A stretch of 64,000 bases of DNA, taken from contig NZ_KB899241.1 in NCBI RefSeq assembly GCF_000378125.1, positions 1,649,652 through 1,713,651 on the forward strand, in the 5' to 3' direction. Made by a program: the position numbers and the translations under genes. Shown here one piece after another: positions 1-64,000 of this stretch. A model generated the notes under the pieces. That model searched no databases. It was not told where the DNA came from and saw only the letters and a list, made by a program, of their open reading frames with translations. Source of the DNA: Rudaea cellulosilytica DSM 22992. Lineage in GTDB: Bacteria > Pseudomonadota > Gammaproteobacteria > Xanthomonadales > Rhodanobacteraceae. The stretch's first letter is position 1, and every line of letters begins with the position of its first letter.

Positions 1-2
1 TT

Positions 3-488
3 GTCGAGCGGGAACTCTTGACCGACCATTGGATGCGCGCGCAATCGTTGACGGATCCGGCGGCTGCCAATTCCGATCGCCCCGATCATGGTCCGATGGG
101 CGCCTTCTCCGCGTGGCCTGCCGAAACGATCGCCGTGATGAGCGAGTTCGGACAGTACGGCAAGGCGCTCGACTTTCTGCATCGATGCGCGGAGGTGACT
201 TCGGAAGGGCCGTTTTCTCAATCCCGCGAGTTGCTCGGCAAGACCTCGGATGCGCCGACAAGGATCGCCAGCCGAGGAGATCAGGATTACTACGTCAGCT
301 CGGGCGCCTCGTTTGCGGAAACGATCATTCGCGAGTTCTTTGGATACCAGCCCGACTGGGTGACACATACAACAGTGGCAAACCGCGAGCCACGGGGATT
401 CGAGGGGCAACTGCTTAACGTCTCTCAAGTGGGACGCAAGCTGACTATCAATAGCACTCCTCGGGGCCTCAACGTGGAAGAGCGCTAG
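3..488 (+). CDS. C-terminal part of a probable glycosidase (5' end outside window)
   Basis: The frame is open from the first bases of the window, so this is the last ~160 codons of a longer gene. The visible part is rich in aromatic residues and has helical segments such as GAFSAWPAETIAVM and ASFAETIIREFFGYQPDW, followed by a short beta-type tail ending near GFEGQLLNVSQVGRKL. That layout resembles the end of the (alpha/alpha)6 six-hairpin catalytic domain plus C-terminal sheet of glycosidases such as the alpha-L-rhamnosidase-like groups. This is inference from pattern only; the catalytic acids are outside the window. Its place at the head of a deoxysugar catabolic island supports a carbohydrate role. 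It could instead be another all-helical polysaccharide-active protein. Confidence 0.4.
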   Translation, partial: VERELLTDHWMRAQSLTDPAAANSDRPDHGPMGAFSAWPAETIAVMSEFGQYGKALDFLHRCAEVTSEGPFSQSRELLGKTSDAPTRIASRGDQDYYVSSGASFAETIIREFFGYQPDWVTHTTVANREPRGFEGQLLNVSQVGRKLTINSTPRGLNVEER

Positions 489-556
489 TTCTATGGCGAG
501 CGATCGATGTCGACCCGACCCAATTCGCCCTCTACGCGCTTTTTTGGCTATCATTG

Positions 557-570
557 TGGTAACGCTAACA
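557..570. promoter_or_regulatory. Candidate LacI-family operator
   Basis: TGGTAACGCTAACA is an imperfect 14-bp palindrome with a central CG, the form typical of LacI/GalR-family operators (half-sites TGGTAAC and TGTTAGC). It lies about 107 bp before the start of the Tat-linked dehydrogenase operon at 677. No LacI-family regulator is encoded in the window, so the cognate protein would be elsewhere. Sequence pattern only. Confidence 0.35.
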
Positions 571-676
571 TTAATTGGCTCGACGCGAGCCACGGAAATT
601 GGCCGCACCGTTTTTACCGTCGTCGATGAGTAGGTATTCGTCGATTTGCAAACACCGTTGCCACTGAGAGAAGCAC

Positions 677-1591
677 ATGCACGAGCCATCACGCAGACAA
701 TTTCTCATCCGTTCGGCCGCGCTCGGGGCGGCATTCGCCACTGCGGGGATGTCACGTCAGCTGATGGCCAATCCACTGGGCAAGCCGATCGGCATTCAAC
801 TTTGGACGGTCAACGATGCCCTTCAGCGCGATCCCGCGGCTACGTTGAACAAGCTCGCCAAGATCGGCTTCAAGGAGGTGGAGCCCGCAGTCTTTGCTGG
901 CCTTGCACCGCAGCAGTTCCGCCGCCTGCTCGACGATGCAGGACTGCGCTGCCCAAGCACCCACGTGCAGTTCGACTTGGACCATCTCGACAAGGCGTTC
1001 GAGGATGCACACGTGCTGGGTGCCAGCTATGTCGTCGCGGGTTCGCTGATGGGGCTGGTCGTCGATGCGACAAAGACCAAACTCGAATGGCAACTGGGGA
1101 TGAGCGCGGACGAGGCGAAGCGCACGGCGGAGGTCGCCAATCGCATCGGCGAAGCGGCGAAGCGCGCGGGCCTGCAGTTCGCGCTGCACAACCACGATCG
1201 TGAGTTCGTCGACTTAGGTAACGGTGAGGCCGGCTACGACATCGTCTTGCGTGAGACTGATGCGACGCTCGTGCAATTCGAAATCGATTGCGGCTGGATG
1301 ATGTTCGCCGGGCGCAACCCGGTCGACTATTTCAAGAAGTATCCAGGCCGCATTCCGCTCATCCACGTCAAGGACTTCCAGCCGAAGCAGAACAAGGATG
1401 CCAAGCCGATGGCCGAGAAGATGCGCGGCGCAGAACTGGGCCGCGGTGTGGTCGACTACAAGCCGATCTTCGCTGCGGCGAAGGCCGCGGGGGTCAAGCA
1501 CTATTTCAGCGAGCAGGAAGGACCGTTCTCGCGCATGAGTTCGCTCGAAGCCGCGCGGGTCAATTACGACTATCTGCATTCGCTCAACTAG
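677..1591 (+). CDS. Tat-exported sugar isomerase/epimerase-like TIM-barrel protein
   Basis: This 304-residue protein has a twin-arginine signal (SRRQFLIRSAALGAAFATAG, residues 5-24), so it is predicted to act in the periplasm. The rest is a xylose-isomerase-like TIM barrel. Candidate metal ligands are visible: HNHDREF near residue 173, FEIDCGW near 206, HVKDFQP near 230 and EQEGP near 279. Most members of this superfamily isomerise sugars in the cytoplasm, so export is notable. Tat-exported members next to GMC dehydrogenases have been linked to processing of 3-keto sugars or glycosides; applying that here is inference. An AGAGAAG-like ribosome site precedes the ATG, and the next gene starts 10 bp after the stop, so 677-3959 is probably one operon. 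Confidence 0.75.
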   Translation: MHEPSRRQFLIRSAALGAAFATAGMSRQLMANPLGKPIGIQLWTVNDALQRDPAATLNKLAKIGFKEVEPAVFAGLAPQQFRRLLDDAGLRCPSTHVQFDLDHLDKAFEDAHVLGASYVVAGSLMGLVVDATKTKLEWQLGMSADEAKRTAEVANRIGEAAKRAGLQFALHNHDREFVDLGNGEAGYDIVLRETDATLVQFEIDCGWMMFAGRNPVDYFKKYPGRIPLIHVKDFQPKQNKDAKPMAEKMRGAELGRGVVDYKPIFAAAKAAGVKHYFSEQEGPFSRMSSLEAARVNYDYLHSLN

Positions 1592-1601
1592 GGGATCCGA
1601 G

Positions 1602-3287
1602 ATGGATAAGAACACCTATGACGCGATCGTCGTCGGCACCGGCATAACCGGGGGCTGGGCGGCAAAAGAATTGACGGAGAAGGGGCTGAAAACCCTGGTT
1701 CTCGATCGCGGACGCATGGTGCGCCATGGCGAGTATCCGACCACTACGGCGGATCCTTGGCAGTTGCCTCACGGCAACCGCTCGACGACGCAGGATATCG
1801 AACGCCAGCCCAAGCAGGCGCGCACCTACGCGATCTCGCAGGAATCCAAACACTGGTTCGTCGACGATATCGACAATCCGTACGAAGAGGATTATCGCTT
1901 CGACTGGATTCGCGGCTACCACGTCGGTGGCCGTTCGATCATGTGGGGCCGGCAGAGCTATCGCTGGAGCGAGATGGATTTCGAGGGCAACGCGAAAGAC
2001 GGCGTTGCCGTGGATTGGCCGATCCGCTACGCCGACATCGCGCCGTGGTACGACTATGTCGAGACCTTCATCGGGGTCAGCGGCCAAAACGAGGGGCTGG
2101 CGCAATTGCCCGATGGCAAGTTCCTGCCGCCGATGGAGCTCAACTGCGTCGAGCGCGAGTTCCAAGGCAAGCTCAAGAACAAGTTCGGCCGCGCGATGAC
2201 GATCGGACGCGTGGCGCACATGACCGCTCCGCTCACTCACGACCAAAGCCCGCAGCGCAGCACCTGCCGTTACCGCAACCAGTGCATTCGCGGCTGTCCG
2301 TTCGGCGCCTACTTCAGCAGCAATTCGAGCACGCTGCCGTCGGCGCAGAAGACCGGCAACATGACCCTCGTGCCGAACGCGATCGTTTACGAACTGATCT
2401 ACGATGCGAGAAAGGGCAGGGCCACTGGCGTGCGCGTGCTCGATGCGGAAACCGGTGTGCAGACGGATTACTTCGCGAAAGTGATTTTCCTGTGCGCATC
2501 GACGTTCGGCTCGACCCAGATCATGTTGAACTCGCTCTCGAGCCGGTTCCCGAACGGTTTCGGCAACGACAGCGGCGAGCTCGGCTGCAACATCATGGAC
2601 CATTATCTCGGCTCCGGTGCGAGCGCCATGGTCGAGGGCTTCGACGATCACTACTATTTTGGGCGCCGTCCCAACGGGTTCTACATCCCGCGCTTTCGCA
2701 ACGTCGGCAAAGACAAGCGCGACTACCTGCGCGGCTTCGGCTATCAGGGCGGCGCTTCGCGCGCCGGCTGGGACGAACTGCAGAACGCCTCGCAACTCGG
2801 CGAGGAATTGAAGAAGAAGGCGCAGGCGCCGGGGCCTTGGGTGATCGGCATGACCGGCTTCGGCGAAATCCTTCCGCATCACGACAATCGGGTCACGCTC
2901 GACCGCACCAAGAAGGACAAGTTCGGCCTGCCGATACTTCGGTTCGACGCGCGCCTGCGTGACAACGAACTGCGCATGCGCAAGGACATCGTCAACGATG
3001 CCGCCGAGATGCTCGAAGCGGCGGGATACCGCGATGTGCGCATCTTCGACCATGACTACGGCATTGGCCAAGGCATCCACGAGATGGGCACCGCGCGCAT
3101 GGGGCGCGACCCGAAGACGTCGGTGCTCAACGCCTGGAACCAGGTGCATGCGTGCAAGAACGTCTACGTCACCGACGGCTCGTGCATGACCTCATCCGCC
3201 TGCCAAAACCCTTCGTTGACCTACATGGCGCTGACCGCGCGTGCGGCCAACCACGCTGTCGAAGAACTCAAGCGCAACAATATCTGA
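1602..3287 (+). CDS. GMC-family FAD oxidoreductase, sugar/glycoside dehydrogenase large subunit
   Basis: A 561-residue glucose-methanol-choline family flavoprotein. The N-terminal FAD site is GTGITGGWAAKELTEKG (residues ~12-28), and a second FAD-contact region is GYHVGGRSIMWGRQ (~105-118). A cysteine group near residues 223-234 (CRYRNQCIRGC) resembles the iron-sulphur-binding cysteines of bacterial FAD sugar dehydrogenases. The catalytic His is in IHEMGTARMG (~492) and the Asn in QNPSLTYMAL (~535). These features fit the gluconate-2-/glucoside-3-dehydrogenase branch. There is no signal peptide of its own; in characterised relatives the Tat signal of the small subunit carries the pair out, and the next gene encodes such a subunit 9 bp downstream. 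No cytochrome c subunit is encoded nearby, so the electron acceptor is unknown. The substrate is not readable from sequence. Confidence 0.85.
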   Translation: MDKNTYDAIVVGTGITGGWAAKELTEKGLKTLVLDRGRMVRHGEYPTTTADPWQLPHGNRSTTQDIERQPKQARTYAISQESKHWFVDDIDNPYEEDYRFDWIRGYHVGGRSIMWGRQSYRWSEMDFEGNAKDGVAVDWPIRYADIAPWYDYVETFIGVSGQNEGLAQLPDGKFLPPMELNCVEREFQGKLKNKFGRAMTIGRVAHMTAPLTHDQSPQRSTCRYRNQCIRGCPFGAYFSSNSSTLPSAQKTGNMTLVPNAIVYELIYDARKGRATGVRVLDAETGVQTDYFAKVIFLCASTFGSTQIMLNSLSSRFPNGFGNDSGELGCNIMDHYLGSGASAMVEGFDDHYYFGRRPNGFYIPRFRNVGKDKRDYLRGFGYQGGASRAGWDELQNASQLGEELKKKAQAPGPWVIGMTGFGEILPHHDNRVTLDRTKKDKFGLPILRFDARLRDNELRMRKDIVNDAAEMLEAAGYRDVRIFDHDYGIGQGIHEMGTARMGRDPKTSVLNAWNQVHACKNVYVTDGSCMTSSACQNPSLTYMALTARAANHAVEELKRNNI

Positions 3288-3296
3288 GGACGAACC

Positions 3297-3959
3297 ATGG
3301 ATCGTCGCGAAGCAATACAGCGGGTGGCATTGTTGATGGGCGGTGCGATTTCCGCACCGGCCATGTTCGGCGCGCTCAGGGGTTATGCCGAGGAACCGAG
3401 TGCGGATTGGAAGCCATCCGTGCTCAGCAAAGGCGAACTGGCTTTGGTTTCCCGCGTCGCCGACATCATGATTCCGCGCACCGACACGCCGGGGGCGCTC
3501 GACGTCGGTGTCCCCGCCTTCATCGATACGATGCTGGAAGACGTCTATTCGAAGGAGGCTCAGGAGTTCTACCGGAGCGGGCTACGCGACTTCGATGCCG
3601 CGGCGAGGAAGGCGCATGGCAACTCGTTCCTCAAGCTGGATGCCCGGCAGCAGAAGGCGCTGGTGCAGAAGTTTCAGGATGCCGCGATCGCCGATGAACG
3701 CGCGGCAAGCGCCGAGCAGCAGAAGAAGCTCGTGCAGGAAGTTCGTGGCGCCGCGATGCTTGCGCAGCGCACCAAGCCGACAGTGTGGGCGCATCCGCGT
3801 CCTTTCATCCTGACGACGAAAGAGCTGACCTTGCTCGGCTTCTTCACCTCGCGCCTCGGCGCGACGCAAGTGCTGCAATACGTGGCGATCCCGGGTGCGT
3901 ATCACGGTTGCCTGCCAGTGAACCAGGCGGGCAACGGCAAGCGATGGGCAACTAATTAA
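3297..3959 (+). CDS. Gluconate 2-dehydrogenase subunit 3 family protein (Tat small subunit)
   Basis: A 220-residue small subunit of the kind that partners GMC sugar dehydrogenases. The N-terminus carries a twin-arginine signal (DRREAIQRVALLMGGAISA, residues 2-20). The mature part is mainly helical and ends with GAYHGCLPVNQAGNGKRW. In known three-component FAD sugar dehydrogenases this subunit is needed for folding and co-export of the flavoprotein; that role is inferred here. It follows the GMC gene by 9 bp and ends the operon. The next gene is convergent, and no strong terminator hairpin was seen in the 42-bp gap. Confidence 0.8.
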   Translation: MDRREAIQRVALLMGGAISAPAMFGALRGYAEEPSADWKPSVLSKGELALVSRVADIMIPRTDTPGALDVGVPAFIDTMLEDVYSKEAQEFYRSGLRDFDAAARKAHGNSFLKLDARQQKALVQKFQDAAIADERAASAEQQKKLVQEVRGAAMLAQRTKPTVWAHPRPFILTTKELTLLGFFTSRLGATQVLQYVAIPGAYHGCLPVNQAGNGKRWATN

Positions 3960-4001
3960 TCCTTCGTCGCTGCGTTCGTGCCTTGAACGAATTGCCAGGC
4001 A

Positions 4002-4991
4002 CTATCCGTCGAGCAACATTTTGACGTGTGCCAATGAGGCAGGCTGTGCTGCGAGCGCGGCGCGGCAGTCTTGTCGCAGTTGTTCGCGTTGCAATTCATC
4101 CAGGTATTCGAGCGGTGATTTGCCATCGACGCGCGCGAGAGCCAATGCGGGCAGCAGGGTTGCCGCGCGGGCTTCGAGATCGTCGCGCGATTCCCAATCG
4201 ACTTGTCGCAGGTAACATTCCGCCAGCCGGTCGAAACTCGCCCCCAATGCCTCCTTGGCTCCGCGGACCACGCGACGTTTGATCAAAAGGTGATTGAGGC
4301 AGAAGGCCAGATCGAACGCCGGGTCGCCGAACCATGCGCATTCCGCGTCGAGAAGCACGGGACCGTCTGGCCCGAGCAGAATGTTTTTCGGACTCACGTC
4401 GCCGTGGACCAATGCCAAACGAGTTGTGGCGGTTCGTTTGGCCAGAGCGGTCAACACATCCGCGAAATCGACGTGCTTCTTTGCGATCGTCAGCAGGTAA
4501 GGATCAATCCTCAGCTGATGAAACAGATCATCAGTCGCGAATCGGTCAGCCAGTGTCGCATCACGTGCCGACGCCGCATGAATGCCGCCGAGCAGCTCGC
4601 CTACGGCGGCTGCGGCTGCGACATCGACGCGCCCGGCTAGCAACTCGCTCTTCCAGAGCGGGTAACGTTCCGGCGGCAACCAGGCCATCGCGAAGAGGCC
4701 GCGCGCCGTATCGTGAGCAATGGGCCGAGGGACATGGCCCGGTGCGATCGCATCGACCACTTGCAAATAGTCCCATTCGTACGCATTGCGGCCGACGGGG
4801 ACGAGCCATTCCGATTCCACTTTGAGCTGGGGCAAGGCGCGCTTGACGCAGAAAGCCCTATCTTTCGTCTCGATTCGCCAGATATCCGAAGACACACCGC
4901 CGGCGAGCGGCAACCATCGCGTTTCGCCGGCATTTTGAATCAAGCCGGTCTCGACGACGAACGCCTCCAGCTCGCGGTCAGGAGCGTTCAC
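4002..4991 (-). CDS. APH-fold phosphotransferase (small-molecule kinase), enolase-linked
   Basis: A 329-residue protein of the aminoglycoside phosphotransferase/choline kinase fold. The catalytic loop is VHGDVSPKNILLGPDG (~residues 196-211) with Asp in HGD and Asn in KNI; the metal-binding Asp is in LLDAECAWFGDPAFDLA (~214-230). The start is a GTG that overlaps the stop of the upstream enolase-like gene by four bases (GTGA), so the two are translationally coupled. Because it is fused into a sugar operon rather than a resistance locus, its substrate is more likely a sugar, polyol or hydroxy acid than an antibiotic. The substrate is unknown. Together with the enolase paralog it may phosphorylate and then dehydrate one intermediate, which is inference. 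Confidence 0.75.
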   Translation of the reverse strand: MNAPDRELEAFVVETGLIQNAGETRWLPLAGGVSSDIWRIETKDRAFCVKRALPQLKVESEWLVPVGRNAYEWDYLQVVDAIAPGHVPRPIAHDTARGLFAMAWLPPERYPLWKSELLAGRVDVAAAAAVGELLGGIHAASARDATLADRFATDDLFHQLRIDPYLLTIAKKHVDFADVLTALAKRTATTRLALVHGDVSPKNILLGPDGPVLLDAECAWFGDPAFDLAFCLNHLLIKRRVVRGAKEALGASFDRLAECYLRQVDWESRDDLEARAATLLPALALARVDGKSPLEYLDELQREQLRQDCRAALAAQPASLAHVKMLLDG

Positions 4992-6268
4992 AGCGGCGCG
5001 ATCATGGAAGCGCCCGACCAGGCAAGACCTTCCTCTTCGAGTCGAAGGAGTTGGTTGTATTTCGCCAGGCGCTCGGAGCTGCGGACCGAACCGATCTTGA
5101 TCTGACCACCGGCCACGCCGACGGCGAAGTCGGCGAGGAAGGCGTCCTCCGTTTCTCCCGAGCGGGCGGAAATGACCGTGGCATATCTTGCGCGCCGAGC
5201 CGTGTCGATCGCCGCGAGCGCACCGGAGAAAAGGCCGTTTTGATTGACCTTGATGAGCACGGCGTTGGCGATCCCTTCTTCGATGGCGCGGTTGATCCGC
5301 GATGGCTGCGTTGCGAACAAGTCGTCGCCGACCAACTGTCTCGAGTCGAGCGCCTGAGTCATCGCGGGCCAGTGGTCCCAGTCATCCTCGCCCAATCCGT
5401 CTTCGATCGACACGATCGGATAGGCCTGCACCCACTGGCGTTGAAGCTCGATCATCTCCTTGGCGTTGTAAGTCTGTCCCAAGCGATCAAATCGATATTG
5501 CCCTGAGTTGTCCTGCAGCGACGACGCGGCGACATCGAGCGCAATCGCGACTTGTTCGCCAGCGGCCAGACCGGCGCGTTCGAACGCCGCCACCATCAGA
5601 TCGAGCGCTTGTTCCGATCGTGCGAAACCCGGAGAAAGCCCGCCCTCGTCGGCGAGCAGCGTAGTGAGGCCTTGCTCGGCGCACAGCTCGGCAGCCGCAC
5701 TTCTTACCCGACAGATCCAAGCCAGCGCCTCGGAGTAGGAGCGAGCGCCCACCGGAATCATCAGGAAATCCTGTACGTCCATGCCTCGTCCGGCGTGCAG
5801 ACCGCCGGACAAGATGTTGACCATCGGCAGCGGCAGGGTCGGCGTCGTGCCGGCCAGTTCGGCGATCCTGCGGTAAAGGGGTAGCCCTGACACCGTTGCT
5901 GCGGCGCGCACGGCAGCGAGGCTGACGGCGAGCGTGGCGTTCGCGCCGAGACGGGCCAGATTCGGCGTTCCGTCGGCGTCGCGAAGCTTCTCGTCGAGGC
6001 CCGCTTGGTCGAGCACATCGTGGCCGTCGAGTAGACGGGCAATTTCGCCTGTGACATTGGATACAGCGCGCGATACACCAAGGCCATTCCAAGCCTCGCC
6101 GCCATCACGCAGTTCCACCGCTTCGGCCTTGCCTTTGGACGCGCCGGAAGGGACGGAGGCACGTGCAGTCTGGCCACCGGCAAGGGTGATTTCCGCTTCG
6201 ACCGTCGGGCGGCTTCGAGAATCAAGAATCTGACGGGCGTGGATACGGCGAATTCGACTTGCGCTCAC
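4988..6268 (-). CDS. Divergent enolase paralog (probable altered function)
   Basis: At 426 residues this is a full-length enolase homolog (N-terminus ARQILDSRSRPTVEAEITL). Metal ligands are present (LDVAASS, SIEDGL, VGDDLFAT), as are the catalytic Lys in LIKVNQNG, the Lys in GQIKIG and the Glu in ADEGGL. Two normally invariant positions are changed. The QEF motif that carries yeast Glu168 reads VQDF, and the SHRSGETED motif that carries His373 reads SARSGETED. The mobile loop reads SGASKG instead of SGASTG. Such changes are not expected in a glycolytic enolase, and the gene sits between a mutarotase and a kinase. I infer a specialised role on another phosphorylated acid, though a weak or redundant enolase cannot be excluded. 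The start is GTG. Confidence 0.85.
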   Translation of the reverse strand: MSASRIRRIHARQILDSRSRPTVEAEITLAGGQTARASVPSGASKGKAEAVELRDGGEAWNGLGVSRAVSNVTGEIARLLDGHDVLDQAGLDEKLRDADGTPNLARLGANATLAVSLAAVRAAATVSGLPLYRRIAELAGTTPTLPLPMVNILSGGLHAGRGMDVQDFLMIPVGARSYSEALAWICRVRSAAAELCAEQGLTTLLADEGGLSPGFARSEQALDLMVAAFERAGLAAGEQVAIALDVAASSLQDNSGQYRFDRLGQTYNAKEMIELQRQWVQAYPIVSIEDGLGEDDWDHWPAMTQALDSRQLVGDDLFATQPSRINRAIEEGIANAVLIKVNQNGLFSGALAAIDTARRARYATVISARSGETEDAFLADFAVGVAGGQIKIGSVRSSERLAKYNQLLRLEEEGLAWSGASMIAPL

Positions 6269-6313
6269 GAATGGTCCTGCTGGTATTGATGTGCGTTGGC
6301 CCGGCCCTGCGGG

Positions 6314-6676
6314 TCAGGGATGATCTTTCAAGTTGAACAGTTCACTCATTGCCACCCAATCCTCGGATGGCGATTGCGGAGCAATCGAGCCGAATGCGAT
6401 CGGTTTCTGGTAGACACTCATTTTGTCCACCCACGCCTTCATGCAGGCGTTGTCTCCGGCCTTGGCGAAATCAGCCGCGCTAATCTCGTCACTCAAGTCC
6501 AGGATCATGAACAGGCGATTGCCTGCGCGATATATCTGCAAATCCTCCACGCCGTGATCGCAGAAGAACGCGACGATTTCCGCCGGTGTTTTTCCGGGGC
6601 GATGCCACTCTTCATAGGCTTCAATCGCCTGCTGGTGATCAACGAGATCCAGCGCGAAGCAATGTCGGTGCGTCAC
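6314..6676 (-). CDS. L-rhamnose/L-fucose mutarotase-type protein (RhaM family)
   Basis: A 120-residue ferredoxin-like alpha/beta-barrel protein of the COG3254 type. The family motifs CFALDLVD (residues ~6-13), YEEWHRP (~21-27) with its His, DLQIYRAGNRLFMILD (~45-60) and a C-terminal MSELFNL are visible. The family interconverts alpha and beta anomers of L-rhamnose or L-fucose in the cytoplasm. Which sugar is handled cannot be decided here. It follows the GntR gene by 10 bp and precedes the enolase paralog by 45 bp on the same strand, so the regulator, mutarotase, enolase and kinase appear to form one operon. Confidence 0.8.
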   Translation of the reverse strand: MTHRHCFALDLVDHQQAIEAYEEWHRPGKTPAEIVAFFCDHGVEDLQIYRAGNRLFMILDLSDEISAADFAKAGDNACMKAWVDKMSVYQKPIAFGSIAPQSPSEDWVAMSELFNLKDHP

Positions 6677-6686
6677 GATGCTTCCC

Positions 6687-7397
6687 TCAAAGCCCCATGG
6701 CGCGATGCATTGCCGAATTCAGATGCGCCAACATTTCCGACGTGGCCAGTTCAACGTTGCGGTCGCGACACGCCTCAAGAATCTTGACGTGTTCTTTGAG
6801 CGTCCGGTTGATCAACGGCGTTGTTTCGCGACGATCCATAAGGATCAGCGAGGTGTAGTTCTGCAGACGCTTGGTGGTCGATTCGATAAGCGGATTGGCG
6901 AGACTCCCTATCAGGCCGCCGTGCAACCGGTGTTCGAGCTCATGCAGCCTCGGTAGCGGGTCGAAGCCGTTCCCCTCCATTTCTTCGATGAATTCATGGT
7001 GGTCGGCCAGCAGCACCTCGATCTCCTCGATCGACGTCCTCTCGGCGTAACGGTGGACCGCCTCGCACTCGATGATCATGCGGAACTGATAGGTGCTCCG
7101 GATCAGGTCCATGTCGGCTTTGATGAACTCGATGCCGGCTCGCGGATGAATCTTCACCAAGCCTTCGACTTCGAGCACACGCAGAGCATCGCGCAGGGGC
7201 TGGATGGGCACGCCCAGAAGCTCGACGAGCTCACCCTGTGACATATACGCCCCGGCGGCGATGCGCCGTTGAAACAGGCCATCCATGATGAGTTGGCAGG
7301 CGGTTTTGCTCAGGCGGGTCGCGCTTCCAGGGGCAGGTTGCCCTTTTTTGGGTGCGGAGACGGAACGCCGTGCTTGCTTAGTTACTTTTTTTATCAT
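6687..7397 (-). CDS. GntR/FadR-family transcriptional regulator, copy 1
   Basis: An FCD-type GntR regulator of about 236 residues. The N-terminal winged helix includes YMSQGELVELLGVPIQPLRDALRVLEVEGLV, and the C-terminal helical FCD domain has the ligand/metal residues around FRMIIECEAVHRYAE and HELEHRLHGGLI. It is nearly identical along its whole length to the protein encoded at 10573-11283. An earlier in-frame ATG at 7409 exists, but it is destroyed in the other copy while the ATG at 7397 is kept, so 7397 is preferred. There is no obvious Shine-Dalgarno; the position is taken by a palindrome that may be the operator. It probably represses this operon and the divergent MFS gene in response to a sugar acid. 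Confidence 0.85.
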   Translation of the reverse strand: MIKKVTKQARRSVSAPKKGQPAPGSATRLSKTACQLIMDGLFQRRIAAGAYMSQGELVELLGVPIQPLRDALRVLEVEGLVKIHPRAGIEFIKADMDLIRSTYQFRMIIECEAVHRYAERTSIEEIEVLLADHHEFIEEMEGNGFDPLPRLHELEHRLHGGLIGSLANPLIESTTKRLQNYTSLILMDRRETTPLINRTLKEHVKILEACRDRNVELATSEMLAHLNSAMHRAMGL

Positions 7398-7403
7398 ATC
7401 TAT

Positions 7404-7417
7404 TATCATATCTGATA
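7404..7417. promoter_or_regulatory. Candidate GntR operator in divergent promoter, copy 1
   Basis: TATCATATCTGATA is an imperfect palindrome (TATCA-N4-TGATA) in a strikingly AT-rich stretch between the divergent GntR and MFS genes. Further ATCATATC copies lie just before it. The same block, with two base changes, precedes the second GntR gene at 11290-11303, which fits an autoregulatory site read by both paralogs. The link to the regulator is inference. Confidence 0.5.
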
Positions 7418-7434
7418 TTTCACATTGTCGCTAG

Positions 7435-7494
7435 ATGGGTCGCCTTATGCCAATCGCTGGCCTCAGAACCATCCGTTTCCAGAGAGCCCCCTAG
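7435..7494 (+). pseudogene. Truncated 5' end of a duplicated enolase-superfamily gene
   Basis: A 19-codon frame beginning ATG (MGRLMPIAGLRTIRFQRAP, then TAG) lies directly after the AT-rich promoter. It aligns with the first residues of the dehydratase at 11321 (MDRLMQIVDFRITRFQFD), which follows the same promoter block in the other copy. It is therefore best read as the remnant of a duplicated gene cut off at its 5' end. The MFS start codon lies two bases beyond the stop. It may now act as a short leader peptide, but that is speculative. Confidence 0.6.
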
Positions 7495-7495
7495 C

Positions 7496-8875
7496 ATGGA
7501 AATCACTTTCGCCGGTGACCGAAATACCACTCACACGGGCGGCACGAGCCGCATGCTTGTTGCGGGAGCATTTGTTGCGGCACTGGGATCGTTGCTGTTC
7601 GGTTTCGATACCGCTGTCATCTCAGGCACAACGGAATCGCTGCGGCAGGTTTTCGCGCTTACGGACAATCTGCTTGGATTGACAGTTTCCAGTGCCCTGA
7701 TCGGCACCCTGTTCGGCGCATTTCTGGTGGGCCGTCCTGCGGATTGGTGGGGGCGCAAGCCGGTACTGGCGGGGCTGGCGTTTGTCTTCGTCGTGGCGTC
7801 GTTGGGCTGCGCGATGGCGTGGAATTGGTACGCGCTGCTGGCATTCCGCTGGCTCGGTGGGGTGGCCGTCGGCGGAGCGTCTGTGGTTTCCCCGCTGTAC
7901 ATCACCGAGATCGCTCCACCGAAGCGCCGTGGTGTGCTGGTCGCCATCAGCCAGCTCAACATCGTGCTTGGCATCCTGCTTGCCTATCTTTCCAATTACT
8001 TCGTGGCTTGGGCGTTGGGCGCGGACGCGACAAATGATTGGCGCTGGATGTTTGGGGTGATGGCAATTCCGTCAGTCGTGTTTCTCTGTACCGTGCTGGC
8101 TCTCCCCGAGAGCCCGCGCTGGCTCGTGCGGCAGCGCCGCATGGACGATGCGGAAAAGGCGCTGACACGGTTCGGACATGAGGACCCTGGCGCAGAGGTG
8201 CGCGAGATCGCCGAGTCCATGCATGCGGATATCGAGGGTCATCACGCAAGCCTCTTTCAACGCAAGTATCTCAGGCCATTGCTGTTCGCCTTTGCGATTG
8301 CGGCATTCAATCAACTGGACGGTATCAATGCGGTGATTTACTACACCGCGGATATTTTCCGCATGGCCGGAGCATCCAAGACAAGCGCACTGTCGCAATC
8401 TGTCATTCTGGGCTTCACCAATCTCGTGCTGACGCTCGTCGCGATGGCCGTGATCGATCGGATTGGCCGCAGGGCATTGTTGCTAGCGGGATCGGTCACC
8501 TTTGTTTTCTCGCACCTGCTGGCGGCGTGGGTGTTTTACTCGCATGCACATGGTTGGATTGTGATCTTGGCAATGATGGGCGTGGTCGGCTCCCACTCTT
8601 ACTCGCAGGGCGCGGTGGTGTGGGTTTACATCAATGAAATTCTGCCGAACGCGATTCGTGCATCTGGCTCTGCGGTGGTCTGCTTCAGCCTGTGGGTAAT
8701 TTGCGCTGCGGTGAGTTGGATGTTCCCGGTCCTCGTGGGCATATCCGCTTTCGCGCCATTCCTCTTCTTTGGCGCGATGATGGTGGCGCAATTCGTTTTT
8801 GTCTGGATTGCGTTGCCGGAAACCAAGGGGGTTTCCCTCGAGGAATTGCAGCGGCGCTTGGGCATCCAGGAATGA
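7496..8875 (+). CDS. MFS sugar porter (sugar:H+ symporter type)
   Basis: A 459-residue, 12-helix major facilitator of the sugar porter family. Diagnostic motifs are GFDTAVISGT in helix 1 (~residues 38-47), RPADWWGRKP between helices 2 and 3, PESPRWLVRQ after helix 6 (~203-212), IDRIGRRALLLAG between helices 8 and 9, and PETKGVSLEELQ at the end of helix 12. Helix 7 has FNQLDGINAVIYY, the sugar-binding region. It is predicted to import the monosaccharide used by the surrounding genes across the inner membrane. It is transcribed away from the GntR-mutarotase-enolase-kinase unit through the shared AT-rich promoter. Confidence 0.9.
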   Translation: MEITFAGDRNTTHTGGTSRMLVAGAFVAALGSLLFGFDTAVISGTTESLRQVFALTDNLLGLTVSSALIGTLFGAFLVGRPADWWGRKPVLAGLAFVFVVASLGCAMAWNWYALLAFRWLGGVAVGGASVVSPLYITEIAPPKRRGVLVAISQLNIVLGILLAYLSNYFVAWALGADATNDWRWMFGVMAIPSVVFLCTVLALPESPRWLVRQRRMDDAEKALTRFGHEDPGAEVREIAESMHADIEGHHASLFQRKYLRPLLFAFAIAAFNQLDGINAVIYYTADIFRMAGASKTSALSQSVILGFTNLVLTLVAMAVIDRIGRRALLLAGSVTFVFSHLLAAWVFYSHAHGWIVILAMMGVVGSHSYSQGAVVWVYINEILPNAIRASGSAVVCFSLWVICAAVSWMFPVLVGISAFAPFLFFGAMMVAQFVFVWIALPETKGVSLEELQRRLGIQE

Positions 8876-9016
8876 CTTGGGCAATTCCACATTCGTCTTC
8901 GTAGGGCATTTTCTGGCTATTGCATTTGTTCGACGCGTCGTCGAAGTTGGGCAAAGGGCAAAGTCCTTAGGGGACGAAAGCTAAGAGTTTCGGAAATTCG
9001 ATCTGGATGACCAGCG

Positions 9017-9475
9017 ATGGATGGTGATACTAGGAGTGCGCGCGCAGCGCGATTGCCGAGCCGTCGGGACAGATTGGCAAGAGGCGAACTTGTCGACGTA
9101 TCCCCTTTCGCGCGTGCCGCCGGTTTCCGCGTTCCGGTGGCGCTGACCCGCGATGCGTGGGCCGCCGGCATCGACATTAGCGGCGATCGGTCGCCGGTGG
9201 AACGCAGCGGTCAAGCCGTGAGGCAGCGTGCCGTTGAAATGCTCAGCCACGCCCTACAAGCGGTGCGTAGAGCCAGCGACAGCGATGCTGTGCAATTCAA
9301 CCTATACAGACCGACCAGCAATTGCGAAGGGAAAGCAATTGGTCGGCTGGCAATCAGAGATCATTTTCTGGTTCGTTGCGAACCCGGCGACCTTGGTGAA
9401 CCAGTGGTCACCATTTCCCTTGCGAACTCTCTCGAGTCAGAAGCAGCGACCGAACTCAAGCCGCAGCAGCTGTAG
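9017..9475 (+). CDS. DUF6573-like protein, mobile-element relic
   Basis: A 152-residue frame with a recognisable pattern: RGELVDVSPFARAAGFRVPV near the N-terminus (~residues 23-42), then ALTRDAW, and GDLGEPVVTISLANS near the C-terminus (~123-137). From memory this matches DUF6573, a family mostly found on plasmids and integrative elements. The usual acidic/Trp-rich middle is partly changed (AGIDISGDRSPVERSGQ), so it may be decayed. Neighbouring sequence on both sides holds no other intact gene. It stands alone between the MFS gene and the DeoR regulator, suggesting a leftover from a former mobile element. Function unknown. Confidence 0.45.
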   Translation: MDGDTRSARAARLPSRRDRLARGELVDVSPFARAAGFRVPVALTRDAWAAGIDISGDRSPVERSGQAVRQRAVEMLSHALQAVRRASDSDAVQFNLYRPTSNCEGKAIGRLAIRDHFLVRCEPGDLGEPVVTISLANSLESEAATELKPQQL

Positions 9476-9595
9476 CCACGTGCAGCAGCTAGTCAAACTA
9501 GCTATGAGGAGAGCGATGATGGTGGCGAAGCTGGGCTGTCTTTACGAGATATCGCGATCTGCGAGATAGCCGCCATCCTTCTTGCCGCTGGTCAG

Positions 9596-9701
9596 CATGC
9601 GGCGGGGGTGGGCAGCAACGGCAAGGTATCGATCTACTGTGGCGCAAGCCGCCACCGACATCGTCGTCGACGTGCACGGCTGGTTACCGATTGGGTTGTA
9701 G
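9596..9701 (+). pseudogene. Frameshifted fragment of a secreted repeat/adhesin-type protein
   Basis: One frame reads VGSNGKVSIYC and, after a shift of frame around 9640-9650, continues VAQAATDIVVDVHGWLPIGL then TAG. Joined, this resembles the widespread NGKVCIYTSAATDLIVDVNGW-type motif of large secreted proteins. Only about 35 codons survive. The rest of 8876-9745 outside this and the DUF6573-like frame shows nothing I can support as a gene. Confidence 0.4.
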
Positions 9702-9745
9702 GCTCGGGCGCGTGCCGCATTGCTGGCATAAGCCGGACAAAAAAC

Positions 9746-10534
9746 TCACACCAACACCATGCGCACACCGCTGTCCATCAGCGCCTGTACGTATTCCGCA
9801 TTTGCAATTTTTTCTGTTATCGCAACGTTCAATGCAGTAATGGGAGCAATGACGGACAGGCTGCGTTGGCCGAATTTGCTCGCATCGAACACACCGACGA
9901 CCTTGCGCGAGACGCGGATCATCAGTGCGTTGAGCGAGGCTTCCTGTGGATCATGCGTGGTCACACCGATCCCAGGGATGATGCCGTCCACGCCGAGGAA
10001 CAAGCGATCGGCCGAGAGCTGAGAAAGCGTGTGCTCGGCGCCGGGGCCGGCGAGCGAATGCGAGCTGGAGCGCAGCAGGCCACCAAGCATCATCACGCGG
10101 ATCGATGGGACCGCGCTGAGCTCGAGCGCGATCTGCAGCCCGTTGGTGACGACGGTCAGTTCATTCCATTTGCGCTGGCGCAGCGCGCGGGCGATTTCGA
10201 TCGTGGTCGAACCGGAGTCCAGGATGATCGTTTCGCCGTCCTCGACCAGCTTGGCCGCGGCATGGCCGATGCGCCGCTTCTGAGCATTGCGATGTGCTTC
10301 CTTGAAGCTCGGTGGCGCGTCGGCTGTGCCTGGCGGCATCGGTACTGCACCGCCATGCGAGCGCATGATCGCCGCATTGCGCGTGAGTGCCTCGAGGTCG
10401 GAACGTATCGTCACCGGCGAGATATGGAAGCGAGCCGCAAGTTCCTCGACCGTTGCACGACCTTGCCGCTGGACCAGTTCGACGATGAGTCGGCGGCGTT
10501 CTTCGACGAGCAGGCGGGGCGAGGGTGAGGTCAT
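9746..10534 (-). CDS. DeoR/GlpR-family transcriptional regulator
   Basis: A 262-residue sugar-metabolism repressor. The N-terminal DeoR helix-turn-helix is RLIVELVQRQGRATVEELAA followed by RFHISPVTIRSDLEAL (residues ~14-48) with the HGGA element just after. The C-terminal DeoRC effector domain has DSGSTTIEIARAL and FLGVDGI, typical of sensing a phosphorylated sugar. The ATG at 10534 is chosen because it directly precedes the HTH; an upstream in-frame ATG would only add a basic tail. It lies 38 bp after the second GntR gene on the same strand, so both regulators may be co-transcribed and together control the divergent catabolic operon. Confidence 0.85.
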   Translation of the reverse strand: MTSPSPRLLVEERRRLIVELVQRQGRATVEELAARFHISPVTIRSDLEALTRNAAIMRSHGGAVPMPPGTADAPPSFKEAHRNAQKRRIGHAAAKLVEDGETIILDSGSTTIEIARALRQRKWNELTVVTNGLQIALELSAVPSIRVMMLGGLLRSSSHSLAGPGAEHTLSQLSADRLFLGVDGIIPGIGVTTHDPQEASLNALMIRVSRKVVGVFDASKFGQRSLSVIAPITALNVAITEKIANAEYVQALMDSGVRMVLV

Positions 10535-10572
10535 GCAGTGTCGTGATCTTGCGCAGGTTCGCTTCAGTTCTC

Positions 10573-11283
10573 TCAAAGTCCCATGGCGCGATGCATTGCC
10601 GAATTCAGATGCACCATCATTTCGGACGCGGCCAGTTCGACGTTGCGATCGCGGCAGGCCTCGAGAATGTTGACGTGCTCTTTGAGCGTACGGCTGATCA
10701 ACGGCGCCGTTTCGCTACGATCCATGAGGATCAGCGACGTGTAGTTCTGCAGGCGCTTGGTGGTCGATTCAATGAGCGGATTGCCCAGGCTGCCGATCAG
10801 GCCGCCATGCAAACGCGACTCGAGCTTATGCAGCTTGGGTAGCGGGTCTTGACCGTTCCTCTCCATCTCTTCGATGAACTCATGGTGGTCGGCGAGCAAT
10901 GCTTCGATCTCTTCGATCGGCGCCCTCTCGGCGTAGCGCCGGACCGCCTCGCACTCGATGATCATGCGGAACTGATAGGTGCTGCGGATCAGGTCCATGT
11001 CGGCCTTGATGAACTCGATGCCGGCGCGCGGGTGGATCTTCACTATCCCCTCGACCTCGAGGACGCGCAGAGCGTCGCGCAAAGGTTGGATCGGCACGCC
11101 CAAAAGCTCGACGAGCTCGTTCTGAGACATGTAGGCCCCGGCGGCGATGCGCCGGTGGAACAGGCCGTCCATGATGAGTTGATAGGCAGTTTTGCTCAGG
11201 CGTGTCGCGCCTTTCGCGGCAGGTTTCCCTTTTTTGGGTGCCGAGACGGAACGCCGGGCTTGCTTAGTTGCTTTTTTTATCAT
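10573..11283 (-). CDS. GntR/FadR-family transcriptional regulator, copy 2
   Basis: A 236-residue FCD-type GntR regulator nearly identical to the product of 6687-7397, from the basic N-terminus (KQARRSVSAPKKG) to the last residues (LNSAMHRAMGL). Differences are scattered conservative changes (for example MSQNELVELLG against MSQGELVELLG), so both copies appear to be under selection rather than decaying. It is divergent from the dehydratase-led operon at 11321 and shares the AT-rich operator region. The duplication includes the promoter, giving each catabolic transcript its own copy of the same regulatory circuit. Confidence 0.85.
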   Translation of the reverse strand: MIKKATKQARRSVSAPKKGKPAAKGATRLSKTAYQLIMDGLFHRRIAAGAYMSQNELVELLGVPIQPLRDALRVLEVEGIVKIHPRAGIEFIKADMDLIRSTYQFRMIIECEAVRRYAERAPIEEIEALLADHHEFIEEMERNGQDPLPKLHKLESRLHGGLIGSLGNPLIESTTKRLQNYTSLILMDRSETAPLISRTLKEHVNILEACRDRNVELAASEMMVHLNSAMHRAMGL

Positions 11284-11289
11284 ATCTAT

Positions 11290-11303
11290 TATCCTATCTG
11301 ATA
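11290..11303. promoter_or_regulatory. Candidate GntR operator in divergent promoter, copy 2
   Basis: TATCCTATCTGATA corresponds to the palindrome at 7404-7417 with CA changed to CC. That change removes the upstream ATG present in copy 1. The block sits between GntR copy 2 and the dehydratase-led operon. Conservation between two otherwise diverging intergenic copies supports a regulatory role; binding is not shown. Confidence 0.5.
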
Positions 11304-11320
11304 TTTCACAATGTCGCTAG

Positions 11321-12478
11321 ATGGATCGCCTTATGCAAATTGTCGACTTCAGAATCACCCGCTTTCAGTTTGACAGGGATCGCCTGATAGGCGACAGCCA
11401 AATTTCGTCCAATGAGGTTCACGCCGCAAGCCTCGAATTGGTGGGAAATGACGGTAGCGTTGGGTTGGGCTTCGTGAATTCGGTCATGGCCAGCCTACCG
11501 GACGAGAACGAAATCGCCCGCGTGTTCGCGCTCGAGGCCTGGCCTGAGTTGGAGGGACAGATCCCGGCGGTCTTGGCTCACCGTCAACTCATGCGCCGCG
11601 GCGGCAATCGCCGAAAAATGAGCCTGCCCTTCGAGGATGCCATACAACAGGCCATCTGGGATATCTACGCGAAATCAATAAAACTGCCCCTGTGGAAACT
11701 GCTGGGCGGTGTCAAAGAAAAGGTGCGCGCTTATGCCAGCGGCCTGGATTTTCACCTTTCGGACCACGACTTTTGTCAGATCTTCGCCAGAGCGGCGAAA
11801 GATGGGCATACGGCGTTCAAGATCAAAGTGGGTCATCCCGATGTCCAGCGCGATGTACACCGGCTTGATCTGCTGAAAAGCACGGTCGGGCCGGAGGCGA
11901 TCGTCATGGTCGACGCCAACGAGGCCTGGACGCCCAAGCAGACTCTGCGAGCGCTCGATCTATTCCGCAAGGCCGGACATAACATTTTTTGGGTCGAGGA
12001 CCCCATTCCGCGGGACGACATGGCCGGGTTGCGCCTGCTCCGCGGCGGGAGCGGCACCACTTATCTGAATACCGGCGAATATCTCGACGTTACCGGGAAG
12101 CGTTCGCTGATCGATGCGGGCGCCGCCGACATCATCAACGTTGGCGGCCAGATCACCGATGTCATGCGATTGGGTTGGTATGCCGCAGAAAAGAATGTCG
12201 AACTCGCGCTCGGCAACAGCTTCCTTGAAGTCGGTGTGAACCTCGCCGTCGCACTGCCGGAAGTGAATTGGCTGGAGTACAGCTATCAGAACCTTGATCA
12301 CCTGGTGAACAAGACCTTCGACATCCGCGACGGCTACATCTTCCCCTCGAACGAAGCCGGGCACGGTCTGACGCTGAGCGAAGAAGCGCGAAAAAACTGG
12401 CGGCGTCCTTCTCCCGTTGGCGCCGAGAGTGGTGAGGCAGATGTTCGTGTTGGCTTGGCAAAGGTGGGTGCACGATGA
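11321..12478 (+). CDS. Enolase-superfamily acid-sugar dehydratase (MR/MLE type)
   Basis: A 385-residue mandelate racemase/muconate lactonizing-type enzyme and first gene of the 12-gene operon. Metal ligands and acid/base residues are visible: FKIKVGH (KxK, ~residue 167), MVDANEAW (~197), WVEDPIPRDD (~225) and LNTGEYLD (~250). The usual C-terminal His motif is replaced by LALGNSFLEVG, so the second-face base may differ from mandelate racemase. It probably removes water from a sugar acid to give the 2-keto-3-deoxy acid. It does not resemble the L-fuconate dehydratase of Xanthomonas as I remember it, so the substrate is open. ATGs at 11321 and 11333 are both possible starts. The stop overlaps the next start by four bases. 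Confidence 0.8.
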   Translation: MDRLMQIVDFRITRFQFDRDRLIGDSQISSNEVHAASLELVGNDGSVGLGFVNSVMASLPDENEIARVFALEAWPELEGQIPAVLAHRQLMRRGGNRRKMSLPFEDAIQQAIWDIYAKSIKLPLWKLLGGVKEKVRAYASGLDFHLSDHDFCQIFARAAKDGHTAFKIKVGHPDVQRDVHRLDLLKSTVGPEAIVMVDANEAWTPKQTLRALDLFRKAGHNIFWVEDPIPRDDMAGLRLLRGGSGTTYLNTGEYLDVTGKRSLIDAGAADIINVGGQITDVMRLGWYAAEKNVELALGNSFLEVGVNLAVALPEVNWLEYSYQNLDHLVNKTFDIRDGYIFPSNEAGHGLTLSEEARKNWRRPSPVGAESGEADVRVGLAKVGAR

Positions 12479-13317
12479 AACTTCTACGCTACGGCGAATC
12501 GGGCCGGGAAAAGCCGGGCATGCTCGATGCACAGGGTCGTATCCGCGACCTCTCCTCCATCGTCGACGACATCGCCCTCGATGCGCTCTCGGCTCAAGGC
12601 TTGGCGCGCCTGCGCGCGATCGATCCGGCAAGCTTGCCGCTGGTCGAGGAAACAGTTCGTTACGGCGCCTGTGTCGCACGCGTCGGCAAGTTCATCTGCA
12701 TCGGTCTCAACTATGCGGATCACGCTGCCGAGACGGGTGCCGCGATCCCGGAAGAACCGATCATCTTCCTCAAGGCGACCTCCGCGATATGCGGCCCCAA
12801 CGACAAGGTGCTGAAGCCGCGCGGCTCGACCAAGCTCGACTGGGAAGTGGAACTCGGCATCGTCATCGGCGAACACACATCGTATGTCACGAAAGATCGG
12901 GCGCTGGACCACATCGCCGGATATTGCGTCATCAACGACGTGTCCGAGCGCAACTTCCAGATCGAGCGCGGCGGTCAATGGGACAAGGGCAAGGGCTGCG
13001 ACACTTTTGGTCCGATCGGGCCCTGGCTCGTGACCCGCGACGAAGCCGGCGACGTCGGCGATCTGAAAATGTGGCTCGACGTCAACGGCCGGCGCTACCA
13101 GAACGGCTCGACCAAGACGATGATCTTCAAGCCCGCGTTCCTGGTCCACTACGTGTCCCAGTTCATGAGCCTGCAGCCCGGCGATGTGATCTCCACCGGT
13201 ACACCGCCTGGCGTTGGCTTGGGGCAAAAGCCGCCGGTGTACCTCAATGCCGGCGATGTGATGGAACTCGGCATCGAAGGCCTGGGCGCCCAGCGACAGG
13301 TGGTCGGCCAGGCCTGA
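12475..13317 (+). CDS. FAH-family hydrolase, probable 2,4-diketo-3-deoxy-aldonate hydrolase
   Basis: A 280-residue fumarylacetoacetate hydrolase-family enzyme. Signature segments are CIGLNYADHAAETG (~residues 73-86), a metal-binding WEVELGIVIGEH (~123-134) with Glu residues, and GDVISTGTPPGVGLGQKPP near 238-256. In the type II L-fucose and L-rhamnose routes a close family member cleaves the 2,4-diketo-3-deoxy acid to pyruvate and L-lactate. That assignment fits because the next gene is an L-lactate dehydrogenase. The start overlaps the dehydratase stop (ATGA), indicating tight coupling. Other FAH members open ureidoglycolate or acylpyruvates, so the substrate remains an inference. Confidence 0.85.
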   Translation: MKLLRYGESGREKPGMLDAQGRIRDLSSIVDDIALDALSAQGLARLRAIDPASLPLVEETVRYGACVARVGKFICIGLNYADHAAETGAAIPEEPIIFLKATSAICGPNDKVLKPRGSTKLDWEVELGIVIGEHTSYVTKDRALDHIAGYCVINDVSERNFQIERGGQWDKGKGCDTFGPIGPWLVTRDEAGDVGDLKMWLDVNGRRYQNGSTKTMIFKPAFLVHYVSQFMSLQPGDVISTGTPPGVGLGQKPPVYLNAGDVMELGIEGLGAQRQVVGQA

Positions 13318-13320
13318 GCG

Positions 13321-14451
13321 ATGATCATCTCGGGGCCGAGCGACTATCGCGAAGCGGCGCGCCGAAAGCTGCCGCCGTTTCTGTTCGACTATATCGACGG
13401 CGGCGCCGGCGACGAGGCGACATTGCGTGCCAACCAGGACGGCCTTGCTTCAGTGAACCTGAAACAACGCGTTCTGCGCGATGTCGCTAGCCTTTCGCTG
13501 GGGACGGAACTCTTCGGCGAGCGCTTGGCCATGCCCGTGATCCTGGGCCCGGTGGGCCTGAGCGGAATGTATGCGCGCCGCGGAGAAGTGCAGGCCGCGC
13601 GAGCGGCAAGGGCGGCCGGAATTCCGTACACGTTGTCGACCGTGTCGGTGTGCAGCCTCGAGGAGGTCATCGCCGCCAACGGCGCACCGATTTGGTTCCA
13701 ACTCTATGTGCTCAAGGATCGAGGCTTCATGAGGGACGCGCTGCGGCACGCAGAGGCTCTCGGTGTGACCAAGCTCGTGTTCACCGTCGACATGCCCGCA
13801 CCTGGTCCGCGCTATCGCGACGCGCGTTCGGGCATGAGCGGACGTTTTGCCGGGGCACGTCGCTTGTGGCAAGCCGTTCGTCATCCATCCTGGGCCGTCG
13901 ATGTGGGGTTGTTGGGACGGCCGCACGATCTCGGCAACATCTCGCGCTATCGTGCGAAGCCGGCGGGATTGAACGACTACATCGGCTGGCTCGGCGCGAA
14001 CTTCGATCCATCGATTTCCTGGGCCGACGTCGAATGGATTCGCGACGTCTGGAAAGGCAAGATCATCATCAAGGGCATATTGGACGCGAACGATGCGCGC
14101 GATGCGCAGCGCTTCGGTGCCGACGGCATCGTCGTATCGAATCATGGCGGTCGCCAACTCGAAGGCGCTTCGTCGACCGCACGAGCGCTGCCGGCCATTG
14201 CCGATGCGGTCGGTGACCGTCTGACTGTGCTGGCCGATTCGGGAGTCCGGTCAGGAACAGACGTGCTGCGCATGCTGGCTCTCGGCGCCAAAGGCGTACT
14301 CCTGGGCCGCGCTTATGCCTATGCACTGGCCAGCGCCGGCCAAGCCGGTGTCGCTCGCCTGCTGGGCATGATCGAAAAGGAAATGCGGGTTGCAATGACG
14401 CTTACCGGCACGGCTTCGATAGATCGTGTCGACCGAACCGTTCTGGCCTGA
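13321..14451 (+). CDS. lldD: FMN-dependent L-lactate dehydrogenase
   Basis: A 376-residue alpha-hydroxy-acid dehydrogenase. Family motifs are [16 protein letters not shown] (~residues 21-36), [11 protein letters not shown] (~125-135), a substrate/FMN Lys in IIIKGIL (~246) and the active-site [11 protein letters not shown] (~271-281) with the catalytic His. A membrane-associated segment lies in the variable middle. It oxidises L-lactate to pyruvate and passes electrons to the respiratory chain. It begins three bases after the hydrolase stop. Within this operon it would recover the L-lactate released by the upstream hydrolase. It could in principle act on a related 2-hydroxy acid, but similarity to LldD is strong. 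Confidence 0.85.
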
Positions 14452-14464
14452 ATTGCAGCGTCCT

Positions 14465-15370
14465 ATGAGCCTGGCCGTCGACGCCCATCAGCATTTCTGG
14501 TCGCTCGCCCGAGGAGACTATCCTTGGCTCACGCCAGACCTCGGCTTGCTTTATCGCGACTACCTTCCCGCGGATTTGGAGATGCCGTTGAAGGCATCGG
14601 GCATCGGACGAACGATCCTGGTTCAAGCCGCGCCGACCGAGGCTGAAACCGCCTTCCTGCTGCAACTTGCCAATCAATACCCGTTCGTCGCCGGTGTCGT
14701 CGGCTGGACCGACCTCGCCGCGCCGGATGCGGCGAAGACCATCGAGCGGGCCGCGATGAACCCGAAGCTCGTCGGCTTTCGCCCGATGCTGCAGGAGATG
14801 GATGACGCCGCCTGGATCTTGAGCGCCAATTTGCGACCGGCGCTGCGCGCGATGGCCAAAGCGGGCCTGTGCTTCGATGCACTGATCAGGCCGCAGCAGA
14901 TAAAGGTCATCGAGACACTGTTGTTGCACCATCATCCGGATCTCAAGCTGGTCGTCGACCATGCAGCCAATCCGCCGATCGGAGAGGACCTGACTTCGTG
15001 GGCCACCGACATTCGTCGACTTGCGGCCAATACGCGAGCCTACTGCAAGTGGTCGGGGCTGCTGACGATCGCACCCGGACGCGTCAATCGCGGGCATTTG
15101 CACCGCGTGTTCGATGTGCTCATCGAGGCGTTCGGACCCGAGCGGCTCATGTGGGGAAGCGACTGGCCCGTTCTCAATCTCGCCAGCTCGTACGACGACT
15201 GGCTGTTTGAATCCACCATATTGTTCGCCGGGCTCACGGTGGCACAACAGATTCGCATCACATCGCAGACAGCGGCGGATTTTTATCTGGCATCACGCTC
15301 CGACGTCGGTAAAACACGCGCGGGCGTCGCGAGCCAATTTACCCAAGCAATGCTCCACTCTTCCTACTAA
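14465..15370 (+). CDS. Amidohydrolase-family aldonolactonase (L-fuconolactonase-like)
   Basis: A 301-residue amidohydrolase-2 TIM-barrel protein. The DAHQHFWSL motif (residues 5-13) is typical of the L-fucono-1,5-lactonase/L-rhamnonolactonase group, and HMWGSDWPVL-type residues (LMWGSDWPVLNL, ~235) give the conserved C-terminal Asp. LVVDHAANPP (~163) carries another conserved His. It probably opens the sugar lactone made by the dehydrogenase to the free aldonate. ATG 14465 is preferred over the GTG at 14426 because the latter lies inside lldD and the HxH motif follows 14465 directly. Its substrate is inferred from family and context. Confidence 0.8.
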   Translation: MSLAVDAHQHFWSLARGDYPWLTPDLGLLYRDYLPADLEMPLKASGIGRTILVQAAPTEAETAFLLQLANQYPFVAGVVGWTDLAAPDAAKTIERAAMNPKLVGFRPMLQEMDDAAWILSANLRPALRAMAKAGLCFDALIRPQQIKVIETLLLHHHPDLKLVVDHAANPPIGEDLTSWATDIRRLAANTRAYCKWSGLLTIAPGRVNRGHLHRVFDVLIEAFGPERLMWGSDWPVLNLASSYDDWLFESTILFAGLTVAQQIRITSQTAADFYLASRSDVGKTRAGVASQFTQAMLHSSY

Positions 15371-15385
15371 GACGAGGATCGGCAC

Positions 15386-16771
15386 GTGAACGACAACATC
15401 AATTTCGACAGGCGCAAGTTGCTGGGAAGTGCGCTGATCGCCGCCGCCGCGCAAGCGCTGCCGGCGGGCAGTTCGGCGGCCGAGCCTCGCAGCCATGCCG
15501 AGGACAAGGCGCCAGGCGCAAAGCGCTCGGTCATGGGATTGGTCAAGCCCAAGATGGACAAGATTCGCTTCGGCATCATCGGAGTCGGCGAGCGCGGCGG
15601 CTCGTTGACCAAAACCCTCCTGCCGGTCGAGGGAGCCGAAATCACGGCCATATGCGATATCTACGCGCCCGCGCTCGAGACGTCCGTGGCCGTGGTCGAA
15701 AAAGCCACGGGCAAACGCCCGGCAGCGATCAGCGGCGGCGTCGAAGCCTTCAAGGGACTCATCGATCGACACGACGTCGATGCGGTGATCATCGCGACGC
15801 CGTGGGAATGGCATGCGCGCATGGCGCTCTACTCGATCGCGGCCGGCAAGGAAACCTTTGTCGAGGTGCCTGCGGCGACGACGATCGAAGATTGCTGGGC
15901 GCTGGTGGAAGCCGCCGAAGCCAAGCAAGTGAACTGCATGATGATGGAGAACTGCTGCTACGGCCGCAGTGAGCTGATGGTCCTGAACATGGTCCGCGCC
16001 GGCGTGTTCGGCGAATTGACCCACGGCGAAGGCGCGTACATCCACAATCTGCGCTACAAGCTGAAAGACTTCATCGGCGAAGGCACGTGGCGAGCGGAGT
16101 GGTACACCAAGCGCCGCGCCAACTCGTACCCGACGCACGGCCTCGGCCCCATCGCACAGTACATGAACATCAATCGCGGCGACCGCTTCGACTTCCTCGT
16201 GTCGACGAGCTCACCGGCCCGCAGCTGGGGCGCCTATGCGGAGCGGGAATTTCCGGCGGACAGCCCGAGGAGAAAGCAGCACTTCGTGATGGCGGATATG
16301 AACACCTCCATCATTCAAACGGTGCAGGGCCGAAGCATCATGGTGCAGCACGACGTCAGCACGCCGCGTCCCTACAGCCGACACAATCTGATCCAGGGCG
16401 TCAAAGGCACCTTCGCCGGATATCCCGATCGCATCGCGATCGACAAGGGCGGCAATGAGTTCGAAGAGTGGACCACCGATCTTACCGAGTACAAGAACAA
16501 GTACGACAGCGTGCTGTGGAAGAACCTCGAGAAGGAGATGCGCGCATCGCCCGACGCGCATGGCGGCATGGACTTCGTCATGCTGTGGCGGATTGTCTAT
16601 TGCCTGCGCAACGGACTTCCCCTGGATCAGAACGTGTACGACGGCGCAGCGTGGTCGGCACCGTTCGACCTCAGCGAGCAATCGGTTCGCGATCGCAGCC
16701 GGCCGAAGGATTTTCCTGATTTCACGCGCGGGCAGTGGAAATCGGCGCCGCCGCTGACCATCGAAACATGA
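15386..16771 (+). CDS. Gfo/Idh/MocA protein of the GH109 type, exported
   Basis: A 461-residue protein. Residues 8-30 (FDRRKLLGSALIAAAAQALP) form a twin-arginine-like signal, followed by a Rossmann domain with FGIIGVGERGGSL (~59-71). The C-terminal half carries the GH109 hallmarks ENCCYGR (~190), YPTHGLGPI (~247) and MDFVMLWRIVYCLRNG (~394). The characterised GH109 enzyme is an alpha-N-acetylgalactosaminidase that uses tightly bound NAD for oxidation-elimination at C3; the Tyr and His of YPTH line its active site. The actual glycoside here is unknown. A GTG start is used 15 bp after the lactonase. It probably supplies monosaccharide in the periplasm for the downstream pathway. Confidence 0.8.
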   Translation: MNDNINFDRRKLLGSALIAAAAQALPAGSSAAEPRSHAEDKAPGAKRSVMGLVKPKMDKIRFGIIGVGERGGSLTKTLLPVEGAEITAICDIYAPALETSVAVVEKATGKRPAAISGGVEAFKGLIDRHDVDAVIIATPWEWHARMALYSIAAGKETFVEVPAATTIEDCWALVEAAEAKQVNCMMMENCCYGRSELMVLNMVRAGVFGELTHGEGAYIHNLRYKLKDFIGEGTWRAEWYTKRRANSYPTHGLGPIAQYMNINRGDRFDFLVSTSSPARSWGAYAEREFPADSPRRKQHFVMADMNTSIIQTVQGRSIMVQHDVSTPRPYSRHNLIQGVKGTFAGYPDRIAIDKGGNEFEEWTTDLTEYKNKYDSVLWKNLEKEMRASPDAHGGMDFVMLWRIVYCLRNGLPLDQNVYDGAAWSAPFDLSEQSVRDRSRPKDFPDFTRGQWKSAPPLTIET

Positions 16772-16811
16772 GACAGGTCCGGCGCGGAGCCCTCGCCGGC
16801 CGCTTCATGGC

Positions 16812-17957
16812 ATGAATATGCGAACAACGATGGTCCTCGGCCAGCCGTCCTGGCACATCGCCTCGTCCGAGGTTGAGGTGTGTATCACCGAGCTCGGCGG
16901 GCATGTCGCGCCCGTGACGTTCGATCGCGAAGGCGGCCGATTCGCGCCGATGGCGGTGGCACCGTGGGCACAGGAGCCGATCGATCCCGCGTTGCCCGCG
17001 TGCATGCGCTCCTTGCGCGGCGATTTCTTCTGCCTGCCCTTCGGCGGCAATGCCACGTCGTTCAATGACGAACAGCATCCCCCGCACGGCGAAACCGCGA
17101 ACGCTCACTGGACGTTCGAAGACCTCGTGCAAAACGGCGATCGCACGACCTTGCATCTGAGCATGCAAACGCAAGTGCGGCGGGGCCGCGTCGACAAACA
17201 CATCTCGCTCGTGGACGGCCACAACGCGGTGTATTCGCGCCACACCATCTCCGGCATGTCCGGGCCGATGAGCCTGGGCCACCACGCGATGTTGAAGTGT
17301 CCCGAGTCCGGCGGCGGGCTGATCTCGGTCAGTCCGTTTCGGCTCGGTCAAGTCTATCCGGAACCGGTGGAGCGACCCGAGAACCGCGGCTATTCGTGCC
17401 TGCTGCCGGGTGCCCAGTTCCGTTCGCTCGCCGAAGTGCGCACCGTGTTCGGCGGCAACGCCGACCTGAGCCGCTATCCCGCGCGGCGCGGCTACGAAGA
17501 TGTCGTCATGCTCGTCGCCGAGCCCGATCTTGCGCTGGCGTGGAGCGCGGTCTCGTTTCCCGCGCAAGGATATGTCTGGTTCGCGCTGAAGGACCCACAC
17601 GTCCTGCGCCAGACCCTGCTCTGGTTCTCCAACGGCGGTCGCCACTTTGCGCCGTGGGATGGACGCCACGTCGACACTTTGGGCGTCGAGGAAGTGACCT
17701 CGTACTTTTTCTTGGGTCTGGCCGAATCGGTGCGTCCCAATGCACTGTCCCACGCGGGCTATCCGACCTCGCTGACGCTCGATCCGAACCAGCCGCTCGA
17801 GGTCAACTACATCATGGCCGCGGCGCGGATTCCCGACACCTTCGGCCGCGTGGCCGACATCGTCCCCGCGCCCGAGGGCGTGGTCCTGCACTCCGAGTCC
17901 GGCCAGCACGTTCACGCCAAGGTGGATCTCGCGTTTCTGCAGAGTGCGAACGCATGA
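16812..17957 (+). CDS. Galactose-mutarotase-fold protein of unknown function
   Basis: A 381-residue cytoplasmic protein with no signal peptide. Its beta-rich pattern, the early segment ITELGGHVAPVTF (~residues 24-36), PHGETANAHW (~95) with a His, and SLGHHAMLKCP (~154) with paired His residues suggest the galactose mutarotase-like superfamily, as in aldose 1-epimerases. It may convert anomers of the pathway sugar, or it may be a family of unknown chemistry sharing this fold. It lies mid-operon, 40 bp after the GH109-like gene. A poor match to canonical GalM leaves the exact role open. Confidence 0.55.
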   Translation: MNMRTTMVLGQPSWHIASSEVEVCITELGGHVAPVTFDREGGRFAPMAVAPWAQEPIDPALPACMRSLRGDFFCLPFGGNATSFNDEQHPPHGETANAHWTFEDLVQNGDRTTLHLSMQTQVRRGRVDKHISLVDGHNAVYSRHTISGMSGPMSLGHHAMLKCPESGGGLISVSPFRLGQVYPEPVERPENRGYSCLLPGAQFRSLAEVRTVFGGNADLSRYPARRGYEDVVMLVAEPDLALAWSAVSFPAQGYVWFALKDPHVLRQTLLWFSNGGRHFAPWDGRHVDTLGVEEVTSYFFLGLAESVRPNALSHAGYPTSLTLDPNQPLEVNYIMAAARIPDTFGRVADIVPAPEGVVLHSESGQHVHAKVDLAFLQSANA

Positions 17958-18002
17958 CCGCCATCGTCCATCACCACATTTATTCTGAGAGAGGCTCGAC
18001 CT

Positions 18003-18773
18003 ATGTTTGATCTTCGAGGCAAGGTGGCGCTGGTCACCGGCGCCGGTTCCGGCATCGGCGCGGCGATCGCTCGCGCATTTGCAACACAAGGCGCGACGGT
18101 CTACATCGGCGATCGCGACGCGGCCGCTGCGCGAACCGTCGTGGAAGAGATCCGCGCGACCGGCGGTGTAGCGGTGGTGTGCACGCTGGATGTCGCCAAC
18201 GCCGATTCCTGCCGCGCGGCAGCCGACGCCATCTTCGCCACCCACCCGCAAGGACTCGACGTCCTCGTGAACAACGCGGGCATCGGCCACGTCGGCACGA
18301 TCCTGCAGACCGAGGAGGCCGACATGGATCGGCTCTACGCGGTGAACGTGAAGGGCGTGTTCTTCCTGTCGAAGATCTTCCTGCCGAAGATGATGGAGCG
18401 CCGATCGGGCTCGATCATCAATCTCGCCTCGATCGGCGGCATCGTTGGGGTGAAGGATCGGCTCGCCTACTGCACGACCAAATTCGCCGTCGTCGGCATC
18501 ACCAAGACCATGGCGCTCGATCACGCCGAGTCGCAGGTGCGGATCAACTGCATCTGCCCGGGCCGCGTGGAGACACCGTTCGTGCAGGCGCGAATCAAGG
18601 AGTACCCGGATCCGGCCAAGGCCTACAAGGAAATGAGCGCGACGCAGGCGTTGGGCCGCATGGGCTCGCCCGAAGAGATCGCTGCGGCTGCCGTCTATCT
18701 CGCCAGCGACGAATCCGCCTTCGTGACCGGATCGGCGCTGATCATCGACGGCGGCCTGAGCGCCGGCAAATAA
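18003..18773 (+). CDS. SDR-family dehydrogenase, candidate 2-keto-3-deoxy-aldonate dehydrogenase
   Basis: A 256-residue classical short-chain dehydrogenase. The NAD(P) motif is TGAGSGIG (residues 12-19), the NNAG motif is near 97 and the catalytic Ser-Tyr-Lys run is in NLASIGG and AYCTTK (~140-161). An acidic residue after beta-2 (GDRDAAAA) suggests NAD preference. In the type II fucose route an SDR oxidises C4 of the 2-keto-3-deoxy acid to the 2,4-diketo acid; either this or the next gene could do so. It starts 45 bp after the epimerase-like gene and ends 9 bp before the second SDR. Confidence 0.85.
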   Translation: MFDLRGKVALVTGAGSGIGAAIARAFATQGATVYIGDRDAAAARTVVEEIRATGGVAVVCTLDVANADSCRAAADAIFATHPQGLDVLVNNAGIGHVGTILQTEEADMDRLYAVNVKGVFFLSKIFLPKMMERRSGSIINLASIGGIVGVKDRLAYCTTKFAVVGITKTMALDHAESQVRINCICPGRVETPFVQARIKEYPDPAKAYKEMSATQALGRMGSPEEIAAAAVYLASDESAFVTGSALIIDGGLSAGK

Positions 18774-18782
18774 GAGAACGAC

Positions 18783-19559
18783 ATGACTGCGGAATTTTCC
18801 AACAAAGGCGTCGTCGTTACCGGTGCGGCCAAAGGCGTCGGCGCGGCGGTGGCCGAGGCGTTCTGCCGCGAAGGTGCGCGCGTCGCTCTGATCGATGTCG
18901 ATGTCGCCGCGGGCAGCGAACTGGCGCGGACTCTCGGTCCGCGCGCACACTTTTTCCAGGCGGACGTCTCAAGCGCAGCGCAAGTGGATCAGGCGCTGCA
19001 GCAAGCGGATCAGACGCTCGGCGGGTTTCACATCCTCGTCAACAACGCCGGCATCCAGACCTACGGCACGGTGACGGAAACCAGCGAAGAGGTCTGGGAT
19101 CGCACGCTCGGCGTGAACCTCAAGAGCGCGTTTCTGTGCGCGAAGGCGGCGTTGCCGGTCATCCAGCGCGAAGGCGGCGGCGTCGTCATCAACATGGCCA
19201 GCGTGCAGAGTTTCCTGAGTCAGCACAACGTGGCCGCCTACACCACGAGCAAGACCGCACTGCTCGGACTGACGCGCAGCATTGCGGTCGACTACGCGCC
19301 CAAGGTGCGCTGCGTCGCGGTCTGTCCCGGCACGATCGACACGCCGATGCTGCACTGGGCGATCCAGCAATCGCCCGATCCTCAGGAGGTGCTCGAGGAG
19401 TGCAAGCAGATGCATCCGCTCGGCAGGATCGCCACTCCGCAGGAAATCGCGGAACTGGTGCTGTTCCTGTCGTCGGACAGGGCAGGGTTCATCACCGGAC
19501 AGTACTACCGCATCGACGGTGGTCTCGGTATCAGCGTGGCAGGGAGTAAGAGAGCATGA
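18783..19559 (+). CDS. SDR-family dehydrogenase, second copy in operon
   Basis: A 258-residue short-chain dehydrogenase, distinct from its neighbour. Motifs are TGAAKGVG (residues 13-20), LIDVDVA with an Asp that favours NAD, NNAGIQ near 84, and the catalytic NMASVQS and AYTTSK (~138-160). It may act on the sugar (aldose 1-dehydrogenation) or on the keto-deoxy acid; sequence alone does not decide. Its stop overlaps the start of the glucarate-dehydratase-like gene by four bases (ATGA), so those two are coupled and may act in sequence. Confidence 0.85.
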
Positions 19560-20779
19560 AGATTACGAACATCAAAGCAACCACGGTCACCGTCCCGCTC
19601 GAGGCGCCGCTGCGCCACTCGGTCGGCTCGCACTGGGGCCGTTTCGTTCGCACCATCGTCGAAGTCGAGACCGACGAAGGCATCATCGGCCTCGGTGAGA
19701 TGGGTGGCGGCGGCGAGTCCACCGAAGCGGCGATCAACGGCCTGAATGCGTATCTGATCGGGCACGACCCGCTGCAGCTCGAACAGCTGTACTGGAAGAT
19801 CTGCAACCCGACCGCCTCGCTCTACAACAACCGCGCGCAGATGCACGCGGCGATCGAGTTCGCCTGCATCGACATCATCGGCAAGAAGCTCGGCATCCGT
19901 GCCTGCGATCTGCTCGGTGGCGCGCTGCGTGAAGAGGTGGCGTTCGCTTCCTATCTATTCTTCCGCGACTTCGACAAGAAGACCGGCAAGGGCGGGGAAG
20001 AGACGGCCGAGCAGATGGTCGCGCACGCCAAGGCGCTGAAGGCCGAGCACGGATTTACTGCACACAAATTGAAGGCCGGGGTGTTCACGCCGGATCACGA
20101 GCTCGAAGTGTTCCGCGCCGTCGCGAACACGTTTCCGAAGGATGGCGTGCGCATCGATCCGAACGGTGGCTGGAGTGTCGAGCAGGCGATCCGCTTCGGC
20201 AAGGCCATCGAGGATTTGAACAACGACTACTACGAAGATCCCGCCTGGGGTCTGGAGGGCATGCGCCGCGTGCGCGAGTTCGTGCGCATCCCGACCGCGA
20301 CCAACCAGGTCGTGGTCAACTTCGAGCAGCTCACGCAGAACGTGCGTGCGACCGCGGCCGACGTGGTGTTGCTCGACACGACGTTCTGGGGTGGCTTGCG
20401 CCAGGCGTGGCTCGGCGGCGTGATCTGCCAGAAGTTCAACATCGGCGTCGCCGTGCACAGCTCGGGCGAACTCGGCATCCAACTCGCGACGATGCTGCAC
20501 CTCGGCGCCGCGCTACCGAACCAGGTCTTCGCCGGCGATGCGCATTACCACCATCTGACCGACGACATCATCAAAGGCGGCAAGATGAAATACCGCGGCG
20601 GCAAGATCGCCGTGCCGCAGGGGCCGGGTCTGGGCGTGGAGCTCGACCGCGACAAGCTCGCCCAATACGCCGAACTGTACAAAGAACTGGGCGGCTATGC
20701 CTACGACCGCGATCCGGCGCGGCCTGGCTGGTACGCCGTGCTGCCCGAGCAGCGTCATGCCGCTCTGCGAAAAGGATGA
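19556..20779 (+). CDS. Glucarate-dehydratase-type enolase-superfamily enzyme
   Basis: A 407-residue acid-sugar dehydratase, the second enolase-superfamily dehydratase of this operon and from a different subgroup than the one at 11321. HKLKAG (~residue 163) supplies the KxK base, RIDPNGGW (~199) and YYEDPAWG (~225) supply metal ligands, and [10 protein letters not shown] (~298) supplies the opposing His. An 8-residue GHDPLQLE loop and [18 protein letters not shown] (~85) are typical of the glucarate dehydratase group. It probably converts an aldonate or aldarate to its 2-keto-3-deoxy acid. The substrate is unknown. Confidence 0.8.
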
Positions 20780-20788
20780 TGCTTGGGC

Positions 20789-21697
20789 ATGGCCGGTGGA
20801 GTTCCAAACATGAATAGCGTTCTGCAGTGCAATGATGTGGTCGGCGAGAGCGTCGTCTGGTGCGAGCGTCGGCAGACGCTGTTTTGGGTCGATATCGTCG
20901 GACGACGGCTTCATCGTTTTCATCCCGCGAGCGGGACACACGTGGTCCGTGCCACCGCCGAGATGCCCACTTCGATCGGCCTGCGCGAGGATGACGGTGC
21001 GGTCATCGGCTTCCGTCATGAAGTTGCGCTGTGGGATTTCGAAGATCGCTTCGAAACGCTCGCGCTCGTGGAAGCGGACCGACCCGATAATCGGCTCAAC
21101 GAAGGTTGTGTCGCCCCCGACGGAAGTTTCTGGGTCGGCACGATGCAGAACAATGTGGATTCTCACGGCGGGCCGCTGCCGATGTCCGGGCGTCGCGGCG
21201 CGATCTACCGCATCGACGGCGCGGGTTCGGTACGTGCGCTGACGGGGCCCGAGTTCGGCATCACGAACACGTTCGTCTGGTCGAACAACCAATTCGTCAC
21301 CGCCGATACCCTCGAGAACGCGCTCTACGCTTACGCCTGGGACGGCGCGAGCAGCGTGACGGGTCGGCGCAGTTTCACGCCGGCGTATGCGAAGGGTCTC
21401 CCCGACGGCTCCTGCCTCGATTCCGAAGGCTTCGTTTGGAACTGCCGCGTTGCCGGCGGCGGCTGCGTGGTTCGTTTCGCACCGGACGGACGTGTGGATC
21501 GCGAAGTCAAGGTGGGTTGCGACTCCCCGACCAGTTGCACCTTTGGCGGTGAAGACTTTTCGACGTTGTTTGTCACCTCATCGAGATTCGGCATGCAAGC
21601 GGGTCAATTCGACGAGAGCTTGGAAGGCAGCTTGTTCGCCCTTGACGTCGGAGTGCGCGGACGCCCGGCCAACCGATTCCGCCTCGCAAAGCGCTGA
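20789..21697 (+). CDS. SMP-30/gluconolactonase-family lactonase
   Basis: A ~302-residue six-bladed beta-propeller lactonase. Metal-binding and family motifs are ESVVWCERRQTLFWVD near the N-terminus, NRLNEGCVAPDGSFWVG (~residues 102-118), TNTFVW (~156) and GLPDGSCLDSEGFVWNC (~204-220). It hydrolyses an aldono-1,4- or 1,5-lactone to the aldonate in the cytoplasm. This gives the operon two unrelated lactonases. ATG 20789 is chosen with AAAAGGA about 10 bp upstream; ATG 20810 is a possible alternative. Confidence 0.8.
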   Translation: MAGGVPNMNSVLQCNDVVGESVVWCERRQTLFWVDIVGRRLHRFHPASGTHVVRATAEMPTSIGLREDDGAVIGFRHEVALWDFEDRFETLALVEADRPDNRLNEGCVAPDGSFWVGTMQNNVDSHGGPLPMSGRRGAIYRIDGAGSVRALTGPEFGITNTFVWSNNQFVTADTLENALYAYAWDGASSVTGRRSFTPAYAKGLPDGSCLDSEGFVWNCRVAGGGCVVRFAPDGRVDREVKVGCDSPTSCTFGGEDFSTLFVTSSRFGMQAGQFDESLEGSLFALDVGVRGRPANRFRLAKR

Positions 21698-21746
21698 GGC
21701 GGCCCGCCGCTACCTGCACGCCAATATCGAACTACGGAAATCTTTG

Positions 21747-22799
21747 ATGCCATCTGTATCGCACGACTGCGCCGCACTGCTGAAAACGATTGGACCGATC
21801 GCGTTTGGCGGCGCCAATCTCGGCAATCTGTATCGACCGATTTCCGACGAGCATGCCGAGCGCACTCTCGCCGCCGCACTCGAAAGCGGGATTGGCTATG
21901 TAGACACCGCGCCCTTCTATGGCTTCGGCCTTTCCGAGAAACGGATCGGGCGAATCCTGGCAAAATATGACCCGGATGCCCGCATCGTGCTATCGAGCAA
22001 AGTTGGCCGCCTGCTCGAGCCCGATGCGGATGCCGACCTCGACGCGGTGCGCTCCGGTTTCGTCTCCCCGGAACCGTTCCGGCCCGTATACGACTACAGC
22101 TACGACGCGGTGATGCGATCGTGGGAAGAGAGCCGTCGCCGGCTGGGGCGCGAGCGCATCGACATCCTGTTCGTCCATGATCTTGGCGAGCGCACTCATG
22201 GCGCGGATCACCCGCATCATTTCCGCACCTTCATGGAGGGCGGTTATCGCGCCTTGCGCGAGCTGCGCGATAGCGGCGAAATTTCCGCTTTCGGGCTCGG
22301 GGTCAACGAAGCGGAAGTCTGCGTCGAGGCGCTCGCGCACGGCGATTTCGACGTGATGCTGCTTGCCGGCCGTTACACGCTGATCGAGCAGGCGCCGCTC
22401 GACACGCTGTTTCCTCTTTGCATCGAACGCGACGTGCGGCTGGTGATCGGTGGTCCCTACAACAGTGGCATTCTCGCGACCGGTTCGGCCAAGGCCAGCC
22501 GCTACGACTACGGTGCCGCGCCTGCGGCGGTGGTGGAAAAAGTGGCCGCGATCGAGCGCATCTGCGCGGCTCACGACGTCCCGCTTGCGGCTGCGGCACT
22601 GCAATTTCCGCTTGGCCACCCCCAGGTTGCCGCAGTACTCCCCGGGCTTGCCAACGAAGCGCAGACACTTGCCTCGCTGCGCCTCGTCACGACGCCGATC
22701 CCCGCCGATTTTTGGGCCGAACTCAAGCATACCGGCCTTCTGCGCGCGGATGCACCAACGCCGCCGAGCGTGGTCGAAGCTCACGCGGCATCTGTCTGA
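21747..22799 (+). CDS. Aldo/keto reductase, probable L-fucose/aldose 1-dehydrogenase
   Basis: A 350-residue aldo/keto reductase of the D-threo-aldose (L-fucose) dehydrogenase branch. Visible features are FGGANLGNLYRPIS near the N-terminus, the catalytic region YVDTAPFYGFGLSE (~residues 51-64) with Asp and Tyr, the Lys in VLSSKVGRLL (~81) and the His in DILFVHDLGERTH (~140). The NAD(P)-binding end has VAAVLPGLANEAQ (~293). It probably oxidises the free sugar at C1 to the lactone, the first pathway step. The frame extends upstream into the lactonase gene, but the ATG at 21747 begins the domain and lies 49 bp after the lactonase stop. Confidence 0.8.
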   Translation: MPSVSHDCAALLKTIGPIAFGGANLGNLYRPISDEHAERTLAAALESGIGYVDTAPFYGFGLSEKRIGRILAKYDPDARIVLSSKVGRLLEPDADADLDAVRSGFVSPEPFRPVYDYSYDAVMRSWEESRRRLGRERIDILFVHDLGERTHGADHPHHFRTFMEGGYRALRELRDSGEISAFGLGVNEAEVCVEALAHGDFDVMLLAGRYTLIEQAPLDTLFPLCIERDVRLVIGGPYNSGILATGSAKASRYDYGAAPAAVVEKVAAIERICAAHDVPLAAAALQFPLGHPQVAAVLPGLANEAQTLASLRLVTTPIPADFWAELKHTGLLRADAPTPPSVVEAHAASV

Positions 22800-22829
22800 T
22801 CGAACCGATTCCTCAGGAGTAAGCATTTC

Positions 22830-24767
22830 ATGAGCCAGCCAGATTCCGTGTCGCGCCGTCAGTTCTTGTGTGAGGCCGTTTGCGCCGGTCTTCTTGTGGC
22901 GACCGGCATTCATGCCAATGTCGCGAGCGCATCGGTTGACACCGCGGCATCGGCAGAGATTCACGTCAACGCGGCGAATGGCGACGACTCCGCGCCAGGC
23001 TCTGTCACGCAGCCACTGAAGACGATTTCTGCCGCGGCCGCCAAAGCCATGCCCGGCGACACCATCGTCGTCCACGCCGGCGTGTACCGCGAGTGGGTGA
23101 GACCGCCGCGCGGAGGCACGTCCGACAGCAAACGCATCACCTACCGCGCAGCGCCAGGCGAGAAGGTCGTCATCACGGGTTCCGATTCCTTCACCCATTG
23201 GGAGAAGGTCTCCGGCGACACGTGGAAGCTTGTTATCCCCAACGCCTATTTCGGCGCGTTCAATCCTTACGTCGAAAAAGTAGGCGGAGATTGGTTTGAC
23301 GGCCAAGGACGCGACCACCGGCGCGGCATGGTCTACGTGCATGGCGAATGGCTCCCGGAGGCCCTGGATCTCGACGCGATGACGAAGGTGGCAGATGGAA
23401 GGCCGGCCTGGTTCGCGCTCGTGGATCAGGGCAAGCAGGGTAGGGAGCACGGGAGCACGACCATTTATGCACGCTTCCCCGCGGCCACCGATCCGAATTC
23501 CGGTGCCGTCGAAGTCTGCGTGCGCCCCACCGTGTTCACGCCGGAAAAAATCGGCATCGACTACATCACCCTATCCGGTTTCGAACTGCGCAACGCCGCA
23601 ACGAACTGGGCCGCACCGACCATGGGCCAGCGCGGTCTCGTCAGCGCCTACTGGAACAAGGGCTGGATCATCGAGAACAACGAGATCTGCTATTCGCGCT
23701 GCTCCGGCGTCGCGCTCGGCAAGTACTCCGACGAGTTCGACGGCAAGCGCGGCACCACGGACGGCTACTACCTCACGATCAACGACGCACTCAAGACCGG
23801 CGGTTGGACGAAGGAGAAAATCGGCTCGCATATCGTGCGCAACAACCGCATCCATCACTGCGGTCAGACCGGCGTCGTCGGCAGCCTCGGCTGCGCCTTC
23901 AGCCAGGTGGTCGGCAACGAGATCAGCGATTGCAACACGCAAGACATCTGGGACGGCGCGGAGATGGCCGGTATCAAGTTCCACGGTGCGATCGATGTCG
24001 TCATTGCCGACAACCACATCCATCACATCGGCAACGCGGGCGGCATCTGGCTCGACTGGATGGCGCAGGGTACGCGCATCACCGGCAATCTTTTCCATGA
24101 CAACAGCCGCGACCTCTTTACCGAAGTGGATCACGGCCCCTTTCTCGTCGCCAACAACCTGTTTCTTTCGCCTCGCGCTTACCTGGCGAACTCCCAGGGT
24201 GCGGCTTTCGCGCACAACCTCGTCACCGGCAGTCTGCAGATACTTCCCGACGAGCGCCGCACGCCGTACATGAAGCCACACGCCACCGATCAGATCGCCT
24301 TGCACGACAATCCCGTCGGAGACGTCCGCTGGATCAACAATATTCTTGCCAAGGGTGTCGAACTCTTCGGTTACAACGCGGCCGGCAAGGGCTGGGAATG
24401 TCACATGACCGGCAATGTCTTCGCGAAGGGCGCATGGGGATCGCGTTTCGACAAGGACGCCCTGAATGCGCCCGTCTTCGATATCGGCACGAAACTCGTG
24501 CAAAAAGCCGACGGCTGGTACCTCACCCTCGCCACAGACGCAAAATGGAAGCAGGCCGTGAAGCGTCCCCTCGTGACCACCGCCCTGCTCGGCAAAGCGA
24601 AAATTCCGCAGCAGGAATACACGCTCGCCGACGGCTCGCCGATGATGATCGATACCGACTACCTGGGCGCCAAGCGCGACACATCGAATCCGTTTCCAGG
24701 CCCCTTCGAAAGCCATCTGAACGGTGAGGTCAAGGTCTGGCCGAAAGCTGGTCACACTGGCAGTTGA
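22830..24767 (+). CDS. Exported right-handed parallel beta-helix protein, candidate glycosidase/lyase
   Basis: A 645-residue protein and last gene of the operon. It starts with a twin-arginine-like signal (SRRQFLCEAVCAGLLVATGI, residues 7-26). After a mature start at ~EIHVNAANGDDSAPGS comes a DUF1565-like opening (PLKTISAAAAKAMPGDTIVV) and a long beta-helix with repeated right-handed coils such as NNRIHHCGQTG, GNEISDCNTQD and DNHIHHIGNAG (~350-400), then a linker-like C-terminal part. The fold is shared by polysaccharide lyases and several glycoside hydrolase families, one of which (GH141) contains alpha-L-fucosidases. It may release the operon's substrate from a glycan. Assignment to a family needs a profile search. 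Confidence 0.7.
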   Translation: MSQPDSVSRRQFLCEAVCAGLLVATGIHANVASASVDTAASAEIHVNAANGDDSAPGSVTQPLKTISAAAAKAMPGDTIVVHAGVYREWVRPPRGGTSDSKRITYRAAPGEKVVITGSDSFTHWEKVSGDTWKLVIPNAYFGAFNPYVEKVGGDWFDGQGRDHRRGMVYVHGEWLPEALDLDAMTKVADGRPAWFALVDQGKQGREHGSTTIYARFPAATDPNSGAVEVCVRPTVFTPEKIGIDYITLSGFELRNAATNWAAPTMGQRGLVSAYWNKGWIIENNEICYSRCSGVALGKYSDEFDGKRGTTDGYYLTINDALKTGGWTKEKIGSHIVRNNRIHHCGQTGVVGSLGCAFSQVVGNEISDCNTQDIWDGAEMAGIKFHGAIDVVIADNHIHHIGNAGGIWLDWMAQGTRITGNLFHDNSRDLFTEVDHGPFLVANNLFLSPRAYLANSQGAAFAHNLVTGSLQILPDERRTPYMKPHATDQIALHDNPVGDVRWINNILAKGVELFGYNAAGKGWECHMTGNVFAKGAWGSRFDKDALNAPVFDIGTKLVQKADGWYLTLATDAKWKQAVKRPLVTTALLGKAKIPQQEYTLADGSPMMIDTDYLGAKRDTSNPFPGPFESHLNGEVKVWPKAGHTGS

Positions 24768-24791
24768 AAATCCGAGATGGGTTGCACAATG

Positions 24792-24818
24792 AACCCGCGC
24801 TTTGCGCGGGTTTTTGTT
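24792..24818 (+). terminator. Rho-independent terminator of the 12-gene operon
   Basis: A perfect 9-bp stem (AACCCGCGC / GCGCGGGTT) with a 3-base loop is followed directly by a T-rich tract. It lies 24 bp after the beta-helix gene, in the plus orientation, and marks the boundary between the catabolic island and the convergent ABC ATPase gene. Confidence 0.85.
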
Positions 24819-24849
24819 TATGCGTTCGCACCTCGTGCGCGACCTGCGC

Positions 24850-25953
<1,104 letters not shown>

Positions 25954-26049
25954 GGCGGGGTGGGCGGCTCGGAGGCGAAATGCAGCAGGGAGGAATGTAC
26001 AAGAGCGCGCCTGCAAAAACCTACTGCGCTCGAATCCACGGGCGCCGGT

Positions 26050-26376
26050 TCAAGGGTGCGGCGGCTTTGTCTGCGTTTCGATCCATGCCAGATACGGCGC
26101 ATGCGCGGCGGCGATGTCGATAGCGACGACTTCGGGCAATTCGTAGGGGTGCAGGGCGAGGATGCGCTCGCGCAACGCATCGAAACGTTCGCGCGTGGTC
26201 TTGATGATGAGCAGCTGCTCTTCCTCGCGGTGGAGAAGGCCTTGCCAGCGGTAGGTCGAGATCAGTCCCGGGAGGCGGTTGATGCAGGCGGCGAGGCGTT
26301 CTTCGACGAGCACGGTCGCGATGCGCTGGCCGGTTTGCGCGTCGGGGCAGGTGCATAACGCTATGATCGCGGTCAT
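26050..26376 (-). CDS. cutA: Divalent-cation tolerance protein CutA
   Basis: A 108-residue CutA1-family protein that forms trimers of ferredoxin-like fold. Conserved segments are RIATVLVEERLAACINRLPG (~residues 16-35), STYRWQGLLHREEEQLLIIKT (~38-58) and HPYELPEVVAIDI (~75-87). The family is linked to copper tolerance and to anchoring membrane proteins, but its molecular role is still unclear. The start at 26376 is chosen over an upstream ATG at 26397 because the family begins there. It is divergent from the next gene with only 19 bp between start codons. Confidence 0.9.
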   Translation of the reverse strand: MTAIIALCTCPDAQTGQRIATVLVEERLAACINRLPGLISTYRWQGLLHREEEQLLIIKTTRERFDALRERILALHPYELPEVVAIDIAAAHAPYLAWIETQTKPPHP

Positions 26377-26395
26377 GTCGGATGAGGAAGCAACC

Positions 26396-27298
26396 ATGGT
26401 CGTGTACGTATCCTGCCGCGAAAAAATCCTGCGTCAACCCGTTGTCCCGCTCAGCATCGCACAAGTGCTCGTGGCACTGGCTTGTTTTTGCGCCGCGCAG
26501 CTTGCCTTTGCGGCTGGCGCGTCGCCGGAAATCAACATCGCGACCTACAACCTGCGCCTCAATACCGCGTCCGACGGCGCAAATGCTTGGCCGCATCGTG
26601 TCGACGCGGTCAGGGCGCTGATCCGCTACCACGAGTTCGACATCGTCGGCACGCAGGAAGGGCTGCCCGAGCAGATCACGGATCTCGACGCGATGCCGGG
26701 CTTCGCTCACGTCGGCATCGGCCGCGACGACGGCAAGGACGCCGGCGAGCATTCGGCAATCTACTACCGCACGGCGCGTTTCGAGGTCGAGAAGCATGGT
26801 GACTACTGGCTAAGCGAAACACCGGATCGCCCCTCCAAAGGCTGGGACGCGAAGTGCTGCAACCGCATCGCGAGCTGGGCGAAATTTCACGATCGCGTCA
26901 ACGGCAGGCGCTTCTTCGTCTTCAACGTGCACTTCGACCACCAGGGCGAAGTCGCGCGGCGCGAGTCGGCCAAGCTGATGCTGCGCAAGATGCGCGAGAT
27001 CGCGGGCAACGCCACGATGATCTGCATTGGGGACTTCAATTCGACGCCCGAGACCGAGCAGATCCAGACGATGAAGACGGCATTGCGTGACGCGCGCGAA
27101 GTCAGCGCCGAGCCGGCGTACGGCCCGCAGGGCACGTTCGAGGATTTCAAGCTCGACTCGAAGCTGCCCGAGCGCATCGACTACATCTTCGTCGGCCGCG
27201 GCGTCGAGGTGCTCAAGTATGCGACGCTGACCGACAGCGTTGAGGCGCGGTTCCCATCGGACCACCTTCCGGTCGTGGCAAGGGTTCGCTTGCCGTAA
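26396..27298 (+). CDS. Exported endonuclease/exonuclease/phosphatase-family protein
   Basis: A ~300-residue protein with a long N-terminal hydrophobic signal (SIAQVLVALACFCAAQLAFA, ~residues 19-38) and an EEP domain. Motifs include NIATYNLRLN (~45), a metal-binding Glu in GTQEGLPEQ (~83), the FNVHFDHQG (~180) His/Asp, GDFNSTPET (~215) and the C-terminal catalytic SDHLPVVARV (~291). Exported EEP proteins cleave phosphodiesters or phosphomonoesters, for example nucleic acids, sphingolipids or inositol phosphates. The ATG with GAGGAAG six bases upstream sets the start. Confidence 0.8.
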   Translation: MVVYVSCREKILRQPVVPLSIAQVLVALACFCAAQLAFAAGASPEINIATYNLRLNTASDGANAWPHRVDAVRALIRYHEFDIVGTQEGLPEQITDLDAMPGFAHVGIGRDDGKDAGEHSAIYYRTARFEVEKHGDYWLSETPDRPSKGWDAKCCNRIASWAKFHDRVNGRRFFVFNVHFDHQGEVARRESAKLMLRKMREIAGNATMICIGDFNSTPETEQIQTMKTALRDAREVSAEPAYGPQGTFEDFKLDSKLPERIDYIFVGRGVEVLKYATLTDSVEARFPSDHLPVVARVRLP

Positions 27299-27312
27299 AG
27301 CCTCGGCTGCGG

Positions 27313-28227
27313 TCAGGTTTTCAACAACTCGCCCGCGCCGAGCGCGAGCAATTCTTCCGCGACCTTGCGGCCTAGCGCCTCGGGCTCGGCGTCGAAGGGG
27401 GTCGCGCCCGAAGCGCGGATCAGCCGTCCGTTCGCGGCGTCGCCGACGAGGCCGTGCAACTGCAGGCCGTATTCGGTTTCCACGCACCAGGCGGCGATCG
27501 GCACTTCGCAGTTGCCCTGCAGGTGCCGCGTCATCGCGCGTTCGGCGCCGGTGCAGCGCGCGGTCGCGGCATCGTGCAACGGTGCGATCAGCTCTGCGGT
27601 GCGCGCGTCGCCGGCGCGCAATTCCACGGCGATCGCGCCTTGCGCCGCGGCAGGCAGCCATTCCGGCGCGGCGAGCCGGCTTTTGATGCGCGCGCCAAGG
27701 CCGAGCCGTTCGAGACCGGCGCAGGCAAGTACGATCGCGTCGTAGTCGCCGGCGTCGAGCTTGGCCAGGCGCGTGTTGACGTTGCCGCGCAAGTCGAGCA
27801 ATTCGAGATCCGGGCGCAGCGCGCGCAGTTGCGCCTGGCGGCGCAGCGAGGACGTGCCGACGCGTGCTCCGCGCGGCAGTTCGTCGATACGGGAGAAGTT
27901 CGCGCTGACGAAGCCGTCGGCGGCATCGGCGCGTTCGAGCACGGCGCCGACTTCGAATCCGGCATCGAGCTCCATCGGCATGTCCTTGTACGAGTGCACG
28001 GCGATGTCGGCGCGGCGCTCGGCAAGCGCGACTTCGAGTTCCTTGAGGAACAGGCCCTTGCCGCCGATCTGCGCGAGCGGGCGATCGAGGATGCGGTCGC
28101 CGCGCGTCGTCATCGGCAGCAGTTCGACGCTCAGCTCGGGATGCGCGACGCGCAGGCGCGCGGCAACGTGTTCGGCCTGCCACAGGGCGAGCGCACTCTG
28201 GCGCGTGGCGATTCTGAGGATGTTCAT
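27313..28227 (-). CDS. hemC: Porphobilinogen deaminase (hydroxymethylbilane synthase)
   Basis: A 304-residue HemC that polymerises four porphobilinogens to hydroxymethylbilane in tetrapyrrole synthesis. N-terminal [19 protein letters not shown], the substrate-binding region [14 protein letters not shown] (~residues 78-91, in place of the more usual HSMKD) and [13 protein letters not shown] (~121-133) are clear. The Cys that carries the dipyrromethane cofactor is in [12 protein letters not shown] (~237). Its position downstream of algR on the same strand follows the algZ-algR-hemC order known from Pseudomonas and relatives. hemD, the usual next gene, is absent here. Confidence 0.95.
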
Positions 28228-28288
28228 CGGGGCATTTTATCGGCAGGCGTTGCGGCGGTCTCGTCCGCGAATGGTCTTAGCCGCCCTT

Positions 28289-28501
28289 GGGAACCTCTGA
28301 TTAACCGTAGCGAGCGAAGAGAATTTGTGCGTCGCCGGAGCGCAGGAACCGGAGTGTACAGTTGAGTACATGAGGATTACATGCCGCTCCTGCGGCATGC
28401 CCTGCGGGCCAGCTCCGCTGTTCGCTTTGGCATCCCTGCCTTCGCAGTCCGGGCACCGACGGCGCGCAACATCGAGCGCAGTAAGTTAAACAGAAGTTCC
28501 C
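28289..28501. repeat. Dispersed inverted-repeat element, copy A (213 bp)
   Basis: The ends GGGAACCTCTGATTAAC (28289-28305) and GTTAAACAGAAGTTCCC (28485-28501) are inverted repeats with two mismatches. Inside lie an inner hairpin TGTAC...GTACA (28355-28370) and a perfect hairpin CATGCCG...CGGCATG (28380-28399). The same element occurs at 35735, 43733 and 54315. The right end overlaps the 3' end of algR and supplies its TAA stop. It encodes no protein I can support. Confidence 0.8.
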
Positions 28502-29220
28502 TTGACGAACTTGCGCAATGCGGGCAGGTTGCGCCGGCTCACCTCGAGCTGTTCGTTGCTGTCGGCCAGGCGCACGAAAATGCGTTCGTCGCTCGTGCGC
28601 GAAAGACCGGCGATGCGGTTCTTGGCGACGAGGCAGTTGCGGTGGATGCGTACGAAGCGCTGCTCGAACTCGGCTTCGAGCGTCTTCAGCGATTCTTCGA
28701 TCAGCACCTCGCCACGCGCATGGTGCACACGAACGTACTTGTCGTCGGCGATCAGGTAGTCGATGTCCGCGACCGCCACCATGACCAGATTTCCGCGCAT
28801 GCGCGCGCACAGGTGCGTGCGCTGCGCGGACGCGGCGGAATGCAGCTTCGCCAGGGTCTGGCCGCTGTAGCGCTGCGCGCGCGCGAGCGCAGCCTGCAGG
28901 CGCTCGAGGCGGATCGGCTTGACCAGGTAGTCCACCGCATTCGCCTCGAACGCGGCGAGCGCATGTTTGTCGTAGGCGGTACAGAAGATCACTGCGGGCG
29001 CGGGATCGAGCGTGGCGAGGTGGTGTGCGGCTTCGAGGCCGTTCATCAGCGGCATGCTGATGTCGAGCAGCACAAGGTCGGGGGCAAGCTGCGCGGAAAG
29101 CTCGACCGCTGTGCGCCCGTCGCCGGTCTCGCCGAGCACCTCGATGCCGTCGAGTTCGGCGAGCAGGCTCGCCATGCGCGCGCGCGCGGGAGGTTCGTCG
29201 TCGACAATCAGGACCTTCAT
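28486..29220 (-). CDS. algR: LytTR-type response regulator AlgR
   Basis: A 244-residue response regulator. The receiver domain (residues 1-120) starts MKVLIVDDEPPARARM, has the phosphoacceptor Asp in DLVLLDISMPLMNG (~54), and Lys in YLVKPIRLERL (~105). The C-terminal LytTR DNA-binding domain follows (YLIADDKYVRVHHARGEV, ~162). Partnered in this locus by the LytS/AlgZ-type kinase at 29711-30793, although a small gene separates them. In Pseudomonas the pair controls alginate and type IV pilus genes; roles in this lineage are inferred. The last codons and stop (VKGTSV) come from the inverted-repeat element A, so the C-terminus was probably altered by it. Confidence 0.85.
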   Translation of the reverse strand: MKVLIVDDEPPARARMASLLAELDGIEVLGETGDGRTAVELSAQLAPDLVLLDISMPLMNGLEAAHHLATLDPAPAVIFCTAYDKHALAAFEANAVDYLVKPIRLERLQAALARAQRYSGQTLAKLHSAASAQRTHLCARMRGNLVMVAVADIDYLIADDKYVRVHHARGEVLIEESLKTLEAEFEQRFVRIHRNCLVAKNRIAGLSRTSDERIFVRLADSNEQLEVSRRNLPALRKFVKGTSV

Positions 29221-29333
29221 CGTTGGCGAGAGCGTGGCGTCACCGTCATGGAGCGCCCATTCTAGCCCGTATTTCCGCAGCGTTCCGGCTGCGGAAAAAA
29301 ACCGGGATTGCCCGATCCGATCCGGCGTCGGGT

Positions 29334-29606
29334 TTACTGCTTCGGCTTTTCCTTCTTGCCCCCGACCAACTTTGTCGCTTCCGCCACGCACTGTTTCAAC
29401 TTTTGCTTGCCGGACAGGCCGACCATGTTGTCGCAGCAACGCTGGATTTCCGCATCGGTGCGCGCCTTGTAGGCATCGCCCGTGCAAAGCGCTGCTGCCT
29501 TGTTGGGATCGCTCATGCCATCGGCGTGTGTCGGCGAGGACATCGTCAGCGACGCGCTGGCGGCAGCGAAAACGAATGCGCAGGTGCGCAGGTTCGGAAC
29601 GTGCAT
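29334..29606 (-). CDS. Small secreted cysteine-containing protein of unknown function
   Basis: A 90-residue frame with a plausible signal peptide (RTCAFVFAAASASLTMSSPT, ~residues 7-26) ending near THADG. The mature part has four cysteines (LCTGDA, RCCDN, KQCVAEA), compatible with two disulfides, and a Lys-rich tail (GGKKEKPKQ). It lies between the sensor kinase and algR on the same strand with gaps of about 104 and 113 bp. I do not recognise a family. The signal peptide and paired cysteines argue it is real. Confidence 0.55.
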   Translation of the reverse strand: MHVPNLRTCAFVFAAASASLTMSSPTHADGMSDPNKAAALCTGDAYKARTDAEIQRCCDNMVGLSGKQKLKQCVAEATKLVGGKKEKPKQ

Positions 29607-29710
29607 GAGGGGCTCCTTCGAAAGGTGGATTCAGATCCGCGGACGGACGTCGTTTGTCGTGGCCGGCAGCGGCCCGACAAACTCTGTAGCGGAAAAAGCG
29701 CGCAATCGGC

Positions 29711-30793
29711 TCACGCCGGGCGCGGCGACTCCGTGATTGGCAGTTCGGGCAGCCACAAGGCGACTTCGAAATCCTCGTCGCCCTCGTTCACTCTGAGCGC
29801 ACCGCGCCGGCCAAAGTGGTATTCGATCCGGCTGCGCGTGTTGGCGAGTGCCATGCCGTTTCGCGATGGTGCACGCGCGCCTTCAGCCGGGCGTGGGTTG
29901 GCGATCGTGATCGCGACGCCGTCGCCCTGTCGTCGCGCGCGCAGACTCACCGTGCCGCCGCCGGGCAACGGCTGGATGCCGTGGTGGATCGCGTTCTCGA
30001 CCAGCGGCTGCAGCAGCAGTGCCGGCACGGGCAGGTCTCCCGGAAGATCGGCGGCGAGATCGAACTGCACGTGCAGGCGTTCGCGCAGGCGCAGTTGTTC
30101 GATGGCGAGATAGCGCTGCGCGAGTTCGAGCTCCGCGGCGAGCGTAGACGGCTTGCCGTCGGCACCTAGCGCGGCGCGGAACAGGTCGGAAAGGTCCTCG
30201 ACCGCGCGTTCGGCCGCGACCGGTTCGGTGCGGATCAGGCTCGCGATCGTGTTCATGCTGTTGAACAGAAAATGCGGGCGGATGCGCGCTTGCAGCGCGT
30301 CGAGTCGCGTGCGCGCCTCGGCCTGCACGCGCGCGCGCCACTGCTCGATCACGTAGAAATAGCGCAGCAGCGCCGCGCCGATCAGTGCGCACAGGGCGAC
30401 GTTGCGCAACAGGAAGCGCCATTGATATTGCGCCGGCAAGGTCAGCTTCAAATTGAGCAACTGGTCGAGCACGAAGGCGAGCGCACTGCCGGTGAGCGTG
30501 ATCGCGAGCATCAGCAGGTAAGCGACGAGCACGCCGTGCAGGCGCGGCAGGCGCTGCAGCCACGCGCGCGCCTTGCACAGCACGACCACGCACAGCATCG
30601 CGATCCATTGTACGAACACGGTCACGGTGCCGAGTCGCGACAGCAGCGGCTGCGACTCGTCGCTCGGCGCGATCAGGATCACGAGCACGGTCAGCTCGGC
30701 AATGATCATAACCGCGACGATGACCGGCAGGCTGCAGAAATCCGGCAGCCACGAAGAATCGGGCGTCGACGTCGGCTTCGGTTGCGTGCTCAC
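29711..30793 (-). CDS. algZ: LytS/AlgZ-type sensor histidine kinase
   Basis: A 360-residue membrane kinase. Four hydrophobic segments occupy roughly residues 17-145 (VIVAVMIIAELTVLVILIA, a VTVFVQWIAMLCVVVL run and others). The phosphoacceptor His lies in RPHFLFNSMNTIASL (~174), the PF06580 signature, with the ATPase N-box in PLVENAIHHGIQPL (~265) and a late G-box LANTRSRIEYHFG (~322). It belongs to the group of AlgZ/FimS kinases that lack many classical motifs, and it pairs with AlgR. Gene order with hemC supports the label. Confidence 0.8.
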   Translation of the reverse strand: MSTQPKPTSTPDSSWLPDFCSLPVIVAVMIIAELTVLVILIAPSDESQPLLSRLGTVTVFVQWIAMLCVVVLCKARAWLQRLPRLHGVLVAYLLMLAITLTGSALAFVLDQLLNLKLTLPAQYQWRFLLRNVALCALIGAALLRYFYVIEQWRARVQAEARTRLDALQARIRPHFLFNSMNTIASLIRTEPVAAERAVEDLSDLFRAALGADGKPSTLAAELELAQRYLAIEQLRLRERLHVQFDLAADLPGDLPVPALLLQPLVENAIHHGIQPLPGGGTVSLRARRQGDGVAITIANPRPAEGARAPSRNGMALANTRSRIEYHFGRRGALRVNEGDEDFEVALWLPELPITESPRPA

Positions 30794-30809
30794 GCGGGCT
30801 TCGCGGCTG

Positions 30810-31472
30810 TCAGCTCAGGCGTGCGCCGAGCCAGCGGCGCAGGTCGGCGATTTCCTCGGCGCAGACCTGGTGCGCCATCGGATAACTATGCCATTCGACC
30901 GCATAACCGAGGCGTTGCAGCGCATCGCGGCTCATCTCGCCGAGGCGCAGCGGCACGATCGGATCGACCGTGCCGTGGCCCATGAAAATGGGAATCGCGC
31001 GATTCGCCGGCACGATTTCCACGTCGGTCTTCTCGGCCATCGGCAGGTAGGTCGACAGCGCCATGATACCGCCGAGCTTTTGCGCGTGACGCAGGCCGCC
31101 GGCGAGCGCGATCGCGCCGCCCTGCGAGAAGCCGGCGAGGATGATGTTTTCGCCGACTATCCCGCGCGCGACTTCGCGCGCGATCAACTCGTCGAGTTGC
31201 GCGATCGATGCACGCATGCCGGCCTCGTCCTGCTTCTGCGCAATCTCCATGCCGGTGATGTCGTACCACGCGCGCATCGGCATGCCGCCATTGACCGTCA
31301 CCGGCCGCACCGGCGCATGTGGAAACACGAAGCGCAGTGCGGGCCATGCGCGGTCGACGAGTTCGGGCACGATCGGCTCGAAATCGTGCCCGTCGGCGCC
31401 GAGGCCGTGCAGCCAGATCACCGCGTGTTTCGGATCGGCGGCGGTTTCGATTTCAACGGTTGGTAGGGGCAT
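30810..31472 (-). CDS. Phospholipase/carboxylesterase-family serine hydrolase
   Basis: A 220-residue alpha/beta hydrolase of the Abhydrolase_2 group (acyl-protein thioesterase/carboxylesterase). VIWLHGLGADGHDF (~residues 17-30) forms the oxyanion region, the nucleophile Ser is in ILAGFSQGGAIAL (~110-122), an Asp in GTVDPIVP (~167) and the His in YPMAHQVCAEEI (~200). It is likely a cytoplasmic esterase acting on acyl esters or thioesters. The first ATG of the domain (31472) is used although the frame extends upstream. It ends 16 bp before the algZ start on the same strand. Confidence 0.85.
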   Translation of the reverse strand: MPLPTVEIETAADPKHAVIWLHGLGADGHDFEPIVPELVDRAWPALRFVFPHAPVRPVTVNGGMPMRAWYDITGMEIAQKQDEAGMRASIAQLDELIAREVARGIVGENIILAGFSQGGAIALAGGLRHAQKLGGIMALSTYLPMAEKTDVEIVPANRAIPIFMGHGTVDPIVPLRLGEMSRDALQRLGYAVEWHSYPMAHQVCAEEIADLRRWLGARLS

Positions 31473-31698
31473 GCACGACGAGGCCGGAATGAGGAATTGA
31501 GTGGGGAGCTTACCTAGAACCTTCGTCCCCGCAAAACTCGGCAGCGAAGACCGGGCGCAGAAACGGAGTTTTGCAGGCGGTGGCTGTCCAGGTTCCGCTG
31601 GTGCCGGCATGACCGTGGCAGGCAGCGGGTGACACCTTTCACTTGTGCAGGTATCCGCGTCCGCTATTCTGCGCCCCTCGCACAACCGGACTTCCCGC

Positions 31699-32754
31699 AT
31701 GCTTCGTCGCCTGTTCGTCTTCTTCGCCGCCGTGCTGTTCTTCGTCTCTGCGCTCGCCCATGCGCGCGGCGTGAACGGTGTCGGCGTGGCGGCCGTGCGC
31801 ATCCCCGATCCGGTCAACGGTGGCCAGACCGACGGCTTCGTGTTCTATCCCGCGAAGCAGCCGACGCGCGGCACGACGGAAATGGGACCTTACGATGTCG
31901 CCGCAACGGTGGATGCCGCGGCGATTCCCGGAGCGAAGCCGCTGGTGGTGATTTCGCACGGCAACGGCGGCAGCGCGCTCGGCCATCACGACTTGGCGAC
32001 GTATCTCGCGGCGCGCGGGTTCATCGTTGCCACGCTCAATCATCCCAAAGACTATTTTCGTGATACGAGCGGCGTAGGCCATATCGAAGTACTGGCCGGT
32101 CGCGCGATCCAGGTAAAGGCCGTGATCACGATGCTGCTCGCCGATCCGCGCTGGAAGGCCTTGATCGATCCCGGCCGAATCGGTGTGGGCGGTTTCTCCG
32201 CCGGAGGCTACACAAGCCTGCTCGTCGCCGGGGCGAAGCCGAAGTTCGATCGCTTCATCGGCTTTTGCGAACGTTATCCCCAAGACGCCGACGTCTGCGG
32301 CCATGCCGACGAGTTCAAGGCCGCCGCCGCGAACGAGGGGCTGACCTTGCAGCAGGTGTTCGACGGTATGCAAGGCCAGTTCGGCCGCTATGGCGACACG
32401 GCCGACCCGCGCGTAAAGGCGGCATTCGCGATGGCACCGCTCAGCCTGATCTTCGACGAAACCGGCTTCGAGCGCGTGCGCATTCCGGTCTTTCTTTATT
32501 ACGGCGAGAATGACCAGGTGCTGCCGCCGGAGGCAAACGCAAAGCATATCCGGCCGCTGATCAAGACCCTGGTCGGCGTGAAGGAAATTCCGAATGCCGA
32601 CCACTGGGTGTTTCTGCCGCCGTGCTCGCCGGCGTTGGCCAAGGATATCGAGCGCATGTGTCACGATCCGGCAGGCGTCGACCGCGCCGCGGCGCATGTG
32701 CAGATCAATGCGGATGCGTTCGCGTTCTTCCGCAAAACCTTGGGCGTGCATTGA
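31699..32754 (+). CDS. Exported alpha/beta hydrolase (dienelactone hydrolase-like)
   Basis: A ~351-residue secreted hydrolase with a signal peptide at residues 1-23 (LRRLFVFFAAVLFFVSALAHA). The core has VVISHGNGGSALGHHDLATY (~84-103), the nucleophile in IGVGGFSAGGYTSLL (~164-178), an Asp in GENDQVLPP (~272) and a probable His in NADHWVFLPP (~296). It resembles the predicted dienelactone hydrolase group (COG4188), whose true substrates are various esters. The start is the ATG directly before the signal. Confidence 0.8.
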   Translation: MLRRLFVFFAAVLFFVSALAHARGVNGVGVAAVRIPDPVNGGQTDGFVFYPAKQPTRGTTEMGPYDVAATVDAAAIPGAKPLVVISHGNGGSALGHHDLATYLAARGFIVATLNHPKDYFRDTSGVGHIEVLAGRAIQVKAVITMLLADPRWKALIDPGRIGVGGFSAGGYTSLLVAGAKPKFDRFIGFCERYPQDADVCGHADEFKAAAANEGLTLQQVFDGMQGQFGRYGDTADPRVKAAFAMAPLSLIFDETGFERVRIPVFLYYGENDQVLPPEANAKHIRPLIKTLVGVKEIPNADHWVFLPPCSPALAKDIERMCHDPAGVDRAAAHVQINADAFAFFRKTLGVH

Positions 32755-32913
32755 CGCTTTTTTCGGCGCGCGAGAGGTTTGACGGTCTCGGGACGATTGG
32801 TTTGAGGTCGGGCTACATCGCTATCTGTCTTTGAGGAGACATGACTTTCGGCCGCTTGCTTGGATGCAGGCCTCGGCTATGCTGCGCGCTTTGCGCGCAA
32901 CCGGGATTCACGC

Positions 32914-35382
32914 ATGCCACGCCGTCTGCTCAGCCTCCTTACCGCTTCGCTCGTCTTCGCCTCCGCAGCGGCGCAGGCCGATACCGCATCCACGGCGTCC
33001 GCAGCACTGACCCTGGAAACGATCATGGCCGACCCGGCCTGGATCGGCGCCGCGCCGCAGCAGCCGTACTGGTCTGCCGACGGCAAGGCGGTCTACTACT
33101 CGGCCCGGCGCGGGACCACAGCGATAGTCGACCTGCATCGCATCGACCTCGCCGCAGGCAAAGATCAAGTCGTCGATGGCGCCGCGATGGCGACGAGCGA
33201 CGGCAGCGATGCGGTTTACGACCTCGCCGGTACGCGCGCGGCGTTCGCGCGCAACGGCGACATCTTCGTGCGCGACCTGCGCAATGGCGCGCTGAGCCAG
33301 GTCACGCGCACGCCGGAGCGGGAATCCGCGCCGCAGTTCTCCGCCGATGGGCGCATGTTGAGCTTCCGTTCTGGCAACGACTGGTTCGTGCACGATCTCG
33401 CCAGTCACGTGACCGCACCGGCCGCCGTGCTCAAGGCCGAGAAGGATCCCGAGGCCAAACCGGCCGACGACGACCTGCGCGATTTCCAGCTGCGCACGTT
33501 CTCGACGTTGTCGAAGCTCAAGGCCGACAAGGACGCACGCCGCGAACATGCGGAGGAAATGCGCCGCGCCGATTCGACGCGTGCGAGCGCGCCGTTCTTC
33601 CTCGGCGACGAGGTGAAGCTGCTCGACACGGAGCTTTCGCCCGACGGGCGCTGGCTGCTCGTGGTGACGATGGCGAAGAAACACGACGAGGGCCGCCGCG
33701 GCGAGTTGACCCGCTATGTCACGGAATCCGGCTACGAGGAGCCGGAGAAGGAGCGCATACGCGTCGGTCGCAATGCGCCGGCACCGCAGTCGCTGCAGTT
33801 GCTCGACCTCGTCGCGCACAAGGCGTATCCGCTCGCCCTCGACGAGCTGCCCGGCATCCATGACGATCCGCTCAAGAGCGTGCGCGAGGAGAACACCAAG
33901 GCTGCAAGCAAGGCCGGCGCCGCGGAGAAAACCGATGCGCAAAAGAAGGAAAAGGCGGCGGACAAACCGAAGCAGCGCGGCGTGCGCATCGTCTCCAACG
34001 CCGATGACGGCGGTGGCGGCGGCATCGTCTGGAGCCGTGACGGCCAAGCGCTTGCGATCCAGTTGCGCGCGATCGACAACAAGGACCGCTGGATCGCGAC
34101 GGTCGACCTCGCCGCGCACAAGCTCGTGCCGCAGCATCGCCTGACCGACCCGGCCTGGATCAACTGGAATTTCAACGAATTCGGATTCCTGCGCGACGAG
34201 CGCACGCTGTGGTACGAGTCGGAGGAGGCCGGTTATGCGCATTTGTATACCAAAGCGGCGGGCGCCAAGGCTGCGGCGCTGACGAGCGGAAAATTCGAGG
34301 TCTCGCATCCGCAACTGTCGACCGACGGGAAATGGTTCTACCTGCGCGCGAATGCCGAAGCACCCTACGCCTATGATGTCTACCGTGTGCCAGCGGCCGG
34401 CGGCAAACTCGAGCGCGTAACCCAGTACAAGGGCATGCAGGATTTCGCCCTGAGTCATGACGACAGGCAATTGCTCGTCACCCATTCGTCGAGCTACGTG
34501 CCGGCGCAACTCGCGATCGCCAATGCCGACGGCGCTGGCACTCCGCGAGAACTCGGTGACACGCGCAGTGCGGCGTTCGCCGGCATGACCTGGCTTGCGC
34601 CGGAGATCGTCGAAGTGCCGTCAACGCACTTCAAGGGCGTCATTCATGCGAAGTTATACAAGCCTGCGAATGCGGACAAGTCCGCGAAGCGTCCCGCGGT
34701 GGTCTTCGTCCATGGCGCCGGCTACCTGCAGAACGTGCACCTGCAGTATCCGGCATATTTCCGCGAGCAGATGTTCCACAACCTGCTCGTGCAGAAGGGC
34801 TATGTCGTCATCGACATGGACTACCGCGGTTCGGAAGGCTACGGTCGCGACTGGCGCACGGCGATCTACCGGCAGATGGGCCACCCGGAACTCGAAGACC
34901 TGCTCGACGGCAAGAAGTATCTCGTCGACCACGCCAATGTCGATCCGAAACGCGTCGGCATCTACGGCGGTTCGTACGGCGGCTTCATGACCCTGATGGC
35001 GCTGTTCCGCGCGCCGGGCGAGTTCGCCGCGGGCGCCGCGCTGCGTCCCGTCACCGACTGGATGCAGTACAACCATGAGTACACCTCGAACATCCTCAAC
35101 ACGCCGCAGGACGATCCGATCGCCTACAAACGTTCGTCGCCGATCGAATTCGCCGACGGCCTGCGCGATCCGCTGCTGATCTGCCATGGCGTGATCGACG
35201 ACAACGTGTTGTTCGAGGACTCGATGCGCCTGTACCAACGCCTGATCGAGCTGCACAAGGACGGTTTCACGATCTCTCCCTATGCACTCGATCGTCACGG
35301 CTTCACCAATGCCGATTCATGGCTGGACGAGTACAAGCGTATCTACCGGCTTTTCGAGCAGAATATCGGCCAGAAAAACTGA
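32914..35382 (+). CDS. S9-family serine peptidase (prolyl oligopeptidase/DPP IV-like), exported
   Basis: A ~822-residue exported peptidase. Signal peptide [20 protein letters not shown], then an N-terminal beta-propeller (~residues 30-560) and a C-terminal alpha/beta hydrolase domain. The catalytic Ser is in [13 protein letters not shown] (~690), the Asp in [11 protein letters not shown] (~765) and the His in [10 protein letters not shown] (~796). A charged, Lys/Ala-rich insertion near residue 330-350 probably forms a surface loop. Family members cut oligopeptides after Pro or other residues in the periplasm. The first ATG of the signal (32914) is chosen. Confidence 0.9.
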
Positions 35383-35395
35383 GGGGCGCGTCGAG

Positions 35396-35737
35396 ATGAG
35401 CGATCTGCCGCGTTGCCCGAAATGCAATTCCGAATACACCTACGTCGACGGTGAGCTGTATGTCTGCCCCGAATGCGCGCACGAGTGGCCGCAGCAGGCC
35501 GTGGCGGAAGCCGTCGAGGAAGCGCGCGTCGTGCGCGATGCGGTCGGCAACGTCCTCGCCGACGGCGACACGGTGACCGTGATCAAGGATCTCAAGGTCA
35601 AAGGCTCTTCGTCGGTGGTCAAGGTCGGCACCAAGGTGAAGAACATCCGTCTCGTCGACGGCGATCACGACATCGACTGCAGAGTCGAGGGCATCGGTCA
35701 GATGGGCTTGAAATCGGAGTTCGTGAAGAAAGCCTAG
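35396..35737 (+). CDS. PhnA/YjdM-like zinc-ribbon protein
   Basis: A 113-residue protein with an N-terminal zinc ribbon ([10 protein letters not shown] and CPECAHEW, residues 7-30) and a C-terminal SH3-like domain ([17 protein letters not shown] to [20 protein letters not shown]). It matches the PhnA/YjdM family, historically called alkylphosphonate utilisation proteins but without a proved role in phosphonate breakdown. It follows the S9 peptidase by 13 bp. Its TAG stop lies within the terminal repeat of element B, so the 3' end borders a repeat insertion. Confidence 0.85.
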
Positions 35738-35947
35738 AACCTATCTCAAAACTACTGCGCTCGACATTTCGCGTGCCGGCGGTGCTCGGACTGCGGAGGC
35801 AGGAGGCCGAAGCGAACAGCGAAGCTGGCCCGCAGGGCATGTCGCAGGAGCGGCATGTAATCCTCATTTACTATTTGTAAACTCCGGTTCCTGCGCTCCG
35901 GCGACGCACGAACTGTCATCGCTCGCTACGTTTTGAGATAGGTTCTA
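35735..35947. repeat. Dispersed inverted-repeat element, copy B (213 bp)
   Basis: Ends TAGAACCTATCTCAAAAC (35735-35752) and GTTTTGAGATAGGTTCTA (35930-35947) are perfect 18-bp inverted repeats. The inside is the reverse-strand form of copy A, and the inner hairpin reads TTTAC...GTAAA instead of TGTAC...GTACA, a compensated change. The left end contains the stop codon of the PhnA-like gene. Confidence 0.8.
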
Positions 35948-36011
35948 ACCGTTGCCCGGGACGACATCGCCACCAATTGCGATTGAACGGTCGTAGTCCC
36001 ACAATCGATGC

Positions 36012-37289
36012 ATGACGACAGGGCGGCGTGCGTTGGGGTTTTGGTCGGCGACTGCACTTGTCGTCGGCAACATGATCGGCTCGGGCGTGTTCCTGCTGCC
36101 CGCTTCGCTGGCGCCCTACGGGCAGGCCAGTCTCTACGGTTGGGCCCTGTCGGCGTCGGGTGCATTGCTGCTTGCCGGCGTGTTTGCCTATCTCTCGCGG
36201 CGCCACCCTGTTGCCGGTGGTCCGTATGCCTACGCGCGCATCGCGTTCGGCGATTTGACCGGCTTCATCATGGCCTGGAGCTACTGGATCTCGGTCTGGT
36301 GCGCGGTCGCTGCGATCGCGGTCGCGTTCGCCGGCAGCGTCGCGGCGATCTTCCCCGCGCTTGCCACACCCGCAAATGAAGCGGCGTGTGCGCTGATCGT
36401 GTTGTGGCTCGGCACGGCGTTCAACATCGCCGGCGTGCGCACGGCGGGCATCGCCCAGCTCGTCATCACGATCCTGAAACTGCTGCCGCTGTTCGTCATC
36501 ATCGCGGTTGGCGCAAGCAAGCTCGATGCGCAGTCGTTCACGCCGTTCAATCCGAGCGGACAAGGCTGGCTGTCGGTGACGACGGTGACCGCGGCGCTCG
36601 CGCTGTGGGCCCTGCAGGGCATGGAGTGCGCGACGATTCCGGCCGAGCATGTCGATGATGCCGAGAAGACCATTCCGCGTGCGACCCTGCTCGGCGTCGC
36701 GCTCGCCGCGGCGGTGACGATCGCGGCTTGCACCGTAGTGCTCGGCCTCGTGCCATTGGATCGGCTGGCCACGTCGACCGCGCCGTTCGCCGACGCGGCG
36801 TCGCGCTTGTGGGGGCAGGGCGCAGGTACGGCGATGGCGGTGGCGATGGCCGTGTCCTGTCTCGGCGCACTCAACGGCTGGATCCTCGTTCAAGGCCAGG
36901 TGCCGTATGCGGCGGCCTGCGACGGATTGTTCCCGGCGTATTTCGCCCGCGTCGATGCGAACGGTACGCCGCGTATCGGCCTCGTCGTCGGCAGCGTGCT
37001 GGCGACCTTGCTCGTGCTCGCGAACTTCGCGGGTTCGCTGGTCGCGGTGTTCACCGCGTCGATCCTGCTCGCGACGGCCGCGGCATTGTTGCCGTACGCG
37101 TTCAGCGCGGCGGCGATGCTTCGCCTCGAGTCGCGCCTGGATCGCCCGTCTGGATGGCGCCTCGGCGTCGCCGCGCTGGCGTTCGTCTACGGGCTATGGG
37201 CGCTGGTCGGCACCGGGGCCGAGGCCTTGATCTGGGGTGCGGGGTTGCTGCTCGCGGGCATGCCGTTCCACTTTCTGCCCCGCCGTTGA
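36012..37289 (+). CDS. APC-family amino acid permease
   Basis: A 425-residue transporter with about 12 hydrophobic segments. The N-terminal APC signature VVGNMIGSGVFLLPASL (~residues 17-33) and GGPYAYARIAFG (~69-80) with its substrate-binding region place it in the amino acid/polyamine/organocation family. WALQGMECATIPAEHVDDAEKTIPRA (~199-224) is similar to arginine/agmatine antiporters. It moves an amino acid or amine across the inner membrane; the substrate cannot be told. It is preceded by element B and begins about 64 bp after it. Confidence 0.85.
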   Translation: MTTGRRALGFWSATALVVGNMIGSGVFLLPASLAPYGQASLYGWALSASGALLLAGVFAYLSRRHPVAGGPYAYARIAFGDLTGFIMAWSYWISVWCAVAAIAVAFAGSVAAIFPALATPANEAACALIVLWLGTAFNIAGVRTAGIAQLVITILKLLPLFVIIAVGASKLDAQSFTPFNPSGQGWLSVTTVTAALALWALQGMECATIPAEHVDDAEKTIPRATLLGVALAAAVTIAACTVVLGLVPLDRLATSTAPFADAASRLWGQGAGTAMAVAMAVSCLGALNGWILVQGQVPYAAACDGLFPAYFARVDANGTPRIGLVVGSVLATLLVLANFAGSLVAVFTASILLATAAALLPYAFSAAAMLRLESRLDRPSGWRLGVAALAFVYGLWALVGTGAEALIWGAGLLLAGMPFHFLPRR

Positions 37290-37310
37290 GGGCACTTCGA
37301 AAAACCGTAT

Positions 37311-37335
37311 CGCGCAACATCGAGCGCAGTAGGTT
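37311..37335. repeat. Short remnant of the dispersed inverted-repeat element
   Basis: CGCGCAACATCGAGCGCAGT followed by AGGTT matches the right-hand part of copy A (28462-28487) with one mismatch. No left end was found, so this appears to be a decayed or truncated copy just after the permease gene. A 13-bp match CTACTGCGCTCGA at 26021-26033 may be another scrap. Confidence 0.45.
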
Positions 37336-37442
37336 CTTCGGGGTACCTTGATAGTTTACGCCGAGGCTGGCGTGTTCAAAAGACTATCGCCGGCAAAGCA
37401 TCTGCGTCAGGATACGCGCCTTCCCGCGCCCACGGCCAACTC

Positions 37443-38882
37443 ATGTCTTCGACGATGCAGAAGCCGAATCACGCCCTGACCCAAGGTGCGATCGGCAAGA
37501 CGCTGTTCCTTTTTACTCTGCCGATCCTCGCCGGCAACGTGTTGCAGTCGCTCAACGGTTCGGTCAATGCGATCTGGATCGGCCACGGCCTCGGCGAAGC
37601 CGCGCTCGCGGCCGCGTCGAACGCGAACACGATCCTGTTCTTCCTGATCGGTGCGGTATTCGGCGTCGGTATGGCGGCGACGATCCTCGTCGGCCAAAGC
37701 ATCGGCGCGAACAACCTCGATCAAGCCAAGCGCGCGATCGGCACGAGCCTCGTGTTTTTCATTGTTCTGTCGGTCGTCATCGCCGCGATCGGGCTCGCTC
37801 TGGCCGAACCGCTGATGGCATGGATGCACATGCCGGCGGACGCCAAGCCGCTCGCGGTCGCCTATTTGCGCGTCATCTTTCTCGCGATCCCGTTCATCTA
37901 CGTCATGGCCTTCGTCAGCATGAGCCTGCGCGGCGCGGGCGATGCGCGCACGCCGTTCGTGTTCCTCGTCGTCAACGTCGTGCTCGACATCGCGCTCAAT
38001 CCGCTGCTCATCTTCGGCTGGGGGCCGGTGCCGCGCATGGGCATCGCCGGTTCGGCGACGGCGACGTTGATCGCGACCGTGCTTACGCTCATGGGCTTGG
38101 TCACCTACCTGTATCGCAGCAAGCACTTTCTGCGTATCAAGCGCGAAGAACTGCACTATCTGCGCATCGACCCGGTGATTCTGAAATCGCTCGTCGCCAA
38201 AGGCGTGCCGATGGGCTTGCAGATGATCGTGATGTCGACCTCGATGATCGCGATGATCTCGTTGGTCAACAGCTTCGGTGCGCACACGACGGCCGCCTAC
38301 GGCGCCTGTTTCCAGTTGTGGAATTACATACAAATGCCTTCGCTCGCCGTCGGCATGGCGGCATCGAGCATGGCCGCGCAGAACGTCGGCGCCGGCCTGT
38401 GGGACCGCGTCGACAGGGTCGCGCTGACCGGACTTGGCTTCAACGTCCTGCTTACCGGTTGCCTCGTGTCGGTCGTCTATCTGTTCAACCACGGGGCGCT
38501 CGGCCTGTTCCTGCCGGCCGACGGTGGGTCGATCGAGATTGCCCAGCACATCAACCGCATCGTGATCTGGTCGTTCATCCTGTTCGGCATCTCGTTCGTG
38601 TTCGCTGGCGTCGTGCGCTCGACCGGCGCGGTGATTCCGCCGCTGCTCATCCTCCTCATCGCGCTCTGGATCGTGCGCATCCCGTTTGCCTATGGCTTCG
38701 TCGGCGCGTGGGGCGCGGACGCGATCTGGTGGAGCTTTCCGCTCGGCTCGCTGGTTTCCGCAGCGTTGTCGGCGCTGTACTACCGTTATGGCGGCTGGCG
38801 CAAGGCGCGCATGCTCGTGCCCGCGGCCGCGGTCAGTGTTGGCAGCGTGGACAGTAGAACGTCGAGCGCTGACCCAGCGTGA
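37443..38882 (+). CDS. MATE-family multidrug/metabolite efflux protein
   Basis: A 479-residue protein with about 12 transmembrane helices and the two-fold MATE pattern. First-half features include [19 protein letters not shown] (~residues 21-39) and [18 protein letters not shown] (~74-91); the second half has [20 protein letters not shown]. Members export cations, drugs or metabolites by Na+ or H+ antiport. The last 50 bases overlap the 3' end of the convergent mutM gene. Confidence 0.85.
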
Positions 38883-39645
38883 CCGCACGGATCGTCGCGC
38901 CGCAGACCTTGCACGGTTCGCCCGCGCGGCCATAGACGAACAGCTCCTGCTCGAAATAGCCCGGCGTGCCGTCGGGCGAGATGAAATCGCGCAGTGTTGT
39001 CCCTCCGCGCGTGATCGCGTAGTCGAGGATGCGCTTCACTTCGTCGGCGAGGCGTTCGTAACGCGCGAGCGACACCGAGCCCGCCGCGCGGTTCGGGTGG
39101 ATACCGGCAGCGAACAGCGCCTCGGCCGCGTAGATGTTGCCGACGCCGACGACGATCTTCTGGTCCATCAGGAAGATCTTCACCGCAGCCGCGCGACCGC
39201 GCGATTTCCTCCACAAATACGCGCCGTCGAAGTCCTCGGCCAGCGGTTCGGGGCCGAGACCGGCAAGCAACTCGTGTGTCGTGCCTGGCGCCTGCCAGAG
39301 CTGCGAGCCGAAGCGGCGCGGATCGGTGTAGCGCAGGATGCGCCCCGAATCGAGGCGCCAATCGACATGGTCGTGCGCGCCGGGCGCGACATCGCCCGCG
39401 AGTACGCGCAGCGAGCCCGACATGCCCAGATGCAGCAGCGCGCTACCGGCCTGGGTATGCACGAGCAGGTATTTCGCGCGCCTTTCGACCGCCTCGACGC
39501 GCTGGCCCGGCAGCCTGTCGCGCAGCGCCTTCGGGATCGGCCAGCGCAACCGTAGTTGGCGCACGACCACCTGGTCGATGCGCCGTCCGATCAGGTGCGG
39601 CGCGATGCCGCGGCGCGTGGTTTCAACTTCGGGTAATTCGGGCAT
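38833..39645 (-). CDS. mutM: Formamidopyrimidine-DNA glycosylase
   Basis: A 270-residue bifunctional DNA glycosylase/AP lyase that removes 8-oxoguanine and ring-opened purines. The N-terminus [14 protein letters not shown] carries the catalytic Pro and Glu. Lys in [18 protein letters not shown] (~60-77), the DNA-binding H2TH region with [19 protein letters not shown] (~170-188), and a C-terminal zinc finger ([10 protein letters not shown] and CPRCQH) complete the family pattern. Length is normal. Its end overlaps the MATE gene tail to tail. Confidence 0.95.
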
Positions 39646-39782
39646 GGCTTATTGTCCCATTCAGCTAGAGCGCGACCAAGGGGCCGAACGGGCGTATGAA
39701 CCGCACCAGTTTCACTGGCGCGGGTTCCGCGGCTGACGTATGATGGCTTGCTATACCCGGGGTAGGGCTTAACGAGACGCAT

Positions 39783-40988
39783 ATGTTTGATACTGTTCTG
39801 GATTTTCTCAACGGCGGTCTGCTGCAAGCGGGCTGGCTGTTCAAGGTGATCTATTTCCTCATCGTCACTCAGCTGACGATCTTCGCGGTGACCTTGTACC
39901 TGCATCGCAGCGCCTGCCACCGCGGCGTCGATTTCCATCCGATCGTGGCGCATATGCTGCGCTTCTGGTCGTGGGTGTCGACCGGCATGGTCACGCGCGA
40001 ATGGGTCGCGGTGCATCGCAAGCACCACGCCAAGTGCGAGACCGAGGAAGATCCGCATAGCCCGAAGTTCTTCGGCATCAACACGGTGCTGTGGCAGGGC
40101 GTCGATCTCTACCGCGTCGCTTCGGTCAATCAGGATACGCTGGAGAAGTACGGCAAGGGCTGCCCGGACGACTGGATCGAGCGCCATCTCTACTCTGCCC
40201 ACCCGTACTGGGGACCGACGCTGACCTTCGTCGTCAACATCCTGCTGTTCGGGATCTGGGGCGTCGCGATCTCGGCGCTGCAGATGGTCTGGATTCCGTT
40301 CTGGGCCGCGGGCGTGGTCAACGGTGTCGGTCATTGGTGGGGCTATCGCAACTTCGAGACCGCGGACATGGCGACCAACCTGTCGCCGTGGGGCCTGTGG
40401 ATCGGCGGCGAAGAATTGCACAACAACCATCACGCTTTCCCGAGCTCGGCGAAGTTCGCCCTGCGCAAGTTCGAGGTCGACATCGGCTGGGGCATCATCT
40501 GCGCGTTGCGCGCGGTCGGCCTCGCCAAGGTGCTGCGCGTCGCACCGACGCTCGACGTGCGTCCGAACATGCAGCTGCCGGACGCGGAGACGATCAAGGC
40601 GCTGGTCTCGCACAAGTTCGAAGTGATGAGCGACTACTTCCGCGGCGTGATCGTGCCGACCCTGCGCGAGGACGCCGCCCAAGCCGGCGCCAACCTCAAG
40701 GCGGTGCCGCGCGCGCTGCGCCGCGCGCTCGGCAATGGCGGACGCTGGCTCGACGAGCACTCGCGGCAGAAGATGCAGGCGCTGGTCGAGAACCGTCCGA
40801 CCCTGCGCACCGTTTGCGACTTCCGTGCACGCCTGGCTACCGTACTCGAGCGCAACAGTGGTGGCGCCGAAGCGATGAAGGCGGCACTGATCGAATGGTG
40901 TCGCGAGGCGGAAGCCTCGGGCATCGCCGCCCTCGCGGCCTTTGCCGCGCGCCTGCGCGGCTACGCGCTCGCGCCGGTGCGCGCGTAG
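39783..40988 (+). CDS. Fatty acid desaturase (acyl-CoA delta-9 type)
   Basis: A 401-residue membrane di-iron desaturase. Three histidine boxes are present: HRSACH (residues 41-46), HRKHH (~78-82) and HNNHHAFP (~219-226). Hydrophobic segments flank them (FKVIYFLIVTQLTIFAVTLY and others). It introduces a double bond into a saturated acyl chain and so sets membrane fluidity. The C-terminal ~120 residues beyond the last box are longer than in minimal relatives and look helical. A strong terminator follows. Confidence 0.9.
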   Translation: MFDTVLDFLNGGLLQAGWLFKVIYFLIVTQLTIFAVTLYLHRSACHRGVDFHPIVAHMLRFWSWVSTGMVTREWVAVHRKHHAKCETEEDPHSPKFFGINTVLWQGVDLYRVASVNQDTLEKYGKGCPDDWIERHLYSAHPYWGPTLTFVVNILLFGIWGVAISALQMVWIPFWAAGVVNGVGHWWGYRNFETADMATNLSPWGLWIGGEELHNNHHAFPSSAKFALRKFEVDIGWGIICALRAVGLAKVLRVAPTLDVRPNMQLPDAETIKALVSHKFEVMSDYFRGVIVPTLREDAAQAGANLKAVPRALRRALGNGGRWLDEHSRQKMQALVENRPTLRTVCDFRARLATVLERNSGGAEAMKAALIEWCREAEASGIAALAAFAARLRGYALAPVRA

Positions 40989-41021
40989 CGGACTGCGCAT
41001 CGCGCAGTCCTGAAGCAAGTA

Positions 41022-41052
41022 AAAGCCGCGGCTTTCGGCGCCGCGGCTTTTT
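41022..41052 (+). terminator. Rho-independent terminator after the desaturase gene
   Basis: An 11-bp stem (AAAGCCGCGGC / GCCGCGGCTTT) with a 7-base loop ends in a run of T. It lies 34 bp after the desaturase stop. Part of it can also act on the minus strand. Confidence 0.85.
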
Positions 41053-41064
41053 CGTCCTCAAGCT

Positions 41065-41664
41065 AGAGCTTCCACTCGTCCTGCGGACGAGCGGGTGACT
41101 TTTCTTGACTTCGGGCATCCTGCCCTCCGCCGCTTTGCGGCCAGCTCCGCTGTTCGCGCCGCTCCTGCGGCGCAGTGCTCGTGCAAAGAAAAGTCACCAA
41201 AAGAAACACGCCCCAGAACATTGCGCCCGGCGCGCATCCTGCGCACCGGGTCCGCGTCAGTGGCCGGGTTCCGCTAATTGCACGTCCCTGTGCAATAGCG
41301 GAATGCGCGCGCTCCACGCGCGCACCCCTACGGGGCCTGATCGTCCGCTGCCGCCGCAATGTGATGGGGACCCGGAAGAGCCAAGAGCAGCGCGCATCCT
41401 GCGCGCCAGGCTCTGGCACTTGATCTGGTTTTTGATCTTCGGGCCCCCGTTTGCCGCGGCGAGGGCAGGACGGAAATGTCCATGAGGATCGCGCGCACGA
41501 TGCGCGCGAGTTCGTTGCTTGGACAGGGACGTTCAATCAACGAACCCCGGCCTGTCCTCGCGCACTGCCGCAGGCAGCGCGGCATCCGGGGCGCATTCTC
41601 TTTGGTTATCTTTCTCTTGTGCGAGCAAGAGAAAGTAACCCGCGCGCCGGACGCGCGCGGAAAG
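41065..41664. repeat. Long dispersed intergenic repeat, copy 1 (~600 bp)
   Basis: This block is homologous over nearly all its length to 61928-62486. Both start AGAGCTTCCACTCGTCCTGC and end near GGACGCGCGCGGAAAG, and both carry a hairpin of the form GGTTA(C)TTTTCTT-loop-AAGAAAAGTAACC near the right end (41604-41640 here). The left hairpin of copy 1 is interrupted by about 70 bases between its arms. Frames across it are shared in both copies but lack any protein signature, so I treat it as non-coding. It lies between two convergent genes. From 41665 to 41807 I see nothing further. Confidence 0.75.
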
Positions 41665-41807
41665 CGAACGGATGCGACGACAAAAATCAAAGGCCAGAGC
41701 AAGACGGCCAAGCTTTGGTTACCGAAAGCGCCGCGTTCGCAAACTGCGCAGCGGGATGCCGAAACTCACATCCGCGCGACGAATCAAGGACGAACAGAAA
41801 AACAACT

Positions 41808-43445
41808 TCACAAATTCTGATAGTTCGGCCCCGATCCACCCTCCGGCGTCACCCAGGTGATGATCTGATACGGATCCTTGATGTCGCAGGTCTTGCAGTG
41901 CACGCAGTTGGCGGCATTGATCTGCAGGCGCTTGCCGGCTTGCGTCGATTCGTCGGCGACGATTTCGTAAACACCGGCGGGACAGAAGCGCGTACAGGGG
42001 TTCTGGTATTCGCTCGCGCATTTGGTCACGCAGACGTCGGTGTCGGCGACATGCAGGTGCACGGGTTGGTCCTCGTCGTGTTCGGTCGCGGCGAAGTAGA
42101 CCGAGGCGAGCCGGTCGCGCGGGGCGAGCGTGCGCTCGATGTAGCCGAGGCGCTTCTGGTCTTCGGCGACAGTCTCACTGGGCGCGACTTTTTTTAGCGA
42201 CGACCAGTCGGCGTGATTCTTCAAGGTCCATGGCGACAGGCCCAGCGTGAGCGTTTCCCAACCCGCGTTGGCGAGGCCGAGCCACAGCCCCTTGTTGAAA
42301 CCGGGGCGGATATTGCGCACCTTCTTCAACTCGCTCATCACGGCCGAGCCGCGCAGCTTTGCGTCCCAGCCGGTCGGCGAATTCGCCGCGACGACGTGCT
42401 CGGCGGCGAGCATGCCCGAGCGGATCGCCTGGTGCGTGCCTTTGATCTTCGGCACGTTGAGCAGGCCGGCGGAATCGCCGATCAGCATCGCGCCGGGCAT
42501 CTCGACCTTCGGCAGCGACTGGTAGCCGCCTTCGACGATCGCGCGCGCGCCGGCCGAGACGAGGCTGCCGCCGTCGAGCAGCGGCTTGATGTGCGGATGG
42601 TTCTTGAGTTGCTGGAACGCCTCGAACGGCGATAGGAGCGCATCGGAATAGTCGAGGCCAGTGACGAAGCCGATCGCGATGCGGTCGTTGTCGAGGTGAT
42701 AGAGAAAACTGCCGCCATAGGTCGCGTTGTCCATCGGCCAGCCGACCGTGTGCATGACCTTGCCCGGCGTCGTGCGCCCCGCGGGCACCTGCCAGAGTTC
42801 CTTGATGCCGATGCCGTAGGTCTGCGGATCGCTGTCGGCATCGAGCTGGTACTTGGCGATCAATTGTTTCGACAGATGGCCGCGGCAGCCTTCGGCGAGA
42901 ATCGTGATTGGCGCAAGGATGTCGATGCCTTGCGTGTAGCCCGGCTTGTGCTTTCCGTCCTTGGCCACGCCCATGTCGCCGATGCGCACGCCGCACACGG
43001 CGCCCCCGTCGCCGAACAGCGGTTCGCTCGCGGCGAAACCTGGATAGATTTCGACGCCGAGTGCCTCTGCCTGCGGCGCGAGCCAGGCGCACAGCGCACC
43101 GAGCGAGACGATGAAGTTGCCGTGATTGTGCATCTGCGGTGGCGTGATCGGTGATTTGATCGCGCGCGCCTGATCGGGCAGAAACCAGAATTCGTCCTCG
43201 GTCACCGGCACGCAGATCGGCGGTGGATTCTTGCCCCACTCGGGTAGCAGCTCGTTGAGCGGCTGCGGCTCGATCACGGCGCCGGAAAGGATCTGCGCGC
43301 CGATCGTCGACGCCTTCTCGATCACGCAGACGCGGATGTCGGGCTTGAGCTGCTTGAGCCGGATCGCGAACGCGAGGCCGGCGGGTCCGGCGCCGACGGT
43401 GACGACGTCGTATTCCATCACATCGCGGGGAGTGGGCTCGCTCAT
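41808..43445 (-). CDS. etfD: Electron transfer flavoprotein-ubiquinone oxidoreductase
   Basis: A ~545-residue membrane-associated flavoprotein that passes electrons from ETF to ubiquinone during fatty and amino acid oxidation. The FAD site is VGAGPAGLAFAIRLKQL (~residues 16-32), with IGAQILSGAVIEPQPLNEL following and the quinone-binding/amphipathic region GWPMDNATYGGSFLYH near 240-255. The C-terminal 4Fe-4S ligands are CVTKCASEYQNPCTRFCPAG and NCVHCKTCDI (~485-535). The ATG at 43445 starts the conserved N-terminus. No etfAB genes are visible nearby. Confidence 0.93.
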   Translation of the reverse strand: MSEPTPRDVMEYDVVTVGAGPAGLAFAIRLKQLKPDIRVCVIEKASTIGAQILSGAVIEPQPLNELLPEWGKNPPPICVPVTEDEFWFLPDQARAIKSPITPPQMHNHGNFIVSLGALCAWLAPQAEALGVEIYPGFAASEPLFGDGGAVCGVRIGDMGVAKDGKHKPGYTQGIDILAPITILAEGCRGHLSKQLIAKYQLDADSDPQTYGIGIKELWQVPAGRTTPGKVMHTVGWPMDNATYGGSFLYHLDNDRIAIGFVTGLDYSDALLSPFEAFQQLKNHPHIKPLLDGGSLVSAGARAIVEGGYQSLPKVEMPGAMLIGDSAGLLNVPKIKGTHQAIRSGMLAAEHVVAANSPTGWDAKLRGSAVMSELKKVRNIRPGFNKGLWLGLANAGWETLTLGLSPWTLKNHADWSSLKKVAPSETVAEDQKRLGYIERTLAPRDRLASVYFAATEHDEDQPVHLHVADTDVCVTKCASEYQNPCTRFCPAGVYEIVADESTQAGKRLQINAANCVHCKTCDIKDPYQIITWVTPEGGSGPNYQNL

Positions 43446-43732
43446 GCTGGCAGGCTCATTGTTGGTTGCAAAACCGGGCATCCTGCCACGGCTTGCAAGA
43501 AAACGGTCGAGGCGAAGCCGCGCCACGTTTTCCGCGACCAGCGCTTCTGTGCTCGTCGCGTCGGCACGTCCCTGTGCCGATGTGGCAGCCTCTCGTCGGA
43601 GAATGCGTTATTCAGGTGCGATTGTGCGGTTTTGCCGCGTGCGCAGCAAATATTCGCCGTTTCGTTCCTGTTCGGTTTCGCTTCGCGAAATGCACGCTCT
43701 GATAACAAAAATTTGGTAATAATGCAGGGAAA
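43446..43732. other. Intergenic stretch without a supported gene
   Basis: This is the upstream region of etfD, bounded by element C on the right. Short frames exist on both strands, but none has a signal, motif or ribosome site that would make it a gene. A promoter for etfD must lie here; I cannot place it. Confidence 0.4.
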
Positions 43733-43874
43733 GGAACCTCTGATTGACCGTAGCGAGCGAAGAGAATTTGCGCGTCGTCGGAGCGGAGGAACGGGAGTGT
43801 ACGTAGAAGTACATGAGGATTCCGAGCACCGCCGGCCCGCAATTATCGAGCGCAGCAGGTCAATCAAAGGTTCC
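43733..43874. repeat. Dispersed inverted-repeat element, copy C (142 bp, internally shortened)
   Basis: Ends GGAACCTCTGATTGACC (43733-43749) and GGTCAATCAAAGGTTCC (43858-43874) are inverted repeats with one mismatch. The inner hairpin TGTAC...GTACA (43798-43813) is kept, but about 70 bases of the inside, including the CATGCCG hairpin, are missing compared with copy A. It lies 15 bp before the amidase start and therefore within its 5' leader. Confidence 0.8.
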
Positions 43875-43889
43875 AAAGGGGAGAACTGA

Positions 43890-45320
43890 ATGAATGTCGA
43901 ATTGAGTCCAGTCGCCACCGAATCGCTCGCGCCGCTGCCGCCGCCCGATGCGAAGCGGCTGCGCGGCGCGGAGCTGTGCCAGATCCTGCATTGGCTTGCC
44001 AGTGGGCGCATCAGCGCGCAGGCGCTCACGCAGACCTACCTCGACGCAATCGCAGCGCAGAATGCCAAATTGAATGCCTACGTCGCGCTCAATTCGCGCG
44101 CGCTCGACGAAGCGCGCGCCGGCGACGTGCGCCGCGCGAGCGGCAAGATCGGTCGCCTCGACGGCGTGCCGGTCGCGATCAAGGACAACTTCGACGTGGC
44201 TGGTTTGCCGACCGGTTGCGGCCTGCCGGGCGCGCATGCGCCGGCGACGGCAGACGCCCATGCGGTGGCGCGCCTGCGCGGTGCGGGTGCGGTGATCCTC
44301 GGCAAGACCCAGGTGCCCGAGGCTGCTCTCGCCGCGACCAGCAACAATCCGCACACCGGCGCCGCGCACAACCCGTTCCGCCACGGCTATCAGGCCGGCG
44401 GTTCCTCCGGCGGATGCGCGGCGGCCGTAGCTGCGGGACTTGCCGCGGTCGCGATCGGTTCGGACAGCCTCGGTTCGATCCGCATCCCGGCGAGCTATTG
44501 CGGCCTGTACGCGCTCAAGCCGACGAGCGGGGAAATATCCGTGCGCGGCATGGTTCCGGCCGCGCGTCGTCTCGATTCGGTTGGTTTGATGGCGCGCAGC
44601 GTGCACGACCTCGGCGTGCTGCTGCACGTGCTCGGCGGCCATGACCCGGGCGATCCGCGCTCGCGCCGTCGGCGCGTGGAACTTGCGCTGCCCGACTGGG
44701 AGCCTGGCAAGCTGCGCGTCGGCCTGCTCGGCGATCTCGGTGCGTTCGGCATCGAGCCGGGCGTCAAGTATGCGTTCGAGCGTGCGCTGATGGCGCTGAC
44801 CCACGAGCTCGAAAATCGCCGTGACGTCGGCTTTGGCGATTTCCCGCTGGCGCGCGCACGTCGCGCGGCGTTCTTCATGATCGAGGCCGAAATGCTGGTG
44901 ACGCATGCGCGGGCGTTCGCCGACACCGCGCATCCGGTATCGCCTGAGATGCGCAAGTGGCTCGACTACGCGCGCGGAAAATCCGCCGCCGATTACGTCG
45001 CCGCCGATCGCCTGCTCGATGACGCCGTCGTCGCCATGCGCAAGATGTTCGCCGAGGTCGACGTGCTGGTCACGCCGACCACGCCGCAGACCGCGTTCCC
45101 GCTCGAGGCGCCGTTGCCCGACAATTCCGGCGACTTCACCTGCATCGCGAACCTCGCCGGCTTGCCCGCGGTCACGATCCCGATGGGCATGACGCTCGAC
45201 GGCCTGCCCGCCGGCATGCAGTTCATCGGCCCGCCCGGTTCCGATCTGCGTCTGCTCGAACTCGCCGAGGTTTGTGCGGCCGCGCTTGACGCGGCTCCGG
45301 CTTACCCAGTTGGCGGATGA
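43890..45320 (+). CDS. Amidase-signature family hydrolase
   Basis: A 476-residue amidase. The catalytic Lys is in [14 protein letters not shown] (~residues 95-108), the cis-Ser in [16 protein letters not shown] (~170-185) and the nucleophile in [16 protein letters not shown] (~193-208). The usual form of the last motif is GSDTGGSIRIPA, so the T-G pair reads S-L here. The family splits a range of amides, from acetamide-type compounds to acyl-glutaminyl substrates, so the substrate is not known. GGGGAGA lies directly before the ATG, after element C. The protein has no signal peptide. Confidence 0.85.
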
Positions 45321-45372
45321 GTCCATCGGGCAAAGTTTTCGATTGCTCGCACGCAGCGTCAGCCCATATCCG

Positions 45373-46821
45373 ATGACGATGCCGCAAAGCGAGCCGCGTG
45401 CTTTGCGCCTGGTGCCGCTGGCCATAGGGCTTGCACTGTTGATTGCGGCCGCACGCGTCGCCGCCACACTCTACGCGATGCCTGAAGCCCCGTACTACGA
45501 CCAATGGGCGGGCATGGATGGCATAGCTGTGCCGCGCGCAATGCAGGTTTTCGATCCTGGCTATCTGCTTCAGCCGCACAACGAGCATCTGTTGACCTGG
45601 ACGAAGCTGCTCGATTGGTTGCAACTGGTCGCCGCCGACAATCAGTACGACTCACGTCCGGTCGGCGTGCTGCTGGCCGTGTTGTCTGCCATCGTCGCGG
45701 GCGTACTGCTTGCGAGTGGAGCCGGCCAATTGAACAAAGGGCGTAATGCATGGCTCTGTGCCGGTGTGGCGCTTGCCGCGATTCCCTATAGTTGGGAAAG
45801 TCTGAGCGCGACCTGGAACAACGCGTTCACCTTTCTCATCGCCGGCAGTGTAGCCACGCTATGGCTCGCCGCGTGCGGTAGCCGCAGGCAGGCAGTGTGG
45901 ACAACGGTTGCGGCGATGCTGTCCGCATTGGCGATGGGCACCGGTTGCCTCGCGCCGTTGCTCGGCATCGGTATCGTCGGGTATCGCGCGGTGCGCAGGG
46001 ATCTGCCGACCGCGGATGCCTTCGCGCTCGCGGTGCCGCAGGCCGCCGCCGTCATGGTGGCGTTGCTGCTACTCGTCGGCAAAACCCGTTCCGACTATGC
46101 ACGACTGTTCGATGTTGCGCTTATTGCCGTCCAAGTCACGTTGTTGACTGCGGCTTTCGCTCCCACCGCCTCGATGTTGGTGCAGATAGTTGGCGGAAAG
46201 AGCGACGACAGGGCGCAACGGCGCGTCGATCTGTTCGTCGTCGCACTCGCCACATGGGGCTATCTGCACGTGTTGTCGATGATCGTATTGCGCAGCGAAT
46301 TCCGCCTCTGGCTGCCGATCAGCCGCTACATGGACGTCATCGCGGTCGCGATCATGGCGAACCTCGCTTGCCTGCTGCGCCTCGACGGCACCGGCCCTAG
46401 CCGGTTGTTGTCGCGATTCGCCGTTCCCGCGGTCGCGCTGTTCGCAGTGGCGATCGTGCTTGCCGCTCCACTTCCGCTGCATTATCTCCAATGGCGTGCG
46501 GAACGGATGGCGCGCGGCGAAGCGCTGCTGGTTGCCACGGTGAGGGAGAACGACACTACGGCAATCGCGCGCGCCGATGCATCGATATTGCCGTTCCCCG
46601 ACCGCGTCTATCTCGAACGGCATCTCGCGGACGAGAACGTTCGTAGCATTCTCGGCGACCGCACAGGCAATCGAGTCCAACCTGCGTCGTTCGTGCGCGG
46701 CAGCCGCACCATCGAGCGAATGCTTGCCGACCACAGCCTCGTGCTGTCTCTAGTCACTTTGGTGATTGCATCGATGCTGCTCGTGTTTGCGTGCAGGCGA
46801 CGCGAGGAAGTCGGCACGTGA
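45373..46821 (+). CDS. Polytopic membrane protein of unknown function
   Basis: A ~482-residue protein with about 10 hydrophobic segments spread from residue 13 to 480 (for example LVPLAIGLALLIAAARVAAT at ~13-32, and LVLSLVTLVIASMLLVFA near the C-terminus). A short external segment after the first helix has APYYDQWAGMDGIAVP and HNEHLL, reminiscent of lipid-linked sugar transferase first loops, but no catalytic Asp-Asp pattern convinces me. It overlaps the next gene by four bases (GTGA). Two ATGs (45373, 45379) are possible starts. Function not recognised. Confidence 0.65.
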   Translation: MTMPQSEPRALRLVPLAIGLALLIAAARVAATLYAMPEAPYYDQWAGMDGIAVPRAMQVFDPGYLLQPHNEHLLTWTKLLDWLQLVAADNQYDSRPVGVLLAVLSAIVAGVLLASGAGQLNKGRNAWLCAGVALAAIPYSWESLSATWNNAFTFLIAGSVATLWLAACGSRRQAVWTTVAAMLSALAMGTGCLAPLLGIGIVGYRAVRRDLPTADAFALAVPQAAAVMVALLLLVGKTRSDYARLFDVALIAVQVTLLTAAFAPTASMLVQIVGGKSDDRAQRRVDLFVVALATWGYLHVLSMIVLRSEFRLWLPISRYMDVIAVAIMANLACLLRLDGTGPSRLLSRFAVPAVALFAVAIVLAAPLPLHYLQWRAERMARGEALLVATVRENDTTAIARADASILPFPDRVYLERHLADENVRSILGDRTGNRVQPASFVRGSRTIERMLADHSLVLSLVTLVIASMLLVFACRRREEVGT

Positions 46822-47429
46822 ATTGGCGGCTGTACGAACTGCCCGGCGCCGACGTGCGCCTGACGCGATTTTGCGATGCAACGGAAGCCGCGCGCTGGTT
46901 CACGCGACTGCACGAAGAAATTCCCTGGGAACGCCATCGCCTGCGCATCTTCGGTCGCGAAATCGACTCGCCGAGGTTGTCTTGCTGGATCGGCGATGCC
47001 GAGGCGGTCTACACCTATTCGGGCACGCGTTTCGTGCCGCACGCCTGGACGCCGGCGTTGGCCGAACTGCGCGACGCGCTGCTTGTCCATGCTGGAGAAC
47101 GCTGCAACAGCGTGCTCGCCAACCTTTACCGCGACGGTCGCGATTCGATGGGCTGGCATAGCGATGCCGAGCCCGAACTCGGTGTCGAGCCGGTGATCCT
47201 GTCTTTGAGTTTCGGCGGCGTGCGCCGCTTCCGCCTGCGCCATCGCCGTGACCCCCGCCTGCGCCTCGAGCTCGACTTGCCCGCGGGCAGCCTGTTGCGC
47301 ATGGCCGGGAGCACGCAGCAGTTCTATCGCCACGATTTGCCGAAAACCGCGCGCCCGGTCGCCGCGCGGATCAATCTGACGTTCCGCACCATTCACGACA
47401 TGCTTGGCGACCGCGCGGCTCACGCCTGA
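46818..47429 (+). CDS. alkB: AlkB-type Fe(II)/2-oxoglutarate DNA/RNA demethylase
   Basis: A ~203-residue dioxygenase of the AlkB family that removes methyl groups from alkylated bases by oxidation. Iron ligands are in MGWHSDAEPELG (HxD, ~residues 114-125) and FYRHDLPK (~170), with 2-oxoglutarate-binding Arg residues in AARINLTFRTI (~184-194). The YTYSGTRF and NSVLANLYRDGRDSMGW segments are typical. A GTG start (46818) overlaps the membrane-protein stop by four bases, so expression may be coupled. Confidence 0.9.
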   Translation: MNWRLYELPGADVRLTRFCDATEAARWFTRLHEEIPWERHRLRIFGREIDSPRLSCWIGDAEAVYTYSGTRFVPHAWTPALAELRDALLVHAGERCNSVLANLYRDGRDSMGWHSDAEPELGVEPVILSLSFGGVRRFRLRHRRDPRLRLELDLPAGSLLRMAGSTQQFYRHDLPKTARPVAARINLTFRTIHDMLGDRAAHA

Positions 47430-47569
47430 GGATCGCCGAACCAGGCGATGGATTCTTCAAAACGCTGCCGCTAAAGTGCCGGGCACCGCTTTCGATGGCG
47501 AATCCCGGCTTCATCGTTGCCGGCTCTTCGCAATCCGAAGCACGCCCATTCTTGCCAAAGGTCGACGCC

Positions 47570-47989
47570 ATGATGCAGAGACAATCCTTTCTCGCTTCCC
47601 AGCAGAGCCTGTTGCTCCTGCTTGCACGCGTGCTGTTGGTGGCCCTGTTCCTCAAGTCCGGCCTGCCCAAGCTGCTCAATTTCTCCGGCACGATGGCCTA
47701 CATGGGATCGGTCGGTGCGCCCCTGCCGGCCGTGGCGGCGGCGATTGCGGTATTCATGGAAGTGCCGGTCGCGATCGCGTTGCTCGTCGGTTTCCGTACG
47801 CGACCGCTCGCGCTGCTGCTGGCGATCTACACGATCGGCACCGGCCTGATCGGGCATGCATTTTGGACGATGACCGGCGCGGAGCAGGCGAACAACATGA
47901 TCCATTTCTACAAGAACATCGCAATCGCCGGCGGCTTCCTTGCGCTGTGCGCAGCGGGCGCAGGACGCTTCTCGCTCGATCGCGACTGA
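47570..47989 (+). CDS. DoxX-family inner-membrane protein
   Basis: A ~139-residue, four-helix membrane protein. The DoxX pattern starts LLLLARVLLVALFLKSGLPKLL (~residues 14-35), then a second helix AAAIAVFMEVPVAIALLVGF and a third LALLLAIYTIGTGLIGHAFW. Members associate with quinone or redox systems and oxidative-stress tolerance, but their biochemistry is varied. Two adjacent ATGs (47570, 47573) are possible starts. The 140-bp gap before it shows no other gene. Confidence 0.85.
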   Translation: MMQRQSFLASQQSLLLLLARVLLVALFLKSGLPKLLNFSGTMAYMGSVGAPLPAVAAAIAVFMEVPVAIALLVGFRTRPLALLLAIYTIGTGLIGHAFWTMTGAEQANNMIHFYKNIAIAGGFLALCAAGAGRFSLDRD

Positions 47990-48080
47990 CCGTTGCGCAA
48001 CCCCGTCGGGCACCGCATGGCGCAGCGGTGCCGGCGGTACGCGCTGCCGCGGCGGCGATCGCGGCTACAATGCGCGCCGT

Positions 48081-49370
48081 ATGTCATCCGCCCCGATCTT
48101 GAACGAACCTGCCGGCGCGGCGCAGCACGCGATCGTGACGAGCGCGCGCGCGCCGCTGCACGCGCGCATCGCCTTCGTCGTCGAGACCGCGCGGCGCCTG
48201 CATCAGTACGGCACCGCGGCACCGCGCCTGGAAAGCGCGGTGGACAAGCTCGCCGAGCGACTGGGCCTGTGCGCGCAAGTCTGGTCGAGCCCGACCGCGA
48301 TCATCATTTCGTTCACCGACCTCGGCGACAGCAGTCGCGTCGCCGAGACGACTCAGGTCATCCGCCTCTCGCCAGGCGACATCGACCTGCGTCACCTCGT
48401 CGAAGTCAACGAGATTGCCGACAAGGTCATCGCGGGCGAACTCGACATCGGCGAGGGCTCGCACCTGCTGCAGACGTTGAGCGACCGCATCGGCCGCCGC
48501 ACCCGTGCGCGCGAAGTTCTATGCTTCGGCCTCGTCTCGGCGACGCTGGCCGTGCTGATGCGCGGTGCCTGGGCCGACGTCGCTGCGGCCGGCTGCATCG
48601 GCCTCATCGTCGGCACGCTTGCCGACATCGCGGCGCGCAGCCAGCGGATGCGCCTCGCGCTCGAAGCGCTGAGTGCGCTCATAGCCACCGTGCTCGCCAC
48701 CCAGATCAGCCTCTACATCACGCCGTTGACGCTCAAGGTCACGGTGCTCGCCAGCCTGATCGTGCTGTTCCCCGGCATGATGCTGACCACTGCGGTGCGC
48801 GAATTGTCCACACGCCATCTCGTGTCGGGTGTCGCGCGCTTCGCCGACGCGGTGCAGACGCTGATCAAGCTCGCCTTCGGCACGCTGGTCGCGAACGAGT
48901 TGTGCAAGCTGCTCGGCCTCGTTCCTCCGGTCGCGACCCCGGCGCCGGTGCCGGATTGGAGCGTCTGGGCCGCATTGCCCTTCGGCAGTTACGGGTTTGC
49001 CGTGCTGTTCCGCGCGGCGTGGCGGGACTTTCCGCTGGTCATGGGTGCGGCCGCGTTCGGCTACGCGATCACGTATTTCGGCAGCCGCCAGTTCGGCGCG
49101 GAATTCGGCGTGTTTCTCGCCGGCGCGACGATGGGTGCGCTTAGCAATCTCTACGCGCGCGCCACCAATCGGCCCGGCGCGCTCGTGCGCGAGCCGGGCA
49201 TCATCCTGCTCGTGCCGGGCAGCCTCGGCTTCCTGACCGTGTCGGCGATCGTCGGCCGCGACGTGTTCCTCGGCATCCACACGGCGGCGTCGCTGTTCGC
49301 GATTCTTGTCTCGCTTGTTGCAGGCCTGCTGTTCGGCGATCTGATCGCTGCGCCCCGCCGCGCCCTTTAA
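48081..49370 (+). CDS. ThrE-type threonine/serine exporter family protein
   Basis: A ~429-residue protein in which both ThrE halves are fused. An N-terminal soluble DUF1212 region (~residues 27-150, with LHQYGTAAPRLESAVDKLAERLGL) is followed by two sets of about five helices each. AAGCIGLIVGTLADIAARSQRM and LASLIVLFPGMMLTTAVRELSTRHLVSG (~225-252) belong to the first membrane block; NRPGALVREPGIILLVPGSLGFL to the second. It exports threonine, serine or related metabolites. The ATG 48081 is preferred because upstream codons lack family similarity. Confidence 0.85.
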   Translation: MSSAPILNEPAGAAQHAIVTSARAPLHARIAFVVETARRLHQYGTAAPRLESAVDKLAERLGLCAQVWSSPTAIIISFTDLGDSSRVAETTQVIRLSPGDIDLRHLVEVNEIADKVIAGELDIGEGSHLLQTLSDRIGRRTRAREVLCFGLVSATLAVLMRGAWADVAAAGCIGLIVGTLADIAARSQRMRLALEALSALIATVLATQISLYITPLTLKVTVLASLIVLFPGMMLTTAVRELSTRHLVSGVARFADAVQTLIKLAFGTLVANELCKLLGLVPPVATPAPVPDWSVWAALPFGSYGFAVLFRAAWRDFPLVMGAAAFGYAITYFGSRQFGAEFGVFLAGATMGALSNLYARATNRPGALVREPGIILLVPGSLGFLTVSAIVGRDVFLGIHTAASLFAILVSLVAGLLFGDLIAAPRRAL

Positions 49371-49373
49371 GCG

Positions 49374-49400
49374 AAAAAGCCGGCTCACGGCCGGCTTTTT
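49374..49400. terminator. Bidirectional terminator between convergent thrE-like and H-NS-like genes
   Basis: A stem AAAAAGCCGG / CCGGCTTTTT with a short loop lies four bases after the thrE-like stop and 21 bases before the end of the convergent H-NS-like gene. Its A- and T-runs allow it to act on both strands. Confidence 0.85.
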
Positions 49401-49420
49401 CTGTTGCCATCGCAGCGAAA

Positions 49421-49741
49421 TCAGACCAGCAGGTCTTTTTCCTTCTTGCCCGCGGCGAGCGCGGCGTTGAACCAGCGCGGTCGTTTGCCGCGGCCTGACC
49501 AGGTTTGCGCGTGATCAGCCGGATTGCGGTACTTCGCCTTGGCCGCGCTGCGCGCCTTACGACCCGCGCCGCGGCCATCGAACAGTTCTTCGAGAGTGAC
49601 GCCTTCGGCCTTGAGGAGGGCGAGAACCTTCTCGCGCACCCTGATAATTTTTTCCTTCGCCAATTCGTGCTTGCGCGATTCGGCGCGGTGGATCAATTCG
49701 TTCAGCTGATGCTGATTCAAGCCCTTGAGATTGATTGCCAT
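49421..49741 (-). CDS. H-NS-family histone-like nucleoid protein
   Basis: A 106-residue nucleoid protein. Residues ~5-55 form a coiled-coil oligomerisation helix (HQLNELIHRAESRKHELAKE) and the C-terminus is the DNA-binding core KYRNPADHAQTWSGRGKRPRW (~70-90). This is the H-NS/BpH3/XvrA-type core that prefers AT-rich DNA and silences foreign genes. Given the AT-rich regulatory DNA in the catabolic island it could matter there. It is convergent with the thrE-like gene. Confidence 0.92.
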   Translation of the reverse strand: MAINLKGLNQHQLNELIHRAESRKHELAKEKIIRVREKVLALLKAEGVTLEELFDGRGAGRKARSAAKAKYRNPADHAQTWSGRGKRPRWFNAALAAGKKEKDLLV

Positions 49742-49904
49742 TCATATTCCCCTTGCAGACAGCGGCGGCGGCCCCGTGAGAACGGTCTCATGAAAGTCGA
49801 CAACGTTCAACCGTGAATCCGGGATTTAAATTCCTTCTTGAAGTCGCGAATGTCACGACTCGTCGGCTGCGATTCCAGCGCTTCGTGGCCGAAGAGGCCG
49901 GGCT

Positions 49905-51605
49905 TCATCCGCGCACGAGCGCGATCACTTCTTCGCGTGTGAGCTGGCGGCTTTCGCTGTCGCGGCGGCCACGATATTCGAACGTCCCCGCGGTGAGACC
50001 GCGCTCGGACACGACGATGCGATGTGGGATGCCGATCAGCTCGATGTCGGCGAACATCGCGCCGGGGCGCAGGCCGCGGTCGTCGAGCACGGTATCGATG
50101 CCGGCCGCATTCAGCTCGTCGTAGAGCGCGGTCGCGGCCTCGTTGACCTTGGCGTCGTTCTTCGGATTGATCATACAGACGGCGACGCGCCACGGTGCCA
50201 TCGGCTCGGGCCAGATGATGCCGGCCTCGTCGTGGTTCTGCTCGATCGCCGCGGCGACGATGCGCGACACGCCGATGCCGTAGCAACCCATCTGCATCGG
50301 CCGGTTCTTGCCGTCGGCGTCGAGCACGTTCGCGTTCATCGCCTCGGAATATTTCGTACCGAGCGCGAACACGTGGCCGACTTCGATGCCCCGCGCGATC
50401 TTCAGCGTACCTTTTCCATCGGGCGATGCATCGCCTTCGACGACCTTGCGGATATCGGCGACGATGTCTGGCTCGGCCAAGTCGCGGCCCCAGTTGACGC
50501 CGGCGACGTGGAAATCGACCTTGTTCGCGCCGACGACGAAATCGGCCATCGCCGCGACTTCGCGATCGGCGACGACGTGGACCTTGCTGCGATCGGCCCC
50601 GACCGGACCGAGATAACCGGGCTTGGCGCCGAGCGCGTCGAGGATTTCCTGCTCGTTGGCGAGGCGGTATTCGGCGAGCCCGGCGATCTTCTGCAGCTTG
50701 ACCTCATTGACCTCGTGGTCGCCGCGTACCAGCGCCAACACAAAACCTTGCTCGCCGATCACGCAAACCGATTTCACCGTGCGCTTGATGTCGATACCGA
50801 GCAGCGCGGCGACGTCCGCGCAGGTCGACTTGCCCGGCGTTGGCACTTCGTGCATTGCCTCGCCTGCGCTCGCGCGCGGCGCGGGGGCCAGCGAGGAGGC
50901 GAGTTCGACATTGGCCGCGTACTCGGACGTGTCGGAAAACACGAGCGCGTCCTCGCCCGAATCGGCAAGCACCTGGAACTCGTGGCTGCGGCTACCGCCG
51001 ATCGCGCCCGTGTCGGCGGCGACCGCGCGGAAGGCGAGGCCGAGGCGGGTGAAGATGCGCGCGTAGGTCGCGTACATATTGTCGTACTCGCGGCCGAGGC
51101 CTTCCTCGTCGAGGTGGAACGAGTAGGCGTCCTTCATCAGGAACTCGCGCGCGCGCATCACGCCGAAGCGCGGGCGGATCTCGTCGCGGAACTTGGTATT
51201 GATCTGGTAGAAATTGACCGGCAGCTGCTTGTAGCTCTTCAGCTCGCCGCGGGCGAAGTCGGTGACGACTTCCTCGGCGGTCGGCGCATAGCAGTACTCG
51301 GCTTCCTTGCGGTCCTTGATCTTGAGCAGTTGCGGGCCGAACTTCTGCCAGCGGCCGGTTTCATCCCAAAGCTCGCGCGGCTGCACGGTCGGCATGATGA
51401 CTTCGAGTGCGCCGGCGCGATTCATTTCCTCGCGCACGATGTTCTCGACCTTCTTCAGTACCTTGAGGCCCAGCGGTGACCAGGTGTAGAGGCCGGCGGC
51501 GTGCTTGCGCAGCATGCCCGCGCGCAGCATCAGCCGGTGGCTGGCAATCTCCGCATCAGAGGGCACTTCCTTGACGGTGGCGAGATGGAATTGGGACAGG
51601 CGCAT
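49905..51605 (-). CDS. proS: Prolyl-tRNA synthetase
   Basis: A ~566-residue class II synthetase of the bacterial (ProS type 1) form. Motif 1 region [22 protein letters not shown] (~residues 40-60), motif 2 with [21 protein letters not shown] (~138-158), an editing INS domain (~225-380, with [19 protein letters not shown]) and motif 3 in [21 protein letters not shown] (~440-460) are clear. The C-terminal anticodon-binding domain ends [16 protein letters not shown]-like. The ATG at 51605 starts the family's conserved N-terminus. Confidence 0.95.
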
Positions 51606-51969
51606 GGGATTCGCGGAGCTCGACAGGGCCCGCGATTGTAGCTGCACTGCACAAAGCGGCCAAACCGTAGCGAATTGTCCTAGGTGGCGGTTGAACCTTG
51701 AGGACATGCGCTGCGAAGAATGATCATCCGTGCCGATGATCAGGAATCAGACGTTGTCTAGATGGCCGTTACCATTGCGTTCGCGGTGGTTTCAGTATGG
51801 ACTTGTGCTTCCTGCGCCCCTTCTTATCCATCAGGCACGAACTTGTGCCAAGACGACGATTGGGCGAGTGCATAGCGGAACTGAGTCTCAAAACTCTTTG
51901 CCTCAGGAAGTAGCCGAAAGCAACCAGATTTTGGATACAATAACGACCGTTTAAGCAAGGGGAACGGTC
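51606..51969. other. Intergenic region with one inverted repeat
   Basis: No gene is supported here. The only notable structure is TGATCAT-N8-ATGATCA (51721-51742), a perfect 7-bp inverted repeat upstream of proS. It could be a regulator site or a weak hairpin; no link to a regulator can be made. Confidence 0.4.
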
Positions 51970-52923
51970 ATGAATAGCAAGCGCTTCGTCCGTAGTCTGT
52001 TATTGCTTTTGCTCCAGTTCGTATTTGCCAGCGCACTCCACGCGCAAGCCACACGTACCTGGGTTTCCGGGGTCGGCGACGACGCCAACCCGTGCAGCCG
52101 TACCGCGCCTTGCAAGACGTGGGCTGGCGCAATTTCGAAAACAGCGCCTGGGGGCGAAATTGATGCCCTCGATCCGGGTGGCTTCGGCGCGCTGACGATC
52201 ACCAAATCGATCTCTATCGTCGGCAAGGGTGGAACGTCTTCGACACTCGTCGCGGGAACAAACGGCTTCGTCGTCGCCGCGCAATCGGGCGATGTGGTCA
52301 TGATCCGAGATGTGGAATTCGATGGCCTTCTCGGCAACGGAAACGCCAACGCAGGGTTGAACGGAATCCGGTTCATCAGCGGGGGTGCGCTTTATATCGA
52401 CAATTGCCGGATATTCGGCTTTTCCCAGCAAGGCATCGACATCAACCCGAGCAATAACGCAAGTGTGAACATTTCGCGCACGGCGATCAGCAATATCGGT
52501 CCGCAAATTGTTGGCTCCGGGGCGATCTGGATTCATCCCACCAACGGCGCCACGGCAAATGTGACCATCACCGATACTGTCATGGAGTACAGCGGACGCG
52601 GACTTCGCGCCGAAGACAATTCCCGCGTTGTAGTGCACAACAGCGTCGCGAGCAACAACGTCAACCGTGGCTTTATCGCATTTTCCAATTCCGCCGCAGT
52701 GACGCTTTCCATCGAAGGAGGAAGTGTCTCGTCAAATGCAACCGGCGGCATTTATTCGCACGGGAGCCAATCGACAGTGCGCTTGTCCAACGTGCAAGTC
52801 ACAAACAATCAGGTAGGGCTGTTCGCCGATGGCAGCGGGAATATCGTTTCCTTCGGCAACAATCGCGTGAGCGGCAATACGTCTGGCGATGGAGCCCCGA
52901 CCGGCTCGGTCAATCAGATCTAG
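51970..52923 (+). CDS. Secreted right-handed beta-helix protein
   Basis: A 317-residue protein with signal peptide KRFVRSLLLLLLQFVFASAL (~residues 4-23). The mature protein begins TRTWVSGVGDDANPCSRTAPC with a disulfide-type cysteine pair and continues as a beta-helix (GGALYIDNCRIFGFSQQGID, then repeated short strands) up to the end. It is a member of a common family of secreted pectin-lyase-fold proteins without a known enzyme activity. It has no adjacent partner genes. Not related by family to the longer beta-helix protein at 22830 beyond the fold. Confidence 0.8.
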   Translation: MNSKRFVRSLLLLLLQFVFASALHAQATRTWVSGVGDDANPCSRTAPCKTWAGAISKTAPGGEIDALDPGGFGALTITKSISIVGKGGTSSTLVAGTNGFVVAAQSGDVVMIRDVEFDGLLGNGNANAGLNGIRFISGGALYIDNCRIFGFSQQGIDINPSNNASVNISRTAISNIGPQIVGSGAIWIHPTNGATANVTITDTVMEYSGRGLRAEDNSRVVVHNSVASNNVNRGFIAFSNSAAVTLSIEGGSVSSNATGGIYSHGSQSTVRLSNVQVTNNQVGLFADGSGNIVSFGNNRVSGNTSGDGAPTGSVNQI

Positions 52924-52951
52924 ACGCAGTGGCTGCGCCAAAGCACAACAA

Positions 52952-53398
52952 TCACTGGGAATTTCGACAGTAGATCGCGACGTTTTGCTGTACCGCAACT
53001 GTCCGCTCGGCACGCGCTGTCGCGTCGAGCGGCTTGCCGCTGGCCGCATCTGCGAGCTCGGATTTGCCTTGCAGTAGTTCCAACGTCGAGCGTGCCTTGT
53101 CGCAGTTCTGCTTGCGGTTCTCCTGCGCGTCGATGGCCTCCCGGGCCGGCAGGTTCGGATCGACCGGAGCTGAACCGGTCGGTGGCACTTGCGTAGCGGG
53201 TTCGGTGTTTTCCGCGCCCGCGACGCGCATGCGCCTCGCGTTGGTCTGACCTCGCGGTGGGGTGTCGGAATAGTGGATAACGCCGTTTGCATCCGTCCAG
53301 CGATATAGCTCGGTGGCTTCGGCTTGCGCGAACAGCGTGGCGAGCGCGAGCGGAAGCCATCTGATGCAACGTGATGGAACGGCGTTGGCACGGGGCAT
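52952..53398 (-). CDS. DUF4124-domain exported protein
   Basis: A 148-residue protein with N-terminal signal (RCIRWLPLALATLFAQAEAT) followed by the DUF4124 motif ELYRWTDANGVIHYSDTPP (~residues 29-47). The remainder is charged, Ala/Glu-rich and ends with two widely spaced cysteines (RKQNCDKA, IYCRNSQ). DUF4124 proteins are common in Xanthomonadales and beta/gammaproteobacteria; the role is unknown but periplasmic. It is convergent with the beta-helix gene. Confidence 0.85.
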   Translation of the reverse strand: MPRANAVPSRCIRWLPLALATLFAQAEATELYRWTDANGVIHYSDTPPRGQTNARRMRVAGAENTEPATQVPPTGSAPVDPNLPAREAIDAQENRKQNCDKARSTLELLQGKSELADAASGKPLDATARAERTVAVQQNVAIYCRNSQ

Positions 53399-53507
53399 GA
53401 AAGGGCTCCGGAACAGCTGATTCGCTTTAGATTATAAGGCCTGTTGACCTTACCTCGCGAGAGCTTGCGGTACACTTCGTTCATCGCCTAGAACCGGCAG
53501 GATCAGC

Positions 53508-54314
53508 GTGGATTCCGTTTCCGACCCCAAGCCTAAACCGCATCGCGGGATCTACTTGCTGCCTAACCTGTTCACCACGGGTGCGCTGTTCTCGGGCTTC
53601 TATGCCGTGCTTGCTGCGTTCGCCGGCAATTATGTCGATGCCGCGATCGCGGTGTTCGTCGCCGGCATCCTCGATTCGCTCGACGGTCGCGTCGCGCGCC
53701 TGACCAACACGCAAAGCGAATTCGGCGTGCAGTACGACTCGCTGTCGGACATGTGCAGCTTCGGCATCGCGCCCGCGGTCGTCATGTACTGCTGGTCGCT
53801 GTCGACGCTGAAGACGTACGGCCCGTTCTGGGGCAAGCTCGGTTTCGGCGCGGCCTTCGTTTACGCCGCCTGTGCGGCGCTACGTCTGGCCCGCTTCAAC
53901 ACCCAGGTCGGCGTGGCCGACAAGCGCTATTTCCAGGGACTGGCGAGTCCGGCTGCCGCGGGCCTGCTGATGTCGTCGCTGTGGGCGGCGAACGAATACG
54001 GCATCAACGGCACGATGGCGCAGTTCGTCGCGCCGTTCCTCACCGTATTGGCGGGCGGCCTCATGGTCAGCCGCGTGCGCTACTGGAGCTTCAAATCGGG
54101 GCCGAAATCGGACAAGGTGCCGTTCGCGATCATCCCGATCGCAGTGCTCGTCCTCGTCGCGCTCTATGTCGACACCGCGCTCGTGCTGTTCGTGATCGCC
54201 GGGCTGTACGTGCTTTCCGGCCCGCTGCTGACCTTGTGGGGCATGCGCGAAGCGCGCGGCCGCCGCGATGTGCGCAGCGACGATGCCAAGCCCGGCGCGG
54301 AGCCGCCGCCGTGA
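53508..54314 (+). CDS. pssA: CDP-diacylglycerol-serine O-phosphatidyltransferase
   Basis: A 268-residue integral membrane enzyme that makes phosphatidylserine for phosphatidylethanolamine synthesis. The CDP-alcohol phosphotransferase motif is DSLDGRVARLTNT (~residues 62-74) followed by EFGVQYDSLSD (~77-87), giving DG-x2-AR-x8-G-x3-D-x3-D. N-terminal LLPNLFTTGALFSGFYAVLA is typical of the group. A GTG start (53508) is used. Element D begins with the base after its stop codon. Confidence 0.9.
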   Translation: MDSVSDPKPKPHRGIYLLPNLFTTGALFSGFYAVLAAFAGNYVDAAIAVFVAGILDSLDGRVARLTNTQSEFGVQYDSLSDMCSFGIAPAVVMYCWSLSTLKTYGPFWGKLGFGAAFVYAACAALRLARFNTQVGVADKRYFQGLASPAAAGLLMSSLWAANEYGINGTMAQFVAPFLTVLAGGLMVSRVRYWSFKSGPKSDKVPFAIIPIAVLVLVALYVDTALVLFVIAGLYVLSGPLLTLWGMREARGRRDVRSDDAKPGAEPPP

Positions 54315-54547
54315 GAACCTGTCCTCCAAGCTACTGCGCTCGGCATTTCGCTTGGGTACGGTGCTCTGACTGCGCAGGCAGGATGCCGAAGCGAACATTC
54401 GCGCAGCGAATGGCCCGAAGGGCGAACCGCGGACGCGGTGAGTCATCCTCATGTACTCGACTGTACACTCCGGTTCCTGCGCTCCGTGCGCACGCCCGAT
54501 TCTGGATCGGATCGGGCCTTCGCTCGCTACGCTTGGAGAACAGGTTC
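54315..54547. repeat. Dispersed inverted-repeat element, copy D (233 bp)
   Basis: Ends GAACCTGTCCTCCAAGC (54315-54331) and GCTTGGAGAACAGGTTC (54531-54547) are inverted repeats with one mismatch. The orientation is as in copy B. The inner hairpin TGTAC...GTACA lies at 54453-54468. The right end is 8 bases from the next start codon, so the element makes up essentially the whole leader of the GAF-phosphatase gene. Confidence 0.8.
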
Positions 54548-54555
54548 TGAACGCA

Positions 54556-56262
54556 ATGCGCCCCGTTGCCGCCGACTCGCGCGATTCCGCGCGCGCAAGC
54601 GGACGGCGCGCTCTCAGCTTTCTCGCCGACCTGTCGCAGTCGCTCGCCGTCTCGCTCGATCTGAAGACGACGCTGGGTCCCGCGCTGACGCGCACGATGG
54701 ATTTCATGCACGCCGAAGGCGCTTCGCTGTTCCTGCTCGATCCGGCGACGAAGCTGCTCGAATGCAAAGTCTGCGCGGGCCCGGTCGACATCGTCGGCCT
54801 CAAGCTTGAGGTCGGCCAGGGCGTGGTCGGGCGCGCCGTCGCCGAGAACGCGCCGCAACGCAGCGACGATGCGCGCCGCGACGCGCGCGTCAACACCCGC
54901 GTCGACGCCGAAACCGGCTTCGTCACGCGTGCAATCCTGTGCGTGCCGCTCGCCACCGCGCAGGGTCCGATCGGCGCGCTCGAGATCATCAACCGCCGCG
55001 ACGGCGGCGCATTCGACGCCGACGATGCGGAAATCCTGCGCCTCGTTGCTGCACCGATGGCGCTCGCGATCAACAATGCGCGCCTCGCGCTCGAAGTTGC
55101 CGAGCAGCAGCGCATTCGCCGCGAGATGGGACTGGCGCGCTCGATCCAGAAGTCGCTGCTGCCGAAACGCCGACGCGGGAAATTCCCGCTGATCGGCGTC
55201 AACCTGCCCGCGCACGAGATCTCGGGCGACTTTTACGATTATTTCGATCTGGCCGATGGCCGCCTCGCATTTTTCGTCGGCGACATTTCCGGCAAGGGCC
55301 TCGACGCGGCATTCCTGATGGTACGCGTCGCCAGCCTGCTGCGCTGGAACGGCAAGGCCGCACCCGCGCCGGCGGCGTGGCTGCGCGAAGTCAACACGGA
55401 GTTGTGCGAAACGCTGCAGAACGGTCGCTTCGTCTGCGCCGTCGTCGGCATATATGACCGGCGCACGCACCAGGTCGTCATCGCCAACGCCGGCTTCCCG
55501 CCGGGTCTGCTCGACCACGGCGGCCGCTTCGAGGAACTGCCCGCCGACGGGCCTCCGCTCGGCATCATCAAGGAGGCCGAGTACGGCGAGCGCACGCTCG
55601 ACCTCGGCGGCGCGGCGCTGTATCTGTTCTCCGACGGCGCCACCGACGTGCGCGAAGGCGCACGCGCGCGCCTCGGCGCCGACGGCCTGTGCGAGCTGAT
55701 CCGCCGCTACGCAGCGCTCGCGCCCGAGCCGCGCCTGCGCGCGCTGATTAGCGAACTGAAGCGGCGTCGCCTCGTCGACGACACCACGTTGTTGCTGCTA
55801 CAGGAACCACGCGGCAGTGAGGTGCGCGAACTGCTTGCGCTGCGCTTCCCGGCCGATCCGCGCGAGATGCGTCGCGTGCGCGCCGAATTGCGCACCGCGC
55901 TTGATGCCGAGGACGTGGCACCCGAGTTGCGCGACCGCCTCGTCCTCGTCGTCGACGAGGCATGCACGAACGTCATGCGCCACGCCTACTGCGGCGGCGA
56001 AACCGGAACGATCGCACTGCGCGTCACGCGTGAGCGCGATATGCTCGGCTTCGAACTGCGCGACGAGGCGCCTTGCGTCGATCCGGCGCGGATCAAGCCG
56101 CGCGACCTGTCCGAGTGCCGCGCCGGCGGCCTCGGCGTCGCTTTCATCGACGCGACGATGGATTTCTGGCATATCGAAGGCCTGCCGGGCGGCCGTGGCA
56201 ACCGCTTGGTCATGCGCAAGCGGATCGCAGCGCAGGTACAAAACGATCGGGAGAGCGATTGA
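54556..56262 (+). CDS. GAF-PP2C phosphatase-HATPase partner-switching regulator
   Basis: A ~568-residue cytoplasmic protein. A GAF domain (~residues 30-175), a PP2C/SpoIIE phosphatase (~195-410, with SGDFYDYFDLADGRLAFFVGD and metal Asp residues, and SDGATDVRE) and a C-terminal RsbW-type HATPase (~425-560; N-box VVDEACTNVMRHAY, G-box GGLGVAFIDATMD) are fused in one chain. It therefore can both phosphorylate and dephosphorylate a STAS antagonist, as in HsbR-type systems. The STAS protein is the next gene, starting at the next base. GAF would sense a small molecule. The ATG used follows element D; in-frame codons through the element seem unlikely to be translated. Confidence 0.85.
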   Translation: MRPVAADSRDSARASGRRALSFLADLSQSLAVSLDLKTTLGPALTRTMDFMHAEGASLFLLDPATKLLECKVCAGPVDIVGLKLEVGQGVVGRAVAENAPQRSDDARRDARVNTRVDAETGFVTRAILCVPLATAQGPIGALEIINRRDGGAFDADDAEILRLVAAPMALAINNARLALEVAEQQRIRREMGLARSIQKSLLPKRRRGKFPLIGVNLPAHEISGDFYDYFDLADGRLAFFVGDISGKGLDAAFLMVRVASLLRWNGKAAPAPAAWLREVNTELCETLQNGRFVCAVVGIYDRRTHQVVIANAGFPPGLLDHGGRFEELPADGPPLGIIKEAEYGERTLDLGGAALYLFSDGATDVREGARARLGADGLCELIRRYAALAPEPRLRALISELKRRRLVDDTTLLLLQEPRGSEVRELLALRFPADPREMRRVRAELRTALDAEDVAPELRDRLVLVVDEACTNVMRHAYCGGETGTIALRVTRERDMLGFELRDEAPCVDPARIKPRDLSECRAGGLGVAFIDATMDFWHIEGLPGGRGNRLVMRKRIAAQVQNDRESD

Positions 56263-56598
56263 GTGAACGGCAACGAATGCATCAGCGAAACCCTGGGCGA
56301 CTACGTGCTCGTGCGATTGAGCGGCGAGGTCGACCTGTCCTGGTCGCAGCAGGTGCGGCGCGCCATCCTCGACGCGCTCGGCGATACCGGCAAGGTCGGC
56401 GTCGAGCTATCCCAGGTCAGCTACATCGATTCGTCCGGCATCGCCGCGCTGGTCGAAGGCTTCCAGAACGCGCGCAGCCGCAACCAGAAATTCGGCCTTG
56501 TCGGCGTGAGCGGCGCGGTCATGGCCGTGCTCCAGCTCGCGCGCCTCGACCGCGTGTTCCCGATCTTCGCCGACCTCGACGCGGCACGGTCGGCCTGA
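56263..56598 (+). CDS. STAS-domain anti-sigma factor antagonist
   Basis: A 111-residue single STAS domain of the SpoIIAA/RsbV/HsbA kind. The phosphorylation site is VSYIDSSGIAALVEG (~residues 50-64), with the Ser following Asp. It starts with a GTG directly after the stop of the phosphatase-kinase and ends two bases before the MlaE-type permease. Its partner is probably the HATPase of the previous gene. A STAS protein (MlaB) also belongs to MlaFEDB transporters, so it might instead, or also, bind the permease/ATPase complex encoded downstream. Confidence 0.85.
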   Translation: MNGNECISETLGDYVLVRLSGEVDLSWSQQVRRAILDALGDTGKVGVELSQVSYIDSSGIAALVEGFQNARSRNQKFGLVGVSGAVMAVLQLARLDRVFPIFADLDAARSA

Positions 56599-56600
56599 GC

Positions 56601-57398
56601 ATGGATGCGATCACGCGCCCGCTCGAATCGCTTGGCCGCGCGACGCTGAAATCGCTCGCCGGTACCGGCCATGCGGCGATGCTGCTGGTCGAAAGCATCG
56701 GCTTCGCGCTGACCGGCTGGCGCCGCGGTCAGCCGGTGCGCGTGCCTTCGGTGTTCGAGCAGATGCGCCAGATCGGCGTCGACGCGCTGCCGATCACCGC
56801 GCTGCTCGCGCTGGTCATCGGCATCATGCTCGGTATCCAGTTCGTTGCCGCGTTGAGCGAGTTCGGCGCGCAGTCGCAGGTCGTCATCGCCGTGGCCAAG
56901 TCGGTGACGCGCGAGTTCGGTGCGCTGATCACCGCGATCCTTGTTGCCGGCCGCTCGGGCTCGGCGCTGGCCGCGCGCATCGGCTCGATGAATGTCTCGC
57001 AGGAAGTCGACGCGCTCGCGGTGATCGGCATCGACCCGGTGCGCTATCTCGCCGCGCCGGCATTGTTCGCGATGCTGCTCATGCTGCCCGCGCTGACCAT
57101 CTTTGCCGACGCGATCGCGATCTTCGGCGCCGCGGTCTATTCGGCGCCCGCGCTCAACGTCACACCGGGTGCATACATTTCGCAGACGCTCGCGCTGCTG
57201 ACGCCGGGCGACATCGGCCAGGGTCTGGCCAAATCGGTGGTCTTCGCGATCCTGATCTCATTGATCGGCATCAGCACCGGGTTTTCCGTGAGCGGCGGTG
57301 CGGAGGGCGTCGGCCGCGCGACCACGCGCTCGGTCGTACTGTCGATCTGCTACATCATCGTCGCCGACATGATCTTTTCGTTCTTCCTGAATCGCTGA
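56601..57398 (+). CDS. mlaE: MlaE-family lipid ABC transporter permease
   Basis: A 265-residue permease of the MlaE/YrbE family. It has an N-terminal interfacial helix and about five transmembrane helices, with ITALLALVIGIMLGIQFVAAL (~residues 63-83), GALITAILVAGRSGSALAARIGSM (~112-135) and EVDALAVIGIDPVRYLAAPAL (~139-159), the conserved coupling region. It moves phospholipid or other hydrophobic substrates between the inner membrane and an MCE protein. Gene symbol by family. It sits two bases after the STAS gene and 23 bp before the ATPase. Confidence 0.9.
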   Translation: MDAITRPLESLGRATLKSLAGTGHAAMLLVESIGFALTGWRRGQPVRVPSVFEQMRQIGVDALPITALLALVIGIMLGIQFVAALSEFGAQSQVVIAVAKSVTREFGALITAILVAGRSGSALAARIGSMNVSQEVDALAVIGIDPVRYLAAPALFAMLLMLPALTIFADAIAIFGAAVYSAPALNVTPGAYISQTLALLTPGDIGQGLAKSVVFAILISLIGISTGFSVSGGAEGVGRATTRSVVLSICYIIVADMIFSFFLNR

Positions 57399-57421
57399 GC
57401 AGCAGGCAACGGAGCAATCGC

Positions 57422-58231
57422 GTGGTTTCGTCGCTGCCTCTGATCGAAGTGGAAAAACTCGAAGCCTGGTACGGGCGTCGGCGCATCCTCAAAAACGTCG
57501 ACTTCAACGTGCATGCGGGCGAAATCCGCGTGATCATGGGTGGGTCGGGCTCGGGTAAAAGTACACTTTTGCGCCACTTGCTCGGCCTGCATCGGCCGCG
57601 CAGCGGCACGATCAAATTGCTCGGTGTCGATATCGGCCATGCGGACGAGGCGCAGATGCTCGGCGTGCGCCGGCAGATCGGCGTGTCGTTCCAGGGCGGT
57701 GCCTTGCTGACCTCACTCAGCGTCGGCGACAACGTCGCGCTGCCGTTGCGCGAGATGACGCGGCTCGACGAAAACACGATCCGCATCATGAGTCGACTCA
57801 AGCTCGAAGTGGTCAATCTCGGCGGCTTTCAGGAGCTGATGCCGGCGCAGCTTTCCGGCGGCATGATCAAGCGTGCCGCGCTTGCGCGAGCGATCGTGAT
57901 GGATCCGAAACTGCTGTTCTTCGACGAGCCTTCGGCCGGTCTCGATCCGGTTGTCTCGGCCGAGCTCGACGAGTTGATCCTGCGCCTGCGCGATGCGCTG
58001 CGCATGACCATCGTCGTCGTCACCCACGAACTGGAAAGCGCATTCAAGATCGCCGATACGATCACCGTGCTCGACCAGGGCGAAATCCTGATGACCGACA
58101 CGGTGGACAAGGTGCGTCACGCGAACAACGAGCGTATCCAGGACCTGCTCAACCGACGTCCGCGCGAGACCCCAGTCGATGCCGACGCCTATCTGCGCCG
58201 CCTTACCGAAGAGCACGCCGCGCCCGTTTAG
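57422..58231 (+). CDS. mlaF: MlaF-family lipid ABC transporter ATPase
   Basis: A 269-residue ATPase partner of the MlaE-type permease. Walker A is MGGSGSGKSTLLRHL (~residues 40-54), Q-loop VSFQGGALL, ABC signature LSGGMIKRAALARAI (~140-154), Walker B LLFFDEPSAGLDP and H-loop VVTHELESA. The QxxGGAL Q-loop and GGMIKR signature are typical of MCE-linked ATPases. A GTG start is used. Confidence 0.9.
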   Translation: MVSSLPLIEVEKLEAWYGRRRILKNVDFNVHAGEIRVIMGGSGSGKSTLLRHLLGLHRPRSGTIKLLGVDIGHADEAQMLGVRRQIGVSFQGGALLTSLSVGDNVALPLREMTRLDENTIRIMSRLKLEVVNLGGFQELMPAQLSGGMIKRAALARAIVMDPKLLFFDEPSAGLDPVVSAELDELILRLRDALRMTIVVVTHELESAFKIADTITVLDQGEILMTDTVDKVRHANNERIQDLLNRRPRETPVDADAYLRRLTEEHAAPV

Positions 58232-58329
58232 GGTTGTTTTGTGACGCATTCGACGAAATGCACTTGGGTATTGTGTGATGCTTCACAGATTAACAACAAC
58301 AGGGCGATAGGCCCGGGGAGAAGAGCCGC

Positions 58330-59274
58330 GTGCGCTTCGGTATCGTCGTAGATTCCGCCTGCGATCTGCCGGCGGAGTTTTTCGCCGAGCACGACGTCGG
58401 CATTCTTCCCATCAGCATCCGCATCGGCAACGAATCGCTCGTCGACGATCGCGATCCCGCCCTGACCGCGCGTTATCTCGCCGAGAATCTAGGCGCACGC
58501 GGTGCCGCCGCGGAAACCGAGCCGTATACGGTCGAGCAGATCCGCGACGTGTTCCTTGAACGCCTCGTGCTCGACTACGACTGCGTGTTCTGCCTGACGA
58601 TCACCTCCACGCGCAGCCCGATCTTCGAGCACGCGCGCAAGGCCAGCTTCGCCATCCTCAACAGCTACCAGGCGGTGCGCAGGGCAGCCGGCGTCGACGG
58701 GCCGTTCCTGATGCGTGTGATCGACAGCCAGACGCTGTTCGCCGGCCAGGGCGTCGGCGTCTATGAGGCGACGCGCCTGATCGCCGCGAACTCAAGCATC
58801 GGCGCGATGCGCGAACGCCTCGAATTCATCGCTCAGAACAGCTATGGCTACATGCTGCCGCGCGACCTGTACTACCTCAGGGCGAGGGCGCAGAAGAAGG
58901 GCGACCGCAGCGTCGGTCTGTTCAGCGTGGCGCTCGGCAGTGCCCTCGACATCAAGCCCATCCTGCGTGGTTGGCGCGGTGAGACCGGCCCGGTCGGCAA
59001 GGTGCGCGGTTTCGACGCGGGCGCGAAGATACTGTTCGCCTACGCGCAGGAGCGCGTGCGCGCGGGCCTGCTCGTACCCGTGTTGTGCGTCAGTTATGGC
59101 GGCGATCTCGCCGAACTCGCCGCGCTGCCGGGCTATCCGGCACTCAAGGAAACCTGCGCCGAGCACGGCGTCGAAGTGCTCGAGAGCCCGATGAGCGTGA
59201 CCGGCATGGTCAACGTCGGCGTCGGTGCGGTGACACTTGGGTTCGCAGCGCTGGAGCATGAAGCGAAGTTCTGA
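58330..59274 (+). CDS. DegV-family fatty-acid-binding protein
   Basis: A 314-residue DegV protein. The N-terminus FGIVVDSACDLPAEFF (~residues 2-17) carries the family Ser in DSACDLP, and ITSTRSPIFEHARKA (~89-103) the second fatty-acid contact (TSTxS). IDSQTLFAGQGVGVYEA (~131-147) is the third motif. DegV/FakB proteins bind a single fatty acid and present it to a kinase. No FakA kinase is near. It lies inside the MCE transporter operon, which suggests it handles a fatty acid moved or released by that system. GGGGAGAAG precedes the GTG start. Confidence 0.85.
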   Translation: MRFGIVVDSACDLPAEFFAEHDVGILPISIRIGNESLVDDRDPALTARYLAENLGARGAAAETEPYTVEQIRDVFLERLVLDYDCVFCLTITSTRSPIFEHARKASFAILNSYQAVRRAAGVDGPFLMRVIDSQTLFAGQGVGVYEATRLIAANSSIGAMRERLEFIAQNSYGYMLPRDLYYLRARAQKKGDRSVGLFSVALGSALDIKPILRGWRGETGPVGKVRGFDAGAKILFAYAQERVRAGLLVPVLCVSYGGDLAELAALPGYPALKETCAEHGVEVLESPMSVTGMVNVGVGAVTLGFAALEHEAKF

Positions 59275-59363
59275 GGACCGGTTCTGAGCGCACTTCCGCG
59301 GCCGGCAGCCGTGTATCATTTCGGCACGCGGCGCCGGTGCCGCGACGGCTTCGGAGCGCGCGG

Positions 59364-60302
59364 GTGAAACGCGACAACATCAACTACGTGCTGGTCGGCG
59401 CCGTTGTCGCGGCAGCCGTCGCGCTGCTGCTCGTCGCGCTCGCCGCGATCACCGGACGCGGCGGCGCCAGTTCGGACTACGTCGCACGCTACCGCAACGT
59501 CACCGGCCTGCGCGACGGTGCGCCGGTGTTCTACGAAGGCTTCCGCATCGGCCAGGTGGCGGCGATCGACCCCGAACGCGCGCCGCACGAGGGCAAGATC
59601 GAGACGCGCTACAAGGTCACGTTCGCGGTACGCCGCGATTGGCCGATCCCGAAGGATTCGGTCGCGCGTCTGACCTCGACCGGCCTGCTCGCCGACGTCG
59701 CGATTGGCATCAGCGAGGGCGCGAGCGCAGACATGGCCAAGCCGGGCGGCGAACTGGCCGGGCTCGAGAACGCCGACCTGTTCTCGTCGATGAATGCACT
59801 GGCCGTGCAGCTCAGCGACCTCACGCGCAACCAGGTGTCGCCGCTGGTGAAGACGCTGACCACGCATGTCGATTCGATCGCCAGCAAACTTGACGAGAGC
59901 ACGCCGGAAATCGTTGAGCAGTCGCGCCAGCTGCTGCAGCGGCTCAATTCGGCGTCGGCGTCGGTCGACGACCTGCTCAAGCCGCAGAACCGCGCGGCGA
60001 TCGGCGCGATCCTCGGCAACGTGCAGACGTTGTCGCACGATCTGCGCGCGACCCAGGCCAAGCTCGACGGCGCGATCAGCCAGATCGACGAGGTGATCCG
60101 CGAGAACCGCCCCGGCGTGCGCGATTCGGTCGACGACCTGCGCGGCATCCTCGCCTCGCTGTCCGAGCGCATCGACTCGATCACCCAAAACCTTGCGGTC
60201 GCCGCGCGCAACTTCAACGAGTTCTCGCGCGAGGTGCGCATGAGCCCGAACCGCCTGTTGATCGCGCCGAAGCGCGACAAGATCGAGGAGGAGCCGAAAT
60301 GA
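59364..60302 (+). CDS. MCE/MlaD-type lipid-binding transport subunit
   Basis: A ~312-residue substrate-binding subunit. An N-terminal anchor (INYVLVGAVVAAAVALLLVA, ~residues 6-25) is followed by the MCE domain (YVARYRNVTGLRDGAPVFYE, ~38-57, to ~120) and a long helical region (~150-290) rich in heptad-like patterns, the type that forms a tunnel or needle in larger MCE proteins. It is thought to pass lipids across the periplasm. GTG 59364 begins the likely anchor; GTG 59337 is an alternative. It overlaps the next gene by four bases (ATGA). Confidence 0.88.
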   Translation: MKRDNINYVLVGAVVAAAVALLLVALAAITGRGGASSDYVARYRNVTGLRDGAPVFYEGFRIGQVAAIDPERAPHEGKIETRYKVTFAVRRDWPIPKDSVARLTSTGLLADVAIGISEGASADMAKPGGELAGLENADLFSSMNALAVQLSDLTRNQVSPLVKTLTTHVDSIASKLDESTPEIVEQSRQLLQRLNSASASVDDLLKPQNRAAIGAILGNVQTLSHDLRATQAKLDGAISQIDEVIRENRPGVRDSVDDLRGILASLSERIDSITQNLAVAARNFNEFSREVRMSPNRLLIAPKRDKIEEEPK

Positions 60303-60910
60303 CTCGCCTGCGATTCGCCACGGTGACCATGGCTGCGCTGCTGCTGGTCGCGTGCTCGCCGCCGACCGTACCGGACGTGACCTACTATCGCTTGCCGCCT
60401 GCGGCGCCGCCGCAGCGCCTGCAACAGCCGCTGTCGATACTGCCGATCGAGGTCGGTACGTTCCGTTCCGAAGGCGTCTACGCCGAGCAGTCCGTGCTCT
60501 ACGCGGCCACGCCTGATGCGGGCGCGCTGCGTGCCTACCACTATCAGCTCTGGACCGATCCGCCTGCGCGCGGCCTGCAGGAGCGCCTGACCAACCGCCT
60601 GCGCGAAGCCGGTGTTTCGACGCTCGTCACCGACCGTCTGCCCGCGAGCGTGCAGGCGCTGCGCATCAAAGGCCGCATCCTGCATTACGAGCGCGTGCAG
60701 CAGGCGCAAGGTATCGTCGTACAGGTCGCGTTCGAGATGCGCGTCGAGCAGGATTCCGGCGAGCCGCTGCTCGAGCAGAACTACGAGGTCCAGGAGACCG
60801 CGGCGAACGAGTCGATGTCCGCGACCATGACTGCTTTCGGCGCCGCGGTCGACGCGGCATTCGCGAAGTTCCAGTCCGATCTCGTCGCGCTGGCGGGGGG
60901 CAAGTCGTGA
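60299..60910 (+). CDS. ABC-type transport auxiliary lipoprotein (PqiC/DUF330-like)
   Basis: A 203-residue lipoprotein. Lipobox LLLVACSPPT (~residues 14-23) gives Cys20-type lipidation. The mature domain has DVTYYRLPPAAPP, RSEGVYAEQSVLYA and the RALRIKGRILHYERVQ-type strand pattern (QALRIKGRILHYE). Family members sit with MCE transporters and probably interact with the MCE needle at the outer membrane. It overlaps the MCE gene at its start and the next gene at its end by four bases each, so all three are coupled. Confidence 0.85.
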   Translation: MTRLRFATVTMAALLLVACSPPTVPDVTYYRLPPAAPPQRLQQPLSILPIEVGTFRSEGVYAEQSVLYAATPDAGALRAYHYQLWTDPPARGLQERLTNRLREAGVSTLVTDRLPASVQALRIKGRILHYERVQQAQGIVVQVAFEMRVEQDSGEPLLEQNYEVQETAANESMSATMTAFGAAVDAAFAKFQSDLVALAGGKS

Positions 60911-61383
60911 TCGACGCGACGCGCCTGCGCTTGCTCGAGGCGATGGGCGTCGACGTCTACGCGCTGCGCACTCGCGCGCCTTCGCCCGCGGCTGTCGGCA
61001 CGCACGAGGCGAACATCGTGCCGGCGCGTAACTCATTGCGGTTGACCATCGTTTGTGCGCACGGCGTCCGTGCCGATGCGCGTCTGGCGCGATTGTTCAA
61101 GCATCTGCCGCAAGCATTCGGCATTTCCTCTGCGGCGATCGACTGGATCGAGGCCGATGCGAACGACGAACTGGTTGACTTTGCCGATGCGCAGGTCTAT
61201 CTCGTTCTCGGCGCGGCGATGGCGCGCGCGCTCGGTGCACAATTGTCCACAATGCAACAAAATACAGCGACCATTGCGGTAACTGCCGATCCCGCCCGGC
61301 TTCCCGGCATCGCCGCAGACAAGCGCGCGCTGTGGCAGGCGCTGAAACCCCTAGCGCGTCGGTTGCGCGAAACGGCAGGTTAA
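60907..61383 (+). CDS. HolD-like protein (candidate DNA polymerase III psi subunit)
   Basis: A 158-residue protein without signal or membrane segment. The N-terminus RLRLLEAMGVDVYALRTRAP resembles HolD's opening (LLQQLGI...LRRP in E. coli), and near the C-terminus ADKRALWQALKPLARRL resembles HolD's ALWQ tail. It lies four bases before rimI, as holD does in E. coli. Sequence conservation is weak overall, which is normal for HolD. This is inference from two short similarities plus position; if wrong, it is a hypothetical protein of unknown role. Confidence 0.45.
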   Translation: MIDATRLRLLEAMGVDVYALRTRAPSPAAVGTHEANIVPARNSLRLTIVCAHGVRADARLARLFKHLPQAFGISSAAIDWIEADANDELVDFADAQVYLVLGAAMARALGAQLSTMQQNTATIAVTADPARLPGIAADKRALWQALKPLARRLRETAG

Positions 61384-61386
61384 CCG

Positions 61387-61866
61387 ATGGTCGCGATCCT
61401 CGCCGAACCGCGATCGCAGATGCGCGTCATGCGTATCGACGACGTCGAGGCCGTCGCCGCGATCGAGACCGTCGCCTACGAATTTCCGTGGACACCCGGC
61501 ATCTTCCGTGACTGCCTGCGCGCTGGCTACGAATGCTGGGTGCTGGAGCAGAGCGGCGAGATCATCGGCTACGGCATCCTTTCGGTTGCCGCGGGCGAGG
61601 CGCATCTGCTCAACGCCTGCGTCGCTCCGGTGCAGCAGGGGCATGGCCACGGGCGGCATCTGGTCAAGCGCATGATCGAGCTTGCGCGCTGGCATCGCGT
61701 GCAGCGCATTTTCCTCGAGGTGCGCCCGTCGAACCGCGCCGCGGTCGCGCTGTATCCAACGCTCGGTTTCAACGAGATCGCGATGCGGCCGAACTACTAT
61801 CCGGCGAAGAATGGGCGCGAGGATGCGATAGTGATGGCGATGGAGTTGTTGCCGCCGGAGGATTGA
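61387..61866 (+). CDS. rimI: Ribosomal protein S18-alanine N-acetyltransferase
   Basis: A 159-residue GNAT acetyltransferase. Acetyl-CoA binding is VAPVQQGHGHGRHLVKRMIELA (~residues 79-100). N-terminal MRVMRIDDVEAVAAIETVAYEFPWT and C-terminal FLEVRPSNRAAVALYPTLGF (~111-130) match RimI, which acetylates the N-terminal Ala of S18. It follows the HolD-like gene by three bases. Confidence 0.85.
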   Translation: MVAILAEPRSQMRVMRIDDVEAVAAIETVAYEFPWTPGIFRDCLRAGYECWVLEQSGEIIGYGILSVAAGEAHLLNACVAPVQQGHGHGRHLVKRMIELARWHRVQRIFLEVRPSNRAAVALYPTLGFNEIAMRPNYYPAKNGREDAIVMAMELLPPED

Positions 61867-61927
61867 CGGTTGCTCGTCATTCCCAATTTTGCTTTGCCCT
61901 CGTTTTTTATCTATGTTTTTTGACGCA

Positions 61928-62486
61928 AGAGCTTCCACTCGTCCTGCGGACGAGCGGGTGACTTTCTCTTGCTCGCCCAAGAGAAAGTCACCAAAGAGAA
62001 TGCGCCCCAGAGCATTGCGCCCCTTGGGCATCCTGCCCAAGGGGTCCGCGTCAGCAGTCGGGTTCGGCTGACAGCACATCCGTGTGCTGGCAGCCGAATC
62101 GGCGCGATCCGTCGCGCCGCCCCCTGAGGGGCGTTTCCGACCGCTGCCGCCGCAATGCAATGGGGACCCGGAAGAGCCGAAGCAGCGCGCTCCTGCGCGC
62201 AGAAGCAAGGCAAGCGAAAAGCAAAGGCGTCGCGCGCCTTGTTTTTGATCTGGTTGGTGATCTTCGGGTCCCCGTTTGCCGCGGCGAGGGCAGGACGGAA
62301 ATGTCCGTAGGATCGCGCGCACGACGCGCGCGAGTTCGTTGCTTGGACAGGGAAGTTCAATCAACGAACCCCGGCTTGTCCTCGCGCACTGCCGCAGGCA
62401 GCGCGGCATCCGGGGTGCATTTCTTTTGGTTACTTTTCTTTGTGCAAGCAAAGAAAAGTAACCCGCGCGCCGGACGCGCGCGGAAA
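61928..62486. repeat. Long dispersed intergenic repeat, copy 2 (~560 bp)
   Basis: Homologous to 41065-41664. Left hairpin GGTGACTTTCTCTT / AAGAGAAAGTCACC (61957-61992) and right hairpin GGTTACTTTTCTTT / AAAGAAAAGTAACC (62428-62463) are both perfect 14-bp stems with 8-base loops. The rest is rich in small palindromes. It lies between the ends of the convergent rimI and DUF748 genes. From 62487 to 62588 I see no gene. Confidence 0.75.
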
Positions 62487-62588
62487 GGCGAATGGACGCG
62501 GCCAATGAGGATTAAAAACAACAAAGACTGGGTTCAAGCTTGTGCTGGAATGGCAAGCGAGAAGCAAAAGCGCGCGAAGCGCGCAACG

Positions 62589-64000
62589 TCACTGGAGAGT
62601 GAAATCCACCCGCGTCGTCTTGCCCTGGTCGTCGATGCCCTTGGGCGTCAGTTGCGGCGCGAGCGTCCACAGCCGGCGGTCTTCGACTTTGCCATGGAGG
62701 AAGCCGACGACATGGCCGGCGCGGCGTTCGGCGAGATGCAGCATCGAGCCGTCGTCGATCGTCACGTTCGCTTCGAGCAGGCGGCGCATTTCCTCGGGCG
62801 GCTGCGACTTGGTCAGCCAGACCAGCGTCTTTTCCTTCGGGAACTTCGCGTGCTTGTACGCGGCTTCGAGATATTTGTCGGTGTCGGCGGGCGACAGCGG
62901 CGCGGAGGCGGCCTCGTCGCCGTGGTCGTGTGCGTATTCGCTGCGGATCAGTTCGTCGACGGTGACACGGCGCAATCCCTCGATGTCCAAAGCCGGATCG
63001 GTGCGGCCGATGATGCCGAGACTGAGGTGCGGCTTCTCGCCGAGGATCTTCGCGATCTGTGCGAGCTTGGCTTCGGCGGCCGCATCGAGCCGATCGGCGC
63101 CAGGCGCGAATTCGACGTAGCCGAGATCTTCGCCGGGACCGTCGCCGCCCTTGAATGCCGAGGCGAGCAGACGGAACGGCGCGGTCGCGGCCTTAGCGAT
63201 CATGCCCGCGAACGCGCGCCAGACCATGCCACCGAGCGAGAACTGCGGATCGTCGAGCGAGCCGGATACCGGCACGTTGACGTCGATCACGCCGTTCGAA
63301 TCCTTGAGCAGGGCGACGGCGAGCTTGACCGGCAGGTGGCTCACGCCGGGGTCCTTGTTCTCGTCGCCGAAGGTGAGCTGGTCGATGTAGAGATGGTTGT
63401 CGGCCTTGAGCTTGCCCTGGTCGAGCAGGTAGCTGACGTCGGCATTGAGGCGGCCCTTGATGATCGGATAGCCGGTGTATTTGACCGAATACGCGGACAG
63501 GTGGGTCAGTTCGACGCCGTCGGCCTTGCCTTTGATCTCGACGTAGGCAACCGGCGCAAGCGGGTCGATCTTGCCGTCGATATCGACCTGCGCGTTATCG
63601 TCGAGCAGGCCGCGCAGGGTGACCGGCGCGGGCGTGCCGCCCGCTGTGCCGAATGCGCCGATCTTGCCGGACAGCTGGGTGATGTCGGCGGTGTAGTTCG
63701 GCTTGACGAAATTGTCGGTGTAATTGAGATGGCCGCGCGACAGCGTGATCTGTCCGACCTGGATAGCCGCGGCAGGTTTCGCCGCTTCGGGCTTGGGCGC
63801 GGGGGTTGCGGCTTGCGCCGCGGGTGCCGGATTCGACGGACCTTCGACGCGCGTGACCGACACCGGCGTCGCCGCGTTCGCGCCGGCGATGTCGCTGAGA
63901 TTGAGCTTGCCGTTCGCGTTCATGATGACGCGCGCGTAGAAATCGGACAACGCGATGTCGCCGAGCTTGAGCTGCATCGGCGCGGCGCCGTTCTGCACGT
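62589..64000 (-). CDS. DUF748/AsmA-like protein (5' end outside window)
   Basis: At least 470 C-terminal residues of a larger protein; the frame is open to the right edge, so the N-terminus is missing. The visible part alternates beta-strand-rich DUF748/AsmA-type repeats (KLGDIALSDFYARVIMNAN, QITLSRGHLNYTDNFVKP) with an Ala/Pro-rich linker and a C-terminal OmpA-like region (VEFAPGADRLDAAAEAKLAQ, ~residues 295-315 of the visible part, then SLGIIGRTDPALDIEGLRR). Such proteins lie in the envelope and may span the periplasm for lipid transport, which fits the nearby MCE system only loosely. Confidence 0.8.
   Translation of the reverse strand, partial: VQNGAAPMQLKLGDIALSDFYARVIMNANGKLNLSDIAGANAATPVSVTRVEGPSNPAPAAQAATPAPKPEAAKPAAAIQVGQITLSRGHLNYTDNFVKPNYTADITQLSGKIGAFGTAGGTPAPVTLRGLLDDNAQVDIDGKIDPLAPVAYVEIKGKADGVELTHLSAYSVKYTGYPIIKGRLNADVSYLLDQGKLKADNHLYIDQLTFGDENKDPGVSHLPVKLAVALLKDSNGVIDVNVPVSGSLDDPQFSLGGMVWRAFAGMIAKAATAPFRLLASAFKGGDGPGEDLGYVEFAPGADRLDAAAEAKLAQIAKILGEKPHLSLGIIGRTDPALDIEGLRRVTVDELIRSEYAHDHGDEAASAPLSPADTDKYLEAAYKHAKFPKEKTLVWLTKSQPPEEMRRLLEANVTIDDGSMLHLAERRAGHVVGFLHGKVEDRRLWTLAPQLTPKGIDDQGKTTRVDFTLQ

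Follow-up and report, generated by a model that had tools for sequence, protein, structure and literature searches.

Dispersed hairpin elements with IS5-family-type ends and a covarying core in Rudaea cellulosilytica

The window, the whole 64,000-nucleotide stretch of R. cellulosilytica DNA analysed here, carries four full copies of a dispersed hairpin element. These elements are probably non-autonomous transposable elements (MITE-like), with ~17-bp ends of the IS5-family type and a core that folds as a long hairpin on one strand. A pair of ~17-bp terminal inverted repeats of this type would let an IS5-type transposase supplied elsewhere move the element in trans. Targets would be TNA- or CTAG-like and would often lie exactly at a stop codon, which the duplicated target would preserve. 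The conserved core between the ends would fold as a single long hairpin on one strand, presumably as RNA rather than single-stranded DNA, and both ends would change together because both must match the transposase or because one arm was copied onto the other, not because the terminal stem needs to pair.

Elements in the window

The elements and their terminal arms are as follows.

28290..28500, + strand: element A, long form; 77.7 bits; CTTG at 28286-28289 and 28501-28504 (read directly)
35737..35945, - strand: element B, long form; 100.7 bits; flanks CTA / TAA
43733..43874, + strand: element C, short form; 136.3 bits; AAA at 43730-43732 and 43875-43877
54315..54547, - strand: element D, long form; 52.1 bits; TGA at 54312-54314 and 54548-54550
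37290..37347, + strand: fifth copy, ends-only; 27.2 bits (window E value 4.4e-5); TTGA on both sides
35735..35752, no strand given: terminal repeat arm of B, TAGAACCTATCTCAAAAC; inverted-arm search
35930..35947, no strand given: second terminal repeat arm of B; inverted-arm search
43733..43749, + strand: left terminal repeat of C; inverted-arm search
43858..43874, + strand: right terminal repeat of C; inverted-arm search

Direct reading of the sequence placed A to D where a preliminary description had put them, with limits right within 1-2 bp. Their resemblance is not chance: a search of the 64 kb with model R1 gave E values of 3.8e-34 for C, 1.1e-24 for B, 1.5e-18 for A, and 1e-11 for D, where the 51 training rows of R1 include the own-genome loci L007, L017, L022, L023, L025, L026, and L028, and L022 is element C itself. 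Inverted arms were fully complementary in B (18 nt, 100%) and nearly so in C (17 nt, 94%) and D (18 nt, 94%). The earlier statement that the arms still pair in every copy needs one qualification: pairing in A is imperfect, and none of its arms was reported at the same setting because they carry mismatches. The inner hairpin reads TGTAC..GTACA in A, C, and D and TTTAC..GTAAA in B, as had been described. One arm of element D carries a small additional hairpin, and the ends-only copy consists of parts of the terminal stem and loop A without the core, a form similar to those at L189-L191.

Several of the elements adjoin open reading frames. The TAG stop of a + strand ORF (35282-35737) lies at the right end of element B, an element that has no exact flank duplication. 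The TGA at 54312-54314 beside element D is the stop of a + strand ORF (53508-54314), the left TTGA of the ends-only copy contains the TGA stop of another (36012-37289), and element C lies upstream of an ORF that starts at 43890.

A widespread family with near-invariant loops

Each element is a single long hairpin, made up in this order of the terminal stem, loop A, the inner stem, loop B, and the apex stem, with both loops conserved. In the 67 copies parsed from the same genome, 49 were short like C and 18 were long, with an extra inner module. Element C therefore represents the common form, and its ~70 bp difference in length, first read as a loss, is not a random loss.

Of 398 genomes sampled from the phylum, 69 had a match to the 51-copy model, and genus-wide copy number ranged from 1 to 74. 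Among 5426 E. coli genomes, 5375 carry the core, at a median of 5 places per genome; in K-12 one copy lies between cysP and ucpA, where the record shows no repeat annotation. Loops A and B are almost invariant between distant genera and the stems are variable.

Two apparent sources of paired change

Compensated change in the stems is real and strong. Among 51 copies, 34 of 49 pairs had changed on both sides, and the covariation score was 0.533, compared to 0.161 for shuffled alignments and at most 0.092 after sliding. The preliminary description had ascribed such change to selection on pairing, a reading that suits the inner stem, where wobble pairs are biased toward one strand. For the terminal stems, ends of a transposon account better for the shared change. 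The paired changes seem to have two causes that a single element combines, matched ends of a transposon type and a core that folds.

When changes were counted as events on a tree, the inner stem showed 64 G.T versus 24 A.C events (p 2e-5). This preference for G.T over A.C on one strand suggests that the inner stem folds on a single strand, probably as RNA. Within the own genome, 31 inner-stem G.T cases go back to one inherited position, a point against the main explanation. The terminal stem showed little strand bias: the tree for the wide set gave 82 G.T versus 58 A.C events (p 0.05), and the own genome gave 24 versus 28. A simple count that ignored ancestry, made on 81 of 100 copies and now superseded by the tree count, had given 105 versus 19 for the inner stem and 35 versus 7 for the terminal stem in other genomes.

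These results bear on the idea that the element is simply an IS5-derived MITE whose folding serves no function, in which template switching during replication copies arm onto arm and so keeps them complementary. The near equality of terminal wobble types agrees with this idea, as do the IS5-type ends and flank duplications described below and the orthologous copies of element C, in which both partners of a terminal pair have changed since insertion. Arm copying alone, however, would not be expected to produce the inner-stem wobble bias, nor loops that stay near-invariant across distant genera while the stems vary, and we regard a plain MITE as unlikely. Some pairing constraint may act on the ends, given the terminal lean toward G.T and the two-sided change at the ends of C.

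Ends shared with IS5-family elements

Multiple observations relate the ends to IS5-family elements. First, a genus mate carries an IS5-family element of 839 bp (L251; 219.8 bits with NF033580) with 17-nt arms, and these terminal inverted repeats and the type B ends of the window have GAACCTATCTCAAA in common. Second, in Xanthomonas the end AGAGCGGCTAACAAAAC caps both hairpin elements and elements with pieces of an IS5-family ORF, which scored 66.5, 26.2, and 104.3 bits, below the curated cut-off of 110. Third, the A/C end type shows a resemblance to the left end of a further IS5-family element, in L271, also from Xanthomonas. The interior is a different matter: on direct reading, neither loop A nor the core was visible inside L251 or the insertion sequence of L271, and the core does not correspond to the interior of the IS copies seen. 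Many MITEs likewise lack an interior from a parent IS.

The preliminary description had set ends that match a transposase against its own reading, and such ends were found in part: the end types match or resemble IS5-family elements of relatives. Of the transposase profiles run on the own genome (PF01609, NF033580, PF13586, and PF01797), the first three found no IS5-type transposase, which argues against the MITE-like explanation. The left 17-mers were also diverse, with 50 distinct sequences among 64 own-genome copies, far more varied than would be expected if a single transposase accepted them all.

Insertion sites and orientation

Element C is missing from its site in three relatives (L284, L285, and L286) and present in another (G010); the diverged flanks of the empty sites leave the exact target unfixed. 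Comparison with G010 revealed matches to both flanks for 4 own-genome copies, among 28 G010 loci, and two were in the same place. In two of these four pairs, too few for a statistic, the insertion is shared, once with a core of a different type; the other two have different ends.

A four-base flank duplication was found in 8 of 64 copies, compared to 0.4 with shuffled partners, at an end length of 17, the best of 12 lengths examined. With flexible ends, 51 of 195 copies had an exact duplication, a count made without a chance control; most copies had none, and this too weighs against the MITE-like explanation.

Of the same 195 copies, 66 were placed right at a stop codon in one orientation and 12 in the other, and ends away from called stops read TCA 16 times and TGA 5 times. 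Because the ends are symmetric, they leave this orientation bias unexplained. Moreover, the upstream genes would mostly transcribe the minus strand, whereas it is the plus strand to which the wobble bias points. Both the orientation bias and this mismatch of strands are points against the MITE-like explanation.

A tentative further reading sees in the core a selfish, structured module of wide taxonomic spread. It would repeatedly acquire matching pairs of ends from one or another IS5-type transposase and would be placed at stops in one orientation, with the folded plus strand (RNA or single-stranded DNA) taking part, for example by binding a transposase or a host protein. If so, the sX9 'sRNA' considered below would represent a piece of transcript from a mobile hairpin. 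How one conserved core acquires the ends of several transposases becomes testable.

The plus-strand wobble bias suits single-stranded DNA as well as RNA, and if the folded plus strand were the form that transposes, on the model of IS200/IS605 or REP/RAYT systems, the orientation at stops would be set as well. The own genome does encode one Y1_Tnp protein, but no full element stands beside its gene in the 3.3 kb examined, where short loop A-like and core-like matches have up to 2-3 mismatches, and the ends common to IS5-family elements and the TNA-like duplications point elsewhere. We know of no IS5-family-type terminal inverted repeats or TNA-like duplications among the features of IS200/IS605 or REP/RAYT elements, and consider single-strand transposition highly improbable.

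Relation to the sX9 RNA family

The preliminary description knew of no named family, but about half of the element, one arm plus the apex, is Rfam family RF02228 (sX9) on the opposite strand. RF02228 scored 93.9 bits in X. phaseoli (L033) and reached its gathering cut-off in L033, L036, and one L040 copy. In the 64-kb window no known RNA family was found at the standard cut-off; RF02228 scored 38.8 on copy A, short of the 44 required, and none of the copies in the window was called.

Could the element instead be a family of regulatory RNAs (sX9 and relatives) in untranslated regions, with pairing under selection and mobility secondary? RF02228 was described from Xanthomonas transcripts (Rfam title), several sX9 genes are reported as upregulated under copper (PMC10924375), copies lie at the 3' ends of genes, and the stems covary. 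Element sites, however, differ among close relatives, copy number varies widely within a genus, and the strand favoured by wobble pairs is opposite to that of sX9, all of which makes this account improbable. In the literature consulted on sX9, sRNAs, MITEs, Xanthomonas, and enterobacterial repeats, sX9 is nowhere presented as a mobile hairpin; the paper that first described it lay outside that search and may do so. By present evidence sX9 is half of a mobile hairpin, and sX9 counts and expression studies may need rereading; sX9 ranks with the most widely distributed sRNA annotations (PMC9029176).

Comparison with known repeats

As probable MITE-like elements, these copies resemble IS5-family MITEs in being short, non-coding, and dispersed, with IS5-type terminal repeats and, in some copies, apparent TNA/CTAG-like duplications. 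They differ in their core: it is no remnant from inside the IS copies seen, and it forms a covarying single-strand fold that different genera share under different end types. The E. coli RSA repeat has about 6 copies. E. coli BoxC, like the present elements, consists of dispersed palindromic repeats, but about 32 copies of 56 bp are given for it (PMC2267715), against the median of 5 places for the core, and identity with BoxC was rejected on this copy number. REP/RAYT elements are also hairpins close to gene ends; the present elements are longer and have IS5-type terminal repeats, and no full element flanks the Y1_Tnp gene of the genome within the 3.3 kb examined. Finally, integron attC sites stand in cassette arrays, whereas the copies in this genome are scattered.

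Copies of the hairpin element in the window and its genome

Direct reading of the sequence bore out the positions of the four elements in the preliminary description, and assigned two of them to each strand. From the outside in, an element consisted of a terminal stem (~17 bp), loop A (GTAGCGAGCG / CGCAGTAG), an inner stem, loop B (GCGCAGGAACCGGAG / TGAGGATTCCGAGCAC), and an apex stem.

Hairpin elements and related features in the window

28290-28500, plus strand: element A, long form
35737-35945, minus strand: element B, long form
37290-37347: ends-only copy lacking the core, directly 3' of a TGA stop codon, with TTGA at both flanks
43733-43874, plus strand: element C, short form
54315-54547, minus strand: element D, long form
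54490-54518: small extra hairpin of type CCGATCCTATCTAAGATCGG

In the 4.34-Mb genome (6 contigs), element A as query gave 53 listed pieces (40 of 104 candidates scored), and a covariance model gave 80 listed hits (150 scored), some being one palindromic place read on both strands. Removing duplicate and chance matches from 78 raw matches parsed from fetched loci left 67 copies; further, more degenerate copies may be present. Because short copies outnumbered long ones (49 versus 18), C represents the common form; rather than C having lost about 70 bp inside, as first described, A, B, and D bear an extra module of ~70 nt. A further form, of 54-62 bp, consisted of the ends alone. In some copies the extra CCGATCCTATCTAAGATCGG hairpin lay in the left or right inner-stem arm, and it recurred in copies of the same genome such as L004, L007, L013, and L174. 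The long form's inner module was also present at another locus (L029, 1500-1584), with neither the ends nor the hairpin of an element. We file the elements as a kind of IS5-type MITE with a conserved folded core.

The inner stem probably co-varies as a fold and the ends mainly as transposon ends

The compensated changes had been read as selection on pairing; this reading was half right, in that the inner stem appears to co-vary as a fold and the ends mainly as transposon ends. First, in an alignment of 51 copies (100 short copies were measurable, 71 of them non-redundant), stems were variable and loop columns almost invariant, and RNAalifold gave 49 pairs, 34 with both sides changed. On this structure, 94.5% of cells paired versus 74.0% with shuffling, and the covariation score was 0.533 versus 0.161 with shuffling and at most 0.092 when the partner was slid by 1-3 columns, a comparison in which the structure had the advantage of coming from the same alignment. 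In the E. coli K-12 copy between cysP and ucpA (L281, ~5680-5800), the loop B helix reads GAAACC/GGATTTC instead of the GGAACC/GGATTCC of the aligned copies, a compensated change in a helix that is elsewhere invariant.

Second, we used parsimony to count wobble changes on a tree relating 143 short copies, with arms paired without favoring G.T, after dropping 23 of 166 copies for unusual arm spacing and excluding from the totals two pairs with fewer than 50% Watson-Crick cells. The inner stem showed 64 changes to G.T versus 24 to A.C (p 2e-5) with 91 double changes, and the terminal stem 82 versus 58 (p 0.05) with 214; these counts are approximate because the tree was built from the short element itself. 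Within the genome of the window, the inner stem held 54 G.T versus 9 A.C with paired neighbors, 31 of the G.T being one inherited position, and the terminal stem 24 versus 28. For 127 of the 143 copies, the RNA fold was more stable on the plus strand, a difference that is in part a constant contributed by shared loops; the four window copies differed little between strands, with a slight advantage for the minus strand in the long ones and for the plus strand in C. Thus, across many copies, the inner-stem pattern resembles that of a plus-strand fold, whether of RNA or of single-stranded DNA, and the terminal-stem pattern mainly that of double-stranded ends.

Third, both loop A anchors were present in 64 of the 67 copies, among which there were 50 distinct left 17-mers, and several end types matched or resembled ends of IS5-family elements. 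One such IS5-family element, L251 from a genus mate, spans 839 bp between outer bases (NF033580, 219.8 bits); its 17-nt arms are 94% complementary and share GAACCTATCTCAAA with the ends of B. In Xanthomonas, the end type AGAGCGGCTAACAAAAC bounds hairpin elements, elements of ~450 bp, and an ends-only copy of 67 bp, as well as copies containing pieces of IS5-family ORFs. These pieces score below the curated cut-off, and the locus that holds them (L240) is itself interrupted, one of its ends carrying three mismatches. Another locus (L271) carries an NF033581 gene (342.5 bits) inside an insertion flanked by CTAG on both sides, whose left end GGGAACCTCTGAACAAC resembles the A/C type without being identical to it and whose right end matches less well. 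Among 12 IS5-like loci searched in the genus, a good end pair occurred only at L251 and L261, both in genome G003. Searches of the window's own genome with PF01609, NF033580, and PF13586 found no IS5-type transposase; any movement there would belong to the past or depend on an enzyme outside the families searched. A Xanthomonas element of the 450-bp type with AGAGCGGCTAACAAAAC ends (L272, 218-1834) contains an IS110-family gene (NF033542, 189.8 bits).

Target duplications and insertion sites

With an end length of 17, four-base flank duplications occurred in 8 of 64 copies versus 0.4 with shuffled partners, and three-base duplications in 7 of 64 versus 2.0; other end lengths gave lower values or values equal to background. 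When the ends were allowed to vary, a duplication was seen in 51 of 195 copies, mostly TTA, TAA, TCA, or CTAG, a count made without a chance control. The place of C is also occupied in the relative G010, and C is absent from the site in L284, L285, and L286. After this insertion, both sides of one terminal pair changed (GATTAACC/GGTTAATC in our genome versus GATTGACC/GGTCAATC in G010), and both copies also carry uncompensated changes. At another site shared by the two genomes (L151 and L314), the apex stems differ (TTTAC versus TGTAC) and only one copy has a hairpin insert, which suggests conversion between copies.

Position and orientation at stop codons

With ORFs chosen crudely, 66 of 195 copies had their right end at -3 to +2 of a minus-strand stop codon, and 12 had their left end at a plus-strand stop (p 3e-10), a split seen both in the genome of the window (31 versus 5, n=65) and in others (35 versus 7, n=130). 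B and D obey this orientation, and the ends-only copy is reversed. Stop codons are among the TNA-like targets, and thus duplication there keeps the gene intact. Symmetry of the ends does not account for the orientation bias. Away from called stops, TCA occurred at ends 16 times and TGA 5 times, a hint of insertion preference. Adjacent genes would mostly transcribe the minus strand, contrary to the plus-strand wobble bias.

Distribution and known names

The exact core pattern was found in at least 104 contig stretches, the matches listed including Xanthomonas, Dyella, Rhodanobacter, Herbaspirillum, Curvibacter, Mitsuaria, Buttiauxella, Erwinia, and Methylocaldum as well as possibly contaminated draft bins that bear the labels Scalindua, Desulfobacula, and Paludibacteraceae. 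In E. coli, 5375 of 5426 genomes carried the core, at a median of 5 places. Across an even sample of the phylum, with 8 candidates scored per genome, at least 69 of 398 genomes and 45 of 213 genera matched at E 1e-6, counts that are lower bounds. Among 30 near genomes, ours included, 20 matched: 16 of 16 in the genus, none of 2 from other genera of the family, and 4 of 12 elsewhere in the order, a patchy pattern that would be consistent with horizontal spread or loss.

The Rfam model RF02228 (sX9) gives a minus-strand match to one arm and the apex, scoring 93.9 bits in X. phaseoli (L033) and 38.8 against copy A, under the cut-off of 44. In the literature, sX9 is listed as one of the 20 most prevalent sRNAs (PMC9029176) and for Herbaspirillum (PMC6337395), and is reported to have genes upregulated with copper (PMC10924375).

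Other repeats in the window

43455-43585: a different dispersed repeat of ~120 bp, matched in genus mates G006, G013, G002, and G010
41062-41664 and 61925-62487: repeat pair of ~560-600 bp, with blocks 82-98% identical
6682-6981 and 10568-10867: direct repeat of 300 nt, 86% identical, probably pieces of paralogous genes
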